This document shows, in pieces, positions 1-64,000 of a stretch of 64,000 nt of DNA. The DNA comes from Mrakia gelida. Its lineage: Eukaryota; Basidiomycota; Tremellomycetes; Cystofilobasidiales; Mrakiaceae. How positions within the stretch are numbered: position 1 is the stretch's first letter; each line of letters opens with the position of its first letter. Both the position numbers and the translations under genes were made by a program. The stretch spans positions 1,488,001 through 1,552,000 of the forward strand of contig BRON01000008.1 in the NCBI GenBank assembly GCA_024345305.1, given 5' to 3'. The notes below the pieces were generated by a model that saw nothing but the letters and a program-made list of their open reading frames with translations, was not told the origin of the DNA and made no database searches.

Positions 1-536
1 TTGTGATCAAAGATGGCTGCTCGAGGCGACACAAACTGACCCGTCTCGTGTTCGCCGTCTTTCAGCCTTTTGATCTCTCTCGGCTCTCCTTCTTCACCTG
101 TTGTAGTGTCCTTCTTTCAAACTCTCAGCTTCTATGTACCCTCTCGATCTTGATGACCCTCTGCGTACCGACAACGCGGGCCCTTCGATTTCTTCTCGAC
201 GCGTCTGACCTGCCCTCGCTCTGGGCCTCAAACGACTTCGTCGGTCGCGGAACAGACGTGCGAAAGCCAAGCAAAATCATTGGAAGAAGAGAAGAGGTTG
301 AGCAGCGTCAATCTCTAAGTTACACTGAGAGGGTTGAGTCCTGGCGTCACGTCGCTCGCATCTTGATCTCGAGTTCTCCGTCGAGAGGACTCCCGTGGTT
401 GAGGCATCGTCGACGTCAGTAGAAAAAAATCATGAGGGTCATCAACGTAAACAGGAAACCAAAAGTCTAAACCCAAAAAACAACACACGAACTCAACACG
501 CAAATCAACTCGACCCCCCTCCCTCTCCCTTCTCAC
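1..536. other. intergenic, no gene recognised
   Basis: Downstream flank of BRCT-Myb gene A. An open frame at 3-422 (+) has no recognisable motif and is serine/leucine-rich in the way non-coding frames are in this GC-rich DNA. An A-rich patch around 421-490, beyond the stop of gene A, could hold its polyadenylation region. Nothing else seen. Confidence 0.5.
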
Positions 537-3130
537 TCACTCCCCCCTCCCCGTCCCCCCCTCCTCAACCCTCACGAACGTAGCCCTCTCCTTCCTCCCC
601 GTAACCTCCAACTTCCTCCCCAACCAAGCCAACCTCTCCAACTCCCCCATCTCCTCGATCCTCTCTCTCGCCACCCACTTCTCCGTTCTCTCAACGCAGA
701 ACGAACACGCCAGTCGCCCGTCGACCTTCGTGATCTTCCCAGGATCCGAAGGGTCCTCCTCGGCGAGTTCGAGCATCTTGAAGTACGAGGACTCGTCCTC
801 GCCTGTTCCGCACCAGTAGCAGGAGGGGGAGGTGGGAGAGAGAGCGGAGGGAGGGACGCCGAGTTGAAGGAAGGTTGAGGTTTCGAATTCGGACTCGGAC
901 TCGGAGTTGGAGTCGGAAAGAGGAGAGGGAGAGGGGAATTTTTGATGATGAGGATGGGACGGTTGTTCGTTCGAGTTCGATCCGGACGCGACTGGAGAGG
1001 GACTGAGCGGGGAGGCTTCGCGTCTGGGATGTTTCGACGACGACGAGGCTGAGGATGGACCGTCGACCTTGTCTAGTGAGCGTTTCGAGCTTGAGGGGGG
1101 TGAGTTGGGATGGTTTCGGGAATGGCCAGGAGTGGGAAGTTTGGAGCTGGACGATGACGAGCGATTCTTGAGTTTCCGAGCTTCCTCGAGAAGCCTGAGC
1201 CTGTTGCCGAAGTATCGAGTTTTGATGGCGCAGACGGTTCGGTCAGGATACTATCAGGGGTCGAGGAAGGAGTCGAAGCTGGTGTCAGTATACGGATCGA
1301 AATGAAGGGAAGGAACGAGAAGCTCGCGTCGAGTGAAGGCGGAACCGAACGCGGCGAAGAAACTTACCTTGGCGTGGAAGGCTTCGCAGACGTCCATGAT
1401 GGACGCGTATGGTCCAGCCAGGAGCTGAACGAGATCCTCCTCCTCGGCGACTGTCCAGTGGTTCACGAGAGACGTTCCTGCTTCGTCCTTGTCGTCGCGA
1501 GCGAGGAGCAGACCCTCGTAACGGTCCTTGTGCTTGTAGTAGTGCTTCCCGACGGCGTTGAGGGTTCGCCGAGGGTGCTGAGAGCAGAGAGAGTCGAAAG
1601 GAAACCAATTAGGTCAGCTTTGGGGTCTTGCCATCGCAAAAAGGAGAGAAACGAGCCTCCAGACTCAACAAGGCGGAGAAGTTCCTGAACGCGACGATGG
1701 GGGACCACGTTGACTGAAGGCATTTCCTGAGGTCCGACTGCTCTCGGGCGGTGTACCTGATCCTGATCCCGAAGCTTGAAGACGGCGAGAAAGTCATCAG
1801 AAGAGAGGAAGAAAGTCGGATAAGGGAGGTCGTCGCGACTCACCCTGATGCTACTCCCTCGACCGTTCCTTCTGGGGCGTCGTCGTCGTCGTCGTCGTCG
1901 TCCTCCTCTTCGTCCTCCGAGCTGTAGCGTCGAAGAAGGGTGTAGAAAAGTAAGGATCGAATGCGCAAGCCTCGTGCGCAAAGAGAACAAGAGCTCGATC
2001 GAAAAACTCACCACGACGTCTCCTCCTCCCTCGCCCTTTCCTTCCCCTTTCCCTTCCCGGCCATCGACACTCTCCTCGCCCTCCCAGGTGCATCCCCATT
2101 CCTCAACACGTCAATCCTAGCCTTGAACTCGGTCTCGTTGACTCGGAAGTGTTCTCGCAGCGCAGGCCCCGTTCGTCGAGTGAGCTGTGCGAAACGACGC
2201 GTCGACGGTCAGCTCGAGCGAGAGATGACGAGACGAGGGTTGACACGAGAGGAGTGGACTGACCTCCGTCAAAGCAAACCTATCGAAAGCGTTTCGACCG
2301 TTCTTGTCGAGAGCTAAGTAGTTTCCTTCGATGGGAAGGAGGAATCGAGCGAGGGTGTCGTCTTCGGATCTGAGCCATCGTCCGGAGGAGGGAAGGTCGG
2401 GAGGGGAGGCGCTGCAGAGAAGACGACGGTCAGTCAACGTCTCAGGCAGCAAAAGGAGAGAGAGTGCGACAAGACTCACCTCTCATCTCCATCACTCTCC
2501 TCCTCCTCCTCCTCAGCCTTCTCCATCTCAACCTCGACCTCCCTCCGGGCCTTCCCTTTCCCTCCCTTCGTAGCCTCCCTCTCCTTCCCAACCTTCTTTC
2601 CCTCAGGTCTCACAAACATATACTTCTCCTCATCCAACCACTCCTCCCAGAAGATACACTCCTTCAGCCACTCGGCCGTCACGAGAAGCTGAGGACGAGA
2701 CGAAGCGGAGGGAGGTTGTCGTCGAGCTTGATGTTGAAGGACGGCATCTCCGAAGGTCGAGGTAGGGTCGATAACGACGTGAGTCGCTTCGGAGAGGATG
2801 GCGGTCTGGCGAGGGGGTTTGTTGTAGGTGAATTTCTGCGAAGGAAACGAGGTGAGATGCGAGGTCAGTCGGGAGGAGTTGAGCGAAGGAGGGAGGGCTA
2901 AGCAAGGTCGAGCTCACGGAGAGGATCTGGACGATCTTGGGGATCACGGAGGCTGAGAGAGGGTCTAGGAAGAGTAAGAAGCTGTCGGGCCAGATGGCTT
3001 TCGAGCTGGACGAGAGAGGGTTGGATGGTGGAGCGGTGGAGGAGGGGAGGGGAGGAGGAGGAGGAGGAGGGGGATGTTGAGCTTGAGCTTGATCGCTCGA
3101 GGTTGCGTTGGGAGACGTTTGAGGCTCCAT
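537..3130 (-). CDS. BRCT-Myb protein A (Rap1-like family)
   Basis: Putative DNA/chromatin-binding protein. Exons resolved: 3130-2918, 2835-2480, 2411-2264, 2184-2012, then a short acidic exon (D7 run), 1774-1657, and further exons to the stop; phases agree. A proline-rich N-terminus precedes a BRCT-like domain (SFLLFLDPLSAS, then SEATHVVIDP and LLVTAEWLKECIFW). Three Myb-like modules follow: a divergent one (RWLRSEDDTLARFLL, LTRRTGPALREHF), an 'a' type (RYTAREQSDLRKCL, HPRRTLNAVGKHYYKH) and a 'b' type (HWTVAEEEDLVQLLA, YPDRTVCAIKTRYF). The C-terminus carries CYWC-x34-CSFC. The intron in the second module lacks a GT donor and uses GAG|GCTCGT if splicing keeps frame. BRCT followed by Myb is the order of Rap1. 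The homology to genes B, C and D is seen directly; the function is inferred. A TATA-like TTTATAAA lies at 3164-3171. Confidence 0.8.
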
Positions 3131-3442
3131 CTTCGAAGTTTCTTGGTCGAGATAGTCGTGAGGTTTATAAAGATCGACTGGTGCTCAGGATGGAAGGAGA
3201 AGGCTTCCCATGGAAGGATTGGAAGGGGAGGGAGGAGGAGGTGAAGGGTCAAGGGCAACTCCGACATGAGCTCGTCCATCTTCGTTCGTTCTCTTCCTTT
3301 TCGCGTTTCATTTAAGGGCAGTTTCGATCTGCGATCGATATGGTCGTATGCTAGGCGTGCTAGCTATTCATAAGTAGTACCTCCAAGAAATGTAGGCGAG
3401 GAAGCGAGAGGAACGGCCAGAAAGACGCGTTCGTTCGAACGA
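3131..3442. promoter_or_regulatory. promoter region of gene A / 3' flank of SLX4
   Basis: 312 bases between the SLX4 stop and the gene A start, both on the minus strand. TTTATAAA at 3164-3171, about 35 bases upstream of the gene A ATG, is a plausible TATA element. ACGCGT occurs at 3425-3430. No coding frame with family resemblance. Confidence 0.45.
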
Positions 3443-6400
3443 TCAATGGCGACGACGGGATCCAGCCTGTTCCTCTGTCCAGTAGGTGATGCACTGAAGA
3501 GCAGCGAAAGCGCAGAGAAGGTCAGTACTTAGTTCGACTCAACTCGAACCAAAGAGCAGGAAGTACTCACCTGTCCGTCCAACCACTTCTTCAGCGCCGT
3601 CTGCCATCCCTTCGTCTTGACCTTCTGTTCGTGAACGAGCGTGACGAGTTCCATGAAGTCGACGGGCTACCAAGTCGAGGAAGAGGAAGCGTCAGTATCG
3701 CGAACGTCCAACGAACGAACGAGAAAGACAGAGAGACGGGCAGACTCACCTCGTATCTCAAAACCCTCAACCAAAGATCCTCGTTCCTCACGATCATCGA
3801 CCTGAACAGCTCCGGCAGCTCTTCCATCGGGACCGAAACTCCATCCTCCATCTTCGTCGACGTGGACCTCTTCTTCTTCTTCGGCGTCGCGAGCGGAGCG
3901 TCCGAATCGAACTGGTCGTCGTCCTCCTCCTCACTCGACGCGACTCTCGCCTTCCCCTTCCCCTTGGCCTTCGACGAGATCTTCCGAAGGGGCGGGTCGT
4001 CCTCCGAGTCCGAATCGACGAGCTGGGTACGAGGAGGAGCCTTCGCCTTCGGGCGAGGTCGTGCTGGAGAGGGAGAGGGTGCTCGATCTTGTTCGTTGTC
4101 GTCGTCGGAAGATGCTGAGGAGGACGGGAGGGGATGTTCGAGCCACCAGTACTCCCTGAGGACGCGAAGGAGTTGGGGTCGAGAAGAGGAGACTCGAGTC
4201 CCGTAAGATTTCATGATTTTCTGAGCGAGCGCGAAGGAGGACGAAGGCGAAAGGAAGGCGAAAGGTCAGCTCGAGTCAAAGCGAGGCTGGAAGGAGATGA
4301 GTGGGCTGGACAAACCTGGAGTTGAGGGATCGACATCATCTCGTAGTCGGGCATGGGAGGATGAGCCTTCTTCTTCTTATTTTCCGTCGGCTTGTCGGTG
4401 GTGGTCTTCGGTTTGGGTTTCGAGGGAGTGATCGTCTCCTTCGGCTGTTCTTCTTCCTCCTCCTCCTCTTCGAGGTCCTCGAAGAGCTCCTCCTCAGCGA
4501 GTCCTCCAACGGCAGCCCCCTCGTCGTCGACCTCGACATCTCCAGCCTCGTCGTCCCAGACCAACACTCCCTCCTCTCCCCAGCGATCATCGCTCTGATC
4601 GTACGGCTCGTCCTCGTCGCCCTCCTCCTCTTCCTCGGCGTTCGAAGGCGTGCCCGAAGCGGTTTGGGAAATGAGAGGAGGTCGAGAGGATGAGATGTGT
4701 TCGAGAAGTTCGACGTCGTCGTCCGAAGACGCGTCTCGAGGAGGAAGGTCGTTCGCGTCTCCCTCGTCCCATCGAAGGACACCTTCTTGACCCCAGTCGT
4801 CGTCGTTGTCGTCCGAGAGGTCGATTATCTCTTGACGAGAAGAGGATCCGATGTTGGAGGAGCGTGACGGAGTTGAGGTTGACTGAGGAGGAGGAAGGAA
4901 GTAGGAGGAGGATGAGGCGTGACGAGGTGGAGAGTTGGACCAGAAGTCCTGCTCGGGGAGGGAAGGGGAAGCGAGTGGTGGTTGGTTTGAGTTGTGCGCG
5001 CGATGAGATTCAGTTTTGATGTCGGGAGGGTTGTTGCTGATGCTGGTGCTGGAGTGGAACGAACGGGAAAGATTGGAAGAGGGAGAGAAGAGGTCGTCGC
5101 GGTCGTTTGGTTTGGGTCTGGAAGGTGTTCGTTGCTTGTGCTTGTGTGGTATCGGAAGGTCGTCGTCGTCGTTATCGTCGATGCTGATGATGCTGATGTC
5201 TCGTTGATGCTGGCTCCTTGAGCTGTTCGTCGTCGTCTCCTCCTCGTGTGGTGATCCCATCCTCTCCTCGTCCTCCTCCTCGCTCTCCCCACCCTCTTCC
5301 ACCATCCAACCCTCCCCACCCTCCCCTACACCCTCACTCGTCATCTCCTCCCTCTCCTTCCGCCCCTGCGAGATCGAAGAGTCCTCTCCTCTCTCCAGCT
5401 CCTCCTCCGAATCGAAACGTGGACTTTCCTCCTCGTTCGCCGTCGTCAACGGCACTCTGGGACCTGACGTCGCCGAGAAAGGACTTCGAGGACTCGGCAT
5501 CGACGGGGAGTTTTCGTTTGAGCTGTCGAGAGGAAGTTGATCGGTGGTTGAAGAGGAAGGTTGACTGATAGGGGTCGGAAGAGGCGAGGAGGCGGCGGAG
5601 GACGACGACGACGAGATGGAGATGATGGTTTGGGTTGGGACGAGGGAAGAGGGTTTCGAGTGAGGTTGAGGAGGGGAGGGAAGCTAGAATCAGCGTTAGA
5701 TATCATTAGGACCAGTGGCTCGAAGGGGACGAGAAGAAGAACGGGAAGACTCACGATGTTCTCGTCTCCCGCTCTCTCGAGCTGACTCGCCGTCGTATCG
5801 ACTGCCAGACCCCAGAGCGAGGTCCTAGGTCGTTCCTGATCCTTCGAAGTCTGCTCCTCCTCCTCCTGATCCGTCTCGTCGTCCATGGACGAATCCGATC
5901 CGCTCTCGTCGTCCTCCTCGGACGAATGACCTCCCAGTCTCGACGGTCCAGCTTCGTTCGACGATCCATCCTCCTCGCCGACTGCCCAGAGCGACCTCTT
6001 CTCCTGACCCGAGCCCTTCCTCGCTCCAAACCTAGCAGCCAACCCGGAGGTTCCGAAAGACTGAGTCGAAGGCGGTCGTCGTTCCGCCATCTCCTCGTCC
6101 TCGTCGTTTCCGTCACCTCGACGCGTCTCGTTGTCCTCCTCTCCCATCAGACTCTCCACGTTCCGCATCACGCTCTCCCTCGAGAGCTCGTGTCCAGCGG
6201 GAAGCACCAGCGACGGGATCGCCGAGGCTCCCTTTCCTCGCTTAGGTTTGGGTTTCTTCATCGTGAGGGATTCGAGGAGGGTCTTGGGTTCGGGAGCTCG
6301 AAGGTGGGTGGTGATTTGGTGGGTGAGGAGAGCGAGGGAGAGAGGAGGAGTGGCGAGGAGGGAGCAGGAGTAGAGGTGGGCCTGAGGGAGTGAAGAAGAG

Positions 6401-7855
6401 GGTTAGCTCGTATCAGGACAAGAAGTGGGAGACACGAGCAAGAGGGAGAAAGAGAGAGAACGAACCCATTTGACCTTGACGGTTTTCTTCCCCGTCGACC
6501 AGTCCTCCTGACAGAAGATGCACTTCTTGACCTTCCTCATCTCGATATCTCGGATCGTGCAGTCTGGAACGACGATCTTGACGGTGGCTGAGGTCGAGGC
6601 TGATCGAGATTTGATGCCTCCGTTGGAGGTCGAGGCGGAGAGGGAGCGTCCGGCGTAGGCGAAGTTCGAGAAGTGGTTGTTGGCTGGGATGCTGGGATTG
6701 GGAGGTGAGGTCGCGGTGGGAGAGGCTGTTGCTGTCGGCGAGGGGGATCGGAAGGGTGAAGGGGATCGGGAGTTGATGGGTTCTTCGTCGGGAGGAGGAG
6801 GAGGGTTGGACGCGACGCGAGAGGAAGCCTTGGACGTGGTGGAGACGGAACGAGATCCTCGAGCCCTCCCTTTCCCCTTCCCCAGCGTTGACTCGTCGAC
6901 CAACAAGACCACATCTTCTGCCTCCTCCTCGTCGACGCCTGGAACCGCATCCCAAAGCTGACCAGCCTGATCCTCCTCCTCCTTGACGCTGTCGAACATC
7001 TTCTTCTCGAGCAAGGAGCGAGGCTCCTTCCCTCCTGCTTTGACGATGTCGAGGTAATCTCGGATGAGATCGAGGAGGGTAGAATGGGAGGGAGCGGGAG
7101 TGCAGTTGACGAGGTGGGCCTGGGAGGTCGAAAAGAACGAGCTGAGTAAGTGAAAGACACGACGAGGAAGGAAGGACCGATCTCGAGCTCACCCATTTGG
7201 TTCGAGTCTTCTTCCCTGGTTGAGACCAGTCCTCTCCGCATAGAACACACTTCTTGAGTCTCCTCATCTCTACATCCGTGAAGGTGCACTCTGGAGGAGC
7301 GTCTGAGGGATCGATGGACTTTGATTTTGATCTTCGAGCTGTGGCGAGGGAGGTGGAGGAGGAGGAGGTGGAAGGGCGAGGAGGGAAGTAGGAGGAGGTC
7401 GTTGGCGCGGGAGGAGCTGCTGAGGTTGTGGTAGTGGAGGTGAAGGAGTTAGACGAGGTGGATCCTTTGAGTTTTGCTTTTGGGTAGGCGTAGGACGAGA
7501 AGTCGATGGGTTTGGTTGTGATGGTAGCGGTAGGAGAGAGGGAGGAGAAGGGGGAGGATCCAGCTCGAGCTCCTTCGTTCCTCCTCCCTTTCGAGGTTGA
7601 CGAGCTCTCCTCGACTCCTCCCCCTGCTGCTTCACCCACCCCTGCCCCTGCTCTACTCGAGCCTGCTGCTGAGAACCCTTCCCCTGTCCCACTCGATCTG
7701 GACGTCGACCCTCCTCCTGCCTGCTGTTCTTGTCGGAGCTTCTTCTGTTTCCTCTCCTCCCTCTTCTTTGCTTTGAACGCGAGTCGTTGCTGTTCTCGTT
7801 CAGGTTCAGAATCCTCGACGAGTTCACCGGGAGGAGAAGGAGGAGGTGTGTTCAT
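3443..7855 (-). CDS. SLX4: structure-specific endonuclease subunit SLX4 with two UBZ4-like fingers
   Basis: Scaffold that binds and activates the Slx1 nuclease to cut branched DNA during recombination and repair; nuclear. Seven exons, all phase 0: 7855-7193, 7119-6466, 6381-5755, 5683-4316, 4220-3750, 3666-3571, 3493-3443; they give 1309 residues. Two zinc fingers of the form C-x2-C-x16-H-x3-C lie at residues 203-227 (CVLCGEDW...AHLVNC) and 421-445 (CIFCQEDW...AHLYSC). A long acidic, serine-rich middle follows. The C-terminal Slx1-binding domain is recognisable (LRYEPVDFMELV, then LKKWLDGQCITYW at the extreme end). The ATG at 7855 is the first in frame; the frame runs further upstream only through TTG. 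Family assignment rests on the C-terminal domain plus the fingers, which resemble the ubiquitin-binding tandem of animal SLX4/FANCP. Confidence 0.86.
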
Positions 7856-8317
7856 GGGTGTCGCGAGAAGGGAACGTGGTCGCACCGATCGGGGAAAGAA
7901 GGAAGGAAGGACGTCGTGATGGGTGAAGGGGAGGGGAGGAGAACGCGAGCTCAACAAAGATGAAAGAGCAAAGAGACGCGCGTTTGACTCCGTCTTTTCG
8001 AGCAAATTTTGAATCAAAAGCGCCTGATAGCAGAGTCTCTGCTGTTTAAAAACCTGTCTCTCATGTACGACCGAATTTATCCACTTTCGAGCTCTCGGGA
8101 GCTAGAGACATCAGCGCAACAGCGGCGAGCTGAAATCTTTATCCCACTCGACTTCTCCTCTTCGATCAAAGCAGGAAAACCCATTACAAAAGTTGATGCC
8201 CAAGATGAGAGAACAGGCTAGGCTATGATAGTCGAGAAAGAGCGCCAAATACAACCAACGCGTGCGAAAAAGAGAGAAAGAACCCGACGCAAACCCAAAC
8301 CGATCGTGCGAGCGAAG
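7856..8317. other. intergenic between SLX4 start and permease stop
   Basis: 462 bases holding the SLX4 promoter and the 3' flank of the permease, both minus-strand genes. The stretch around 8000-8270 is less GC-rich than its surroundings. No conserved frame seen. Confidence 0.45.
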
Positions 8318-11246
8318 CTACTCCTCGTTCGACGCGACCCTCTGAACCTTCACAGCCGCCCCAGCCTTCTCCAACCTAAGCTTATCGGCCTCGATCCCTT
8401 GCCTGCGAAGAACTTCTGGACTCTCGAGAGCGATGGTCTGGAGAGGTCCAGAGAAGGTCTTGCGAGCGAAGGCGAACCAGGAGATGAGGGCTCCGGCGAG
8501 GATGATACCGACGGCGACGGGGGTGTAGTTGAGAGTCTGGAGGAGAGGAGAAGGAGGGAAAGGGGTCAGTGAGGGAGAGCAGAGAAGGGAGGGAGAGGAG
8601 AGGAAGAAGGATGAGGACTCACTTGGGTGTTGACGGGGTTGATTTCGGGAAGACAGAAGACGATGGAGATGAAGAGAACCCAGATGGAGGCGACGGTTCC
8701 CACGAGCCTGTGAGAACGCAAAACAAAGGCGTCAGTCGGCGGAAGCGAGAACGAAGAGACGACTCGACGCGTTCAAGCTCACCTCGAGTACCGACCGAGG
8801 TTGAAAGGTCCCTTCTCGAACTGATCGTGGTAGACGACGGCAAGAGCGATGGGGATGATGTAGGAGATGTAGAGGCCTAGCCGGAGCATAAAAAAGGGCG
8901 CCAGTCAGCGAGGATGTGACGGAAAGAACGAGGCGTGTTAGACAAAGCTCACCAATCGTCGCGATGGAAGTAGCAGCAGCGAAAGCGACGCTGGATCCGA
9001 GGGAGGGGAGCGAGAGGAGGAAGGCAAGGAAAGCGGCGAGCCAGATCGTCCTGACGGGGACTTCGTATCGAGTGCTGACCTCGGCGAACCAGGGGGAGAT
9101 GGCTGAAGAAGAAGAGACGACGCGTCAGTTTTGGATCTCGAGATCATTTGCGTTGTCCTCCAAGAAACGAGACTCACCTCCATCTCGAGCAAAGGCGTAC
9201 ATCACTGGGAAGGACGAAGATAGTCAGCATCGGGTCTGGATGGGAGAGAGATCGACCGATTTGAACGGGCGGACGAAGACGGGACGAAACGAGTTCGCGA
9301 AGTTCAGAACTCACTTCGAGAGTTGGACGTGAGAGAAAAAAGTCCACAGTGCCAGACGGTAATAATCAAGAGAGCCACTGAATGATCGAACGCGAAGGAA
9401 GTCAGGACCGGACAACGAGGAAGGATAGACGAGCGATTCGACTCACTCATCGCTTTCGCGCCCGACTTTCCGAAGATGTCGATGAGGATCTGGACGACGG
9501 GCTGTCCGATATCACTGCTGACGGTAGCGTCGAAGTCTTGAATCGAGAAGAGGAGGCAGAGAAGGAGGAAGAAGCTGAGGAGGGAGAGAGACGCGTCGGT
9601 CAGAGCGGTTTGGGTCGAAACGAGGGAGGGCGCGAGATTCACCCGAAGATCGAAGACACTCCAACACTCATCAGCACTCCCAAAGGAGCCGCAGTCTCGG
9701 CGTTGATCGTCTCCTCCGACATGTGGGCCGATGCGTCGAATCCTGTAGTAAAGAAGGAGGTATCGAGCGATGAGCGAGCGTCGTGCGGAACATGCAACTC
9801 CTCCCCCCCCCCCCTCCCTCTTTTCGCGTCGCCTGTACTAACCCGTGATTGTGTACTGAGCCATGAGGATTCCGATAATGCAAACGTAGGCCGGGCTGGC
9901 TCGCTGAGCCCATCCAACGGGATCGAGGTCTCCCACAGCGACACCAGTTCCATCGAAGAACTTCCCGAAGACGAATTTCGCAGACTGGTGAGTGGGGGCT
10001 TTTGCGACGATGGCGACCGCGAAGGAGAAGATTCCCAGGGAGTGGAGTGCGATGGAAACGTTGTTGAGGTAGGGAAGAATCTTGACACCGAAGGTGTTGA
10101 CGAGACCGTGAGAGACGATGAGTCCGAGGTAGATCGCGACGGTTTTGCCTGAGAAAGAGAACGACGCGCGGGGAGAGTGGATGAATGATGGAGGAGAGAG
10201 AGGGGAGTCAGCTTTGCCGACGAGGACCTCAGCCTTCCTAAAAACGTACCGGCAGTGGGGACGTAGGTCCCGTCAATCGACGCGGTCACTGAAATCAAGC
10301 CAGCAAGTCCGAAACTGATACCACAGGTGACGGCTACCTGGCCGAGGAAATTGAACCATCCGGTCATCCAACTCCAGAAAGCAGAGCTGGAAGGAAAAAA
10401 AGTCGATGGGAAGAGACGACGCGCGCGAGGTCAGCCTTTCCCTCTCTTCTCTCGAGACAGGAAAGCTGTCCGACTCACGTCTTTTTGGGAGCGAGGATGG
10501 CAGCCCAGTAGTATGGACCTCCAGCACAGGGAATGGCACTCGTGATTCTGCCAGAATAGAACGAGAACGAGGGTCAGCAGGGGGACAGCACGACGGGCGA
10601 CGCGAACCTTGAACCGAGTCTCGAGTACTCACTCAGCCATTCCGAGAGCGACAAACATCGTGAAGAACGAGACAACGATCCACCCTACGACCATCACCGC
10701 AGGCTTTGGATGAGTAGAGATGTACAATGAAGGTCAGGTTGAGGTCGAGCGAACGAGGCGAACGGAGGGGAGGGGAAGAGAGAACGCACCCCTCCCGTCG
10801 TCAATCCGAACTCGAATAGAGTAGAAATTCCCGTGATAACCGAGATGATCGAGAAGCTGATACCGAAGTTGTTCTGGTAGAGACGAGACGCAACAAAGAG
10901 TAAGTAAACGAAGAGCTCGAAGAGCTCGGGTACAACGAGCTCAACTCTCCCGAGCAACGAACGAAGCGCCTACTTCGTCCCAATCCATCCCCACCCTTCG
11001 AGCTCTACAGGAGTACTCACAAGCAGTCCCCACCCTCGATGCAGCTCTTGCGTGTATCCCAAAGCAGCGAGCTTCTCCTCTACATAGCAGCAGAACACGA
11101 AGGACGAGTCAGTGAGGGGAGATAACGAGCTAAACGTGGGGGAGGGAAGGATGGGAGGGAGGGAGCTCAAACGAACCGTCCTTGGTCATGGTCACCTCTC
11201 CTCCTCTTCCCTCCTCGTTGATAGAACTGCTCTTTATGTCGTCCAT
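8318..11246 (-). CDS. APC-superfamily amino acid/GABA/choline permease
   Basis: Membrane transporter of the amino acid-polyamine-organocation superfamily, closest in motif style to fungal Uga4/Hnm1-type permeases; imports an amino acid, GABA or choline-like substrate across the plasma or vacuolar membrane. Many short exons. The N-terminal tail (MDDIKSSSINEEG) is followed by LAALGYTQELHRGWGLL, the typical cytosolic lead-in, then NNFGISFSIISVITGI (TM1), ITSAIPCAGGPYYWAA, MTGWFNFLGQVAVTCGIS and FDASAHMSEET, all hallmark positions of this family. About twelve hydrophobic segments can be read through to the C-terminal tail ending VASNEE. ATG at 11246 is chosen because it opens the exon leading into the conserved tail. 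Substrate cannot be told from sequence. Confidence 0.88.
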
Positions 11247-12060
11247 GGATGGGCTGGATTGGTTGCGATGAGATGGGGAGTCGAGAAGGGGAAGGAAGAG
11301 TCGACGTTGAGGGGAGGATGAGGAGGGGGGGCGATTTGATCGAACGGTTCGATATCTCGAAGAGCCGCTCCCTCCCTCTCTCGCCTGGCCTATCTCTGGA
11401 CGCAGTGCGTGTTCCTTCTTCCTTCGCACCGAGAAGAAGCCGGAGGACCTCGTCCTTCCCCAGAAACGGTCAGTCGATCTTCGTGATGGCAGGAAAAGAG
11501 CGCTGGTAGAGAAACAGAAGAGCTCCCGTTTTGGACCCGACGAACGATAAGGTCGCGTGGTCTTTCTGCTGGAACGAAAAAGGTTGAAAGTCTTCGTAGA
11601 GCTCGAGAGGAGAGCCAGAAGGTTGATAGACGCGCTTTCCACGATCCTGTGGGGTTGGAGGAGGAGAAAAGCTTCCTGTTCGGCGAGGATGGGCCGAGGA
11701 GAATCCTTATCGCGTTTCGACCCAATCGACGCCGGCTCGAACGAGAGAACGAAGAGCAGGATTGCAGGTCGACGCTGAGAGCGAGAAAGGAAGAGGAAAG
11801 TTTTAGGGGGTACGAGACAGATGTCTGGAAGGGAAGCTTGACGAGAGTCGACGCGAGGTAGTCACCGATTCAGACGCGTCGCGTCACAAGCCATCTTTTC
11901 TATTCTCTCTCTCGCTCCTCTCTTCCTTCGAATCTCTCCCGCTCCCTACTGCAGAAAGTTCGAATCCTCGTGAAATGAATTACAACCCAAGACCTTGAAA
12001 CCAAACCCAAGTCTAAGCGAAACGAAACGAACACCTCCCCTGCACGCCGTCGTCCTCTCC
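11247..12060. other. intergenic, promoter region of permease
   Basis: 814 bases upstream of the permease start and downstream of the glutamine synthetase-like stop. Open frames here (for example 11557-11778 +) show no family motif. I see no RNA gene. The length suggests a regulated promoter for the permease, but no specific operator was recognised. Confidence 0.4.
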
Positions 12061-14752
12061 TCAAGCCAACTCGAGGTACCTCTCGACCTCCCAACTCGTT
12101 ACAGTCTGCTTGAACTTGGCGACCTCCTCCTCCCTCGTTCCAGCAAAGTGGGTCACGAACTGGAAACGAACCCGAAACGCGAAAGAAGGGATCAGTCGAG
12201 CTCGACGGGAAGACGACGCGAACGGGAACGAAGGAAAGATTCACCTCATCACCAAAGCACTCCCTAGCGACACTCTTCCTCGCCGAGAAGGTAGCTGTAG
12301 CAGCTTCGAGGGAGGTAGCGAGTTTAGGAAGGGTGGAAGGGGTGACGTCCGGGTGTCCGACGGGAGGGAAAGGGAGAGGGAGTTGCTTCTCGATTCCTCG
12401 CAGACCGAGGGCGAACATGGCTCCGAGGGAGAAGTAGGGGTTCATCTGCAAAGAAGGGAGGGGAGGGGTATCAGTTTTGACTTGCACGGTGAGGAAGGAA
12501 GAAGGAAAGGGGACGCACGTCGGCTCCTGGGACTCGAACCTCGACTGGAAGAGAAGAAAAACGAGAATAAAGCGCGTCAGTTCAGCTGAGCACGAGGGTC
12601 ACGGAAGGCGTGTTCAGGGAGAGAGGACGTCGACTCACATCTGGTAGCCTCAGGCGCAACACTCGGAGGAGCGATGATCCTGATGGACGCAGCTCTCGAG
12701 TCGTATCCGTACGAGCAGAGGTTGGGAGCCCAGAAAGCCTCCCCTCCCACGAGGCGTTTGTACGAGTTGATAGTCGGGCAGAGCATGGGCATGACTGTTC
12801 AAGACGGAGTGTAAGAAAGAGGAAGGAGGAAAGGGTGTCAGTTCGTCGTTTCGTCGAACTCCAACCTCAACGCGGCACGAGAGGAAGCGAGAGCTGAAGA
12901 CGAACCATCTTGCAGTCCATCGAGCAGACCAGCCAAGAACCACTCGGCAAGTTGAGAGATGTGCTTGGTATCCTTGTAGAGAGCTTCAGGTCGGCCTTCG
13001 GCGTCTCCAGTCCAAGCGAACGCGTTCTTTCCTTCGGGAGTTCGAAGGGAGAGATGGATGTGTCTGAACGAAACAGAAGGGTAAGGAAGATGAGGTTATA
13101 ATGGGTTTCGCTCCGACAAAGGGGGTGAGGAAACGAACCCAGAGCATCCGGGCATCTGATGAAGACAAACAAAAAAAAGAGGAGGTCAGCTCGCCAACGA
13201 GGAAAGAACGACGAGAAAGAGAGGGTGAACTCACGTCTCCGTAAGGCTTCGCCATGAACGACGGCATGATCCCGTACTGCATACCGACGGTCTTAGCGAG
13301 AAGCTTGAAGAGGATGGCGTTATCGGCGACTCGAAGGACGTTCGTGTAGGCAAGAGCTGTCTCGAAGACTCCAGGTCCAGTCTCGGTGTGGTGAGCCTCG
13401 ATCTCGATCCCAAACTCCTCCGCCTTGTCGTACAGATCCAGGAAGTAGCCGTTGTTCAGCGACGGTCGAAGCATCGAGTATCCGTGCACTGTAAAACAGA
13501 GAAGACCGAGGCGAGTCAGCTCGAGCGCGAAACGAGACGCGTCGAGAGGTAACGAAGGCAAGCGAGACTCACTCCCAGGCGTCAGAGCCTCCAACCCAAC
13601 CCACTTCTTCTCCTCCAGCGACTTGGGAGTCTCCTTGAACTGGAAGTACTCGTACTCGCACCCAGCCATGCACTCCCATCCTCCGAGAGCTCGAGCCTTA
13701 TCGGCTGTTCGCGAGAGCAACCCTCGAGGGCAGGCGGAGATGGATTCCTTGGTGTCGGGGTCGAAGAAGGTGACGAGGAAGAGAGGGAGGTTGTTCTCGT
13801 AGGGGAGACGGCGGCTGGTTTCGACAAAAAAGAAAGGGAGAGTCAGCTGAAGGTTCGGTGAGAGGGAAGGGACAGGGAGGGAGGAGAGAGGTAAACGAAC
13901 TAGGTTGAGAGGTCGATGAGAGCGAGAAGATCGTGGTATCCGTTGGCTTTGTTGGAGATGAGAAGCTCCTTGGAGTAGGTAACGTCGTGCATGTCCCATC
14001 CGAAGATGACGCTGCACTATAGGGCGAACGCAAGAGAGGAGAGGGGAGGAGGGAAGGTCAGCGCTTGAGCTCGCGGAAGGATGGAGACCGTGTTCGACGC
14101 CTGATCTTCGTCAGGAGCTCTTCCCATATCCTCCAACTAATGCATCGATGCGACTAGCTCTCCCAAAGCTCAAGTCTATGCTTCCAGACCCAGCGAGAAA
14201 GAAAGACGGCGGCTGAGTCGCAATCTCTGCCGTCGGCCTTCCTCGAGCCCCCTTCGACCAAGGAGCCCATCAACTCCCTCCCCCAACACCCTGTCACCTC
14301 GAGAGGAAGTCCCTGAGCCCTCCTTCCATATGGCGTAACCCTCGAAGAAAAATCTGCTCGACTCTTGCGAGGAGAGAGCAGAACGAGCGACCCAACTCCA
14401 CCCATGACGAGTCGACCCTCCTCCCTCCCTCCCCTTCCCTCCTCCCCTCTCCTGCCCCCTTCCTCGTCGAAGAGAAGTAGAACTCACGAATCCGAATCCT
14501 CCCTTCGCCGCACTCAGGAACTTCCTCTTGCTCATGTACTTTCCTCTGAGAACTCCATCAGCTGTGAGCGAGGCAAGAGAAGCGGAGAGATAAGGAAGGA
14601 GGTGAGCTCGACTGAATCCTTCTCGGTGCGATCTCCTCCTCCACCAGAGAGTCGTCGAACGTACCATCAACTCCAGCGAGCTTGACCTTGTTGTCGTCCT
14701 TCAGCAGCTCGACGAGATCAGCTTGAGTCTTGGGGGCGTTGGGGGTGGCCAT
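12061..14752 (-). CDS. glutamine synthetase family protein, type I-like
   Basis: ATP-dependent carboxylate-amine ligase of the glutamine synthetase fold, of the prokaryote-like group found in fungi (related to the C-terminal half of FluG) rather than the short eukaryotic GS. Multiple exons. Readable in order: DLVELLKDD near the N-terminus, SVIFGWDMHDVTYSKE, the glutamate-rich metal-site region (AGCEYEYFQF and EIEAHHTETGPGVFE), the ATP/substrate motif FMAKPYGDMPGCSGHIHLSL, NSYKRLVGGEAFWAPN, FEVRVPGADMNPYFSLGA and a C-terminal EVERYLELA. Catalytic blocks look complete. There is no amidohydrolase domain in front, so this is not a full FluG. True substrate could be glutamate or another acid/amine pair such as in gamma-glutamylation. 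Start at 14752 (MATPNAPKTQADL). Shares a divergent promoter with the SDR gene. Confidence 0.87.
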
Positions 14753-15244
14753 CTTGGTTTGGAAGGGGAGGGAGGAGAGGGGGAGGGGGAGGGTTGATGG
14801 AGGTGAGGTGAGGGAGGGTTGGGCTGGAGAGAGTGCAGGCTATGAGACGCCGTTGAGAGCTAGTGTTCGAGGATGAGTCGGCCGAGGGGAGATAAGGAGA
14901 GAAGTAGAGAATAGCTTCCTTTCCTGTTGGGCGGTTGTTGAAGTGTTTTCCAACGAGTCGTTCGTCGGTGCTGATGGAGGGGAGGGAGATTCGACCAGGG
15001 GAAGCTCGCACCGAGTCCTTTTCGTTTTCTTTCGACTAGTTTTTAGACTCTTTCCGCCAACCACCAGCGCGAAGTCGCTCCTGATCAGAGAGATGCAGCT
15101 GATGTCCCCGGAATTTCAATCGTTTCCTTGACGACGCTTGCTTCGGCGGAAAAAAAGGACGGCGCGTGGGAAGAGCTCGATTTGGCTTCTTGGCCACGAA
15201 CCACGACCATCTCGCTCCCTCCCTCACTTTCCACTTCCAGCAAC
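14753..15244. promoter_or_regulatory. divergent promoter, GS-like / SDR
   Basis: 492 bases between two divergent starts. Both 5' leaders are pyrimidine/purine-skewed (CTCC-rich on the sense strand), as for most genes in this window. No TATA box or specific site was convincingly identified. Confidence 0.4.
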
Positions 15245-16810
15245 ATGCCCACCGCCTACCCCCACTTCACCGCCGCTTCGCTCTTCGACGTCTCGAACAA
15301 GGTCGTCGTCATCTCGGGTGCCTCAGCAGGGTTGGGGAGGGACATTGCCATCTCGCTCGCTGTCAACGGAGCGAAGGTGTATGGGATCGCGAGGAGGTTG
15401 GAGAAGCTTCAGGAGGTCGAGAAGGCTGTTGAGGGAGAGAGTGGGAGTTTTATTCCGTGAGTTTTACTGGATCAGTTGGGGTGGTAGGAGCTGTCGGAGG
15501 AGGGCGTCGAGCGTGTTGTCGAGCTCGACGAGTTTGGCTCTCGATCCTCAAACTCGAAGCTGATTTCTCTTCTCTCTGATTTTTTCCTGACTGGCAGGAT
15601 CCACGGAGACATCTCCTCAAAGGAAGGGATCGAGAAAATCTTCAAGGAAATCGCCTCGAAGGAAACTTTCATCGATGTTTTGATCAACGTGAGCTCGTCC
15701 TCCTCCCCTCCCTCTCGTCCGTCCTCTCTCCTCGCGACGATGCCTGACCGAGCTCTCCTCGCCCCTCAATCAAGAACGCCGGTATCGCTTCCGGACCAGC
15801 CTACTCCAAGGACCCTCACGACATCGACAGCGTCGTCGAAGGGCTCATGAGCGCTGATTGTGAGCAGATTTGCGAACGTCGAAGCCTGCGCCGCCCATGT
15901 CCGCTTCCCTGACTGACTCGTTTTCGCTCTCTCCCTTGCAGTCGAGGACTTCACCGCCTCTACAGCCGTCAACGTTGGATCCGTCTACTTCCTTACCGTT
16001 CGCTTCCTCCCTCTCCTGGCCAAATCAACCGCGTCGCCGGTCGTGATCGTCAACGCGTCGTCTGCGGCTAAGGTTCTTGCTCCGTGAGCTGAACCTTCAT
16101 CTCTTCGCTCATCTCCATTCCAGACTGACGTATATATCCCTTCTTCAGTCCCAACACCATGTACGGAACGAGCAAGTCGTCAGGTCCGTCCCCGCCTCTT
16201 TCATCTCGTCGCGTCCCTCTTCCCCTCCTCCGCCCAACTCACCTCTTCCTTTACACAGCTCTTCATCTCTCCGGGATTCTCGCTGGTAGGTTTTTTCCCT
16301 TCCTTCCCTCCCTGACCCTCCCCAAACTTACTCCAACTCACCTCTCCTCGCGTCGCAGCTCGCCTCATGCCCTTCAAAGTCCGAGTCAACTCCCTCCTCC
16401 TCACCATCTTCCCCTCGGACCTCACCGCTCCCGCGGACGTCATCTTGGACCAGCCTTGGGCGCAGAGGGCTCTTGCGCTGAACCCTTCTGGTCAGTACTA
16501 ACCCCTTCCCTCTTCTCCACTCGTTCGTTCCTCGCGACGCTATGCCCGAACTGAACCTCACCTCGTTGCGTTCGTGTTGCCAGGTCGATTCGGGACTCCT
16601 GAAGATCTAGCTGGAGCGATGCTCTTCTTGTGCTCGAGGGCTGGAGCCTACGTTTCGGGGAGCAGTGTCACGTTGGATGGGGGAGAGCTGTTGGTGAGTT
16701 TTGGACGAGAAGACGAGACGAGGGACGACGAGCAGAGCTGATGGTTGTTTGGTTCGTTCGTGTGCGGGCTGTAGGTCAGTTCGGCTGCTGCTTTTCTTCC
16801 CAAGGCCTGA
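15245..16810 (+). CDS. short-chain dehydrogenase/reductase
   Basis: NAD(P)-dependent oxidoreductase of the classical SDR family, about 290 residues. The Rossmann signature GASAGLG follows strand one (KVVVISGASAGLG). The NNAG equivalent is LINNAGIASGPAYS, split by an intron, the catalytic serine segment is VVIVNASSAAKVLAP and the active-site YGTSK gives Y-x3-K. The C-terminal segment (FGTPEDLAGAMLFLCS, then YVSGSSVTLDGGELL) is typical of enoyl-ACP reductase/RhlG-like SDRs. ATG at 15245 is preferred over an in-frame ATG at 15128 because the conserved fold starts soon after. The last exon is very short, ending FLPKA. No substrate can be inferred. Confidence 0.88.
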
Positions 16811-18076
16811 GCGTTAAGTTCTGTCGCCGGTGGGAGAGGGTGGGAAGGAGCAGGGCTGAGCGAACGGTGGCGGAAAGGCGAGCTTGGGTCGGGAGCGACG
16901 CGTCGAGTTCAGTCCCGTTGTTCGTTTCGTTTTATCGTTCAGATTTTCGTTCTCTTGCCACTCGTCCTTCAATAGAATGTGGCTGCATCACGTCAGCTCC
17001 TTCGAAGAAGAACGGAGGCCGTCCATCCGAAATTTTTGCCTTCACCTCCCTCCTCCAAAACCTCTCGGACTCTCGAACTCTCACTCCCCTTCCTCCAGTC
17101 CCCGCGACGCGTCCTCCCCTCCCCTCTCGCTACGCATGCGCTCCTCCTCTCACCGAGCCCACGTCAGCCTGCCTAATCAAAGCAGCTGTACCCTCAGCTC
17201 TCGCTCCTCGTTGGTCTCACTACAAATTTTGCCCGAGCGAGAGCGAACCGCGTCGCGGCGCACGATCTGTCTTGATTCGTTTCTTCCGTTCCGCTTTGGA
17301 TCTGAACTCTGACCCCTTGGGCTGAAAGAGGAGAGGGATGCCGATATGAGATACAGGAAGGCTCGGGAAGAGAAGAGGCGAAGCGAAACGTGGAGAGAAT
17401 TCAAGGAGGAGAAGCTCAGAGCGGGACGAGGACGAGCGACGCGAAGATCAGAGATCAGCGAGTCTCGTCCTCTTCATTTTGACTCCCTTTTCTGAGACAG
17501 ACAGGATATGAATCCTTTGCTGTAACTGGGACTAGAGGGTCTATAGTCCCTAGCTCAATTAGGGCAGAACGAGAGAGAGAAATCGAGCTCAGCACCCTCT
17601 CTACCCCTGGATCCTCCCTGCCTCGGCACTTCTCTCCCTGCTCCCCTCCCCCTCTCGTGGGCTGAACGCCTCGTTTCTCTCTCCTGTTCATTTTTTCTCT
17701 TCCGCGAAGGCGCTCTTCGTTATGCTCTCCCCTTGCGATTAAATTTTAGAGGGTGTACATAGGTAAGGAGAAGGAGGAGATGAACAAAGGAAAGGAAGGG
17801 CTGAAACATCCAGGACAACCTTTCTCGATCACCCGCAAGGGAGGAGAGGAGGAAGGAGTGAAAGCTCGACTTTGTGCTTCCTCCCTTCAAACCACCACCT
17901 TCTCCTCCCACCTCTTCAATTCTTTCTCGTATATAACGGCCTCTCCCCCCCTTCTACACCCTCGTTTCTTTCACCCACACCCAAGCTCTTCCTTCTCGGT
18001 CTCGCTCTCTCTCTCGACCCATCCATCACCTTCCCTCCCTCCCACCTCCCTCCCTTCCAAACTTCAGACAAAAACC
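16811..18076. promoter_or_regulatory. long intergenic region / G-alpha promoter and leader
   Basis: 1266 bases, the longest gap in the window. A TATA-like ATATAA sits at 17931-17936, about 140 bases before the G-alpha ATG, followed by a strongly pyrimidine-rich (CTTCC/CCCTCC) leader that looks like a transcription start and 5' UTR zone. Open frames at 16884-17325 and 17753-18265 have no family motif. A short inverted tract near 17530-17565 was checked as a tRNA and does not fold as one. Confidence 0.5.
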
Positions 18077-20273
18077 ATGGGTTGCGGTGCTTCAGTAGAG
18101 GATTCGGCAGCTAAGCAGAGTGAGTCTCGTCTTCTTCTTGTATACTGTGAAGGAAGGGAGGGGAGGAAGAAGGATGGGATGGGTTTGGTGTTTGAGAAAG
18201 GGAGGTCAGGGCAGCACGAACCTCCCTTCCCTCGCCCTCTCTCCTTCTCATCGTTCCTTCCGTGAGCACTGTAGGCTGATCATCTCTGAATACGCTCTTT
18301 GAACTCTATCAGGGAACGAGGAAATCGAGTCTCAGCTCAAGAGGGACAGGCAGAACTTGAGGAATGAAATCAAGGTCGGTTTCCCTCTCCCTGCTTCCTC
18401 CCTCCCCTCGCTCGCTCTCGCTCGTCGTTCCCTCTTCGAGACCTTCCCATCCGCGGCTCCATGTCCCTTCTCGATCCCCCTCTTCTAGAAGGAATCTCTT
18501 CTCACGAGTGAAAACCTTCGCTGACCTCTTCATATTCTTCCCTCTCCTCTCCCTCCCTCCCTCCGACCTCTTCGGTTCAACACCAACCCCTTGTTTGGTT
18601 CAACTCGTCCCTTCCCTTCCCTCCCCCGTTCTACGTTCTTAGATGCTGCTTCTCGGTGCTGGAGAGTCCGGAAAGTCGACGGTCCTCAAGCAGATGAAGC
18701 TCATCCATCAAGGGTAAGTTTTTCTCTCGCGCTTCGGGGAGGGAGAGGGGAAGACAAGAAGGTCGGGTTTCTTGATTTTAAGGGGCTGACCTCCGTTCGT
18801 TGTTCTACAGATCCTACAACGATGAGGAGCGAGAGTCGTACAAGGAGATCATCTTCTCGAATACCGTCACTTCTATGAGGTACGTAATCTCCCAGGATCG
18901 AGAGAGGCAGGAATCTGCCATAGTCTCTGCCTCTCTCGAAGCTCGCATCTCCTCCCTCCCTCGAACAACGTTGCTCACTCTTCCCTCCTCCTTCGTCGCT
19001 CCCCTTCCCTTTTCTTCTTCCCTTCCTACCTCGTGTGTAGAGTCCTCCTCGAAGGTCTCGCAACCATGGGAATCTCCCTCGGCAACCCTTCCAACCAGCA
19101 GCACCTCGAGGTCATCATGGCCGCTCCCAACCAAATCGAAGCCGACACCCTCCCTCCTCGTCTCACCCAAGCCATCCAGTACCTCTGGAAGGATCGCGGA
19201 GTCCAGGAGGTTTTCACCAGGAAGAGAGAGATCCAGTTGAACGACTCGAGTAACTACTACTTCAACAACATCAGCACCATCGGGAGGGAGGACTACCTTC
19301 CTTCGGATCAGGACATCCTCAGGTCCAGGGTCAAATCGACGGGAATTACTGAGACGACGTTCAGGATCGGAGAGCTCGTCTACAAGTTGTTCGATGTTGG
19401 AGGTCAGAGGTCCGAGAGGAAGAAGTGGTGAGTCTCAAGAAATCCTTCGCGCGTTGTTCGGAACGTCCTCACGACGCCCTCGCTGACCTTTCCTCGCTTC
19501 GCTTCGACTCGTTCAGGATTCACTGCTTCGAGAACGTCACCGCCATCGTTTTCCTCGTCGCTATCTCCGAGTACGACATGCGATTGTACGAGGATGAGTC
19601 CGTCGTACGTCCCTTCATCACTTCCTGCTCTCGCTCGCCCGTTCCCTTCTCGTTGCTGATCTCTCGCCACCCTTCCTCCTCTCCTCTCAGAACCGAATGC
19701 AAGAAGCCCTCACCCTCTTCGACTCGATCTGCAACTCCAGGTGGTTCGTTCGAACGTCGATCGTGAGTCCTCCCACCCTCGCTCACGCGTCTCGTCGTCC
19801 GAGTCGTCGCTGACCCCCTTTCGTCCGCCTTGTTGAATCGCTTTGCAGATCCTCTTCCTCAACAAGATCGATCTCTTCGCCGAGAAGCTTCCTCTCAGCC
19901 CTCTGTCGGACTGGTTCGATTCGTACACCGGAGACAACAGCTACGACTCGGCGTGTGCGTTCATCCTGGATCAGTTCGTTTCGTTGAACCAGAGTCCTGA
20001 GAAGTCGTGAGTAACTTCGTATCATCCTCTTCTCTCCTATCTCCTAGCTTCATTCGCTTTAGCCTTGAGCCTCGAGACGCGTGGGGAGCCTGTACTCGGT
20101 GTTTCTCGATCGAAGCTGACTCGACGCGTTTTCTCCTCTCCACTTTCTTCTCTCTCTCCAGCGTCTACTGCCACTACACCTCCGCCGTCGACACCAACCA
20201 GATCAAGTTCGTCCTCTCCGCCATCAACGACATCATCATCCAGGTCAACCTCAGGGATTGCGGTCTTCTCTAA
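18077..20273 (+). CDS. heterotrimeric G-protein alpha subunit
   Basis: Membrane-associated GTPase coupling seven-helix receptors to cAMP or MAPK signalling (mating or nutrient sensing). About 350 residues. The N-terminus MGCGASVED has Gly2 for myristoylation and Cys3 for palmitoylation. Nucleotide-binding blocks are all present: P-loop GAGESGKST, switch I arginine in [13 protein letters not shown], switch [20 protein letters not shown], and TSAVDT in the guanine-binding loop. The C-terminus LRDCGLL keeps the cysteine four from the end that pertussis toxin modifies in Gi-type subunits. N- and C-terminal sequences resemble fungal group I (Gpa1/Gi-like) subunits. The first exon is only about 43 bases and most blocks are separated by introns. 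Which of the fungal Gpa paralogues this is needs a phylogeny. No receptor or mating-type gene is adjacent. Confidence 0.95.
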
Positions 20274-21094
20274 ACCGTCTGGCCTGCTGCTCTCGATCTC
20301 TCGCGTCGTCTCTTCGTTTGCTTTCTCTCTCCGTCTCTCTCTTGGGTTCTTTCGCTTTCGTTTCTTCTCTCTCTACTCTCTCTCGCACCCATTTCCTCTT
20401 GCACTCCTTTCACCTCGTTTCGTTTCGTTTCGCTTTCAATCTCTCCCCCCCCCCCCCCCCCCTTCTTGCTTTCGTCCACTTTACTCTTCGTCCCTGCACT
20501 CGTATCGCACACACCACCACCACCACCTCCTACCCTCTTAGTATACGTTTTTTCCTCTCTCCCAGCTTGCTTGACTCTCGATTATCACGACGACCCCCAT
20601 ACCTTTCTTGTTTCCCTTACCGCCTTTCGATGGTCTCTCGCGCTCTAGTAATATGTTTTTCTCCACCACACCCACCCTTCCCCTCTCGACGTACTTACCT
20701 TTTTCTGCTTCTACTCGCTACTTTCTTGACATCCACGTACCCTAGTTCCTTTTCGATCTTGGGGCGGAGGTGCAGGTGGGAAGGAGGGAGGGAGGAAAGG
20801 CCGCCGATGGCAATGACATTCGTTCAATTCGACGGAGGACGCGTCGCGAGGTCGAGATTTTGCGGCCGAGAAGGCGGATCTGCTGATGGCGAACTCGTAG
20901 ATACCTTCAGAAAATCCTTTTGGAGAGATTCAAAGAGCTGGCGACGGAAGCAGAGCAAAGCGAAACGAGAGGAGAAGAAGCGAAAGCTGAGCTCGGCCTT
21001 CGTCGACCCTCAAACCATCACTCCCTCCTCCTCCCATGGGAACCTCCCTCCTCGAGTTCGAGCCTCACTAAACCTGTCATATCAGCTCCTACCC
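20274..21094. other. intergenic, G-alpha 3' flank and gene B promoter
   Basis: 821 bases. CTTTCT/CGTTT-rich sequence after the G-alpha stop probably contains its 3' UTR. Includes an 18-base C run at 20445-20462 and a CACCAC microrepeat near 20512-20529. An open frame that runs into the gene B start continues far upstream without any ATG-proximal family motif, so the gene B start is set at 21095. Confidence 0.45.
20445..20462. repeat. poly-C homopolymer tract
   Basis: Eighteen consecutive C residues in the non-coding 3' flank of the G-alpha gene. Length in the real genome could differ because long homopolymers are error-prone in assembly. Confidence 0.8.
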
Positions 21095-24000
21095 ATGTCA
21101 ACTTCCATCACCCCCAAAACGGAGCCTCAAGAGCTCGAAACGATCCTTCTACCAGCTCCTCCTTCTTCCCTCCTCTCTCCCTCTCTCTCTACGGACCTCA
21201 AGCCTGCTCTCCCACTCTCCCACTCCTCGATGGAAGCTGCGTCCAACCCATTCTTTCTCATCTACTTCGATCCTGCTTCCGAGAAGGCTGGGAAACTCTG
21301 TGGAGAGCTCATCGTTCGTTCCCTCCTTCTCGACTCGCACTCGCTCCACCTCTTCTTCGTCCCCCTCTGACCCTCTTGCTTCCCTTTTCGAACAGAACCA
21401 AACCCAAGATACGACTCTCTTTGTCACCAGTACCCTCTCGGAAGCTTCTCACGTCGTCGTCGAACCTCCTTCCACCCTTGGAGACGACCTCCTTCGAATT
21501 CGAGCTCGAGCTCAACCTCCCTCCTCCTCCTCCTCGTCCCCGTACCTCCTCACTCTTCGATGGATCGAGAACAGCATCCGCCTGAAGGACTGGCAGCCAA
21601 AGGACAGCTACCTATACGCTCCTACTGTCGACGTGAAGGAGGAACAACAGCAGCAGAAGCCGAGGATCAAGAGCGAAGGGATGGACGTCGACGTCAAGCC
21701 TCAAGTCGTCGCGAAGGTCACGAAGGAGGAGGAGAAACCGTCCAAGATCGAGCAGCCGAAGACGGAACCTCCGACTCAGTCGCAGGAGGTCGGGGATGTA
21801 GTCACGAGAGATGTGTCTGAGGCGAGGGAGGATGAGAGGGAGATGGGAGAGGTCGAGGAGTCGTTGGAGTGAGTCTCGCGTGTTTCGTTCGACGTTCTTC
21901 TCTTCTTAAGCTGAACGCCTCGTGTTCTGCTTACCCTGCTTTAGGGAACAACCCGAAGACGTCGGATCGATGGACGAGGAGTCTCTCGATGTCGCAAACG
22001 GTCGAGATGGGAAGCCGAAGAGGATGTGAGTCTCTTTCGCGTCGCGTTAGAACGACTCTCTCCCTCTTTCCGCTGACTCCTCATCTTTCGCGTAGTTGCA
22101 TTCAATGGACGGCTCAAGAGGAGACGGATCTCGCTTCCTGCCTTCGCGACAGTCGTTCGGTCAACGAAGCTGCGCAGAAGCTGGTTGGGATCGTGAGTCG
22201 GACGCGCCCTTCGAAGCTCCTGCACCTCACTCGCTGACCTTTTCTTTTTTCGTTTGTCGTCGTGAAGCATTCTCGTCGATCCTACGCAGCTGCTCTTTCT
22301 CACTACAAGGAAAACAAGTCCAAGTTCGTGGACGACACGTCCAAGCACACGTTGTCGAACAAGACGAAATCGAAGCCCTGGACGAAGGAGGAAGACCGAG
22401 ATCTCGTTCGTCTCCTCGCCTCGGCCGCGAGGACAAAGACCACTCGGGTTCAGATTACTCGCCTTTTTGTAGCACAGGTACGTGTTTTGGCTTCCTTGCA
22501 GTTCGAGAGCGAGTTCGTTTCTTTCGTCCCGCTGACCTCGTTCCCGCCCTTCGCGTTCCTGATCGATTTTACAAGCATCCACACCGCTCGATCAGCTCAG
22601 TCGAAGGTCGATACAGCACCCAGAAGGAACGCTTCGACAAAGCTCTTCGAGCGCTGCAGGAGGCTCAGTCGTCGTCGCCCTCCTCCTCGCCCTCCCTCGC
22701 CGGTGGGTCTCACGTCACCAGATCTCACACCCCTTCGGATCTCGATCCACTGGAAGGTTCTACCTCTCAACACCTCGCCAAGAGTCCTTCGTCGTCACAG
22801 GAAGAGGACCTCGCTCGATTACTTGCATCTCTCGATGTCAACGTCGACCCTCTCGCTCTCGACGAAGACGGACGAGACTCTTTCGACCACTACTCGGAGC
22901 TGGACGTGGGTGTACGAATCTCTTTCGCGTCAACCTTTACATGAAGGGAGCTATAGGCTGACTCTAGTCTCTGCTCGAACTCGTTTCCCTCCGAAGTCGA
23001 CCGACCGACTCGCCGACGAATGCAGGAAGGACTACCAGCTCAGGAAGGACTCGTTCTTCGACCTTAGAGTACAGGAGATAAGGAGAAATGATTCTTCGAG
23101 GGTTGGGGATAGGAAAGGGAAAGGGAGGGGGGTTGCGGTGAGGTAAGTCTGATCGCGACGTGACGAGACCGACGGCGACGAGGTACCTGATTCCTTCTCT
23201 CATTTTGTGGTTCCTCTCCCATAGCGAACAGAACGACCACATCGATCAGTCGAACTTCGAGGTCGACAACCTCCTCGACGGGTTGGATGGTCTTGAGCCA
23301 AAGATCAGGACGACGTGAGCTCTCGACTCATTCGGACATCCGCTCACTCTTCTCGTTCGTCGCTGACTCCCCTTCGTTTCCTGATCTACTCCTCAATCGA
23401 CCAGTACCATCAAGTGGACAACTCAAGAGAGCGATGATCTTGGTCTCTGTCTTCGCGAGAGCTCTTCGATCCATGCTGCAGTTGAGAGACTTTGCAAGAT
23501 GGTCAGTTCTGTTCCTCTTGTTATTTCCTGCTTTCGACGAGAACGTCTCGACTGACTCAAAGCTGTTGCTCGTCTGTACAGCATCCTCGTCGAACTCCCC
23601 TCGCAGCAAAACGGTACTACAGCTCCAACAAGATCAAGTTCGCCGACGACGCCGCAAAGGGAGCCGTCGTCAGAGCCGCTTCCTCGTGGACGGCAGCAGA
23701 CGAGGAGCACCTCGTCCATCTTCTCGCTTCGGATCCCCCAACGACCCTCAAGGAAGCTGCTTGCCTATTCGTTCAGCAGGTGCGAGTCGGTCCCCGCCAA
23801 TCCTCTTCCTTTCGTTCTTACCTCGTCCGCTGACTCGCTGTTCTCAACGTCTTCTATCGTTTCACAGCACCCAGATCGGTCCGTCGATTCCGTCGGAAAC
23901 TGGTACTACAAGCACAGAGATCGGGTCGACAACGCTGTTCAAGAGCTCAAAAACACTCGGTCGTCGTCGGATCTCAACGCGTCCACGTCGTCTGCCTCCG

Positions 24001-26031
24001 CTGAGTTCGTTATCCGTTAAACCGACGCTCTTTTTTTGCGCATCATACTGCTACACACTTTGCGCTTGAGCTGACAGTCTTATCGGTTCCTACTTTTGGT
24101 TCTAGCTCGTCAAGCACGAGGTCGCGAAAGTGGGTCCTCTATTCTTCGACTCTCGACGCAGCCTTCTTCACTCACTGACCTCCTTCTTCCCCGTCACTCT
24201 AGGAGACTCGTCCCTTACTCTGCTCAGGAAACTACCGACCTCCATCGATTCCTTCGAGAGAGTCAGTCTACCAAGGAGGCCCTTGAGAAGATGTCGACCC
24301 AGGTCGGTCGCTCTCCTTTCCTCTTCTTTCATCAACTTCCCCACACGACATCGATGCTTTCGCCCTCAACTCGAGCTGAGGCGTTTTACTCGATCTTTCA
24401 GTATCCTTGTCGATCGGTTCCCTCCATCCAGTCCTTCCTTTCCAAGAACAAGTCAGATTTCGTCGACGACGTCGCTGGCCACTCCAACTCGAACTCGAAA
24501 TGGGCCGTCGCCGAGGAAGAAGATCTCGTTCGACTTCTCGCTGCTTCTTCTGATCCGCTTCAGGTGATATTCGCGTCCTTCCACAATGAGGTGAGTCTTC
24601 CACGACCTGAACATCGAGCCGGCGTCGACGCTTTCTCTCGGAGGCTGGAGCCCTCGAAGCGTTCGACTGACTCACGCGAATCTTCCCTTCCACTCTTCCA
24701 GCATCCTACCAAAAGTCTCAATGCTATCAACAAGTACTATGGCCAGAACAGGGCACGTCTTCAAGAAGCAGCAGAGTCCCTGCAGAGGTGAGCTCGCCGT
24801 CGTCTCACGTCGCGTCGACGAAAGACTGACACTCGCCCGTCTCGATGTTATTCATCCTCGCATCGGATGCCAGGCCTTCGACTCAACCGCACATACCGTC
24901 CGAAGCTGATACTGGAATGGACGAGACCGTCGATGGGAGGAAGCAGTCCGATCAGAAGAAGAAGAGGACGTGGTTCGTCGACGCGTCTTCTTCGATTGAG
25001 CGCTCGTCTTCGCATATTGACTGGGTCTATTTCATCTCGCTCCATTTGAACAGGAACGGAGTCTTGGTCCCATACAGCAGCCAAGAAACGGACGATCTTC
25101 GAAGAATCCTTCGAGAGAACCGGAGCGCGGTCCAGGTCGCCGAGAAGATGTCGAAGGAGGCTCGTTCACCTTCTTTCTCTTCCTCTCTTCCGCTCGCTAG
25201 AATGCTGAGCACCGGTTTTTTCTCTCCTCTCCCCAGCATCCTCGCCGGTCAGCGAATTCGGTCAGGCTCTACCTTCAGCAGCACAAGACCGAATTCGTCG
25301 ACGAGCTCGCGACGCTCACTTCCTTCGCGCGATGGTCGACCGCCGAAGAGGAAGATCTCATCAGACTCCTCACCGGAGCCATCGGAATGGTCCAGAGTGT
25401 CTACGAGGCGTTTCATCAGGAGGTGAGCGCCACTCGACTCGAAGCTCGTTTCGTTCCCCTTCGATCCTTCGACTGACCTTATTTGCTCGCGCACTTTCTC
25501 CAGCACCCCTCGAGAACGGCTGCCAGTGCCAGAGATCATCACTCGAAGCACCGAAAACGCATCGACGAGGCAGTCCAAGCTTCAAGAATGGAATCTTCGT
25601 CTTCGTCGTCGTCGTCGTCCGAACTCTCCGTCGTCGGTTCCTCCTCCTCCTCGTCCAGCCATTCCTCAAACTCCGACACGGCCAGTACCTCTCCATCTGA
25701 GCCCACTTCTTCCTCATCCTCGAAACGAGCGTCGGACGATCAGTCGCAGCCGATCCTTCTCAAGTTCAAGCGACCCAGACTCTCGTCGAACGAACCCTCC
25801 TCGGTCGCGTCCGGATCCATCTCTCGATCCTCCACCACCCCTGCTCCACCGTCCTCTCAGCATCTAGCAAGCTCGGCTCCCTCCTTCTCGCTCCCCTTCG
25901 GCCTCCCTCGACTCGGCCGTCCTCCTCTTCCCTCGATGGCGACGGGCTGTGACGACGCGGGATCAGGCGAGGGGAATGGGGGAGCTGAGGAAGATGGGAT
26001 CGGCTCAGAGCTCGGGGATATGAGCGATTGA
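21095..26031 (+). CDS. BRCT-Myb protein B with about nine Myb modules (Rap1-like family)
   Basis: Largest member of the local BRCT-Myb family, probably nuclear. The BRCT-like domain is split by an intron as in genes A, C and D (FFLIYFDPASEKAGKL, then LSEASHVVVEPPSTLGDD and LTLRWIENSIRL). An acidic/lysine linker leads to Myb-like modules near 22.10, 22.38, 22.80, 23.40, 23.69, 24.20, 24.50, 25.05 and 25.33 kb. They alternate between an 'a' type ([W/Y]TxQExxDLxxxLRES) and a 'b' type (WxxAEEEDLVRLLA); the third is the divergent type seen first in gene A. Each is cut by a phase-0 intron immediately before an HPxRS/T-like motif and a YYxxHxxxF helix. The tail is Ser-rich with a basic KFKRPR. It lacks the C-terminal Cys motif of A, C and D. 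The eighth module's intron has a GC rather than GT donor. Start at 21095 is the ATG nearest the BRCT exon; function is inferred. Confidence 0.8.
22095..25585 (+). repeat. tandem array of Myb-like exon pairs in gene B
   Basis: Nine modules, each encoded as exon half 1 (helices 1-2), a phase-0 intron of about 55-100 bases, and exon half 2 beginning HSRRS, HPHRS, STDRL, HPRRT, HPDRS, YPCRS, HPTKS, HPRRS and HPSRT in order. Half 1 is 29 residues from the leading aromatic residue to the splice site in the 'a' modules that were counted (first and eighth), and this holds for gene D as well. Order by type is a-b-c-a-b-a-b-a-b. The pattern implies duplication of an a+b two-module unit with its introns. 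Confidence 0.75.
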
Positions 26032-26454
26032 AGGCGCAAAGTAGGGCTGGGAAGGTTGAGGTGCAAATAAGAGAGGGAGGAGGGTCGAGCGACGATTGGA
26101 CGAGGTCGAGCGGGTTTCGAACTTTTTTCTTCTTAGTTTCCTGGTAGCCCTCTAGTTCTCGTTCACAGCAGCAGCACTTCTTTACGACGTTCCGGCCTTA
26201 TGCAAGCCCCTCTTTTTCCTGACCTCTTTCTCGTTCGACGAGTCCGATCTCTGTTCGTTTGAAGAGACGCGTCGAGGTCGAGTTCTCGAGCTCGAAGCGG
26301 GTTCGACTCTGCGATGGCAACGAGAACGTCTCATGAAGGTCGACGGCCTGAGTTTTGATGCTAAACGAGAGTAACAACATATGTAGCTCCTCCTCAAAAG
26401 AGGGGACTGGAAAGAGAGAGAAAGATAAAAGGGTTCGTCAAGATCGTTTCCGCC
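26032..26454. other. convergent intergenic region
   Basis: 423 bases between the stops of gene B (+) and the P-loop kinase (-). Contains probable 3' UTRs of both. No gene recognised. Confidence 0.45.
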
Positions 26455-27897
26455 TCACCACCACCTCCCTCCTCCTCCCCTCCCTCCATCTCCCCAACCG
26501 ATTCTAAGTCTAACCGCATCTAAAGTTTGTGCCTCTCCGCTTCCACGGGCGACTCCGCTCCTCGTTCAGCCGCGAACGCGTACGCCTCCACATCAATCTC
26601 CTTCCCGTTCGCTCCCCATTCCGGATCGTCCTTCGAGTCGTACACGACCTTCGGCGGCTCCGAATCGGAGGAGTTGTCCACTAGGCGTAGGCGATGGATG
26701 TTCTGGGCGGAGGAGAGAGCTCGGACGGAACGAGGGGAGGAGAGGCGGGAGGTGTGTATCTGTTGGGAGACGAAGAGAGGTGAGCTCGACGTCGCGTTCT
26801 CCTTCCCTCGCGCCTCCTTCTCCGCGCTTCTTCTTTTGGAGAGCGTGATGAAACATTTGAGAAACTCACCTGCTGATCCGTAACGGTCCTCCCCGTCTTC
26901 TTCTCCCTCCTAGCAGCCCTATCCCTCATCCTCTCCTCATCAGCAAACACAAACAAGATCTCGACCCCGTACCCATCTTTGCTCAAACTCCTCATCACGT
27001 CCTCGAACCAGTCCGCACAGCTCAGCGAGCCGTCTACGACGATAGAGCGACCTTTGGAGCGTGCGACGGAAGTGAGGAGTTCTTGGAGGAGGGAGGCTTC
27101 GGGGTGGAGGAGGGTGGAGGTGGAGGCGGCGTTGGAGGAGAGGTATTGAGGTCGTTCGGGGAGGAGGAGAGCTAGTTTGTCGGGGTCGATCCTAAGTAGC
27201 GACAGAGCAGTGAACCGAAGAAGTGAGAGTCAGCTGGAGTTCTCTAAAAAAGGACGAGGAGGAAGAGCTTCGGTTTGGTTGGGAAGGGATCGAAACAAGA
27301 GCCAAGGGTCGAATCGAACGGAGAGGAGGGAAGGAAGTCGAGCTTCGAGCTCACCAAACGAAGTCCTTCGGCAAACATATCTTCCCGTTCCTCAAGAACG
27401 TCCTCAACACATGTCCCTTCCCCGCTCCCATCCCTCCACTGGTAAACAGCGCTACTGATGGACTCCTAGATCCTCCTGGTGAGCTCGATCCAGACGGACG
27501 AGTTTGGACGGAGTCACAGAGCTTGCACTCTTCTTCGTGGTCCTCCCCTAGCACTTGGGCCACGATTTGATCTTGAAGGCTGGGTACGAGAGTAAAGGTG
27601 AGAGAGAAGGGAGTATTTTGATGAGCTTTTGGATGTTCTGAAGGGATGAGAAGGAGAGAGGAGAAGGGCGAGAACGTACAGCTGCCTCTCCTTTGAAGGG
27701 ACTTCGTGGTACGAGTAATCCAAGTTGGCTCTCGCTTCCCTCCACGGTCCTGAATGATATTCCTTCTTCTTTAGTTCATCGCGAGAGGGTGGATTAGGAT
27801 CTGCGTAGAGCTGAGCTGTTGAAGATTGGAGTTGTAATGGTGAGAGCGTGGGAGCTGGTTGACCGAGGGAGGTGGGTGAGATTGGGAGGGGGACCAT
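26455..27897 (-). CDS. zeta-type P-loop kinase domain protein
   Basis: Contains a P-loop nucleotide-binding domain of the zeta family (a phosphotransferase fold shared by bacterial zeta proteins and many stand-alone fungal proteins). Seen: Walker A GGMGAGKGHVL after a hydrophobic strand, then FVWIDPDKLALLLPE, a conserved aspartate segment, SIVVDGSLSCADWFEDVM, and VEILFVFADEERMRDRAARR with an arginine-rich lid. The N-terminal part (about 60-100 residues) is Ser/Pro-rich and could be a targeting sequence. 27897 is the first in-frame ATG; the frame stays open upstream to 28038 without ATG, so an upstream spliced start is possible. The C-terminus is a Gly/Arg-rich tail. There is no antitoxin-like partner next to it, so a toxin role is not suggested; substrate unknown. 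Confidence 0.7.
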
Positions 27898-28276
27898 CCG
27901 ACGAGCGTGCAGGGGTCCTTGGGAGAGGGAGGTGAGAGTCGAAGAGGACGAGGCGGCAGCAGCAGGGAGAAGACGACGGGTTAAGAGCGAGGTAGCCACG
28001 ATGGGCGAGATCTCCGGTTGGGGGAGAAAGAGGGACAATGGGCTGATTGAGCGTTGGGAGGAAGAGAAGAGTCGGGAGCCAGCGAGAAGGAGGAGGTCGA
28101 GAATTCAAAGTAGGTGACGAGCTTAAACCCCAACGACAGCTCGACCTTCAAACAAATTTGCCCAAACTCAACTTCTTCGGATTTTCGACAATCTCATCAA
28201 GCTCTACGGACCCTCTCCAACTTGAACGAGCTCCCCAAACGCATCCGAACCCTCCTCTCCCTCCTCCTCCTCGCAA
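27898..28276. promoter_or_regulatory. divergent promoter, P-loop kinase / MYND gene
   Basis: 379 bases between two divergent starts, possibly shorter if the kinase begins upstream. No TATA box or operator recognised. Confidence 0.4.
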
Positions 28277-29387
28277 ATGTCCGACGACGACGAAGAAACT
28301 ATCACTGCCGTCCTCAACCAGCAGTGCCAGACCTGCTTCAAGAACTGCACCTCTCAGGAGGCTATGAAGTGTGGAGCATGCAAATCTGCAACATACTGCT
28401 CAAAGGTCAGCCTCCCTTCCGTCCCGTTCTTCGCCTTCTCGTTGTTGAGCTCGAGCTCACCTCGTTCCCTCCTTCCTTCCCGCTTCAAGGAGTATCAGGT
28501 TCGTCGCGTCTCTCTCTGTCTCTCGCCCCCCGTCCCTCTCGGATCAATCTGACCTTTCTTTGGTCTGTATAGAAAGCTCACTGGAAAGCTCACAAAATTG
28601 ACTGCCGAGCCAGGACCGCCCGCAGAGCCATATTCACACTGTTTCAGCCCTCTTTCACACCCCATAACATGAAAACTCTTCACCGCGCAAGAGTAAAGCT
28701 GCTGTTAACATATTCATTTGCTTGAAGGAGGGTAAAAATTGTGGCCAAGATTACAGTAAAAACAAGACCCAGAGTTGCTCCTCATCGGTTTCCTGCAACT
28801 AGTGAGTGGTGGCTGAATGTCACACTACATCCTGATGCTAGTAATAGGATTCGGAGAGGCTGAGCCCATATCATACGACGAGGTATGTTTCCGCACCCTC
28901 CCTGCTCCCCGCCTTCCTTCGTTCCTTCCTCCCTCTCTCTTCCCTCGAAGACCGCCGTCGTTGTTTTGCGGGTTCGTTCGATCTGACGCGTCGTCTTGTC
29001 GTTCTCATTCGTTTTGCAGCTCACCGCCTCCTTCCCCACCCTCCCTCAACTCAGCCAACTCTCCACCAACCGCACGAAGTTCGAGAAGGAGATGCTCGCG
29101 AGAGGGGAGAAGGACGGACATCAGCTTTTGTTGGTTTTGCTTTCTGGGTGAGTGGGTTTTCATTCGACGTGTCGTTGTTTCTTTCTCTCCTCCTTCTTTC
29201 TTCGGCTCTCTCTCGAGGGTTGACTGACCGAGCTTCGTTTCGTCATTCATTTGGGTGGGCTTTTTACAGCGTCACCATGAACATCGTCCCCTTCGTGACG
29301 CACGATTCGTACTTGGACGAAACGAGGACTCGATTGATGTGGAAGGAGGAGTTTGCGAAGATTGTGAAGAGGGGGGTGTCGATCTAG
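28277..29387 (+). CDS. MYND zinc-finger protein, altered finger and unresolved middle
   Basis: The N-terminus reads CQTCFKNCTSQEAMKCGACK, then SATYCSK and KAHWKAHKIDC, a MYND finger that normally mediates protein-protein contacts in nuclear regulators. The position expected to be Cys in the 'CxxxCQ' part is Tyr here (exon GAGTATCAG), so one zinc ligand is missing. After the finger the frame hits a stop near 28724. A later set of exons reads on from about 28817 (YILMLVIGFGEAEPISYDE, LTASFPTLPQLSQL, VTMNIVPFVTHDSYLDE, ending KRGVSI). The join between the two halves could not be resolved. DNA at about 28600-28860 is visibly less GC-rich with A/T-ending codons, unlike its neighbours. It could be a real gene with several tiny introns, or a decayed one. 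Start at the ATG before DDDEETITAVL. Confidence 0.55.
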
Positions 29388-29710
29388 TGACAGTTTGCAT
29401 GGAGCGGATTCTTTTCGTCGGATCTATGTGGATGCGGGGGAATCGTCGGGGGTCCGAGCCTCATTAGTTGGGGAACAAGCGAAGCGAAAGAAAAGACGAT
29501 CTCGACGCGTCGAGCTTTTTCCCGCTCGCTCTTTCGCCCCCCTTTCCTCTTTCCCCCGAGCCATCTGATCGATCCACCCACCCACGTTCTCTCTCTCTCT
29601 CCCGCACTCGAGCATCTGTTCTCCTGATCAAGCTCCAAACCAATTCATTCATTCAAGATCGTTTCACCACTCCACCTCCTCCCGTCCTCCTCCTCCCTCT
29701 CTCCGGCCTC
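29388..29710. other. convergent intergenic region
   Basis: 323 bases between the MYND gene stop (+) and the VPS36 stop (-). ACGCGT lies near 29507. No gene recognised. Confidence 0.45.
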
Positions 29711-32101
29711 TCATCTCCCCCCAAAATCATTAACCTCCCTCCACTCCACCCCTTTCATCCAATTCGCCCACCACCTCTCCCCTCCCGCTCCCGCACCCCC
29801 TTGACTATCCCTCACCACCTCCCCGTCCTTCATCTCCAACTCCCAAACCAGTTCTCCAGCAACGCCCACGCCGATGTCCTCTGCGAGGGCGAGTTCGATG
29901 AGGGAGAGGGATTCGGTTGCGAGGTTGACGCCTGCTTCTGGGGGTGAGGAGGCGTTTTGGGTGGAAGTTGTGGTTGGTGAAGGGAGGGAAGAGGGTTGGG
30001 AGGAAGCGGGAGCAGTCAAAGTGCGAAGAAGCCTCGAACGGAAGGACGAAGGCGAGTGGTAAGGCGTGTGAAGGAGGGTTTGGCGAGTTCGTCGGAGGGT
30101 TAGAGGGGAGATGGGGGGTGTTGTGAATTGGGAGAGGAGGGGGAGGAGGAGAGGGAGGGTTTTGGGTGGGATGAGGGCTGGCGAGAACGAGACCGAAAAC
30201 AAGCACGCGACGGGTCAATTTCGATTCGTTTTGTCCTCGTTCTCCCACTCGCTCAAAAAGCAAGTTCGAGCTCGACTCACCAACTCCTCTAGCTCTATTC
30301 CAAGCGCACCACACTTCGTCCAACCCAATCAAGCCTCTTCCTTTCTTCCCCTTCGGTCCTCGTCTCGTGTCGACCATCAAACCCCCCTCGCCCGTCAACA
30401 ACCCGCCCAGCTCCCTCGCTAGCTCTCGAAGGTACGCCCCTTCCTCCTTGGAGGTAATCATGTCCTGTGTGACTGCTGGAACGGCGAGACCGAGCTGGAG
30501 GAGGGTGGAGTGGATTTCTTGGGAAGCGGCGGAAGACGCGTCGCCGGGAGTGGAGTTGTTGGTTTGTTGGAGGCGGAGGGAGAGGGAGGAGGCTAGTTTG
30601 ACCTGTAGGACGAGAAGAGGGATAGCAAGGTCAGGTTGAAATGGGTGTGGGAGAGGGGAGGGAAGGAGAGAAAGGAAGAGAGGGGAGGAGGACGAGAGAG
30701 AGACGAACCATCTCGGAAGCCTTCGCCATGAGGGATTCGAGATCGCGTAAGGAGGTGTCGATGGAGGTGGAGCGAGTCGCGTCTTCCACGCTTAATGTGT
30801 TGAGGATCCGATCTGTTGGAAAAGATACCGGGCTGAGTCTTCCAGAGCGAGAAAAGGAAAGGGCGAGAAAGAGAGTGAAACGAACCGATCCCTCCAACTC
30901 CAGGCCGACCTTCCACAGGCGTCGACGTCCCGCTAGCTGAAGGACTGCCTCCATTCGTCGTCGATGTATTCAGAGTCAACCGAGGCTGCGAAGCGAAACG
31001 AAAACGAAGTCAGATCCGAATGACGAGAGACGCGACGTGTCGAATCTCGACTCACCTCCCCACCCGCCCACGCTCGATCAGCCAGCGCACGTTTGAGCAG
31101 CTTGTAAAACTCCTTCTCGCCACCTCTCCTGAAACTCAACCGCACCGTACTAAGCTTCTCTGGACCTCCTCCTCCTGGTATCGATGCTGACGGCACGACG
31201 ACGACGGGTTGGGAGGCGGAGGGAGGAGGCGGACCTGACCGCGTTGAGCGAGAGGGAAGGGGAGACGAGCACATCTCGCATTCTCTGAGGGATGAGTGGT
31301 TGAGGAAGGTGCAGATTGGACAGGCGATCTCTCCTCCTGTTGAAGTTGGATCGATGTCCGGCGATGGTGGTGGAGGGGTGGACGAGGGAGTTGAGGCTGA
31401 GGTTGAGAAATGAGTTGAGCTCGGTCTTGAGGAGGGGACTGCCGCCATGGACGCTTCCTTCGATACACCACACATCTGGCACTTGACCATCTTGTCCGTC
31501 GCTCCTGGAGGTGGTTGAGGGTTGGCGAATCCGCATAGAGGGCAGGGCCAGCCGGTGGAGGACGCTCTTGACGACGAAGGGGTTGGGGTTGGGGAGAGGA
31601 TGGAGGGGGAGGAGGATGGGACGATGGGAGATGAGCTTGAAGAGGTTGTTGTTGTTGTTACGGATGAAGCGAGGTAGAGGGTGACTTTTGCTGAGGAGGT
31701 GAGGAACCCGGCGTAGAATTCCGTTTGGCGGATGTGAGAGAGAGGGATCGAGAGGCCGTGAGGGAAGGTGGATCGAACATGGGACGACGAGGGGGAAGAA
31801 GGACCAGCGGAGGATGCAGGAGGATTCGGAGGAACGGCGAGGAGGATTCGATGAGTGCTAAGATGCACGGTGAGCACGTCGAGTGGAGCGGGGAGCTTGG
31901 TGTTGCTGCAGAGAGAAAAGGAGCTTGAGCTTCGGAGAAATGAAGGGAGGCAAGGAAGGGAGAGTTGAGCTCGGCGGAGGAGGAGGGAGCTCACGATTCG
32001 TAGAGACCGACGTAGGGAAAAGGCTGAGAAGCTAGTTCTTCAGAGTGAAAAAGGACGGCTTGAGGCGACGGTGATGGTGGAAGAGGTGAAAAGTGTTCCA
32101 T
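29711..32101 (-). CDS. VPS36: ESCRT-II subunit VPS36
   Basis: Endosomal sorting complex subunit that binds phosphoinositide and ubiquitin and delivers cargo into multivesicular bodies. Order: GLUE domain start (FPYVGLYES, then LDVLTVHLSTHRILLAVP), two NZF zinc fingers inserted in it (WPCPLCGFANP...KCQMCG and IACPICTFLNH...ECEMC), GLUE end (VRLSFRRGGEKEFYKLLKRAL), then the EAP30 winged-helix region (TSKEEGAYLRELARELGGLL, MVDTRRGPKGKKGRGLIGLDEVW, and LALAEDIGVGVAGELVWEL). The insertion of two NZFs matches the arrangement in budding yeast Vps36. Start at 32101 (MEHFSPLPPS) opens the exon carrying the first GLUE strand. Shares a short divergent promoter with VPS53. No key residue is obviously missing. 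Confidence 0.92.
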
Positions 32102-32273
32102 CCCAAGGAAAAGGAAGGAAGGGAGAGGGAGAGCAAGATGTGGTTGGCCGTCATCGAAACCGACGAGCTCGTTCGCCCTTCCTCTCGCTCTGAAGCTCAA
32201 ACCGCCAGCAGCTCACTTTTACTCATCTTCTCTTTCTCCCCATCTCGTTCTCCATCCATTCCCCTTCCTACGG
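32102..32273. promoter_or_regulatory. divergent promoter VPS36 / VPS53
   Basis: Only 172 bases separate the two ATGs, so two endomembrane-traffic genes share one promoter. No TATA box is evident; the sequence is CTCTTTCTC-rich on the VPS53 side. Confidence 0.5.
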
Positions 32274-35200
32274 ATGGATATCCCTCTCGTTCTGAGCTCT
32301 GAGCTTAACCTGAAGGAGGTCGTCGATGCACTCCTCCCAGATGGCGAGTCCTCCCTTCCCTTCCCTCCTCTCCTTCCCTTCTTTTTTCCGAGCTCCCTCG
32401 CTTCCTAAGCCTTCTACCCGAGCTGACTATATCTTCTCCCTGTCCTGGCCTTAAAGAAGAATCCCTGTCCCAAGCCGCCCTGGTCCAATCTCGCCTCCGG
32501 AATCAGCTTCGAGAGACTCGCGATGAGATCGCCTACCTCCGCGCAGAACTAGACAAGGATCAGAGCTCAAACAGAATTCAGATCATTCAGGAACTCATCG
32601 TAGTAAGTCCCCTAACACCCACCTTACTCCTCTCCGTCTCTCGCTTGAGGAAGAGGCGGCGAACGAGCTGCAGCAACGACCCAACCCAAAGCTCACCTCC
32701 TTCGCCTCGCTGTCCCTCCCCTTCCCTTTCTCCAGGAGCTCCTCCTCCAAACGAATCGCATCAAGGAGAAGGCCACCGAGTCCGAAGCCATCGTCAGGGA
32801 CATTACGAGGGACATCCAAACCCTCGACAAAGGAAAGAAGAACCTCATGGCTTCCATCACCATCCTCAAACGACTTCAGATGCTCGGTGAGCTCAGCTCG
32901 ACCTCCTTCCCCCTTCTCTCTCTCGCCTCCGCCCTGCTCACCTCCCCTCGTTTATTTCGTCTGTAGTCACCGCCCTAAGCCAACTGGAGTCTCTCGTACC
33001 CTCCAAACGATACAGAGAGATCGCTTCGAGTCTGCTTGTACGTTCTTTCTCCCTTCTGTTAAGCTTCCGAGAGAGGCTCGAGCTGACCTTCGCGTTTTGC
33101 GTTCGTTTCGCAGGCCGTCAAAGAGCTCTCGATAGCGTTCAAACCCTACGTGACCGTCGATCGAGTAGCTGCGATGTACAAGACTGTGCAGGAGAGGCAG
33201 AATCAGTGTAGGGGCTTGGTGACGGATGAGTTTGAGGCTTTGTGAGTCGAACTGTTCCACCCGACCTCCCTTCGTCGCGCGACGACGCTTGGTGTTTCTG
33301 GAGCGAGAGAGAGAGCTGAGAGCTGACTTTGCTTGGCTTGGATGGGATAGCTTCGTACCTGAAGCGAACAAACCTCCTACGAACCCGACGACGTTGAGTG
33401 AGGCTTGTGCTGTGGTGGACGTGTTGGGGGATGAGGTTCGGTGAGCTCTTCGTTTCACTTCTCTTCGGTCTCTCGTTCGCTGCTCGTTCGAACGAGCTCC
33501 ACCTCGTCGAGAATGAGCTCGTAGATAGACCCCCACTCGCTCGAACCTTCTCGCTGACCCTCCTCTCTCGTCCTCGGATCACGATAACAGAAACTCCCTC
33601 CTCGACCGATACGCGACGCTCGAACTGAGGGAGTACCGAAGGATCTTTCGTTCTACTGATGAGGTGAGCATTCACACCAATTCATCCGATCCCTCCTCGA
33701 CCTTCACCTCGTAGTCACTCGTCGAAACATGTCTGACTCTCTTTTCGACGCGTCCTCGCTCACTCGCCCAGGCCGGTCAACTCGACAACATCGCCCGACG
33801 CTACGCCTGGTTCCGTCGGATCCTCAAAGCCCACGACGACGATCGAGAGAGGATCTTCCCTGAGAGTTGGAAGGTCGGACTGCATCTCTGTGCTAGGTTC
33901 GCTGAGGTTACGAGGTACGTCTCGCTCGCGTCTTCGTTCTTCGTTGTTCCGACGCGTCTCGCTTCGTTCGTCTCGAGTGAACAATCTGAGAACCGAGAGC
34001 TGACGTACGTTTTCTTTTCGCTCGGATGGAAATCGAACAGTCAAGACCTCTCCAACGTCCTCGCCAAAGTCTCCCCTCTCTCGGTCGGTGTGCTCATGGA
34101 GAGTCTGCAAGCAACGATCGCGTTCGAGCAGCAGATGAGCAAGAAGTACAACCTGCCTGTTCGTGTACCCTTCCTCTCTTTATCCCTCTCGGTCCCTTTC
34201 GCTTGGGCCGCTGGGTCGCGTCGAATCGAACCTGACCTCCCCTCGTCGCGTCGTTCGTTTCTTTTCGTCCAGTTCGCCGAAATCGTCCGCTCAGCCCTTC
34301 CTTCAACATCTTACGCCAGCCCTTTCACTCCCATCTCGACAACCTTCGACCCTTACCTTTCCGTTTACGTCGAGGCGCAGGATAAGTAAGTCCGACGAAT
34401 CGTTCAATCCAAATTCGAATCTCCCCTCCCCCTCCCCCTCCTTCCACTCGCCCGTCGTTCGCTTCCTGACCTCCTCTTTCCCTTTTCCACCTCCCTTCAC
34501 TTCGTTTCCGTCGTTTTGCAGAGCAATAGCAGACCTCCTCGCTCCCTCTCGAGGGCTCAAATCTCGATCCTCCCTGGACTCGGCTAACGCTGCTGGGTCC
34601 GTCGAAGGTGCGGCGCCAGTGAGGGTCCTGCCGAGCTCGACGGAGATGTTCTACTTCTATGGGCAGACGTTGGAGCAGTGTGCTAGACTGAGGTGAGTGG
34701 CTGAGTGGGTGGGCGGGGGAGGGCGGGTGGTTGGATGGGTGGGCGGGTGGGCGGAAGGGTGGAAAGGGCTGGGAGGACGAAAGAGAGATGAGACGAGACG
34801 AACTGACGCGCGTTTTTTTTTGGTTCGCGTTTGGGGTTCGATCAGTCGAGGGATCCCTCTGAAGGATCTGGTTAAGGTGTTTGGGAAGTGGTTGAAGGTT
34901 TATGCTGGTACGTCGTCTCCGCTACTTGTTTTTCTAGAGAACGAGAGCTTACCGGTACCATTTTGCTTTCGGCAGAGGACGTGTTGCTCAACTCTCTGAA
35001 GAGGTTTGTTCCCGTTTGCTCACAAGCTTGAACCTGGCTCGAGATAGCATATCACTGACCCCTTTTCGCGTCTTCGCTCGCAGAACCGACCCTACCGGCC
35101 GACGCTCGACGGATCGACGTTCAGTGGAGGGAAGAGCGAACACTCAAGAGCTGAGGAACACGTGTTTGGTGCTGAACACGGCTGAGTACTGTCATACTAC

Positions 35201-36799
35201 TGCTTCTCAGGTAAGTCACGTCTTTGAAGGCTTGTTTTGCGAGGAGGGAAGGCAGGAAGGGAACAGGAGACGCGTCGAGCGAGGAAAGAGAGTTGAGAAC
35301 CGAACTGACGAGTCGTTCTTGCCTTTCGATGCGCGTGTCGAGCAGCTGGAAGACATGATCAAAGAACGCATCAACCCTGAACTCGCCGACCAGATCTCGT
35401 TCGAGGCTGAGAAGGATCTCTTCGTTTCGTTCGTCCCGTCTCGACCCAAGCCTTCCCTCTCCCCTCCTCTCCCCTTCCTCTCTCTCTCTCTCGTACTAAC
35501 GCTCGCAATCTTCCCTTACCGTCTTCCCTCGTCACCAGCGTCATCTCCTCCTGCCTCCTCTCCCTCCTCCGCGAACTCGAAACAACCATCGAACCCACCA
35601 TCGCTCTCATCCTTCGAACCCCTTGGGAACACATCGAGAACGTCTCTGGACCTTCCGTCTACGTGCTTGAGCTCGTGAGAGGGATCAATCAGGTCGGGGA
35701 TGTGATCAGGGAGGGAGTGGAGGGGAAGAAGTACGAGAGGAACTTCTTTGATAAGGCTGTTGGGTGAGTTCGCCGTTCTCCTTTCCTTTCGTTCGTTTGA
35801 AGTCGAGCTTGAACTGACCTTTCCATTCGTGTTCCGATTTGCAGAGTCGTGATGTCGAGGATGATCCAGGCGGTTGTTAGGAGTCGACCGTTGAAGAAGG
35901 TTGGAGCTGAGCAGGTGCGTCTTCGCCGTCTCTTCGTTCGACGCGTCGAGCTTCGCTGATCACCGTTCGTTCGCTCATTCGCCTCTTCGCAGCTTCTCCT
36001 CGACCTCTCCCTCCTCAAGCGGTGCTTCCTTGAGCTTCCCAATTTCTCGAAGGAGGACGCTAGGAGTTCAGCGTACGTCTCCTTCTTCTCGTCTCCTTGA
36101 CTCCTCGCTCCAGCTGACTCGTCCTCTCCTCGTCGTCGTCGTCTTTTCACAGCTCCTACCAACGACACGTCCAAGCCGTCACCTCGCCGTACGAAACCAT
36201 CCTCAAGGTTGTTCTCGCTCCCGAGGATCCTCCGGAAGGTTTCGTCCAGAACTACACCCTTCTCGTCAAGGATCGATCGTTCAGTAATTTCCAGAAGGTC
36301 AGTCGAGTCGCGTCGCACCTTCTTTTCGTTTCGCTCGCGTCGCGCTGATTCCTCTCTTCCCTTCGTCTGGTGCGCTCTCTTACAGATCCTCGACTTCAAA
36401 GGAACCCCTCGAAAAGAACAGAACCATCTCCTCGATATCTTTATCGCTGTGACTTCGGTTCAGGTTCGTCTCTCATCTGGTCTTTTCTCGTCTCATCTCG
36501 ACGCTCCCATCCCTCCCTCACTCGCTGACTTCCTCTTCTCTCCCTTTCGTTCTTCGCTTCCTCAGGACGACCTCACCGAATCCTCCTTCCTCTCCTCTCT
36601 CGACATGGACATCACCGCCGCTCCTCACTCGGTCCTCATGAACGCGAGTGCTTCGGATCGCGCTCTCCTCTCGCCCATCGGGAGTGCGGTGAACTTGACG
36701 GGGCTGGTGGAAGGGTTGGGTGGAGGGGAAGGAGGAGCGAGTAGTAAACCCTTCGGGAGCTTCTTTAGGAATCTGACGAGGAGGGAGAGTGGGATGTGA
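32274..36799 (+). CDS. VPS53: GARP complex subunit VPS53
   Basis: Tethering subunit for endosome-to-Golgi vesicles. The N-terminal exon MDIPLVLSSELNLKEVVDAL ends in LLPD and continues, through a GC-AG intron at 32344-32456, into EESLSQAALVQ, restoring the LFPDEQSL-like start of the family. The coiled-coil Vps53 N region is clear (ESEAIVRDITRDIQTLDKGK, KNLMASITILKRLQML). The body reads through many small exons (LAVKELSIAFKPYVTVDRV, RRYAWFRRIL, VLMESLQATIAFEQQMSKKY). The C-terminal region has the conserved ASYQRHVQAVTSPYETILKV, EGFVQNYTLLV and FQKILDFKGTPRKEQNHLL. It ends in a Gly/Ser-rich tail. Complete; about 20 exons. The exon borders near 33.9-35.1 kb were read by eye and could shift slightly. 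Confidence 0.92.
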
Positions 36800-36929
36800 T
36801 CTTGGTTTCTCGGGATGCGCTCTCGGGAGGAGAAAGAGGAGAAGGAGTAGATGTTCTTCGAGATGTCAGGAAGGACGATAGAAGAGTCGTGATAGAGACT
36901 GATGATGGAACGTAGACTGCGAGAGTGGT

Positions 36930-39304
36930 TTGGATGCAAAAGGTCTCGAAGGAGAGCAATGGTGGAGGAGGCTGCCTGAACCTCCAAACGTTCGAGCTCA
37001 CCTCCTCCTCCCTGCACCTCCGTCTACATCCCACCCTTCTCAACACGTCCTCTCTTTCGATGGATCTCCTTCTGGAATCTTTCGCCTCTGCGCCTCGACC
37101 TCAACCTATCTTCTCGGCTGCCATGCCGTCCCCTCCCCCTTCAGCAGACTCTCAACCCAACCCATCTCCTCCCTCCTCCCAGCTCCACCTCTTCCTCCTC
37201 CTGCTCCACCTGCTTCCCCTTCCGTTTCCAACTCGAACCTCACCTCTCAGTCATGGCCAGAGAACCATAACGGACCTCTCCTCCTCTTCTTCGACCCTTT
37301 CTCATCCAAAATCAGCTCGCTCAAGACCGAGATCCAGGTCAGTGAATCGGGTCGAGCTCACCACTCCTCCCTCCCTCCCTCCTCTCTCTGACCCTTTCCT
37401 TCGTTTATCTCCTTCGCTCAGAACGACTTCTTCTCTTCAGGCAAGAGTCTTCCTACTACCGTGCTCGCCATCGAAGCTACCCATCTCATCCTCGATCCGG
37501 ACTGCCCTCAGAGCTCGTGGGTTCGTCAAGCTGCTCGACAGGATCAGCACGTCGTCGAGGACTCTCTGTTGCACGGCTTCTCGGTTCCTGAGGGAGGCTA
37601 TCAGATGGATTCGCGTGGATTTGGAGAAGCTCCTAAGTCCTCATCGTCTTCTGGGAAGGGGAAGTTGAGAGAAGTGGAAGAGGAGGAGGGACGAGACGAG
37701 GAGGAGGAGGAGGGTCGAGAGGAGGAGAGGAGCGATTCGGGACCGGACGACTCTTCGAGCGAGGACGAGGAGGACGATGTGTACGCTGGAGAGCAGAGAT
37801 CAAGGTGAAACCTTCCCCTCTCTCTTAATTCCATCAATCCCCAACTGACGGTCTTTCCTTCTCCCTCGCGCGGAACGAACCAGGGTTCAACGTCGTCCTC
37901 CCGGAAAGCATCGTCCCGTCACGAAAGGCTTCTGCCACAACTGCCTCACCAAGACTTCGAACGACTGGAGACGGTTGAAGGAGAAGGGGAATGCTCAGAC
38001 GTGTGGAGGGTGCAGGTTGGCTTGTGAGTCCCTTCTCCCTGTCTCGCGAGCGTTCGACGTCGTCGTCGTCTCTCCTTTCTTGAGACTCATGCCCGTTTGT
38101 TTTTTGTGCTGTGACTCCGTGGAATAGACTACAACGCGAACAAGAAGAACCCTGGTTCTGGAGACGCTGCCCTCGCCGCTAGGAAGACGCTGGTGGAAGA
38201 AGACGAACGCGCGAGGTCGTCGACTCTGAGGATGCCGAGCGAGTCTCTGCTAGGTACGTAATCTATGCTGAGTTCTGTGAACGATAACCATCGCGACTGC
38301 TGACATAATGATCACTGACTATCAGCTTTGCTTCCCTCGTCTGCAGTCGGAACCCTTTCGCGTCTGCGACTCGACATCGAAAGAGACGTCTTGCGTGGTC
38401 GGAATCGGAGCATAAGGAGCTCGCTCAGCTCATCGCAGACTCACCGGGGGCTACGAAGCTCGACATCCACAAGTCTTTCAGCAGTCAAGTGAGTCAGGTC
38501 TCGGTCTGGACAAGTCGCGCTCGAACGACGTCGACCCGTCTGACCCGTCCTGTTCTTTCCCTCCAGCATCCCGAGCGAACCGCGTCGGCTAGGAAGAATC
38601 AGTACGATCTCAACCGCTCTTGGTACGAGACCGAGGTTCGTCGACTCAGGAGGAAAGGGAGGAAGGAACATCGCATCGAAACTGGATCGATCGCGGAATC
38701 GGACTCGGACTCGAACCTCGACGCTCGTCCTTCTTCTCTCCCTCCGGCCTCGATCCCAAACCGACAGCAACCCGTCACTTCGTCGTATCGTCTTCCCGGC
38801 GCTCAAGGGCCTTCTCGCAACACCACGATCGAACAACCTCCCCGACTCGTCCCAGTCGCGTCTTCCTCGACCTCGAACCCCCACCAACAGCCCTTCTTCT
38901 CACTCTCGAACCCCAACCTCCTACCCCATCCTCAGCATCATTCTCTTCCTCGACCTTCCGCTCCCTCCTACGACACAGAAACCGAGCATCAGCCCCAGCG
39001 CTACCTCCCCTCCTCCCCCGAGCCGGACGCGTTTCGAATGATCGGCGTCCCTCCTTCCTCCCTCGCTCCCAAAGCTCGCTTCTGCTACTTCTGCGGAACG
39101 ACTCGAACGTCCTGCTGGTATACCGTTCGCGACCTTGTTGGCTGGAGGGAAGTCAACGGAGAGAAGATGGTTTCGACTGCTCCTTCGCGAGGAAGCTGCA
39201 ACGGGTGCTACACGTTCCAACTGAAGAGGACGAAGGAACCGGGCGTTCCCAAGGACGTTTGGGAGGGTGGAGAGCAAAGGACGTTGCTTTGGGCGACGGA
39301 GTAG
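36930..39304 (+). CDS. BRCT-Myb protein C with GATA-like finger (Rap1-like family)
   Basis: Short member of the family. A long proline/serine-rich N-terminus leads to the intron-split BRCT-like domain (PLLLFFDPFSSKISSLKTE, then LAIEATHLILDPD and VVEDSLLHGFSVPEGG). An acidic stretch follows, then a GATA-like finger: CHNC, 19 residues containing NDWRRLK, CGGC, followed by RLAYYNANKKNP (37932-38013 plus the next exon). A single Myb-like module follows (RLAWSESEHKELAQLIADSP, phase-0 intron, HPERTASARKNQYDLN). The C-terminus has GVPPSSLAPKARFCYFCG and CNGC, giving C-x2-C-x34-C-x2-C as in gene A. Start at 36930 is the first ATG of the BRCT frame, 130 bases after VPS53, and is uncertain. The finger is the only one of its type in the window; DNA binding is inferred. 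Confidence 0.75.
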
Positions 39305-39583
39305 TTGTTGGTGAGGGGAATGAGAATGCGGAAGGAAGTCGTTGAAGGGAGGTGAGGAGGGACTGGTGAGAGATGCGTCGAGGCGAGGGTTGGTTGGTCG
39401 AGCTTTGCTTTGCTTTGTACTTCGTTGTTCCTTTCCTCTTTAACGACACCGTAACGACTACAACTCCAACATGATGTAGCTTCAGACGCACTCGTGAACA
39501 ACGTAAACGTAGAACGAGATAATGAAGCAGAGCAAAACAACGACATCGAACCCGCGACGCGACTCCCTCTCCCTTTCTCCTCC

Positions 39584-41589
39584 TCATCCCTCATGCCTTC
39601 TTCTCCTCTCCTCCAACCCTCTCCGCTTCAGCCTCTCCGTACACCAGATGTCCCTCTCCCTCGTTCCCATCCTCTCCACCTCCTCCTCCTCGTCGTTGAT
39701 CCTCCGATCCACCCACTCGAGGCACCCCTCGCAGACCATCCTCGCGAACCTCGTCGTTGCCTCAGGATCGGACCAGCTCGGTTCCGCCAGCTCCATTCGA
39801 CTGAGCAGACGGGAAGCGTCGCCGCACGCCCAGCAGGAGGGAGAGCCAAGGGAGGACGCGACGCCGAGTTGGAGAGAGGAAGAGGGAGGTTGGTTGGTGG
39901 CGACGGATGGGTCGGGTAGGGATTGTGGGTGGTGGTGTTGCTGCCAATTTTGGGGTTGGTAAGAGGGAGTGAAGGAGGAGGAAGGAAGTGAAGGGGAAGG
40001 ATATCGGTCCGGACGCGACTGGCGAGACGCCGTTCCAGTCCTCCCCCGCTGATCCGATCCTCGGTCGCTTTGACGACAAAGGGTCCGATGCCCGATGACG
40101 CGAAGCGTTTTCAGAAGAGGGAGACGGGGGTCGAGAACCATTGTTGAGCTCGAAAGACGGAATCGTGGCGGGGAGGACGATCTCGCGCCGTGGTGTGACT
40201 TTGGCGAACCGCTCTCGATGCCTGTAATGGATATTGGTGATGGCCTTGATGGATCTGTGAGGGTGCTAGAGTGCGTTGAACGTCGTGAGAGCGAAGACGT
40301 CGCGTCAGAAGTTCGTCCGAACAGAAACGTCCGACCAACCGACGCCGTGCGACTTCGAGAGAGACTAACCGTGGCATGGAAAGCTAAGTATACATCGCCG
40401 AAGTTTCCTGTGGATGTAGCAAGGAGCTGAGAGAACTCTTCGAGTTCAGTTTCCTCCCAGGGTAGGTGCAACGTCGTAGCCGGGAGCGAGGAGGCGAACT
40501 CGGATATGTGCCGGAAGTAGTAGCCCTTACACGCTGAGGGACTCCGTCGAGGGTGCTGGAGAATCGCATAAAGATGGTGAAGGAGGAGTCAGCAAGGCTT
40601 TGGGAAGAAAAAGAGGTGCAGCAACGATTCCAAAGAGATGAAGACTAACCTGCCTGTTCATCGCCCTCCCAGCTGCCCTGATGCTCGGACTCTCCCGAAG
40701 GAGCGTTCGAAAATCCGATAATTCCCTTTGCGTCCATGTAAAGTTTCCAAAGCAGCTGGAGAGCGTGAAGCACATCGCCAACGTCAGCACAGGCGAGTCG
40801 CGAGGGGACGGAAAACGGAAAGGGTCGACTCACTCTCTCAACTCCTCGTTCAGCTCATCTCGATCTTCTGGATCGATCTCGTCCTCGTAGTTGTCAACCG
40901 GTACAGTTGGGGGCATAGCTTCGTCACTTGACAAGTGCAGACGAAACAGGAAAGAAGGTCAGCTTCATTCTTCTTCTTCGACGCGTCTCGCCGAACCGAC
41001 TCACATTCTCGCTCCCAAATTCCCCTGCCCACCCCGACCTCGCACATCCCCCGGGATATAGAAGTAACCCTCCACTGGCTGCCGCTGCTGCATCCGAATG
41101 CTATCCTCGATACATTCGAGGGTGAGAAGGAACGGGGAGGAGGGATGGGAAGACTGAGCTCGCGCTCGAAAGAGGTCGTCCCCGAAGGTCGAACGAGGGT
41201 CGACGACGACGTGAGTGGCTTCCGAGAGGACCGTGGAGAGCGAAGATCCTTGACGTCCTGTAGATGCCTAGAGGAGAAGGAAAGAAGATGGGATCAGTCG
41301 GAGAAAGCAGGGGCTGGCGCGAAAGAAGGAGGTGGAGGGAAGAACGAACGATGAGACGCGCAGAGAGCGCTCTAGCCCTCTCAGTCGTGTCATCGATGAA
41401 GACTCGGAAGGTGGCAGCTCTCGAAGGCTCGATGTCGTCGGAGATGGGGGTAAGATAAGCTTCCTCGATGGTGGAGGAGAGATAGAGAGAGGCAGGCGGA
41501 GGAGAAGGAGGGGGCGCAGGAGAGGGTGCGTGAGCTCGTTGGGATTGAGAGTGAGATTGAGGCCGGAGAGGGACGAAGCGACGCTGCAT
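39584..41589 (-). CDS. BRCT-Myb protein D (Rap1-like family), frame break before C-terminus
   Basis: BRCT-like domain split by an intron (AATFRVFIDDTTERARALSA, then LSEATHVVVDPRSTFGDDLF and LTLECIEDSIRM), an acidic linker, one 'a' Myb module (FTWTQRELSDFRTLLRESPS, phase-0 intron, HPRRSPSACKGYYFRH), one 'b' module (LPWEETELEEFSQLLA, phase-0 intron, HPHRSIKAITNIHYRH), and a C-terminal Cys motif (SPSCWACG ... CEGC, 30 residues between pairs) ending RRRRHEG. The frame entering from the second Myb module differs by one base from that of the Cys motif. A 58-base GT-AG interval (40125 down to 40068) with a weak GTCTCC donor would reconcile them; otherwise the gene carries a frameshift that removes the Cys motif. 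Start at 41589. Tail-to-tail with gene C, 279 bases apart. Confidence 0.72.
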
Positions 41590-42075
41590 CTCGAAGCTTG
41601 GAGGTCAATGTGGTTAGCAGAGAAGCATCTTGAAGGAAGGGAAGCAGAGAAGGTGGAAGGGATAGGGGGTAGGGAACCTCGAAGAGGAAGTCCGCCTGTC
41701 GCCTTCGTTCAAGCACTCCGAAGTAGAGAGGCCGAGGAGGATTTTCGCCCGATTCTTCGACTCGGATCATGAAAAGGTAGCAACGCTGAGGGTGTGCAGG
41801 AAGGACGAGGAGATGAAGGGAAAGGAAGGAGGAAAGACGGTGATGGGTCGAGGTCGACCGAAAGTTGAGCTCGATCTTCCTTCCCTCGTTTTCGCCTCGC
41901 TGCCGGAGTTTCTAAAGCACCGAGATGCAAAATTCATCGAGTCTCCTAGGCTCTGTCTTCTCATCTATTAGCTGAAGCCCTTTGTTTCCGAAAAAACTGC
42001 GACCCCAATCCCCAAAACGACGAACGATCAGCCCTTCACCTCCTTCCCTCCCAACGACGACGACCTCAACTTCCG
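41590..42075. promoter_or_regulatory. divergent promoter, gene D / MRM2
   Basis: 486 bases. Contains minus-strand open frames at 41709-41964 without family motif. No TATA box recognised. Confidence 0.4.
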
Positions 42076-43192
42076 ATGACCTCCCTCCTTCCCTCTCGCC
42101 TCCTCTCCCTCTCCCTTCGCTCCTCTCGCTCCTCCCTCTCCCTCTTCTCCCCTCCCCCACCCCCTCTCCTCCACCGAACCCTCAAATCCAAATCCTCCAA
42201 CGCCTGGCTAGTCCGCCAATCAACCGACCACCTCGTCGCCTCTCGCGGCTCCTTCCGAGCTCGTTCAGCCTTCAAACTCCTCGAACTAAGCAAACACTAC
42301 AAGATCCTCCATCGTTCAACCAAACTCATCATCGACCTAGGAGCCTCCCCTGGATCCTGGTCCCAAGTAGCCGTCCAAGGAGGAGGCAAGACAGTCGTAG
42401 CGGTCGACCTCCTACCGATGGCTCCCATCCAGGGGGTTCACTTCGTCCAAGGGGATTTCATGGAGGAGATCACGCAGGTGAAGATCAGGCATACGCTTGC
42501 GAGGGCGGGGGACGGGATGAAGTTGAAGGCGGATTTGGTGATGAGTGATATGGGAGCGAATCAGAGTGGGGATGCGAGTAAGGATCAGGAGGCGAGTTGG
42601 AAGTTGACCAAGATGGTGTTTGAGTTTTGTAAGGTGGGATTGAGGGTGGGTCATTTCCATGAGAGGGATGGGGTTTGGAGGCCTGGAGGGATGTTGATGT
42701 GAGTGCACTAACTCCTCATTTGACAGATTGGGACGAGCGAACGGGGGCGGAGGGGAGGGAGGGAAGGAGGGAAGGAACTGTCGAGCTCACCTTTTTCTCC
42801 TTCCCTCTTCTTCCCTCTTTCTTCTTCCTTCAACAGCATGAAGCACTTCTCCTGCCCCGAGATCGCCGAGTTCCGTCGAACTCATCTCGAGAAATCCTTC
42901 GAAGAGGTCTACTACGATAAGCCGGAGGCGTGTCGGAAAGGTCAGTTTCTTCGAGCTCGCGATCCTTCCTCCCTCGGTCTCGCCTGACCTCTCCCTTTCC
43001 TCGTTCGCTGCTCCAGAATCGGCCGAGGGATACTTCGTGTTCGTTCCCAACTCCTACTATTCTCTTCGAAACCGGAGCTGATCTTCATTTTGACGTCGTC
43101 TCAACAGCTGCAAAGGATGGAAAGGAGACATCCTCCAGAAGGAAATCGAAGCTCCTCCTGCGAAGGAGAGGTGGGCTGAGGACGAGGAGTAG
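42076..43192 (+). CDS. MRM2: mitochondrial rRNA 2'-O-methyltransferase MRM2 (FtsJ/RrmJ family)
   Basis: SAM-dependent ribose methyltransferase acting on a conserved uridine of large-subunit mitochondrial rRNA. The N-terminus is Arg/Ser/Leu-rich and lacks acids, as expected for a mitochondrial presequence. The FtsJ fold follows: SRGSFRARSAFKLLEL, SAM motif I LIIDLGASPGSWSQVA, TVVAVDLLPM, HFVQGDFME, LVMSDMGANQSG (catalytic Asp), then across an intron MKHFSCPEIAEF (catalytic Lys) and SAEGYFVCKGWKG. Four exons; the first holds about two thirds of the protein. Stop at 43190-43192. A short insertion (VGHFHERDGVWRPGG) separates the last two catalytic segments. Complete by eye. Confidence 0.9.
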
Positions 43193-43722
43193 GAGTAGAG
43201 AGGACGATTGGAGGTTGAGAGAGTGACTGTAGGACTAGAGGTGAGCCCCCTTTTCTCTTCGCCTGGCCCGAAAGAGTCGTCGCTCCTCGCTGACCTTCGC
43301 GTCTCGTTCTTCGACCTTTCCAGCTCGTCGCTCGTCGTGACCTCTCCCTCCTCTCTCGCACGCTCACAATCAAGGACGCTCGCAGACCAGGCCGACGACG
43401 ATTCACTCCGGAGCTCGCCGTCGACGCTCCATCGTCCTTTGTTGTACCTTACCAGAGACGCTCGCTCTCTATCTTACGAACGAACGCGTCCCCTCTCTTT
43501 TCTCCTCGTCGCTGTCCAAGCAAGTCGTTAAGATAGATGAAAGAGCATAGGTGCGAAGAAAAGAAACGGAGACCTAAATGGGAAGACAAGCTTAATCTAG
43601 TAAACGGGGATTACAACAAAATAAAGAAGGAAGCCATAGAGATCCAGGCGCGTGTCCAAGAGCGAAGAGAAGAAGAAAGATGCTGTCTTCGTTATGCGGA
43701 CTCGTCGACCTCCACGCGAGGT
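43193..43722. other. convergent intergenic region
   Basis: 530 bases between MRM2 (+) and the CRAL-TRIO gene (-) stops. The plus-strand frame at 43537-43914 overlaps the CRAL-TRIO coding exon antisense and has no motif. Nothing recognised. Confidence 0.45.
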
Positions 43723-46515
43723 TCAAACCTCTCCCAACCCCACCAACCCTCTCACGACCTTCCCACCCCACTCCCCTACCAACCCACTCGCCGCGTCCTC
43801 GCCGAGAAGGACTCCTCCCCAGCCTCGAAAGGCGAGGAAGAGCGCTGCGAAGATGATGGCTTTGAGGTCGGATTTGGAGCGTTGTTGTTGTTGTTGTTTT
43901 GCAACTGCCGTTGAGGTGAGTTTGGTTCGCGATGAGGAGGAAGAGAGGAGTGATAGTGATGGAAGGGAGATGGTCGGAAGGAGGGAGAACCTTGATTTGA
44001 GGGATTGGAGTTGAAGGAGGAGGAGGAAGAGAAGCGTTTTGAGGACGTCTCGTTTTCGGGATTGGAGGAGGATGGAGGGTTTCGAGGAGGAGCGTTTGGT
44101 GAGAATGCGAATGTGGGGAAGAGTGGAGGATGATGCTGCTGTTGATGTTGTGACCGATGTTGATTGTTGCTGATGAGATAGTGGAGAGTGAGAGAGGCGG
44201 GACGAAGAGAGAGGAGGGGAGTTGGACGTTTCCGGCGACGAGGGTGGTTCTTCTTCGTCGAGGGCGAAGACTTGGAGGATCTCCTTCGAGTGAGAGGACC
44301 CTTTGTGGAGACCTGAGGAGGAGATGGGAGGTCCGAAGATCCCGTCGGGAGATCTCCATCCTGAGGGAGTCGAGGCGAACGATCCTGCTGACGACGAGAG
44401 GCCCGACGCGTGGTGACTCGCGAGCTCTTTGGCGTAGAGCCTCGCTGCGACCGGGTTGGTTTCCTCCGCGCTCGGACGACGTTCCGAGGTGAAGCGAAGT
44501 GGTTTGGAGGGAGACATGAAGGGTAGGTGGGAGGGTGGAGGAGAGGAGATCGACGAGGCGGAAGGGGTGGAGTTGAGCGACCGGGGAGGAGAGGAGTTGA
44601 AGACGAACGATGGAGGAGGGAGGTTGAGTCCGAAGTCTCGAACGGAGTTGACTCGTGGTGGTGAATGATGCTTCTCGACGGGTTTAAACTCTGGAGGATC
44701 CACCGACGGTCGATCCGGCGAATCGAAAGGGTTGTTGGTCGTACTGGGCGAATCCGGTGCTCGACGCGTCGAAGGAGAGCTCGACCTCGACCTCGACTCC
44801 TCGTTCTTCCTCTTCCTCCTCCCTCCACCAGCAGCCTGATCCCTCTCCACCGAAGCTGCCGCAGCTTCGTGCAACTTCGTCATCGAGAAGCCCTTCGACG
44901 CTCTCGTCTTCTCTCCGTAGAAAACGTCGGCGAGAGTTTCGCAACTTGACTTCCTGCTGAGCGGGCGACTCGACGCCGGAGTGTGGTGGGTGGTGTGAGG
45001 ATGAGAGTGGTGGTGAGAGAGGGGAGAGAACTCGGCTTTGGAGTACATTTGGAGGACGTGGTTGGTGGAGGGAGAGTACGAGTAAGCGAGTTTTCCGCCG
45101 TATTCTGACAAAGGAAGCACAGGACGAAAGGGGATCGGCGACGTCGTCAGTCTTCGACCGAGGGCAGAGCCTTCGCCTGGATTATGCAGGAGGCTGTTGA
45201 GGACTCACGAGTAGGCAGTCTTTCAGCCTCGAAGTGACGGTCGAGAAGCTCCTTAGGCGTCGTGAACGAGATCTTCGCGAGCGTCGACGCGGGGAGTAGG
45301 CGTTTGAGTACCGTCCAAGCTCCGTTGATAGACCAGCCAGAGTTGAGGACGAGCACTGGGAAGACGAGACGAATGAGCATCGTAAAACGATGTACGAGAG
45401 AGGGCGGGAGAGCTCACTGGTAGAGTAGAGTCCGGGAAAGTGGTTGTGACCGATGTCGAGAAGGTACGGCAGAAGTTCGAGCTCCTGTTCGACGCGGAGC
45501 AGGATAGAGGTCAGAAAACGTTTGAGCAATAACAGAACAGAAAAAATGTACGTACGAGGTTACTCATCGAAGCACCAGCAACGTCTACCAGCACCGTGAA
45601 AGCGAGGATCGGATCGTCTCCCTCCTTCAAGCTCGCGTTCAAATCCCTGAGGTATCTCCTCGCGACTTCGAAGCTCCACCTACAAGAACCGACCCAGAAC
45701 AAAGTTCAGCGTCTCCTCTCCCTCTCAACGCAGCACCCAAACCAGAGCGACTCTCTACTCACAGCACATTCTCCTTCAAACTCTCCAACCGTCCATCCTC
45801 CGTCCTCCTCACCTCCTTCATGTTCAGCACCGCTACCGGTCTTCCCAATCGATCCTTCACTCCCCTCTCGAACGGGAGGAAGTAGAACAGCCCGGCCTCT
45901 GGGTACTGAGTCGAGAGGGAGGAGAGGGAGATGAGATCGACTTGATGGGCGAGACGAAAGAGGAGGTGTTTCTGGAGGAAGGAGAGAGCCGATGAAGGGG
46001 AGTGTTTGGCTCGCTGGGAACCAGGGACGACGGTGGTTTCAGTCGAGTCGAGGGAAGGAAGGGCGAGAGGTCAGCTCAGCTCGCGAACGGAGGGGTATAG
46101 AGATCGGGAGGAAGGAGGGAGGTGGTTATGGACGTACTCGGAAGAACCTGAACAGGGTCACTGCAAAAAGGGAAGGAGGGACAAAGCGAGAGGGAAGGAC
46201 AACCGAAACCGTCAGCGAACGATTCATCCTCTCACCTTCCCTCTTCTCCATCCCTCCCTCCCTCTCCCTCCCCCCTGCCCCACTCCCACCCACACCCAGA
46301 CAGGTTGCCAGTCGTTACTCACTCTCATCCCTCACCAACCCCTCCACCCTCTCCCACTCTCCTTCCCCCCATCCTTCGATTCCAGCCAACTCCGGTCCCA
46401 CCTCCTCCAACAACTCCCTCGCCAACTCCCTCACTTGATCCCTCGAGTTCCCATCCTTCCAGTCAGATAGCAGTTCAGAATGTTGAGCGACGTTTAGAGT
46501 GGTAGTAGGGGCCAT
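43723..46515 (-). CDS. CRAL-TRIO (Sec14-like) protein with C-terminal membrane segment
   Basis: Lipid-binding/transfer protein of the Sec14 superfamily. The N-terminal helical CRAL-TRIO-N part is small (SDWKDGNSRDQVRELARELL, then a tiny exon MTLFRFFR). The lipid-binding lobe has FLPFERGVKDRLGRPVAVLN, NASLKEGDDPILAFTVLVDV, LLPYLLDIGHNHFPGLYS, LNSGWSINGAWTVLKRLLP and LAKISFTTPKELLDRHFE, followed by LPTEYGGKL, the usual end of the fold. A long Ser/Pro-rich tail follows. Near the C-terminus are LKTLLFLLLLQLQSL and LKAIIFAALFLAFRGWGGV, one or two likely membrane segments, so the protein is probably anchored. The anchored tail sets it apart from soluble Sec14/Pdr16; the ligand is unknown. ATG at 46515. 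Confidence 0.85.
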
Positions 46516-47095
46516 TCCTGCGCTGGCATGTGGCTGTAGCGGGGTGAGTGAGTGGTGGTTTGAGGGGAAGGAGAAACGTGGGAAGGAAGGAGGGGAAGGG
46601 GAATTCGAGAGGGCTCGGAGGTTGTCTGTCACATGCGCTGAAGGGGGAGAGAGAGACTTGGCCACTCCCTTCCTTTCCCTCTCCCTCTCCCTCGACTTAC
46701 ATCTCGCTCTGGCTCGTACGCCTGAGGTTTGAACTTCGATCAATTAAAGGCGCGTCGTGCACTTTACCCAGCCAGCTTTGTTCCAAAGCGAGCTGATTGA
46801 GGGCTGCTTCCCTCGCCGGCCCGTCCTCGCTTCCTTCCTTGCCTTCCTTCCTTGACTTTTCCCGATAGAGAGCGAGCGAGGGTGGGTGCGTTCGTCATAA
46901 GATACAGGGTGTTCGTGAGGGTAGGTAGGGGTTCTATGATCGAGCGAGCGTGGAGGGACTAGGGAGGGAAGGGAGCGAGACAGATCGAGTGGAGTGTGAG
47001 CACGAACGACGCGTTTGTCTTTTTGATCGTAAAAGAGCGACGGCCGAGCGAGGGAGTAGCTCACCGTCCATCGTGAAAGAAAGCTGAGAGGGGGT
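46516..47095. other. intergenic, CRAL-TRIO promoter / PPG1 3' flank
   Basis: 580 bases between two minus-strand genes. Minus-strand open frame 46744-47265 overlaps PPG1 3' exons and introns and has no motif of its own. No RNA gene or TATA box recognised. Confidence 0.4.
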
Positions 47096-49183
47096 CTAGA
47101 GGAAGTATTGGACGGGCTGGAGGAGGGGAGTGGAAGAGGAGCAAAGGCCGTAAGAAGGTCAGGGTTGATCGAGGACGAGGGAGAGAGGGAAGAGAAGGGA
47201 GAGGAGGCTGAACGGGACGAACCTTTCCCATTTGTGAGGCAGCTTGATTCGGTCCGTCGCTGCAAGAGGGAAGGGAAACATTGTCAGCAACGAAAGGTGG
47301 GGAAGCGAGTGGAGAGCGAACGTACATCTCGTTCTCTGGAGCAGCTTGGAAACTGAGGAGTCGCGAGAGGGAGGAGGTCGAGGTCAGTGAGTCGATCGAG
47401 GAGGAAAGAGGTAGGAGAGCTAGACTCACACGTTCCACTTCCTCTCACCACCAGGTCCAACCTCTAGTATACTAGCAGAGTTTCCACAGCGGTAGCAGTA
47501 CTGTGAGACGAGAGAGAGTCGAGCCGAAGTCAGTGTTTGTGGTCTTCGACGCGTCTCGATCCGCGACGGGAGGGACAAGGAGGGAGAAGAAGACGTACAT
47601 TCGGTGCCGACCAAACCGTACTCAGCTGCTTATCGAACAGTTCCGAGTAGCCGTCCATGCAGAGCTGGTGAGCTCTCAGCATGTGGTCGAATTTGTTGAG
47701 CGCGAGGAACTTTCGGACGACCTGCGAACCAAAGGTGTAGCCTGCTCCTCTGTTTGTGCGAAGCGGGATGAGTTGAGACGTAGAGTTGAAACGGAGAAGA
47801 GAGAGGAAAGGAGTCAGCGGAAGTCGAGGCGACGGACGCGTCGAGGGAAGGAGAGGCAGGAGAGACGCGACGAACCTCGGCGAGATCGCGAACTCCTCCT
47901 TGTCCTGATCCGGATCCGACCATACGAGATCTGCCATAGGACCTTCGTGAGGAATCTCTGTTGAACGGAGACAAGAAGACGGGCGAAGGTCAGCCCGAGC
48001 CGCCTCGTTTCGTCACCAGCGCGAGGAATGGAACGAACCTCTAAACCGATCGATGATCTTGATCTGATCTATCCCGTGGATACTTGGCGATAGACCTAGT
48101 ACCGAGCGAGCACAGACGGGGGTCGAAAGAGTCAGCGAGTCGAAGATAGACCAAGAGGGAGGTGGAAGAGTAGACGCGAGAGCAAGCACGAGAATGCGAA
48201 CGAAAGAACTCACCTCCATGGACGCAGAATATACGATCGTCGATCACCACACTCAGCGTCAAGAAGTCGAACATATCGGTGAAGTACTGCCAGACTGCTG
48301 GCGAGCCGTATTTCCGTTGGCACTCGGTGTAGAAACCGTACGTCTGAGAGGAGGAACGAGGGAGATAGGAAGCGAGGTCAGCGTCGAGAGCTCGATTCGG
48401 AGCTCCTCCACTTCGGCCGCCGCTATAGAGCAGGACACCAGAGAGTCGAGGTGTGGTGGCCTCAAAGAAGCAGCGCGAGTGGGAGTGCAGCGAGTCGAGG
48501 ACGAGAGGACGAGACAAAGGGAGGAACAAGGGACGAACCTGAGTGACAGCTCTCGACTCATGATTCCCTCGAATGAGCTGAACACGATCGGGATAACGAA
48601 GCTTGAGGCAGGTGAGGAGAGAGATGGTTTCCACGCTGAAAAGACCTCGGTCGACGTAGTCACCTGCATATCATAAGGGAGAAAGGAGAGCTCGAGGTAA
48701 GTCCGAGCTCGGGAAGAGGAGGAAGGAGCTGAGCTGTTGAGCTCGTCGAAGGAAGGAAGGGAGGGAAGATCGACTGACCGAGGAAGAGATAGTTGGTATT
48801 TGGGCAATATCCTCCTATACGGAAGATCTCTATCAGGTCGTAGAATTGGCTGTGAGAGCGAGGAAGGAGGAGGGAAGGCGAGCAGAAGAGGAGGAAGCAT
48901 GAGGTCAGCATAAGCGAGCTCACCTCTTCTCGTCCTTCCCTCTCGCTCCCTGGTCCTAGGACCAGCCTCCTCGCAGCCTGGTATGGAAACGGAAAGGCAA
49001 AAGACGTTGGACTCACCCGTGGATATCTCCTACTACTGTGACTGGAGCTGAGATGTGAACGACGTTGGATTCCCTCATAAGGACCTCCTTCGTTTTCTCG
49101 CAGATCTCACGGAGCAGAGCCTCTCCTAGCAGACGTTTCTGGAGGAGCTTGGCGATGCAGGCGTCGATGTCGAAGACACCCAT
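47096..49183 (-). CDS. PPG1: PP2A-like serine/threonine phosphatase, PPG1 type
   Basis: Metal-dependent Ser/Thr phosphatase catalytic subunit (PPP family). Eight or more exons. Catalytic blocks: [97 protein letters not shown] and VWSAPNYCYRCGN. The [10 protein letters not shown] segment before VTVVGDIHG and the [12 protein letters not shown] block match budding yeast Ppg1 better than Pph21, Sit4 or Pph3. After APENE a short exon and a final tiny exon give KPVQYFL, retaining the PP2A-class C-terminal YFL whose last Leu is carboxymethylated in PP2A. Yeast Ppg1 is a component of the STRIPAK-like Far complex. ATG at 49183 ([14 protein letters not shown]). Confidence 0.88.
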
Positions 49184-49514
49184 GCTGGTGGAAAGGGTGT
49201 GGAGGTTGTAGGAGGACGAGTGGTGGCGACGGAGGGAGGGGAAGGAGGGGAGGGAGGAGCTGGCGGAGTGACGAGGAGATGGATGGGTGAAGGGAGAAAG
49301 GAAGCTGGTTCCGAGGAGGGCGAGCTCTATAAGGAGATAGAGGGGTTGGAGGAGGGAGATAGGCTCTTGGAGATGGTTCTGGAAAGGTCTGTGATTTCCT
49401 CTGTGTTGATGGTTGGGAGTCAAGACGAGGTCGAGTGCGCCTCGAAAGGAAAGGAGGGGGGAAGGAGGTCGAGCTGACCCTCTGATTCGCTTCCTTCCCT
49501 TCAACACCTCCCAC
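49184..49514. promoter_or_regulatory. divergent promoter, PPG1 / mitochondrial TyrRS
   Basis: 331 bases of CT/GA-skewed sequence between the two ATGs. No clear TATA element. Confidence 0.4.
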
Positions 49515-51765
49515 ATGCTTGTTTTTTTTCGACCATCACAAAGGTCGCTAGCTTCTCATCTACTTCGGACTCTTTCAACATCGACTCCATCGAAACCTAC
49601 CAGCGTCGTTGTCGAGCTTCGACGGAGGGGCTTCGTTCAAGAGCTCACCAGGTCAGCTCGCTCTTTTCCCCTTCCCTCCCTCCCTTCAGCCCTCGACTGA
49701 CCCTCGTCCATTGCTCCTCCTCTTCCAGTGAAAACTTCGTCGAGAAGACCCTCAAACCGACATCCGTCTACCTCGGTCTCGACCCTTCAGCTCGCTCTCT
49801 TCACGCTGGAAACCTCCTCGCCCTCCTGGCTCTCCTTCATTTCCAGAACCATGGCCATCAAGCGATCGCTCTGGTTCGTCCACTCGTCCCCTTCCACGCT
49901 CTCCAAAGCTCTTCTCGAGCTTATTGTATATCTTCTGACCAACTCTCTCTCTTTTCACTCTCACAGATAGGCGGAGCGACAGGTTCCATCGGCGATCCCT
50001 CTGGACGTTCCTCCGAACGCAACTTCCTCTCGCCCGCCGAACTGAACTCCAACGTCCTCGCCATCACCAACCAAGTCACTTCCTTCTTCGAGAAGGGGCA
50101 AGCTTACGCTGCTAAACGCTCAGGAGGTGTCAGCTCGGGAGAGAGGTTGGTGGGAGAGGTGAAAGAGCCGAAGGTGTTGAACAACCTCGACTGGTTCAAG
50201 GAGATCAGCCTCTTGGAGTTCTTGAGGACGGTCGGGAAGGGTGCGAAGGTTCAGACCATGCTTAATAGGGATAGGTGAGTCGACTGTCACCCCTTTTCTT
50301 GCTCGTCAGAGACGTTCGTCGTCGTTTCTGAGGCTTGTCCTCTCGTCGCCCGTCCGTCACTCGAACTCATCTCCCGCTCCCTCTTCTTCTCGCTCTCCCA
50401 CAGCGTCCGAACCCGCCTCTCCTCCTCCTCCGGAATCTCCTTCACCGAATTCACCTACCAACTTCTCCAAGCCAAGGACTTCCTCCACCTCCATCTCAAC
50501 CACAACTGCTCAGCCCAGATCGGAGGATCAGATCAGCTCGGGAACATCCAGGCTGGAACGGATCTCGTCGCCCGACATTACTACGAACGACGGCTCAAAG
50601 AGGAGCATAGAATCGAGGAGCAGAAGAAGAAGGGAGAGAAGGGGGAGAAGGGAGCGGTGGGGATGGCGAGGGAGCAGGTGTTTGGGTTGACGATTCCGCT
50701 GTTGACGACGAGTAGTGGAGAGAAGTTTGGGAAGAGTGTTGGGAATCCGGTTTGGCTGGATGAGAAGATGACGAGTGTGTTTGATTTCTATCAGGTGAGT
50801 CGTCTCTCCTGTCTCGTCTCGTTTCGTTCTGAGGTCGACGCGTCGAGTCGAGTCGCGCGTGCGACTTTTGTTCGACCCTTCGCTGACTGGGCTGATCGCG
50901 TTTTCGTTCGCAGTTCTTCGTTCGAGCACTGGATTCGGATGTCGAGAAGTACCTAAAGATGTTCACGCTGCTGTCGGTAGAACGGATCGAGGAGATCATG
51001 AAGAGTCATTTGGTGAGTCCTTCGCGTCGTAGCCCTCTTGCTCTTCGATTTCGACCTCGCTGCCGATGTAGCGACTTCGAATAGCTGCAGTTCACCGACT
51101 GAATCTTCTTCCGTTCTGTTTCTCTTTCGTCAGCTGGACACCTCCCTCCGATCCGCCCAGAAGATCCTCGCCTCCGAAGTCACCGAACTCGTTCATGGTG
51201 GTTCGTCTCGTCTCCTTTCCTCCCTTCTCCCTGCTCTTCCCGCTCCTATTCACCCAAACTGGCCTCCTTAATTCTTTCGGATAGAACGCGGTCTCCAACG
51301 AGCTCTCACAGCAACCTCCGTCATCTACCAAACCGACCTCAACCTCCTCACCTTTGACGCCGTCCTCTCCGCCTTCACAAACGACCCTCGTCTCGTCCGA
51401 ATCCCTCGATCCTCACTACCTCTAGACCTTTCGCGACTCGCAGCAGAGCACAAGGTCGCTCCTTCGAGGAGTGAGTTTGAGCCCTCTTCGCGTCTCCTCT
51501 CGACTCGTCCCTTGTTCGTCGCGTCTCGAGAACCCTCTCGCTGATCGATTTTTTGCCTTCTGTCTGTCGTTTGCGCTCTCTAGAAAAAGCCACCCAGATC
51601 CTCACTCAAGGAGGCTTCCACCTCAACGGCTCCAAACTCTCGCCAGAACGAACGACGCTGAACGAGAGGGATCTCCTCGACGGACGGTTCGCGGTGATCA
51701 AGGTTGGGAAGACGGGGGATTTGGTGGTGGTGGTGGATGAGAACGAGGGCTCATTAGTGGAATAA
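49515..51765 (+). CDS. MSY1: mitochondrial tyrosyl-tRNA synthetase
   Basis: Class Ic aminoacyl-tRNA synthetase charging mitochondrial tRNA-Tyr. The basic, Ser/Leu-rich N-terminus ([20 protein letters not shown]) looks like a presequence. Then [20 protein letters not shown] with the HIGH-equivalent [83 protein letters not shown] and the KMSKS-equivalent KFGKS before VGNPVWL. The C-terminal S4-like RNA-binding end reads [19 protein letters not shown] and [13 protein letters not shown]. All blocks present in bacterial-type order. Start is the ATG of the presequence at 49515. Confidence 0.93.
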
Positions 51766-51941
51766 ATGTCGTCTTCGATGCTCAAGATACGGGGCAAGAA
51801 GGTCGTCAGAGGGCTGAGGAGTTGGGGGACGTTGAGACGAGTTGCGAGCAAGACGATCACGTCTTTTTCTTCTTCCCTTTCTTCTTCTCTTGGAAGGCCA
51901 GCCTGGATCTTGCCTCTTTCTGTGGATCCGATCTCTCCTAT

Positions 51942-53820
51942 TCAACGACGATCAATCTTCTTCGACAACGGAGCTCGCTCGTCGTTTGAACCAGACCTGC
52001 CTCCTCCCGCTCCCTTTCTCGCGAAGATCAACTTGTAGACTTGGAAGAGACCCGAGTCTCGTTCGGGGAAGGCTTTGGCGAGTCGGAGGAGTCGTTCGCG
52101 ACCGGCGACGGTGCCGTCGTCTTCGATGTGGGGGAGCTTGAAGTATCCTGGGTAAGGGGAGGGAAGGAAGAGAGGAAAGGGAAGTTGAGACGCGTCGTTC
52201 GTCGTTCGAATGAACGAGGGGAAGCCAGGAAAAGAGAGAGGCGGCGAGAGACTTACCCATGAGACCTTCGCGCAGATACTTGCCTGCTCGTTGGACCTGG
52301 AGATGCTCGGCTGAAGATGATGCGAAGACAGACGGGAAGCGGGTCAGCGAGACGTACATCGTCAGGCGAACGAGATGAGGGAAGGACGGAAAAATAAACT
52401 CACGAAGATCGGAACGCACGCCCAGATGGATCTTCAAAACCTTCTCCTGAACGTCAACGAACTCTCCCACGTCGTCTTCGTCATCAGGGAAGGAGTGGTT
52501 CCCGGCAATAATCGTAGCGAGGTTGTTGAAGATGTTCTCGTAGGGCTCGAATCCCTCTCGCGTGAAAAGCCACGTCGGGACGGCGACGGAGTCGTCCTCG
52601 CGGACGAGCTCGTTCTATCGGAGACGAGAAAAGACTCGAAGTCAGCATGAGGAGAAGAGTTCAGAGGGAGAGTGAAGTTCGAACTCACCCTGTTCTCCTC
52701 CAGCAAGAAAACTCCTCCAGGCTTGAGGATCCTTCGAATCCCTGCTTGACGAACATCTATCTGTATCCATGCGGCGGTGAATCGAACGTGAACGACGTCG
52801 AAGTGCTCGTTTCGACTGAAGGACGCGACGAAGAAAGGAGGTCAGCGATCTGCCCTCGCGACGCGTCGTTCGTTGTTCCAGGGGCTCACAAGCACTCGAA
52901 TCCGTTGTTCACATCCAGCACGTTGAAAGACGCATTAGGAGGAGCCCAGCTTCGAGGTGAGAAAGAAAGAAGAGGTCAGCGAGCGTGGAAGACGCGGACG
53001 ACGAGCGAGAGGTATCGAGTTCTGGGACTCAAGTACTCACTCGAGCTCGACTGGATTGAGATCCACCCCAATAATCTCAGCTTTCGGGAACCTCGTAGCC
53101 ATCGCTTGAACCCACAACCCTTCGACTCCGCAACCTTTTTAAAAAAGAGGAGTCAGGAGGCTGAGAGAAGAGGGGAGGAGGCGGCGGGGAGGGACTTGCC
53201 GATATCTAGCACCCTTCCTCCTTCCTTCAAGAGCTCAGCGACGTATCCCTGCTCCAGCTCAGGCTCGTAGTATAGGTCGCCGCCGTCGATGGTTTGCGAG
53301 AAGACGTGGTTGAGGGCTTCGCCTACAAAGGAACGAATGCGGGCGACGGTGAGCGAGTTGCCTCGTTGTAAGAAAGGACGAAGAGAGCAGGAGGAGATGA
53401 CTCACAGGCCTTCGTCTGTTCGTTGTAGGGTAGATTGTCTGATCGAGAATGAAGGGCGATGAAGAAAAGATACGAAGTGGTGGAGCAGAGAAGAGGGAAG
53501 GAAGGAAGGAAGGTCAGCGAGGTCGGAGCTCGTTGGCTCGAAGAGAAGCCGGAAGCCAGCTCACAGCCGTCTGTCAGAGCCGAGAAGTTGAGACCTGACG
53601 AAGAAAGAATAGTGGAAGTTAGATAAGTCTTTCGTCCGACCGGGAAGGAGTTTGAGCTCACCAGCTCGCCTGGTGATGAGGACGTCGAGCAAGGAAGGCG
53701 AGATGGAGACGAGTGACTGCAGCGTCGAGAAGGAAGCCAATCAGCTTTGAGCTGACCTCGAATATCTGAGCAGATACGCACGTCGTATCCGGTCTCCGAA
53801 GGTGCGGTATCTTGATCCAT
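51942..53820 (-). CDS. class I SAM-dependent methyltransferase
   Basis: Fungal methyltransferase resembling the LaeA/TAM group. Order: LPYNEQTKA, LNHVFSQTIDGGDLYYEPEL, motif I around VLDIGCGVEGLWVQAMAT, FPKAEIIGVDLNPVELE, FNVLDVNNGFECF, HFDVVHVRFTAAWIQIDV and ILKPGGVFLLEEN (post-motif region). The C-terminal part is helical, ending KLIFARKGAGGGRSGS and a basic KKIDRR. The DIGCG signature and LKPGG loop are intact, so activity is likely; the substrate is unknown. ATG at 53820 (MDQDTAPSETGYD) is the first in the exon leading to the fold. Many short introns, several with ACGCGT. Convergent with TyrRS, 176 bases apart. Confidence 0.82.
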
Positions 53821-54127
53821 TTGAGGGCTGAGAGAAGGTGGTGGTCGAGGTGTAAGAAGAGAAAGAGGAAGAGGCGTTTGAGCCGAGCTCGTGTTTTCGG
53901 AAGCTGAACAAGACCGTGAGACAAGCGGAGTTTCAAAGATATGTTTTTCGAGGCAAATTCGACGTTCTCCTAGATCACTTCTACTCACCAGAGATGTGAT
54001 GGATATCTACGAGAGCGTCGAAAACGCCTACAAGGCGAACACTCCAAAACCAAACCACTGGAAGGTGAGCTCTCGCTTCCTCCCTCCAAACGCTCACCTT
54101 CCTTTCCCTCCCTCTCCTTCTTTCAAC
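53821..54127. promoter_or_regulatory. divergent promoter, methyltransferase / RNase H2B
   Basis: 307 bases. An ATG at 53999 opens a short frame (MDIYESVENAYKAN...) upstream of the RNase H2B start; it may be an upstream ORF or a spliced 5' exon. No TATA box recognised. Confidence 0.4.
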
Positions 54128-55672
54128 ATGGCCTCCACGAGCTTCGCGATCCTTCCAAAGGGTAAGCCTACATCCTCGACACGTATAACCATAGAAAAGA
54201 CGCGAACTAACACGCTTTTGCTGCCATACAGACGTGCTGTTGCCTTCAGCCTCCTCCTCCTCCTCCTCGCCCGCTTCCCTCCCTTCTCGTCGCTTCTGGC
54301 GTCTCCCTCACCCCAAGACCGGCCTTCCAGCCATGTATCTGCCTTACCAGAGAGCCAAGGACGGTGCTGCGGGAGTTCTCGAGGTTCAGAACGTAGCTCC
54401 AGAGGAGGAGAGGTGCTGGTTCTACGGTCAAGAGGTCGTTAGCGGTGAGTGGTTTGGTTGAGCTCGCACCTTTGAACGAGGAAGGACCTCTAACGCTGAA
54501 TCATCCTTTTCGCGCGTTTTTCTTCGTATGCTTGAACAGATGGCAAGCTCCTGGTCTTCACCCCCATCGACCCCATCTTCCTTCTCCTTCCCGTTCTCGA
54601 AGCAGTGAGCTCAACTCCCTCTTCCTTCTTTCAGCCCTCCTCCTCCCTTCCTCGACCTGACCTCGCTTCCCTCGGCACCGAACAGACCACCGCCTCTCCC
54701 TCTCGCTTCCTCCTCGCCGACCACATCTTTTCAACAGCAGCATCCTCACCCGCCTACGCTCTCGCTCCTCCCTTCGCTCATCTCGCAACCGACGTCAAGC
54801 AGAAGGGAAAGGAGGTCGTACCTCCGCCTCCCGAAGGTGTCGAGAGCGACGACGTTCTTCTTCTTGGTGGGATGGAAGAAGTCGAAAGGTTGATGAGGAG
54901 GGTGTGTGATGTTCAAGGTGAGTCTCTCGGGTCTCGTCTTATCAAAAAGGCTCGAGGAAGGAGAGAGAAGCTGATCACCTCGACCCGTTCGCGTTTGCTT
55001 TTCAGAAATCACCGAAGGGTTGTCCGCCTTCCGACTTTCTGAGAAGCTGCTGGTCAGCTACCTCAGGAAGAAGGTCGCTCGGCTCTCCAAGCAGGAAACC
55101 TTCGAGAGGTTCCCTTCCTTGACGCGTGGGTTGGCGAAGGACGGGTTGGGAGACTTGACGGCGGACGGGGATGGCGAGGTCGTGAAGGAGGAGAAAGAAG
55201 GGAAGAAGCTCGATGATCTTCTCGCTCTCAAAGCTGGTTCGTACCTCGTCATTTGTTGGACTACCCTTTGAGCCCTTTGAAGCGTGGCTGACTCGGTTTC
55301 GCTCCTGCTCATCCAACAGAAGCTCGCCTCTCCCAATCCCTCTCCCTCCTCAAACCCTACCTCTCCCCAACCCACTTCACCCTCCTGTCCAACTCCTACG
55401 CCTCTTCACCAACCACCCAGCCTTTCCCTCTCCTCACGAAGTACCTCAAATCCCTCGTCCCAGTCCTCCCACCCATGCCCACGACAACCACGTCGGGAGG
55501 TTCAGCAGCCGCCCTCGCCGCGTCGAAGAAGAGGAAACCTACCCAGGGAGTGGCCAAGCTCGCTAAGGTCGACACCAAGGGGATGAAGACGATGGACTCG
55601 TTCTTCAAGAAGAGGGTGGTTGAGGATAAGGACATTGAGGGCGGGAAGAAGGGAGTGAAGGTGAAGGAGTAG
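54128..55672 (+). CDS. RNH202: ribonuclease H2 subunit B
   Basis: Non-catalytic subunit of RNase H2, which removes ribonucleotides embedded in DNA and RNA-DNA hybrids in the nucleus. The N-terminal triple-barrel region shows RRFWRLPHPKTGLPAMYLPY and EERCWFYGQEVV, then KLLVFTPIDPIFLLLPVLE, a strong family signature, and FLLADHIF. The wHTH-containing C-terminal part follows (AFRLSEKLLVSYLRKKVARL). Near the end MKTMDSFFKKR resembles a PCNA-interacting peptide (PIP box), as in human RNASEH2B, so replication-fork recruitment is likely. The first exon is short (MASTSFAILPK). ATG at 54128 is chosen because the following splice (K|D) continues directly into the barrel region. Confidence 0.87.
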
Positions 55673-56227
55673 ATCGCGCGTCGTCGTTTCGTTTCGTTTC
55701 GTTTCGTTTTTCTGGTTCTTTGGCATCATATCTGGGCTCGGATTTGGCTGCATTCTCTCTCTTTCTATTTCTCTTGCATAGCCTCTTTTCTTTCGGATCC
55801 TGTTCTCTCCCTTGCCATTGCTTTTATCGGTCGCGTCTCCTTGCCCTTGCGCTTTTACTCCCTCTCCTCCCCCCTTACCCTCACCTTCTCGGAACCTGTT
55901 CACCTGCGATGGAATGCTCTTACCTTTCTACGATCATGTTTTGATCGAGTGAAAAGAAGAGAAGAAACGGACGTCCTGTCCTCGAAAGTCACGCGAGATC
56001 GAAAGTCGGGACGCGTGCGATTTTGCTCTTCCTCGAGCTCTCTTCAAGACTGAAGACCGCTCGACATCCATGAGGGAGTGTTCAGTCACGTAGAACCAAG
56101 GCGGCTGCCTCAGAGAACTCGATGGAAGCTCGAACCTTGCTGAAGACGACGCGTCGAAGTTCGTTCAAAACATGAATCATCCTTCTCGACACCACCGCGA
56201 TCTCATCCGACCCCGACCTCAACCGGC
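55673..56227. other. convergent intergenic region
   Basis: 555 bases between RNase H2B (+) and the small unknown gene (-). A (GTTTC)4 run at 55686-55705 begins just after the stop of RNase H2B. The remainder holds no recognised gene. Confidence 0.45.
55686..55705. repeat. (GTTTC)n pentanucleotide run
   Basis: Four perfect GTTTC units plus a partial fifth in the 3' flank of RNase H2B. A shorter run of the same unit lies 3' of the G-alpha gene (about 20416-20431). Confidence 0.75.
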
Positions 56228-57171
56228 TTAGCTATCCAACTCCCTGAAGAACGAGATTTTGGGTCGAGTAGAGGAGAGGCCAGAGTTGATGAGCTCCTGA
56301 GTGTTGAAGAAGAAAAGAAGAAGAAGGCGAGTCAGCGTTGGCCAGAAAAGGACTCGTGGCAGGAAGAGGACCGGACGTACCTGCAACGCGTTGTTGTAGA
56401 AGTGATCATAGAAGGCTTGAGCATTGTCGTCTGGAATCGTCGAAGACAGAGGAACACGAACGTCAGCGGTCGCGTCGTCGACATGTCGGCGTCGAAGGAA
56501 AAGGACCTCGACTCGAGTCTACGCACACTCGATGATGATACTGAACATGTCGTAGTTCTCAGCATCTCCAAATCCCCTCATGACTCTGTGGGAGTAGACT
56601 ACGTAAATAACGGAGTCAGAGCAAAGCGACGAAAAGCGGCGAGAGCAATCTCAATACTCGACTGACCTGAAAACTCGTTCTGAAAACCACCGCGAAAATC
56701 AGTACTACATTGATCGTCGTACGATCCTAGATCTGCGCGCGACTCACCTCGTCAGTTTCCTGGTGAACTTTTCTCATCGCTTCCATCTGGAGGAAGAAAG
56801 GAAGGAGGAACAGCGAAGAAGCAGCCTCGTCAGCTCGGATCGACCCGGCCACACGAACGTCTCGCCCGCTTCCAACTCACGACCTTGTCACCCTGTCCTC
56901 TCTTGACCTTGAACTGTACGACGAGCGAAGACGAAGAGTCGGTCAGTTTCGAGATCGAGAGAAGGGAGATAGAGGAAGCAGAACGAACGAGGCAAATCGT
57001 CCCAAACGGGCCACCTTCCTCCTCGATGCTCCTGGGGACTTTAGAGCCCTTGCACTGGCCTTTGATCAGGGCAAACGTATCATCCGCCAGCTCCATAGTC
57101 GACGGGATGGTGTCGTGAACGACTCTCTCTTCTTTGACTTTGGGGGCGACTTTGGGCGCGAGGATGGACAT
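56228..57171 (-). CDS. small conserved-looking protein, function unknown
   Basis: About 147 residues from seven short exons with consistent phases, typical of a real gene here. Sequence order: MSILAPKVAPKVKEERVV, a segment TFALIKGQCKGSKVPRSIEE, GPFGTICLFKVKRGQGDKV, MEAMRKVHQETDE, VMRGFGDAENYDMFSIIIE, AFYDHFYNNALQELIN, and a C-terminal RPKISFFRELDS. The alternation of strands and helices (CLFKVK ... MEAMRKVHQ ... YDMFSIIIE ... FYDHFYNNALQELI) would suit a ferredoxin-like dimeric alpha/beta barrel, but I do not recognise a family. One acceptor (CAGAG|TC) was chosen because the nearer AG would give a stop. Start at 57171; an in-frame ATG at 57447 also exists. Confidence 0.6.
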
Positions 57172-57542
57172 GGCGAAGGGGGAGGGAGGGTGGGCGTTGA
57201 GGTCAAGTCGAGTGAGCGGGCTCTTCGGCTTCCTCAGCGCTTTGGGCTGCGCGTGGCTCAGCGCGGCCTCAGATTTTCTGGTAAGAGATGAAGGGACAAA
57301 GCCTACCCTCAGTAGTCTGATCTCGAAGAGAAGCACCCGAAAAGGGCGCAAAGGAGAGGAACGAAGTCGACGCGGGTCCATTCCTGCTCGTCTTTCTTGT
57401 CTCGCCCCTCTTCCTCTCCCCCTCCGTTCTCCTAACCAAAGCAGCATAGCAACCTACGAAATCGTATCAAAACCCAAACTGTAACCAATCCTCCCTACCA
57501 AGCAAAAGCGAACGCTAGATCCCAACCCCACCCACCCTCTCC
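57172..57542. other. intergenic between small unknown gene and COY1
   Basis: 371 bases, promoter of the small gene and 3' flank of COY1 (both minus). The upstream in-frame extension of the small gene to 57447 is Arg/Leu-rich and considered untranslated. Confidence 0.4.
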
Positions 57543-60500
57543 TCAACGCGTCGGACGGAAAGGTTCGCTAACAAGCGGTGAGCTTCCAGCGGCCAACGAT
57601 CCCCAGAGACTCATCATCACGAGGAGATGTAGCGATGCGGCGTAGATCTGCGTCGAACGTGGAAGAGAGGGGAGCTTAGTTTAGAAGAAAAGGTGGGTCG
57701 GAGGGAGAGTGAAGGGGAAGAGAGAGAGAGGCAGAGGGAGGGATGGACAACGCACAACAAAGATCGACCTGGCTCTCCGATTTCCGATGATACCTCGACA
57801 GAGAGCGAAGACGGCTCGTTCGATGGGATTCAGAGCTTGGATGGCACGTTGAGCTTCCTGTGAACGACGAGGAAGAGCGAAGGAAAGGGAAGGTGGGAAG
57901 ATGGTCAGCGCGTCCGTCCTTTATTCGTCTCGTCCCTCCACCTCCAAACCTCCCCCAAACGACCACCAAGAAGGAACGAAAGAAGACTCACCCTCCCCTT
58001 GAACGCCTCAAAAGGGTTCAAGCTCTCATCGTACTTATCCTTGTACTTCCCAATCCCTCCCTCCCCTTGCCTTCCCGACCCCAGCCCAATGCCCGACAAA
58101 CTCGATCCGTTCCCTCCTCCACTCTGCCCGTTCCCTCCTCCTCGAGAGCTCGACGGTCCAGCTCCTGCAGACGAGGAAGAGGTGTCTTCTTGGTAGGAAC
58201 CGATGTAGCGGACCTTCTCGTAGAGCTTGAGGTTGTCGGCTTGGAGGGATTTGACTTCGGCGCGAAGTTCGGAGATGGACTCGAATTGTTTGCGGAGTTC
58301 CTGCGGAGAGAAGAGGGATGGGTTAGTTTGGGAAGAGAAGGAGGGAGACGGGAGGGGAGGAAGTGGAAGGGGATGGAGAAGAGGGACGACGAACCTCCTC
58401 GAGCTCAGCGTTCCTTGCTCGGAACCGATCTCGTTGAGACGTGACGATAGGAAGGATGGAGGTATCTGGAGTTGGTGCTGAGAAGGGGATAGGTGATGAT
58501 CGTCCGCTTTCCTGCCGAACCGAACCAAGATAAAGCGCTCCAAGTCAGCTCGAGGTTCGAAGAACGAAAGGAAGACGACGCGACGGCGGAAGTGGGACGA
58601 ACGGCTCCTCCCTTCCCTCCGAAGTCCAACCCAGACAGTCCTCCGGTTCCTCCCAGAGGTCCAACAGCTCGTTCAGACACCGAGGGTCCAGCCTCTCCGT
58701 GGTGATGCTTGTTGACCGAAACGAGATCGTTCTCGAGCTTCTCGTTGAGGTTCTTCTGCTTGGTGAGCTCGGCTTGAGTCGACGCGAGGGTCTCCTCGAG
58801 GGAGGTGGAGAGGAGAGCGAGGTCTTCGTTGGTGACCTGAAGATGTCGAGGATAGAAAGGGGAAAAGTCAGTGAAAGAAAGGGAGGAGGGAAACGAACGC
58901 GACGATTGAACGGTCGCAAAGGTAGACGCGACGAGAGGAGGAAACCGAAACGTACCCTCATCCTGGTCAACTCCTCCACGATCCTCTTGTTCTTGAGAGT
59001 CAAGAGCGACTCAAGCGACTGTCCGACCTTCTTCTTGTTGGCCTTGGGATCCGGAAGTCGCAGCTCCGACTCATTGTCGTCGTCTCCTCCTCCAAACTCG
59101 ACGAACTGCGACGCGATCAAACGAAACCCACACAAAACAAATCAGCGCCCTCTTCGCTCCCCTTCTCCTCCTCCTCCTCCTCAACGCAGTCACCAAAATA
59201 CTCACCTTCATAATCTCCAACTCCCTCTTGATATCGTCGTAATCCACATACTGCTTCGCCTTGGACCTCAACCCTTCGATCTCCGCCGTCTTCGCTCCCA
59301 CTTCCTTGGTCAACTCCTCGATCCTCTTCTTGGCAGTCCTGTCCCCTTCCTTCTTCGAACTCTTCTCCGTCTCCAAAGCTCGAAGGAGTCGTCCGGCTTC
59401 CGACTCGAGGTCTGAGATTTGAGCTTCGAGGGTCTTGACTTTGTCTACGTGTTGGGAGCCCGATTTGACGGATTCGATTTCGGCTCGGAGGATTTCCTGA
59501 AAAGAGACGAATGGAAGGAACGGTCAGATGGGAGGTCCAGATGGGTCTGCGGGGAGGGCAGGCGGGTGGAAGGAGGAAGGGGAGGAAGCAAAGGGAGAGA
59601 CGAGACGAACATTTCGACGTTCAACAGAAGCGACTCGGGTGTTGGCTCGCTCGAGATCGGCGACGATGAGGTCGAGTTCACCGAGTTTGGCGACGACTTC
59701 GACGTCTGCGAAGGTCAGAGAACGCAAGGAAGCAGCAAGCCAGGTCAGAGAAAGCGAGAAACGGACGCGTCCAGTCGAGCTTGGTTCAAACTCACCCTGC
59801 CTCTGCGAGTGATCCATGAGCTGAGCCTGAGTGCTATCGTTACTGGTTCGGAGATCCCGAAGCTGATCCTTGACGGTCTTGACCTGTTTCTGAAGGTCTT
59901 GCTCACTGTTCGAGTTGAAGGAAGCCGAGAGGAGAGGAGTGGAGGAGTTCAGCTCGATGTTTTGAGAGCGAAGGAAGCAGGGGAAGAGAGCTGGACTGAC
60001 CGATCCTCGTAGTTCCTCATCCTCTCGTCGTAGGTAGCGTTGAGCTCGTTCTCCTTCGAGGTGACTCGTTCTTGGATGAGCTCGTCCATCTGGAGGCGAG
60101 ACGAATTGAAGGAGGAGAGGGAAGGGAAGGAGAGGAAGGTCAGCTCGAGCTCGCGCGTTTCCCTTCCGACCCTTCCACCTTCTGCCTGCCGCCTCGGACC
60201 CGGTTGGCGTCGCAGGGTACCGACGCTGCACTCGACACACAGACCTCTACCACGGCTCAAACGAAGAAATCAAGCCAGGGACATACCTTCTCCTCCAACG
60301 TCTCAACCTTCGCCTCAGCCTTCTTCCTCTTCTCCTCCACTCCAGCAATCTCCCCAACCTGCCTCTTCAAATCCAAGTTCTCCTCCCTCAACCTCGTCAG
60401 CTCTGACTCCAGCACTCGCGCCTCCGCGACTTTGACGGTTTGGTCCTGGCAAGACGCGTTCGAACAAGAACAACAACGAACGGACGGAAGGAGGGAGGGA

Positions 60501-61333
60501 AGCGAAAGGTCAGCTCGAACCTTCTCTCTCCTCCGTCCCTTCTACGAGCTCCACCACGAGCGAGCTCTCTCCTCCACCCCCAAATCGTGAGACGCGAACT
60601 CACGACGGCAGCATCCAAGAGAGGGTAAGGATCTGGAGCTTCTGCTAGGAGTTTGTAGGCGTTGAGGAAGGCGGACTCGGAGACTTTGGATCGACGGGTG
60701 AGCTGGTCGATTTCGGTTTGGTAGGCTTTGAGAAGAGGTTTGATGCCTTCGATTTTGGATTCTTCGGGGATCTTTTTGAACTCTGTAAGGCGAAAGCGAG
60801 AGACAAGCCGGAGAGATGAGCTCTGGAGCTCTAGAGGTGGCGTGGACGGAGGCGAGTGGAGAGGAGGGAGGGAGGGGATGATGCGGGAGGAGGGAGCGAG
60901 GAAGCTCGCAGCTCCAGTAGCCACTCGAGGGGTCTGCGAGCATGGGAGTAGGTGAGAGAGCCTTCCCTCGAGTATATGAGAGCTCGTGATACTCGATACA
61001 TGGAACCAGACGCTGGATGTAGAGCTCTTCTCTTTCCGTCGTTGAACCATCTCCCTCTCCGTCCATCCCCGGTCCCCCTTCTTCTCGAACGAGCACTCAC
61101 CTCGTGTCTGCTCAGCCAACTTCTTCCTCCCTACCATGTTCTCCTTCTGATTCTCTACGAGTTCGAGAGCTGTAGCATCCAGGGATCGCTGAAGTTCGCT
61201 CAGGTTGATGTCTGGGTTGAAGCAAGGTTCAGGGAAACCAGGGTCAGCTCGTCGACTCCTCTGTGCTCGTTCTCTTCCTCCAAGAGCTGATCGGCTTACC
61301 TTTCCATGTTGATAGAGCTGTTGAGAAATCCAT
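57543..61333 (-). CDS. COY1: Golgi coiled-coil protein CASP/COY1
   Basis: Golgi membrane tether of the CASP (CUX1 alternative product) family. The N-terminus MDFSTALSTWK, INLSELQRSLDATALELVEN and IEGIKPLLKAYQTEIDQLTR match the family start. Then comes a long coiled coil rich in E/K/L heptads (for example LTRLREENLDLKRQVGEIAG, DQLRDLRTSNDSTQAQLMDH, EAEIGL-like repeats and RIVEELTRMRVTNEDLALL). The diagnostic C-terminal CASP domain reads LYEKVRYIGSYQ, DESLNPFEAFKGREAQRAIQ, ALNPIERAVFALCRGIIGNR, then the membrane segment IYAASLHLLVMMSLW. The Gly/Ser-rich insert before KYKDKYDESLNPF is local. C-terminal tail anchoring in the Golgi is known for the family. Complete at both ends; ATG at 61333. Confidence 0.92.
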
Positions 61334-61498
61334 GTTGAGGGGGGCTCTTCCGCTACTCTCTCAGAAGAAGGGGAAGGAGGGGAGGGTCGAGGTGGGTGTT
61401 GAGGTTGCGACGACGAGCTGCGAGTCGAATCGCTTCAACTCGACGACGAACAGCTCCGCCTTCGCTCGCTTCCCAACCACTTCCTTCTTCAAGAAACC
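61334..61498. promoter_or_regulatory. divergent promoter COY1 / cyclophilin
   Basis: 165 bases between the starts of two secretory-pathway genes. No TATA box; purine-rich toward COY1. Confidence 0.45.
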
Positions 61499-63051
61499 AT
61501 GTTCAGGAAAATCGCCCTTCTTCTTCTCGGTATCGTCGCTTCGGTCGCCCTTCTATCTCAACAGGTAGAGGCCGCCAAAGGACCTGTCATTACTCACAGT
61601 GCGGCGTCTTTCCTTACCATCTCTTCCCTCCTTCTCTCTTTCTAACTCGCCTTCGCTTCGCTTCTCGTTCTACAGAGGTCTTCTTTGACATCGAGCACGG
61701 AGGCAAGCCCCTGGGTCGACTCGTCTTCGGTCTCTACGGAAAGACGTCCGTATCCCCATCCCTCTCCGTCCATAGCCCTCGAGCTCGCTCAAACAGCCAG
61801 CTCACTCCTTCCCTCCCTCCCCTCCTTTCTTCCTCTTCGCGTTCTTTACAGCGTCCCCAAGACAGTCGAGAACTTTGTCTCCCTCGCCAAGGGAGAGAAG
61901 TACGATGGAACTCCTCTTGGTTTCGGATACAAGGGATCGTGAGTCCATCGCCCTGGCAACCTCGTCGGTCTGCAGATGAGCTTTCAAAGAGAGAGGTCTG
62001 ATGCTCGCTGCTTCTTTCTCGTCTTTGGATCGACAGGTCTTTCCACCGAATCATCTCCCAGTTCATGATCCAGGGAGGTGACTTCACTCGAGGTGACGGA
62101 ACCGGAGGAAAGAGTATCTGGGGGGATAAGGTACGTTCGAGCGAAGCGAGGAAGGGAGGGAGGGAGGGATGAAGAGAGGAACGAGCTCGGACGGAGGGGA
62201 GGGCTGAACGATCTAGGCAAGCTGACCTTTCTCTGTTTCTCGTCCTCTTGCTTTGCGTGTGGTTGTAGTTCCCCGATGAGAACTTCAAGCTCAAGCACAC
62301 TGGTCTCGGAACACTTTCGTGAGTTATTTCGGTGATTTGTCTGTCTTTGGCCGTGAGAGAAAGGAAGGGAAGGGCGACCATCTCGTCTTGAGCTCGCCTT
62401 CGTCCCTTCCGTCTTTCCTTCGCCTCGTTTCACCTGCCTCTCGTCTCTTCAGCGACTGACGACTCAGTTTCTGATTTGCTCTACAGCATGGCCAACGCCG
62501 GAAAGGACACCAACGGATCCCAGTTCTTCATCTGCACCATTGTCACCGTTCGTCCAATCTCCCTCTCCTTTCCTTCCTCCATCTCTCTTTCGTTCCTTCC
62601 TCCCTCGCCTCGGCCCCATTGCTTACCTTCGGCTCTACCTTTCCCCCTTCTTCGGCGTCTGCAGTCCTGGCTCGATGGCAAGCACGTCGTCTTTGGAACC
62701 ACCCTCGAGGGACTCGAGATCCTCAAGGTCATCGAGAACGTCCAGAAGGGACGAGGAGACAAGCCCGTTGAGCCTGTTACCATCGCTGACTCTGGAGAGG
62801 TTAGTACCATACCCTACCCGACTCTTCCCTTCCCTTGTGTTGAGCGAGCTTGCGAGAGCTCGCCGTCCGTTGGGGTCGGTCCGAGGATCAATACGCGTTC
62901 ACTGACTGACCTTTCGCTTTCGCTTTCCTCCTCCTCTCTCTACCCTCCCTCCTCCTTCGCTCGCCTCGTGTATCGTGATATGTACCAGCTCCCCGTCGAG
63001 CCCTCCACCGACGACGAAGGAAAAGAGGTACCCTTCAGGGTCGAGCTCTAA
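61499..63051 (+). CDS. secretory-pathway cyclophilin (peptidyl-prolyl isomerase B type)
   Basis: Peptidyl-prolyl cis-trans isomerase assisting folding in the ER. The signal peptide is clear ([20 protein letters not shown], then cleavage after VEA). Cyclophilin core: [36 protein letters not shown], active-site [39 protein letters not shown], and [15 protein letters not shown] with the cyclosporin-contact Trp. About seven exons. The C-terminal extension ([13 protein letters not shown]) ends VEL rather than HDEL/KDEL, so ER retention by the classical receptor is doubtful and secretion is possible. Related yeast proteins are Cpr2 and Cpr5; which orthologue cannot be told. ATG at 61499 fixes the signal peptide. 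Confidence 0.93.
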
Positions 63052-63220
63052 ATCCACCAGCGCTCGAAACCCAACTTCGTTGTTCCTCTCTTCCCCTCCC
63101 ATCCTCCCATCTTTCTTTCCATCTTTCATCTAGCTTCCTTCCTTTCTTCGTACGTCCCCCAACTTACTCCCTTCCCCTCTTCCCCCCTTCCTCTTCCCTC
63201 TCCCTTTTTCGTCGAACGCA

Positions 63221-63442
63221 ATGGCAATCGCTCACGCTCAGGACGACCCCTCCCTCCCCATCCCCCCTCCTCTCGACACCCCTTCTTCAGACTCGGACTC
63301 GGACTCGTCGTCGTCTCCTCTGTTCTGGTACATCGTCGGAGGAGGAGTGGTGTTGGCTGTCGGGGCTGGATGGTACTTTGGGGGAGGAGGGGATAAGGTT
63401 GTGAAGGCTTCGACGGAGAAGAGGGATTATAGGAAGCTCTGA
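63221..63442 (+). CDS. small single-pass membrane protein, unknown
   Basis: Single-exon frame of 73 residues. An acidic Pro/Ser-rich head (DTPSSDSDSDSSSSP) precedes one hydrophobic segment (PLFWYIVGGGVVLAVGAGWY) and a short lysine-rich tail (KVVKASTEKRDYRKL). The positive tail after the segment fits a tail-facing-cytosol/matrix orientation. It lies 170 bases after the cyclophilin stop with its own CT-rich leader. No family recognised; could be a mitochondrial or ER small protein. Evidence is the ORF plus plausible topology only. Confidence 0.5.
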   Translation: MAIAHAQDDPSLPIPPPLDTPSSDSDSDSSSSPLFWYIVGGGVVLAVGAGWYFGGGGDKVVKASTEKRDYRKL

Positions 63443-63668
63443 GGAGGGAGAGGAGATGGAGATTGATGAGGTTGGTTTTTGCTAGCTTTTCTCTTTGGGG
63501 AAGGAAAGACGAGAGAAAGAGCTCGGCGCGATTGCGAAGAAAAGGTTCCCTTTCCCTTTCACTAATAACGAAACCAAAGCGAAAGAGCAGGAGATCGTCG
63601 AGCTCACCGAAACCTCGAACTCCCATCATCGCCTCCCCTCCCCCCTCCCTTCTTTCGGCTCCTCAACC

Positions 63669-63926
63669 ATGCCACCTCTCGTCGACCCCTCGACTCAATC
63701 AACCAAACGTCCCTTCCCCTCCACTTCCGTCTCTCCCTCCAAGAAGAAGAAGCGCAAAGCAGCAGCGATCACGACGGCGTCCTCCGATGAGGAAGAGCTC
63801 ACCTTGAACCCTCCTTCTTCTTCGACAACGGCCTCGAGGACCCCCCTTTCAGCTTCGGAAGCAGGTAACGTGACCAGAGGAGGTAGAGGAGCGCTGGAGA
63901 GGCTTCCTTTGGAGGTGCTGGATCTG
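63669..63926 (+). CDS. 5' end of a gene with an F-box-like start, truncated by window edge
   Basis: First exon only. MPPLVDPSTQSTKRPFPSTS opens a Ser/Thr-rich region with a basic KKKKRK cluster (possible nuclear signal) and acidic DEEEL. The exon ends ALERLPLEVLDL, which matches the first helix of an F-box (LPxEVLxxI), where a GTGAGT donor follows at 63927. The window ends inside the intron. F-box proteins are substrate adaptors of SCF ubiquitin ligases; this assignment rests on a dozen residues and is tentative. Confidence 0.5.
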
Positions 63927-64000
63927 TGAGTGCCGAGGGAACAGAGAATGGACTGAAGAAGGGAGGGAGGGATGGCGAGCTCACCTCGTTCCGTTTCGTT

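Follow-up and report, generated by a model that had tools for sequence, protein, structure and literature searches.

The 64,000-nucleotide stretch of the Mrakia gelida genome analyzed here (the window; C8:1488001-1552000, C8 being contig BRON01000008.1) carries four intron-rich paralogous genes, A to D, which on hand splicing encode an N-terminal BRCT domain followed by three, nine, one, and two Myb-like modules, respectively (Table 1). These counts agree with those proposed in an earlier note on this DNA, with two of the modules being degenerate. A C-terminal four-cysteine domain is present in A, C, and D and was not seen in B. The BRCT core reads LSEATHVVIDP in A, LSEASHVVVEP in B, LSEATHVVVDP in D, and IEATHLILDP in C, and the intron that splits this domain occupies the same position in all four genes, as had been suspected; a donor and acceptor pattern is found at this site in 15 of 18 family members, A to D included. 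The introns are of the GT-AG type except for one GC-AG intron in A, at 1656-1578 (-), and one in B, at 25160-25236 (+). Both predicted GC-AG introns have the donor GCTCGT and lie at an equivalent position in a module.

Table 1. Genes and domains of the BRCT-Myb family in the window (window positions).
Feature	Position	Strand	Description
Gene A	537..3130	-	BRCT, 3 Myb-like modules (first degenerate), four-Cys domain; 8 exons, 669 aa
A BRCT domain	2602..2998	-	ends approximate; intron 2917-2836 within
A Myb pair	1176..1761	-	intron in each module before the HPxR(S/T) helix; contains the GC-AG intron 1656-1578
A C-terminal four-Cys domain	540..872	-	CxxC...CxxC, plus long helix
Gene B	21095..26031	+	BRCT, 9 Myb-like modules (4 pairs and one degenerate, the third); 19 exons, 1131 aa
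B BRCT domain	21240..21625	+	ends approximate; intron 21314-21395 within
B Myb-like array	22100..25578	+	nine modules
Gene C	about 37183..39304	+	BRCT-like exons, GATA-like finger, 1 Myb-like module, four-Cys domain
C GATA-like finger	37918..38140	+	CHNC...CGGC; intron 38024-38127 within
C C-terminal four-Cys domain	39029..39304	+	
Gene D	39584..41589	-	BRCT, 2 Myb-like modules, four-Cys domain in shifted frame; 6 exons from 41589
D BRCT domain	41046..41420	-	ends approximate; intron 41349-41268 within

The gene limits given earlier hold for A and B and need qualification for the other two. In C, no in-frame ATG was seen around 36930 and the frame is apparently broken near 38215, while in D an apparent break lies between about 40010 and 39945, ahead of the four-cysteine domain. 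A paralog near C8:1378k likewise carries an in-frame TAG within one of its Myb exons, and with the frame broken in these three genes decay of some copies is a possibility; for C and D, real decay, an unrecognized intron, or an assembly error could account for the breaks. The likeness of the finger of C to GATA zinc fingers consists of a Pfam match at E 0.43 and a match to the GATA-type PDB entry 2kae at E 0.47, the latter amid similarly ranked unrelated matches. The segment 20997-21163, which runs from upstream of B into the gene, is 80% identical to C8:1396042-1396204, as against 71% for the BRCT exon of the same two genes. The motif TYGACCTCRACC, picked by eye and perhaps a reflection of common descent, occurs with at most one mismatch upstream of 10 of 18 members compared with 201 of 2762 in the background; its positions in the window are 37095 and 41857.

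The BRCT assignment was examined with a profile built from 17 spliced paralogous domains of the same genome (C was excluded). All 29 matches to this profile in the PDB at E<=1 were to proteins known to have BRCT domains, the best being polymerase mu (E 2.2e-4), with PAXIP1, BRCA1, TdT, Brc1, ECT2, and ligase IV among the others. A reversed control made from 7 of the 17 sequences gave two unrelated matches and no BRCT protein. The tryptophan of the last helix, read by eye, is kept in 16 of the 17 rows and is a cysteine in D. Taken singly, none of the 17 domains matched Pfam BRCT (PF00533), one matched LIG3_BRCT at E 0.034, and one matched RTT107_BRCT_5 at E 0.16; single-sequence Pfam scans of A to D at E<=1 returned no BRCT match, and Myb matches, weak ones, for B alone. 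The profile comparison bears out the BRCT domain proposed for the family, and as judged by profile similarity this identity is shown.

For the modules, a profile of 13 sequences gave nothing significant for Myb. With 37 modules, c-Myb came first among PDB entries at E 1.4e-4, a value summed over three repeats, each of them weak (best single-stretch E 6.1); the second match had E 0.02, so that one PDB match lay below 0.01, and the top six matches and 13 of the 20 in all were Myb/SANT proteins. The same 37 modules reversed gave 10 matches, none to Myb (best E 0.24). Pfam Myb_DNA-binding was matched at E<=0.1 by nine of the 37 modules, two of them over the curated cut-off. The contiguous module at C8:873553-873855 was predicted to fold as three helices (pLDDT 72) with weak matches to helix-turn-helix proteins, and a Foldseek search with this model returned nothing at E<=0.001. 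The profile result agrees with the earlier proposal of Myb-like modules, and their Myb identity appears well supported. Of the 54 columns of the module, the three that align with K, N, and N in helix 3 of c-Myb belong to the six with the highest variability; such variability would be expected if DNA targets diverge, and equally if these positions are free to change, as they may be on an unconstrained surface.

The four genes had been regarded as a local family with differing numbers of modules. The family is real, and its size is about ten times larger: A to D are four of about 45 loci on their contig. Five protein searches of the genome to which the window belongs (34,857,517 bases in 25 contigs), with Myb, BRCT, and C-terminal sequences as queries, gave 31, 26, 34, 49, and 39 matches at E<=0.01, a total of 179 in which the query genes are counted and one gene can recur from search to search. 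Every first-look candidate was scored, although the counts are to be read as lower bounds. Of these, 177 lie on C8, which makes up 5% of the assembly, and two on a single gene of contig C1. Between E 0.01 and 1, six further matches lie off C8 (two on C6 and one each on C3, C5, C7, and C17), with the search that gave 39 matches covering values up to E 0.1. Grouping by strand and distance, under a rule of our own in which single-domain clusters may be fragments, placed the C8 matches in 44 clusters between 529 and 1665 kb (1.14 Mb) at a median spacing of 15 kb; the last cluster has two BRCT domains, hence the figure of about 45 loci. As a control, an F-box-like family adjoining one member gave 151 matches, of which the 150 listed lay on 19 contigs, with 14 on C8, four of which were query genes, indicating that a multi-copy family can be detected genome-wide by searches of this type. 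The C1 copy, read by eye, has a BRCT domain, three modules, and a C-terminal domain; its BRCT was not found by single-sequence scans, and one of its modules is over the Pfam Myb cut-off. It may be either the founder of the family or a migrant from it.

The C8 loci are interspersed among ordinary genes, which in the window encode glutamine synthetase, VPS36, a CUX1/CASP-like protein, a G-alpha subunit, an FtsJ methyltransferase, and a metallophosphatase. A long open frame without a Pfam match contains an internal repeat, 6463-6606 / 7190-7333 (-). The near-confinement of a fast-diverging family of probable DNA-binding proteins to one stretch of a chromosome, here in a cold-loving yeast, looks unusual for a fungus. 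Among the titles and abstracts listed for the topics Mrakia, basidiomycete Rap1, and BRCT-Myb in open-licence PMC papers, no BRCT-Myb family of such kind was found, and the Mrakia gelida genome paper, at least in its main text, does not contain the words BRCT or Myb (PMC12749792).

The reading favored here, with a probability of roughly 0.6, is that A to D are part of a family of about 45 nuclear DNA-binding regulators with diversifying specificity. Paired Myb modules would bind DNA side by side, with more modules reading a longer site, and the BRCT and C-terminal four-cysteine domains would recruit partners. The family would have grown by intrachromosomal duplication of whole genes, after which changes in the Myb recognition helices and in module number would have given rise to copies with different DNA targets. 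The products would be local transcription or chromatin factors, whose action might be Rap1-like (BRCT plus tandem Myb) or, when taken as a population, KRAB zinc-finger-like.

The foremost alternative, although an unlikely one, is plain birth-and-death evolution in a duplication-prone stretch, in which the copies are redundant or decaying and confinement is the product of local duplication and inversions. The broken frames in C, D, and the C8:1378k paralog are in keeping with this, as are whole-gene duplications within the interval, where similarity between relatives over entire genes is plain, and the finding that the nearest relative by BRCT identity lies at 13-174 kb for 14 of 18 copies. The remaining four have theirs at 579-724 kb, however, and distance along the contig does not predict relatedness among the 18 (Mantel r 0.09, p 0.14). 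The tree of the copies is poorly resolved, good support being limited to 3 of its 15 inner branches. Also contrary to simple decay, dN/dS was 0.17-0.77 and thus below 1 in all 21 pairs listed (pairs more than 50% identical, which are short and related to one another), which suggests purifying selection on the coding exons, and the domain plan and introns have been retained across paralogs less than 50% identical.

A diversifying family of regulators might also be taken further. The KRAB zinc-finger genes of mammals are clustered, exist in many copies, and encode modular DNA-binding arrays of varying length. The resemblance of the M. gelida family is at the level of the population (clustering, copy number, and variable arrays), the domains being unrelated and the comparison an analogy only. 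By this analogy, it is conceivable, if doubtful, that a chromosome-confined, diversifying BRCT-Myb repertoire is the fungal counterpart of the mammalian one. Further copies, and arrays with more Myb modules, would then arise for the recognition of new DNA targets, repeats for instance, while the mode of duplication would keep the family on one chromosome.

Rap1 is a telomere and promoter factor of fungi and animals, and the earlier note had called the four genes Rap1-like. What stands of this is the domain order, an N-terminal BRCT followed by Myb-type modules, together with weak similarity to Myb_Rap1 (PF08914) in two paralogous modules, one at E 0.001 and the other, the first module of the C1 copy, at E 0.012, both short of the cut-off. 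A genome-wide search with PF08914 gave no match, but the control genomes were likewise empty. The Rap1 C-terminal domain (PF11626) was not found at E<=1 in six pieces of A to D, and the best genome-wide match, at E 0.127 on C2 and outside the family, was under the cut-off in a search that matched 0 of 14 control genomes. With this domain not found in A to D and the Myb_Rap1 matches sub-threshold, the family was not filed as Rap1. Unlike Rap1, it has the four-cysteine C-terminal domain (A, C, and D), a GATA-like finger (C), one to nine modules, and about 45 loci.

It is therefore improbable that a true Rap1 ortholog has multiplied here and that its copies still serve telomeres or subtelomeres, even though RAP1 is reported to be duplicated in methylotrophic yeasts (PMC6510891) and the order of domains is that of Rap1; a family within one contig amid ordinary genes also speaks against it. 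The telomere repeat of the genome is TTAGGG, and neither end of C8 carries it within the terminal 200 bases. Short interstitial TTAGGG runs occur away from contig ends at C6:1070274, C6:1255531, and C3:2270383. Fungal telomere proteins of the Tay1 or TRF type, as described in PMC7952879, have two Myb motifs near the N-terminus and strong TRF similarity; the paired motifs are like those of the family, and no mention of BRCT was counted in that paper.

A recognition or drive system of the C8 chromosome, related to mating, meiotic drive, or the centromere, would accord with fast divergence and 177 of 179 matches on one contig, but is highly improbable given that STE3 genes were found on C16 and not C8 and that the window part of the interval holds ordinary genes. 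The two STE3 pheromone-receptor genes, at C16:465013-466017 and 503471-504508, are about 38 kb apart, and C16 also has weak homeobox matches. A STE3 gene of this genome shows 56-58% identity to Mrakia frigida.

If the members are indeed DNA-binding regulators, a single yeast genome would hold about 45 BRCT-Myb variants, with arrays ranging from one to nine modules in the four genes of the window, and the growth of DNA recognition through module duplication could be tested in a simple fungus. It would also raise the question of how a dispersed family is kept to one chromosome while a neighboring F-box-like family spans 19 contigs. The latter, named by eye, comprised 411 first-look candidates, of which 150 were scored, and one BRCT-Myb gene lies between two of its copies in inverted orientation, at C8:1461152-1461361 and 1465179-1465670.
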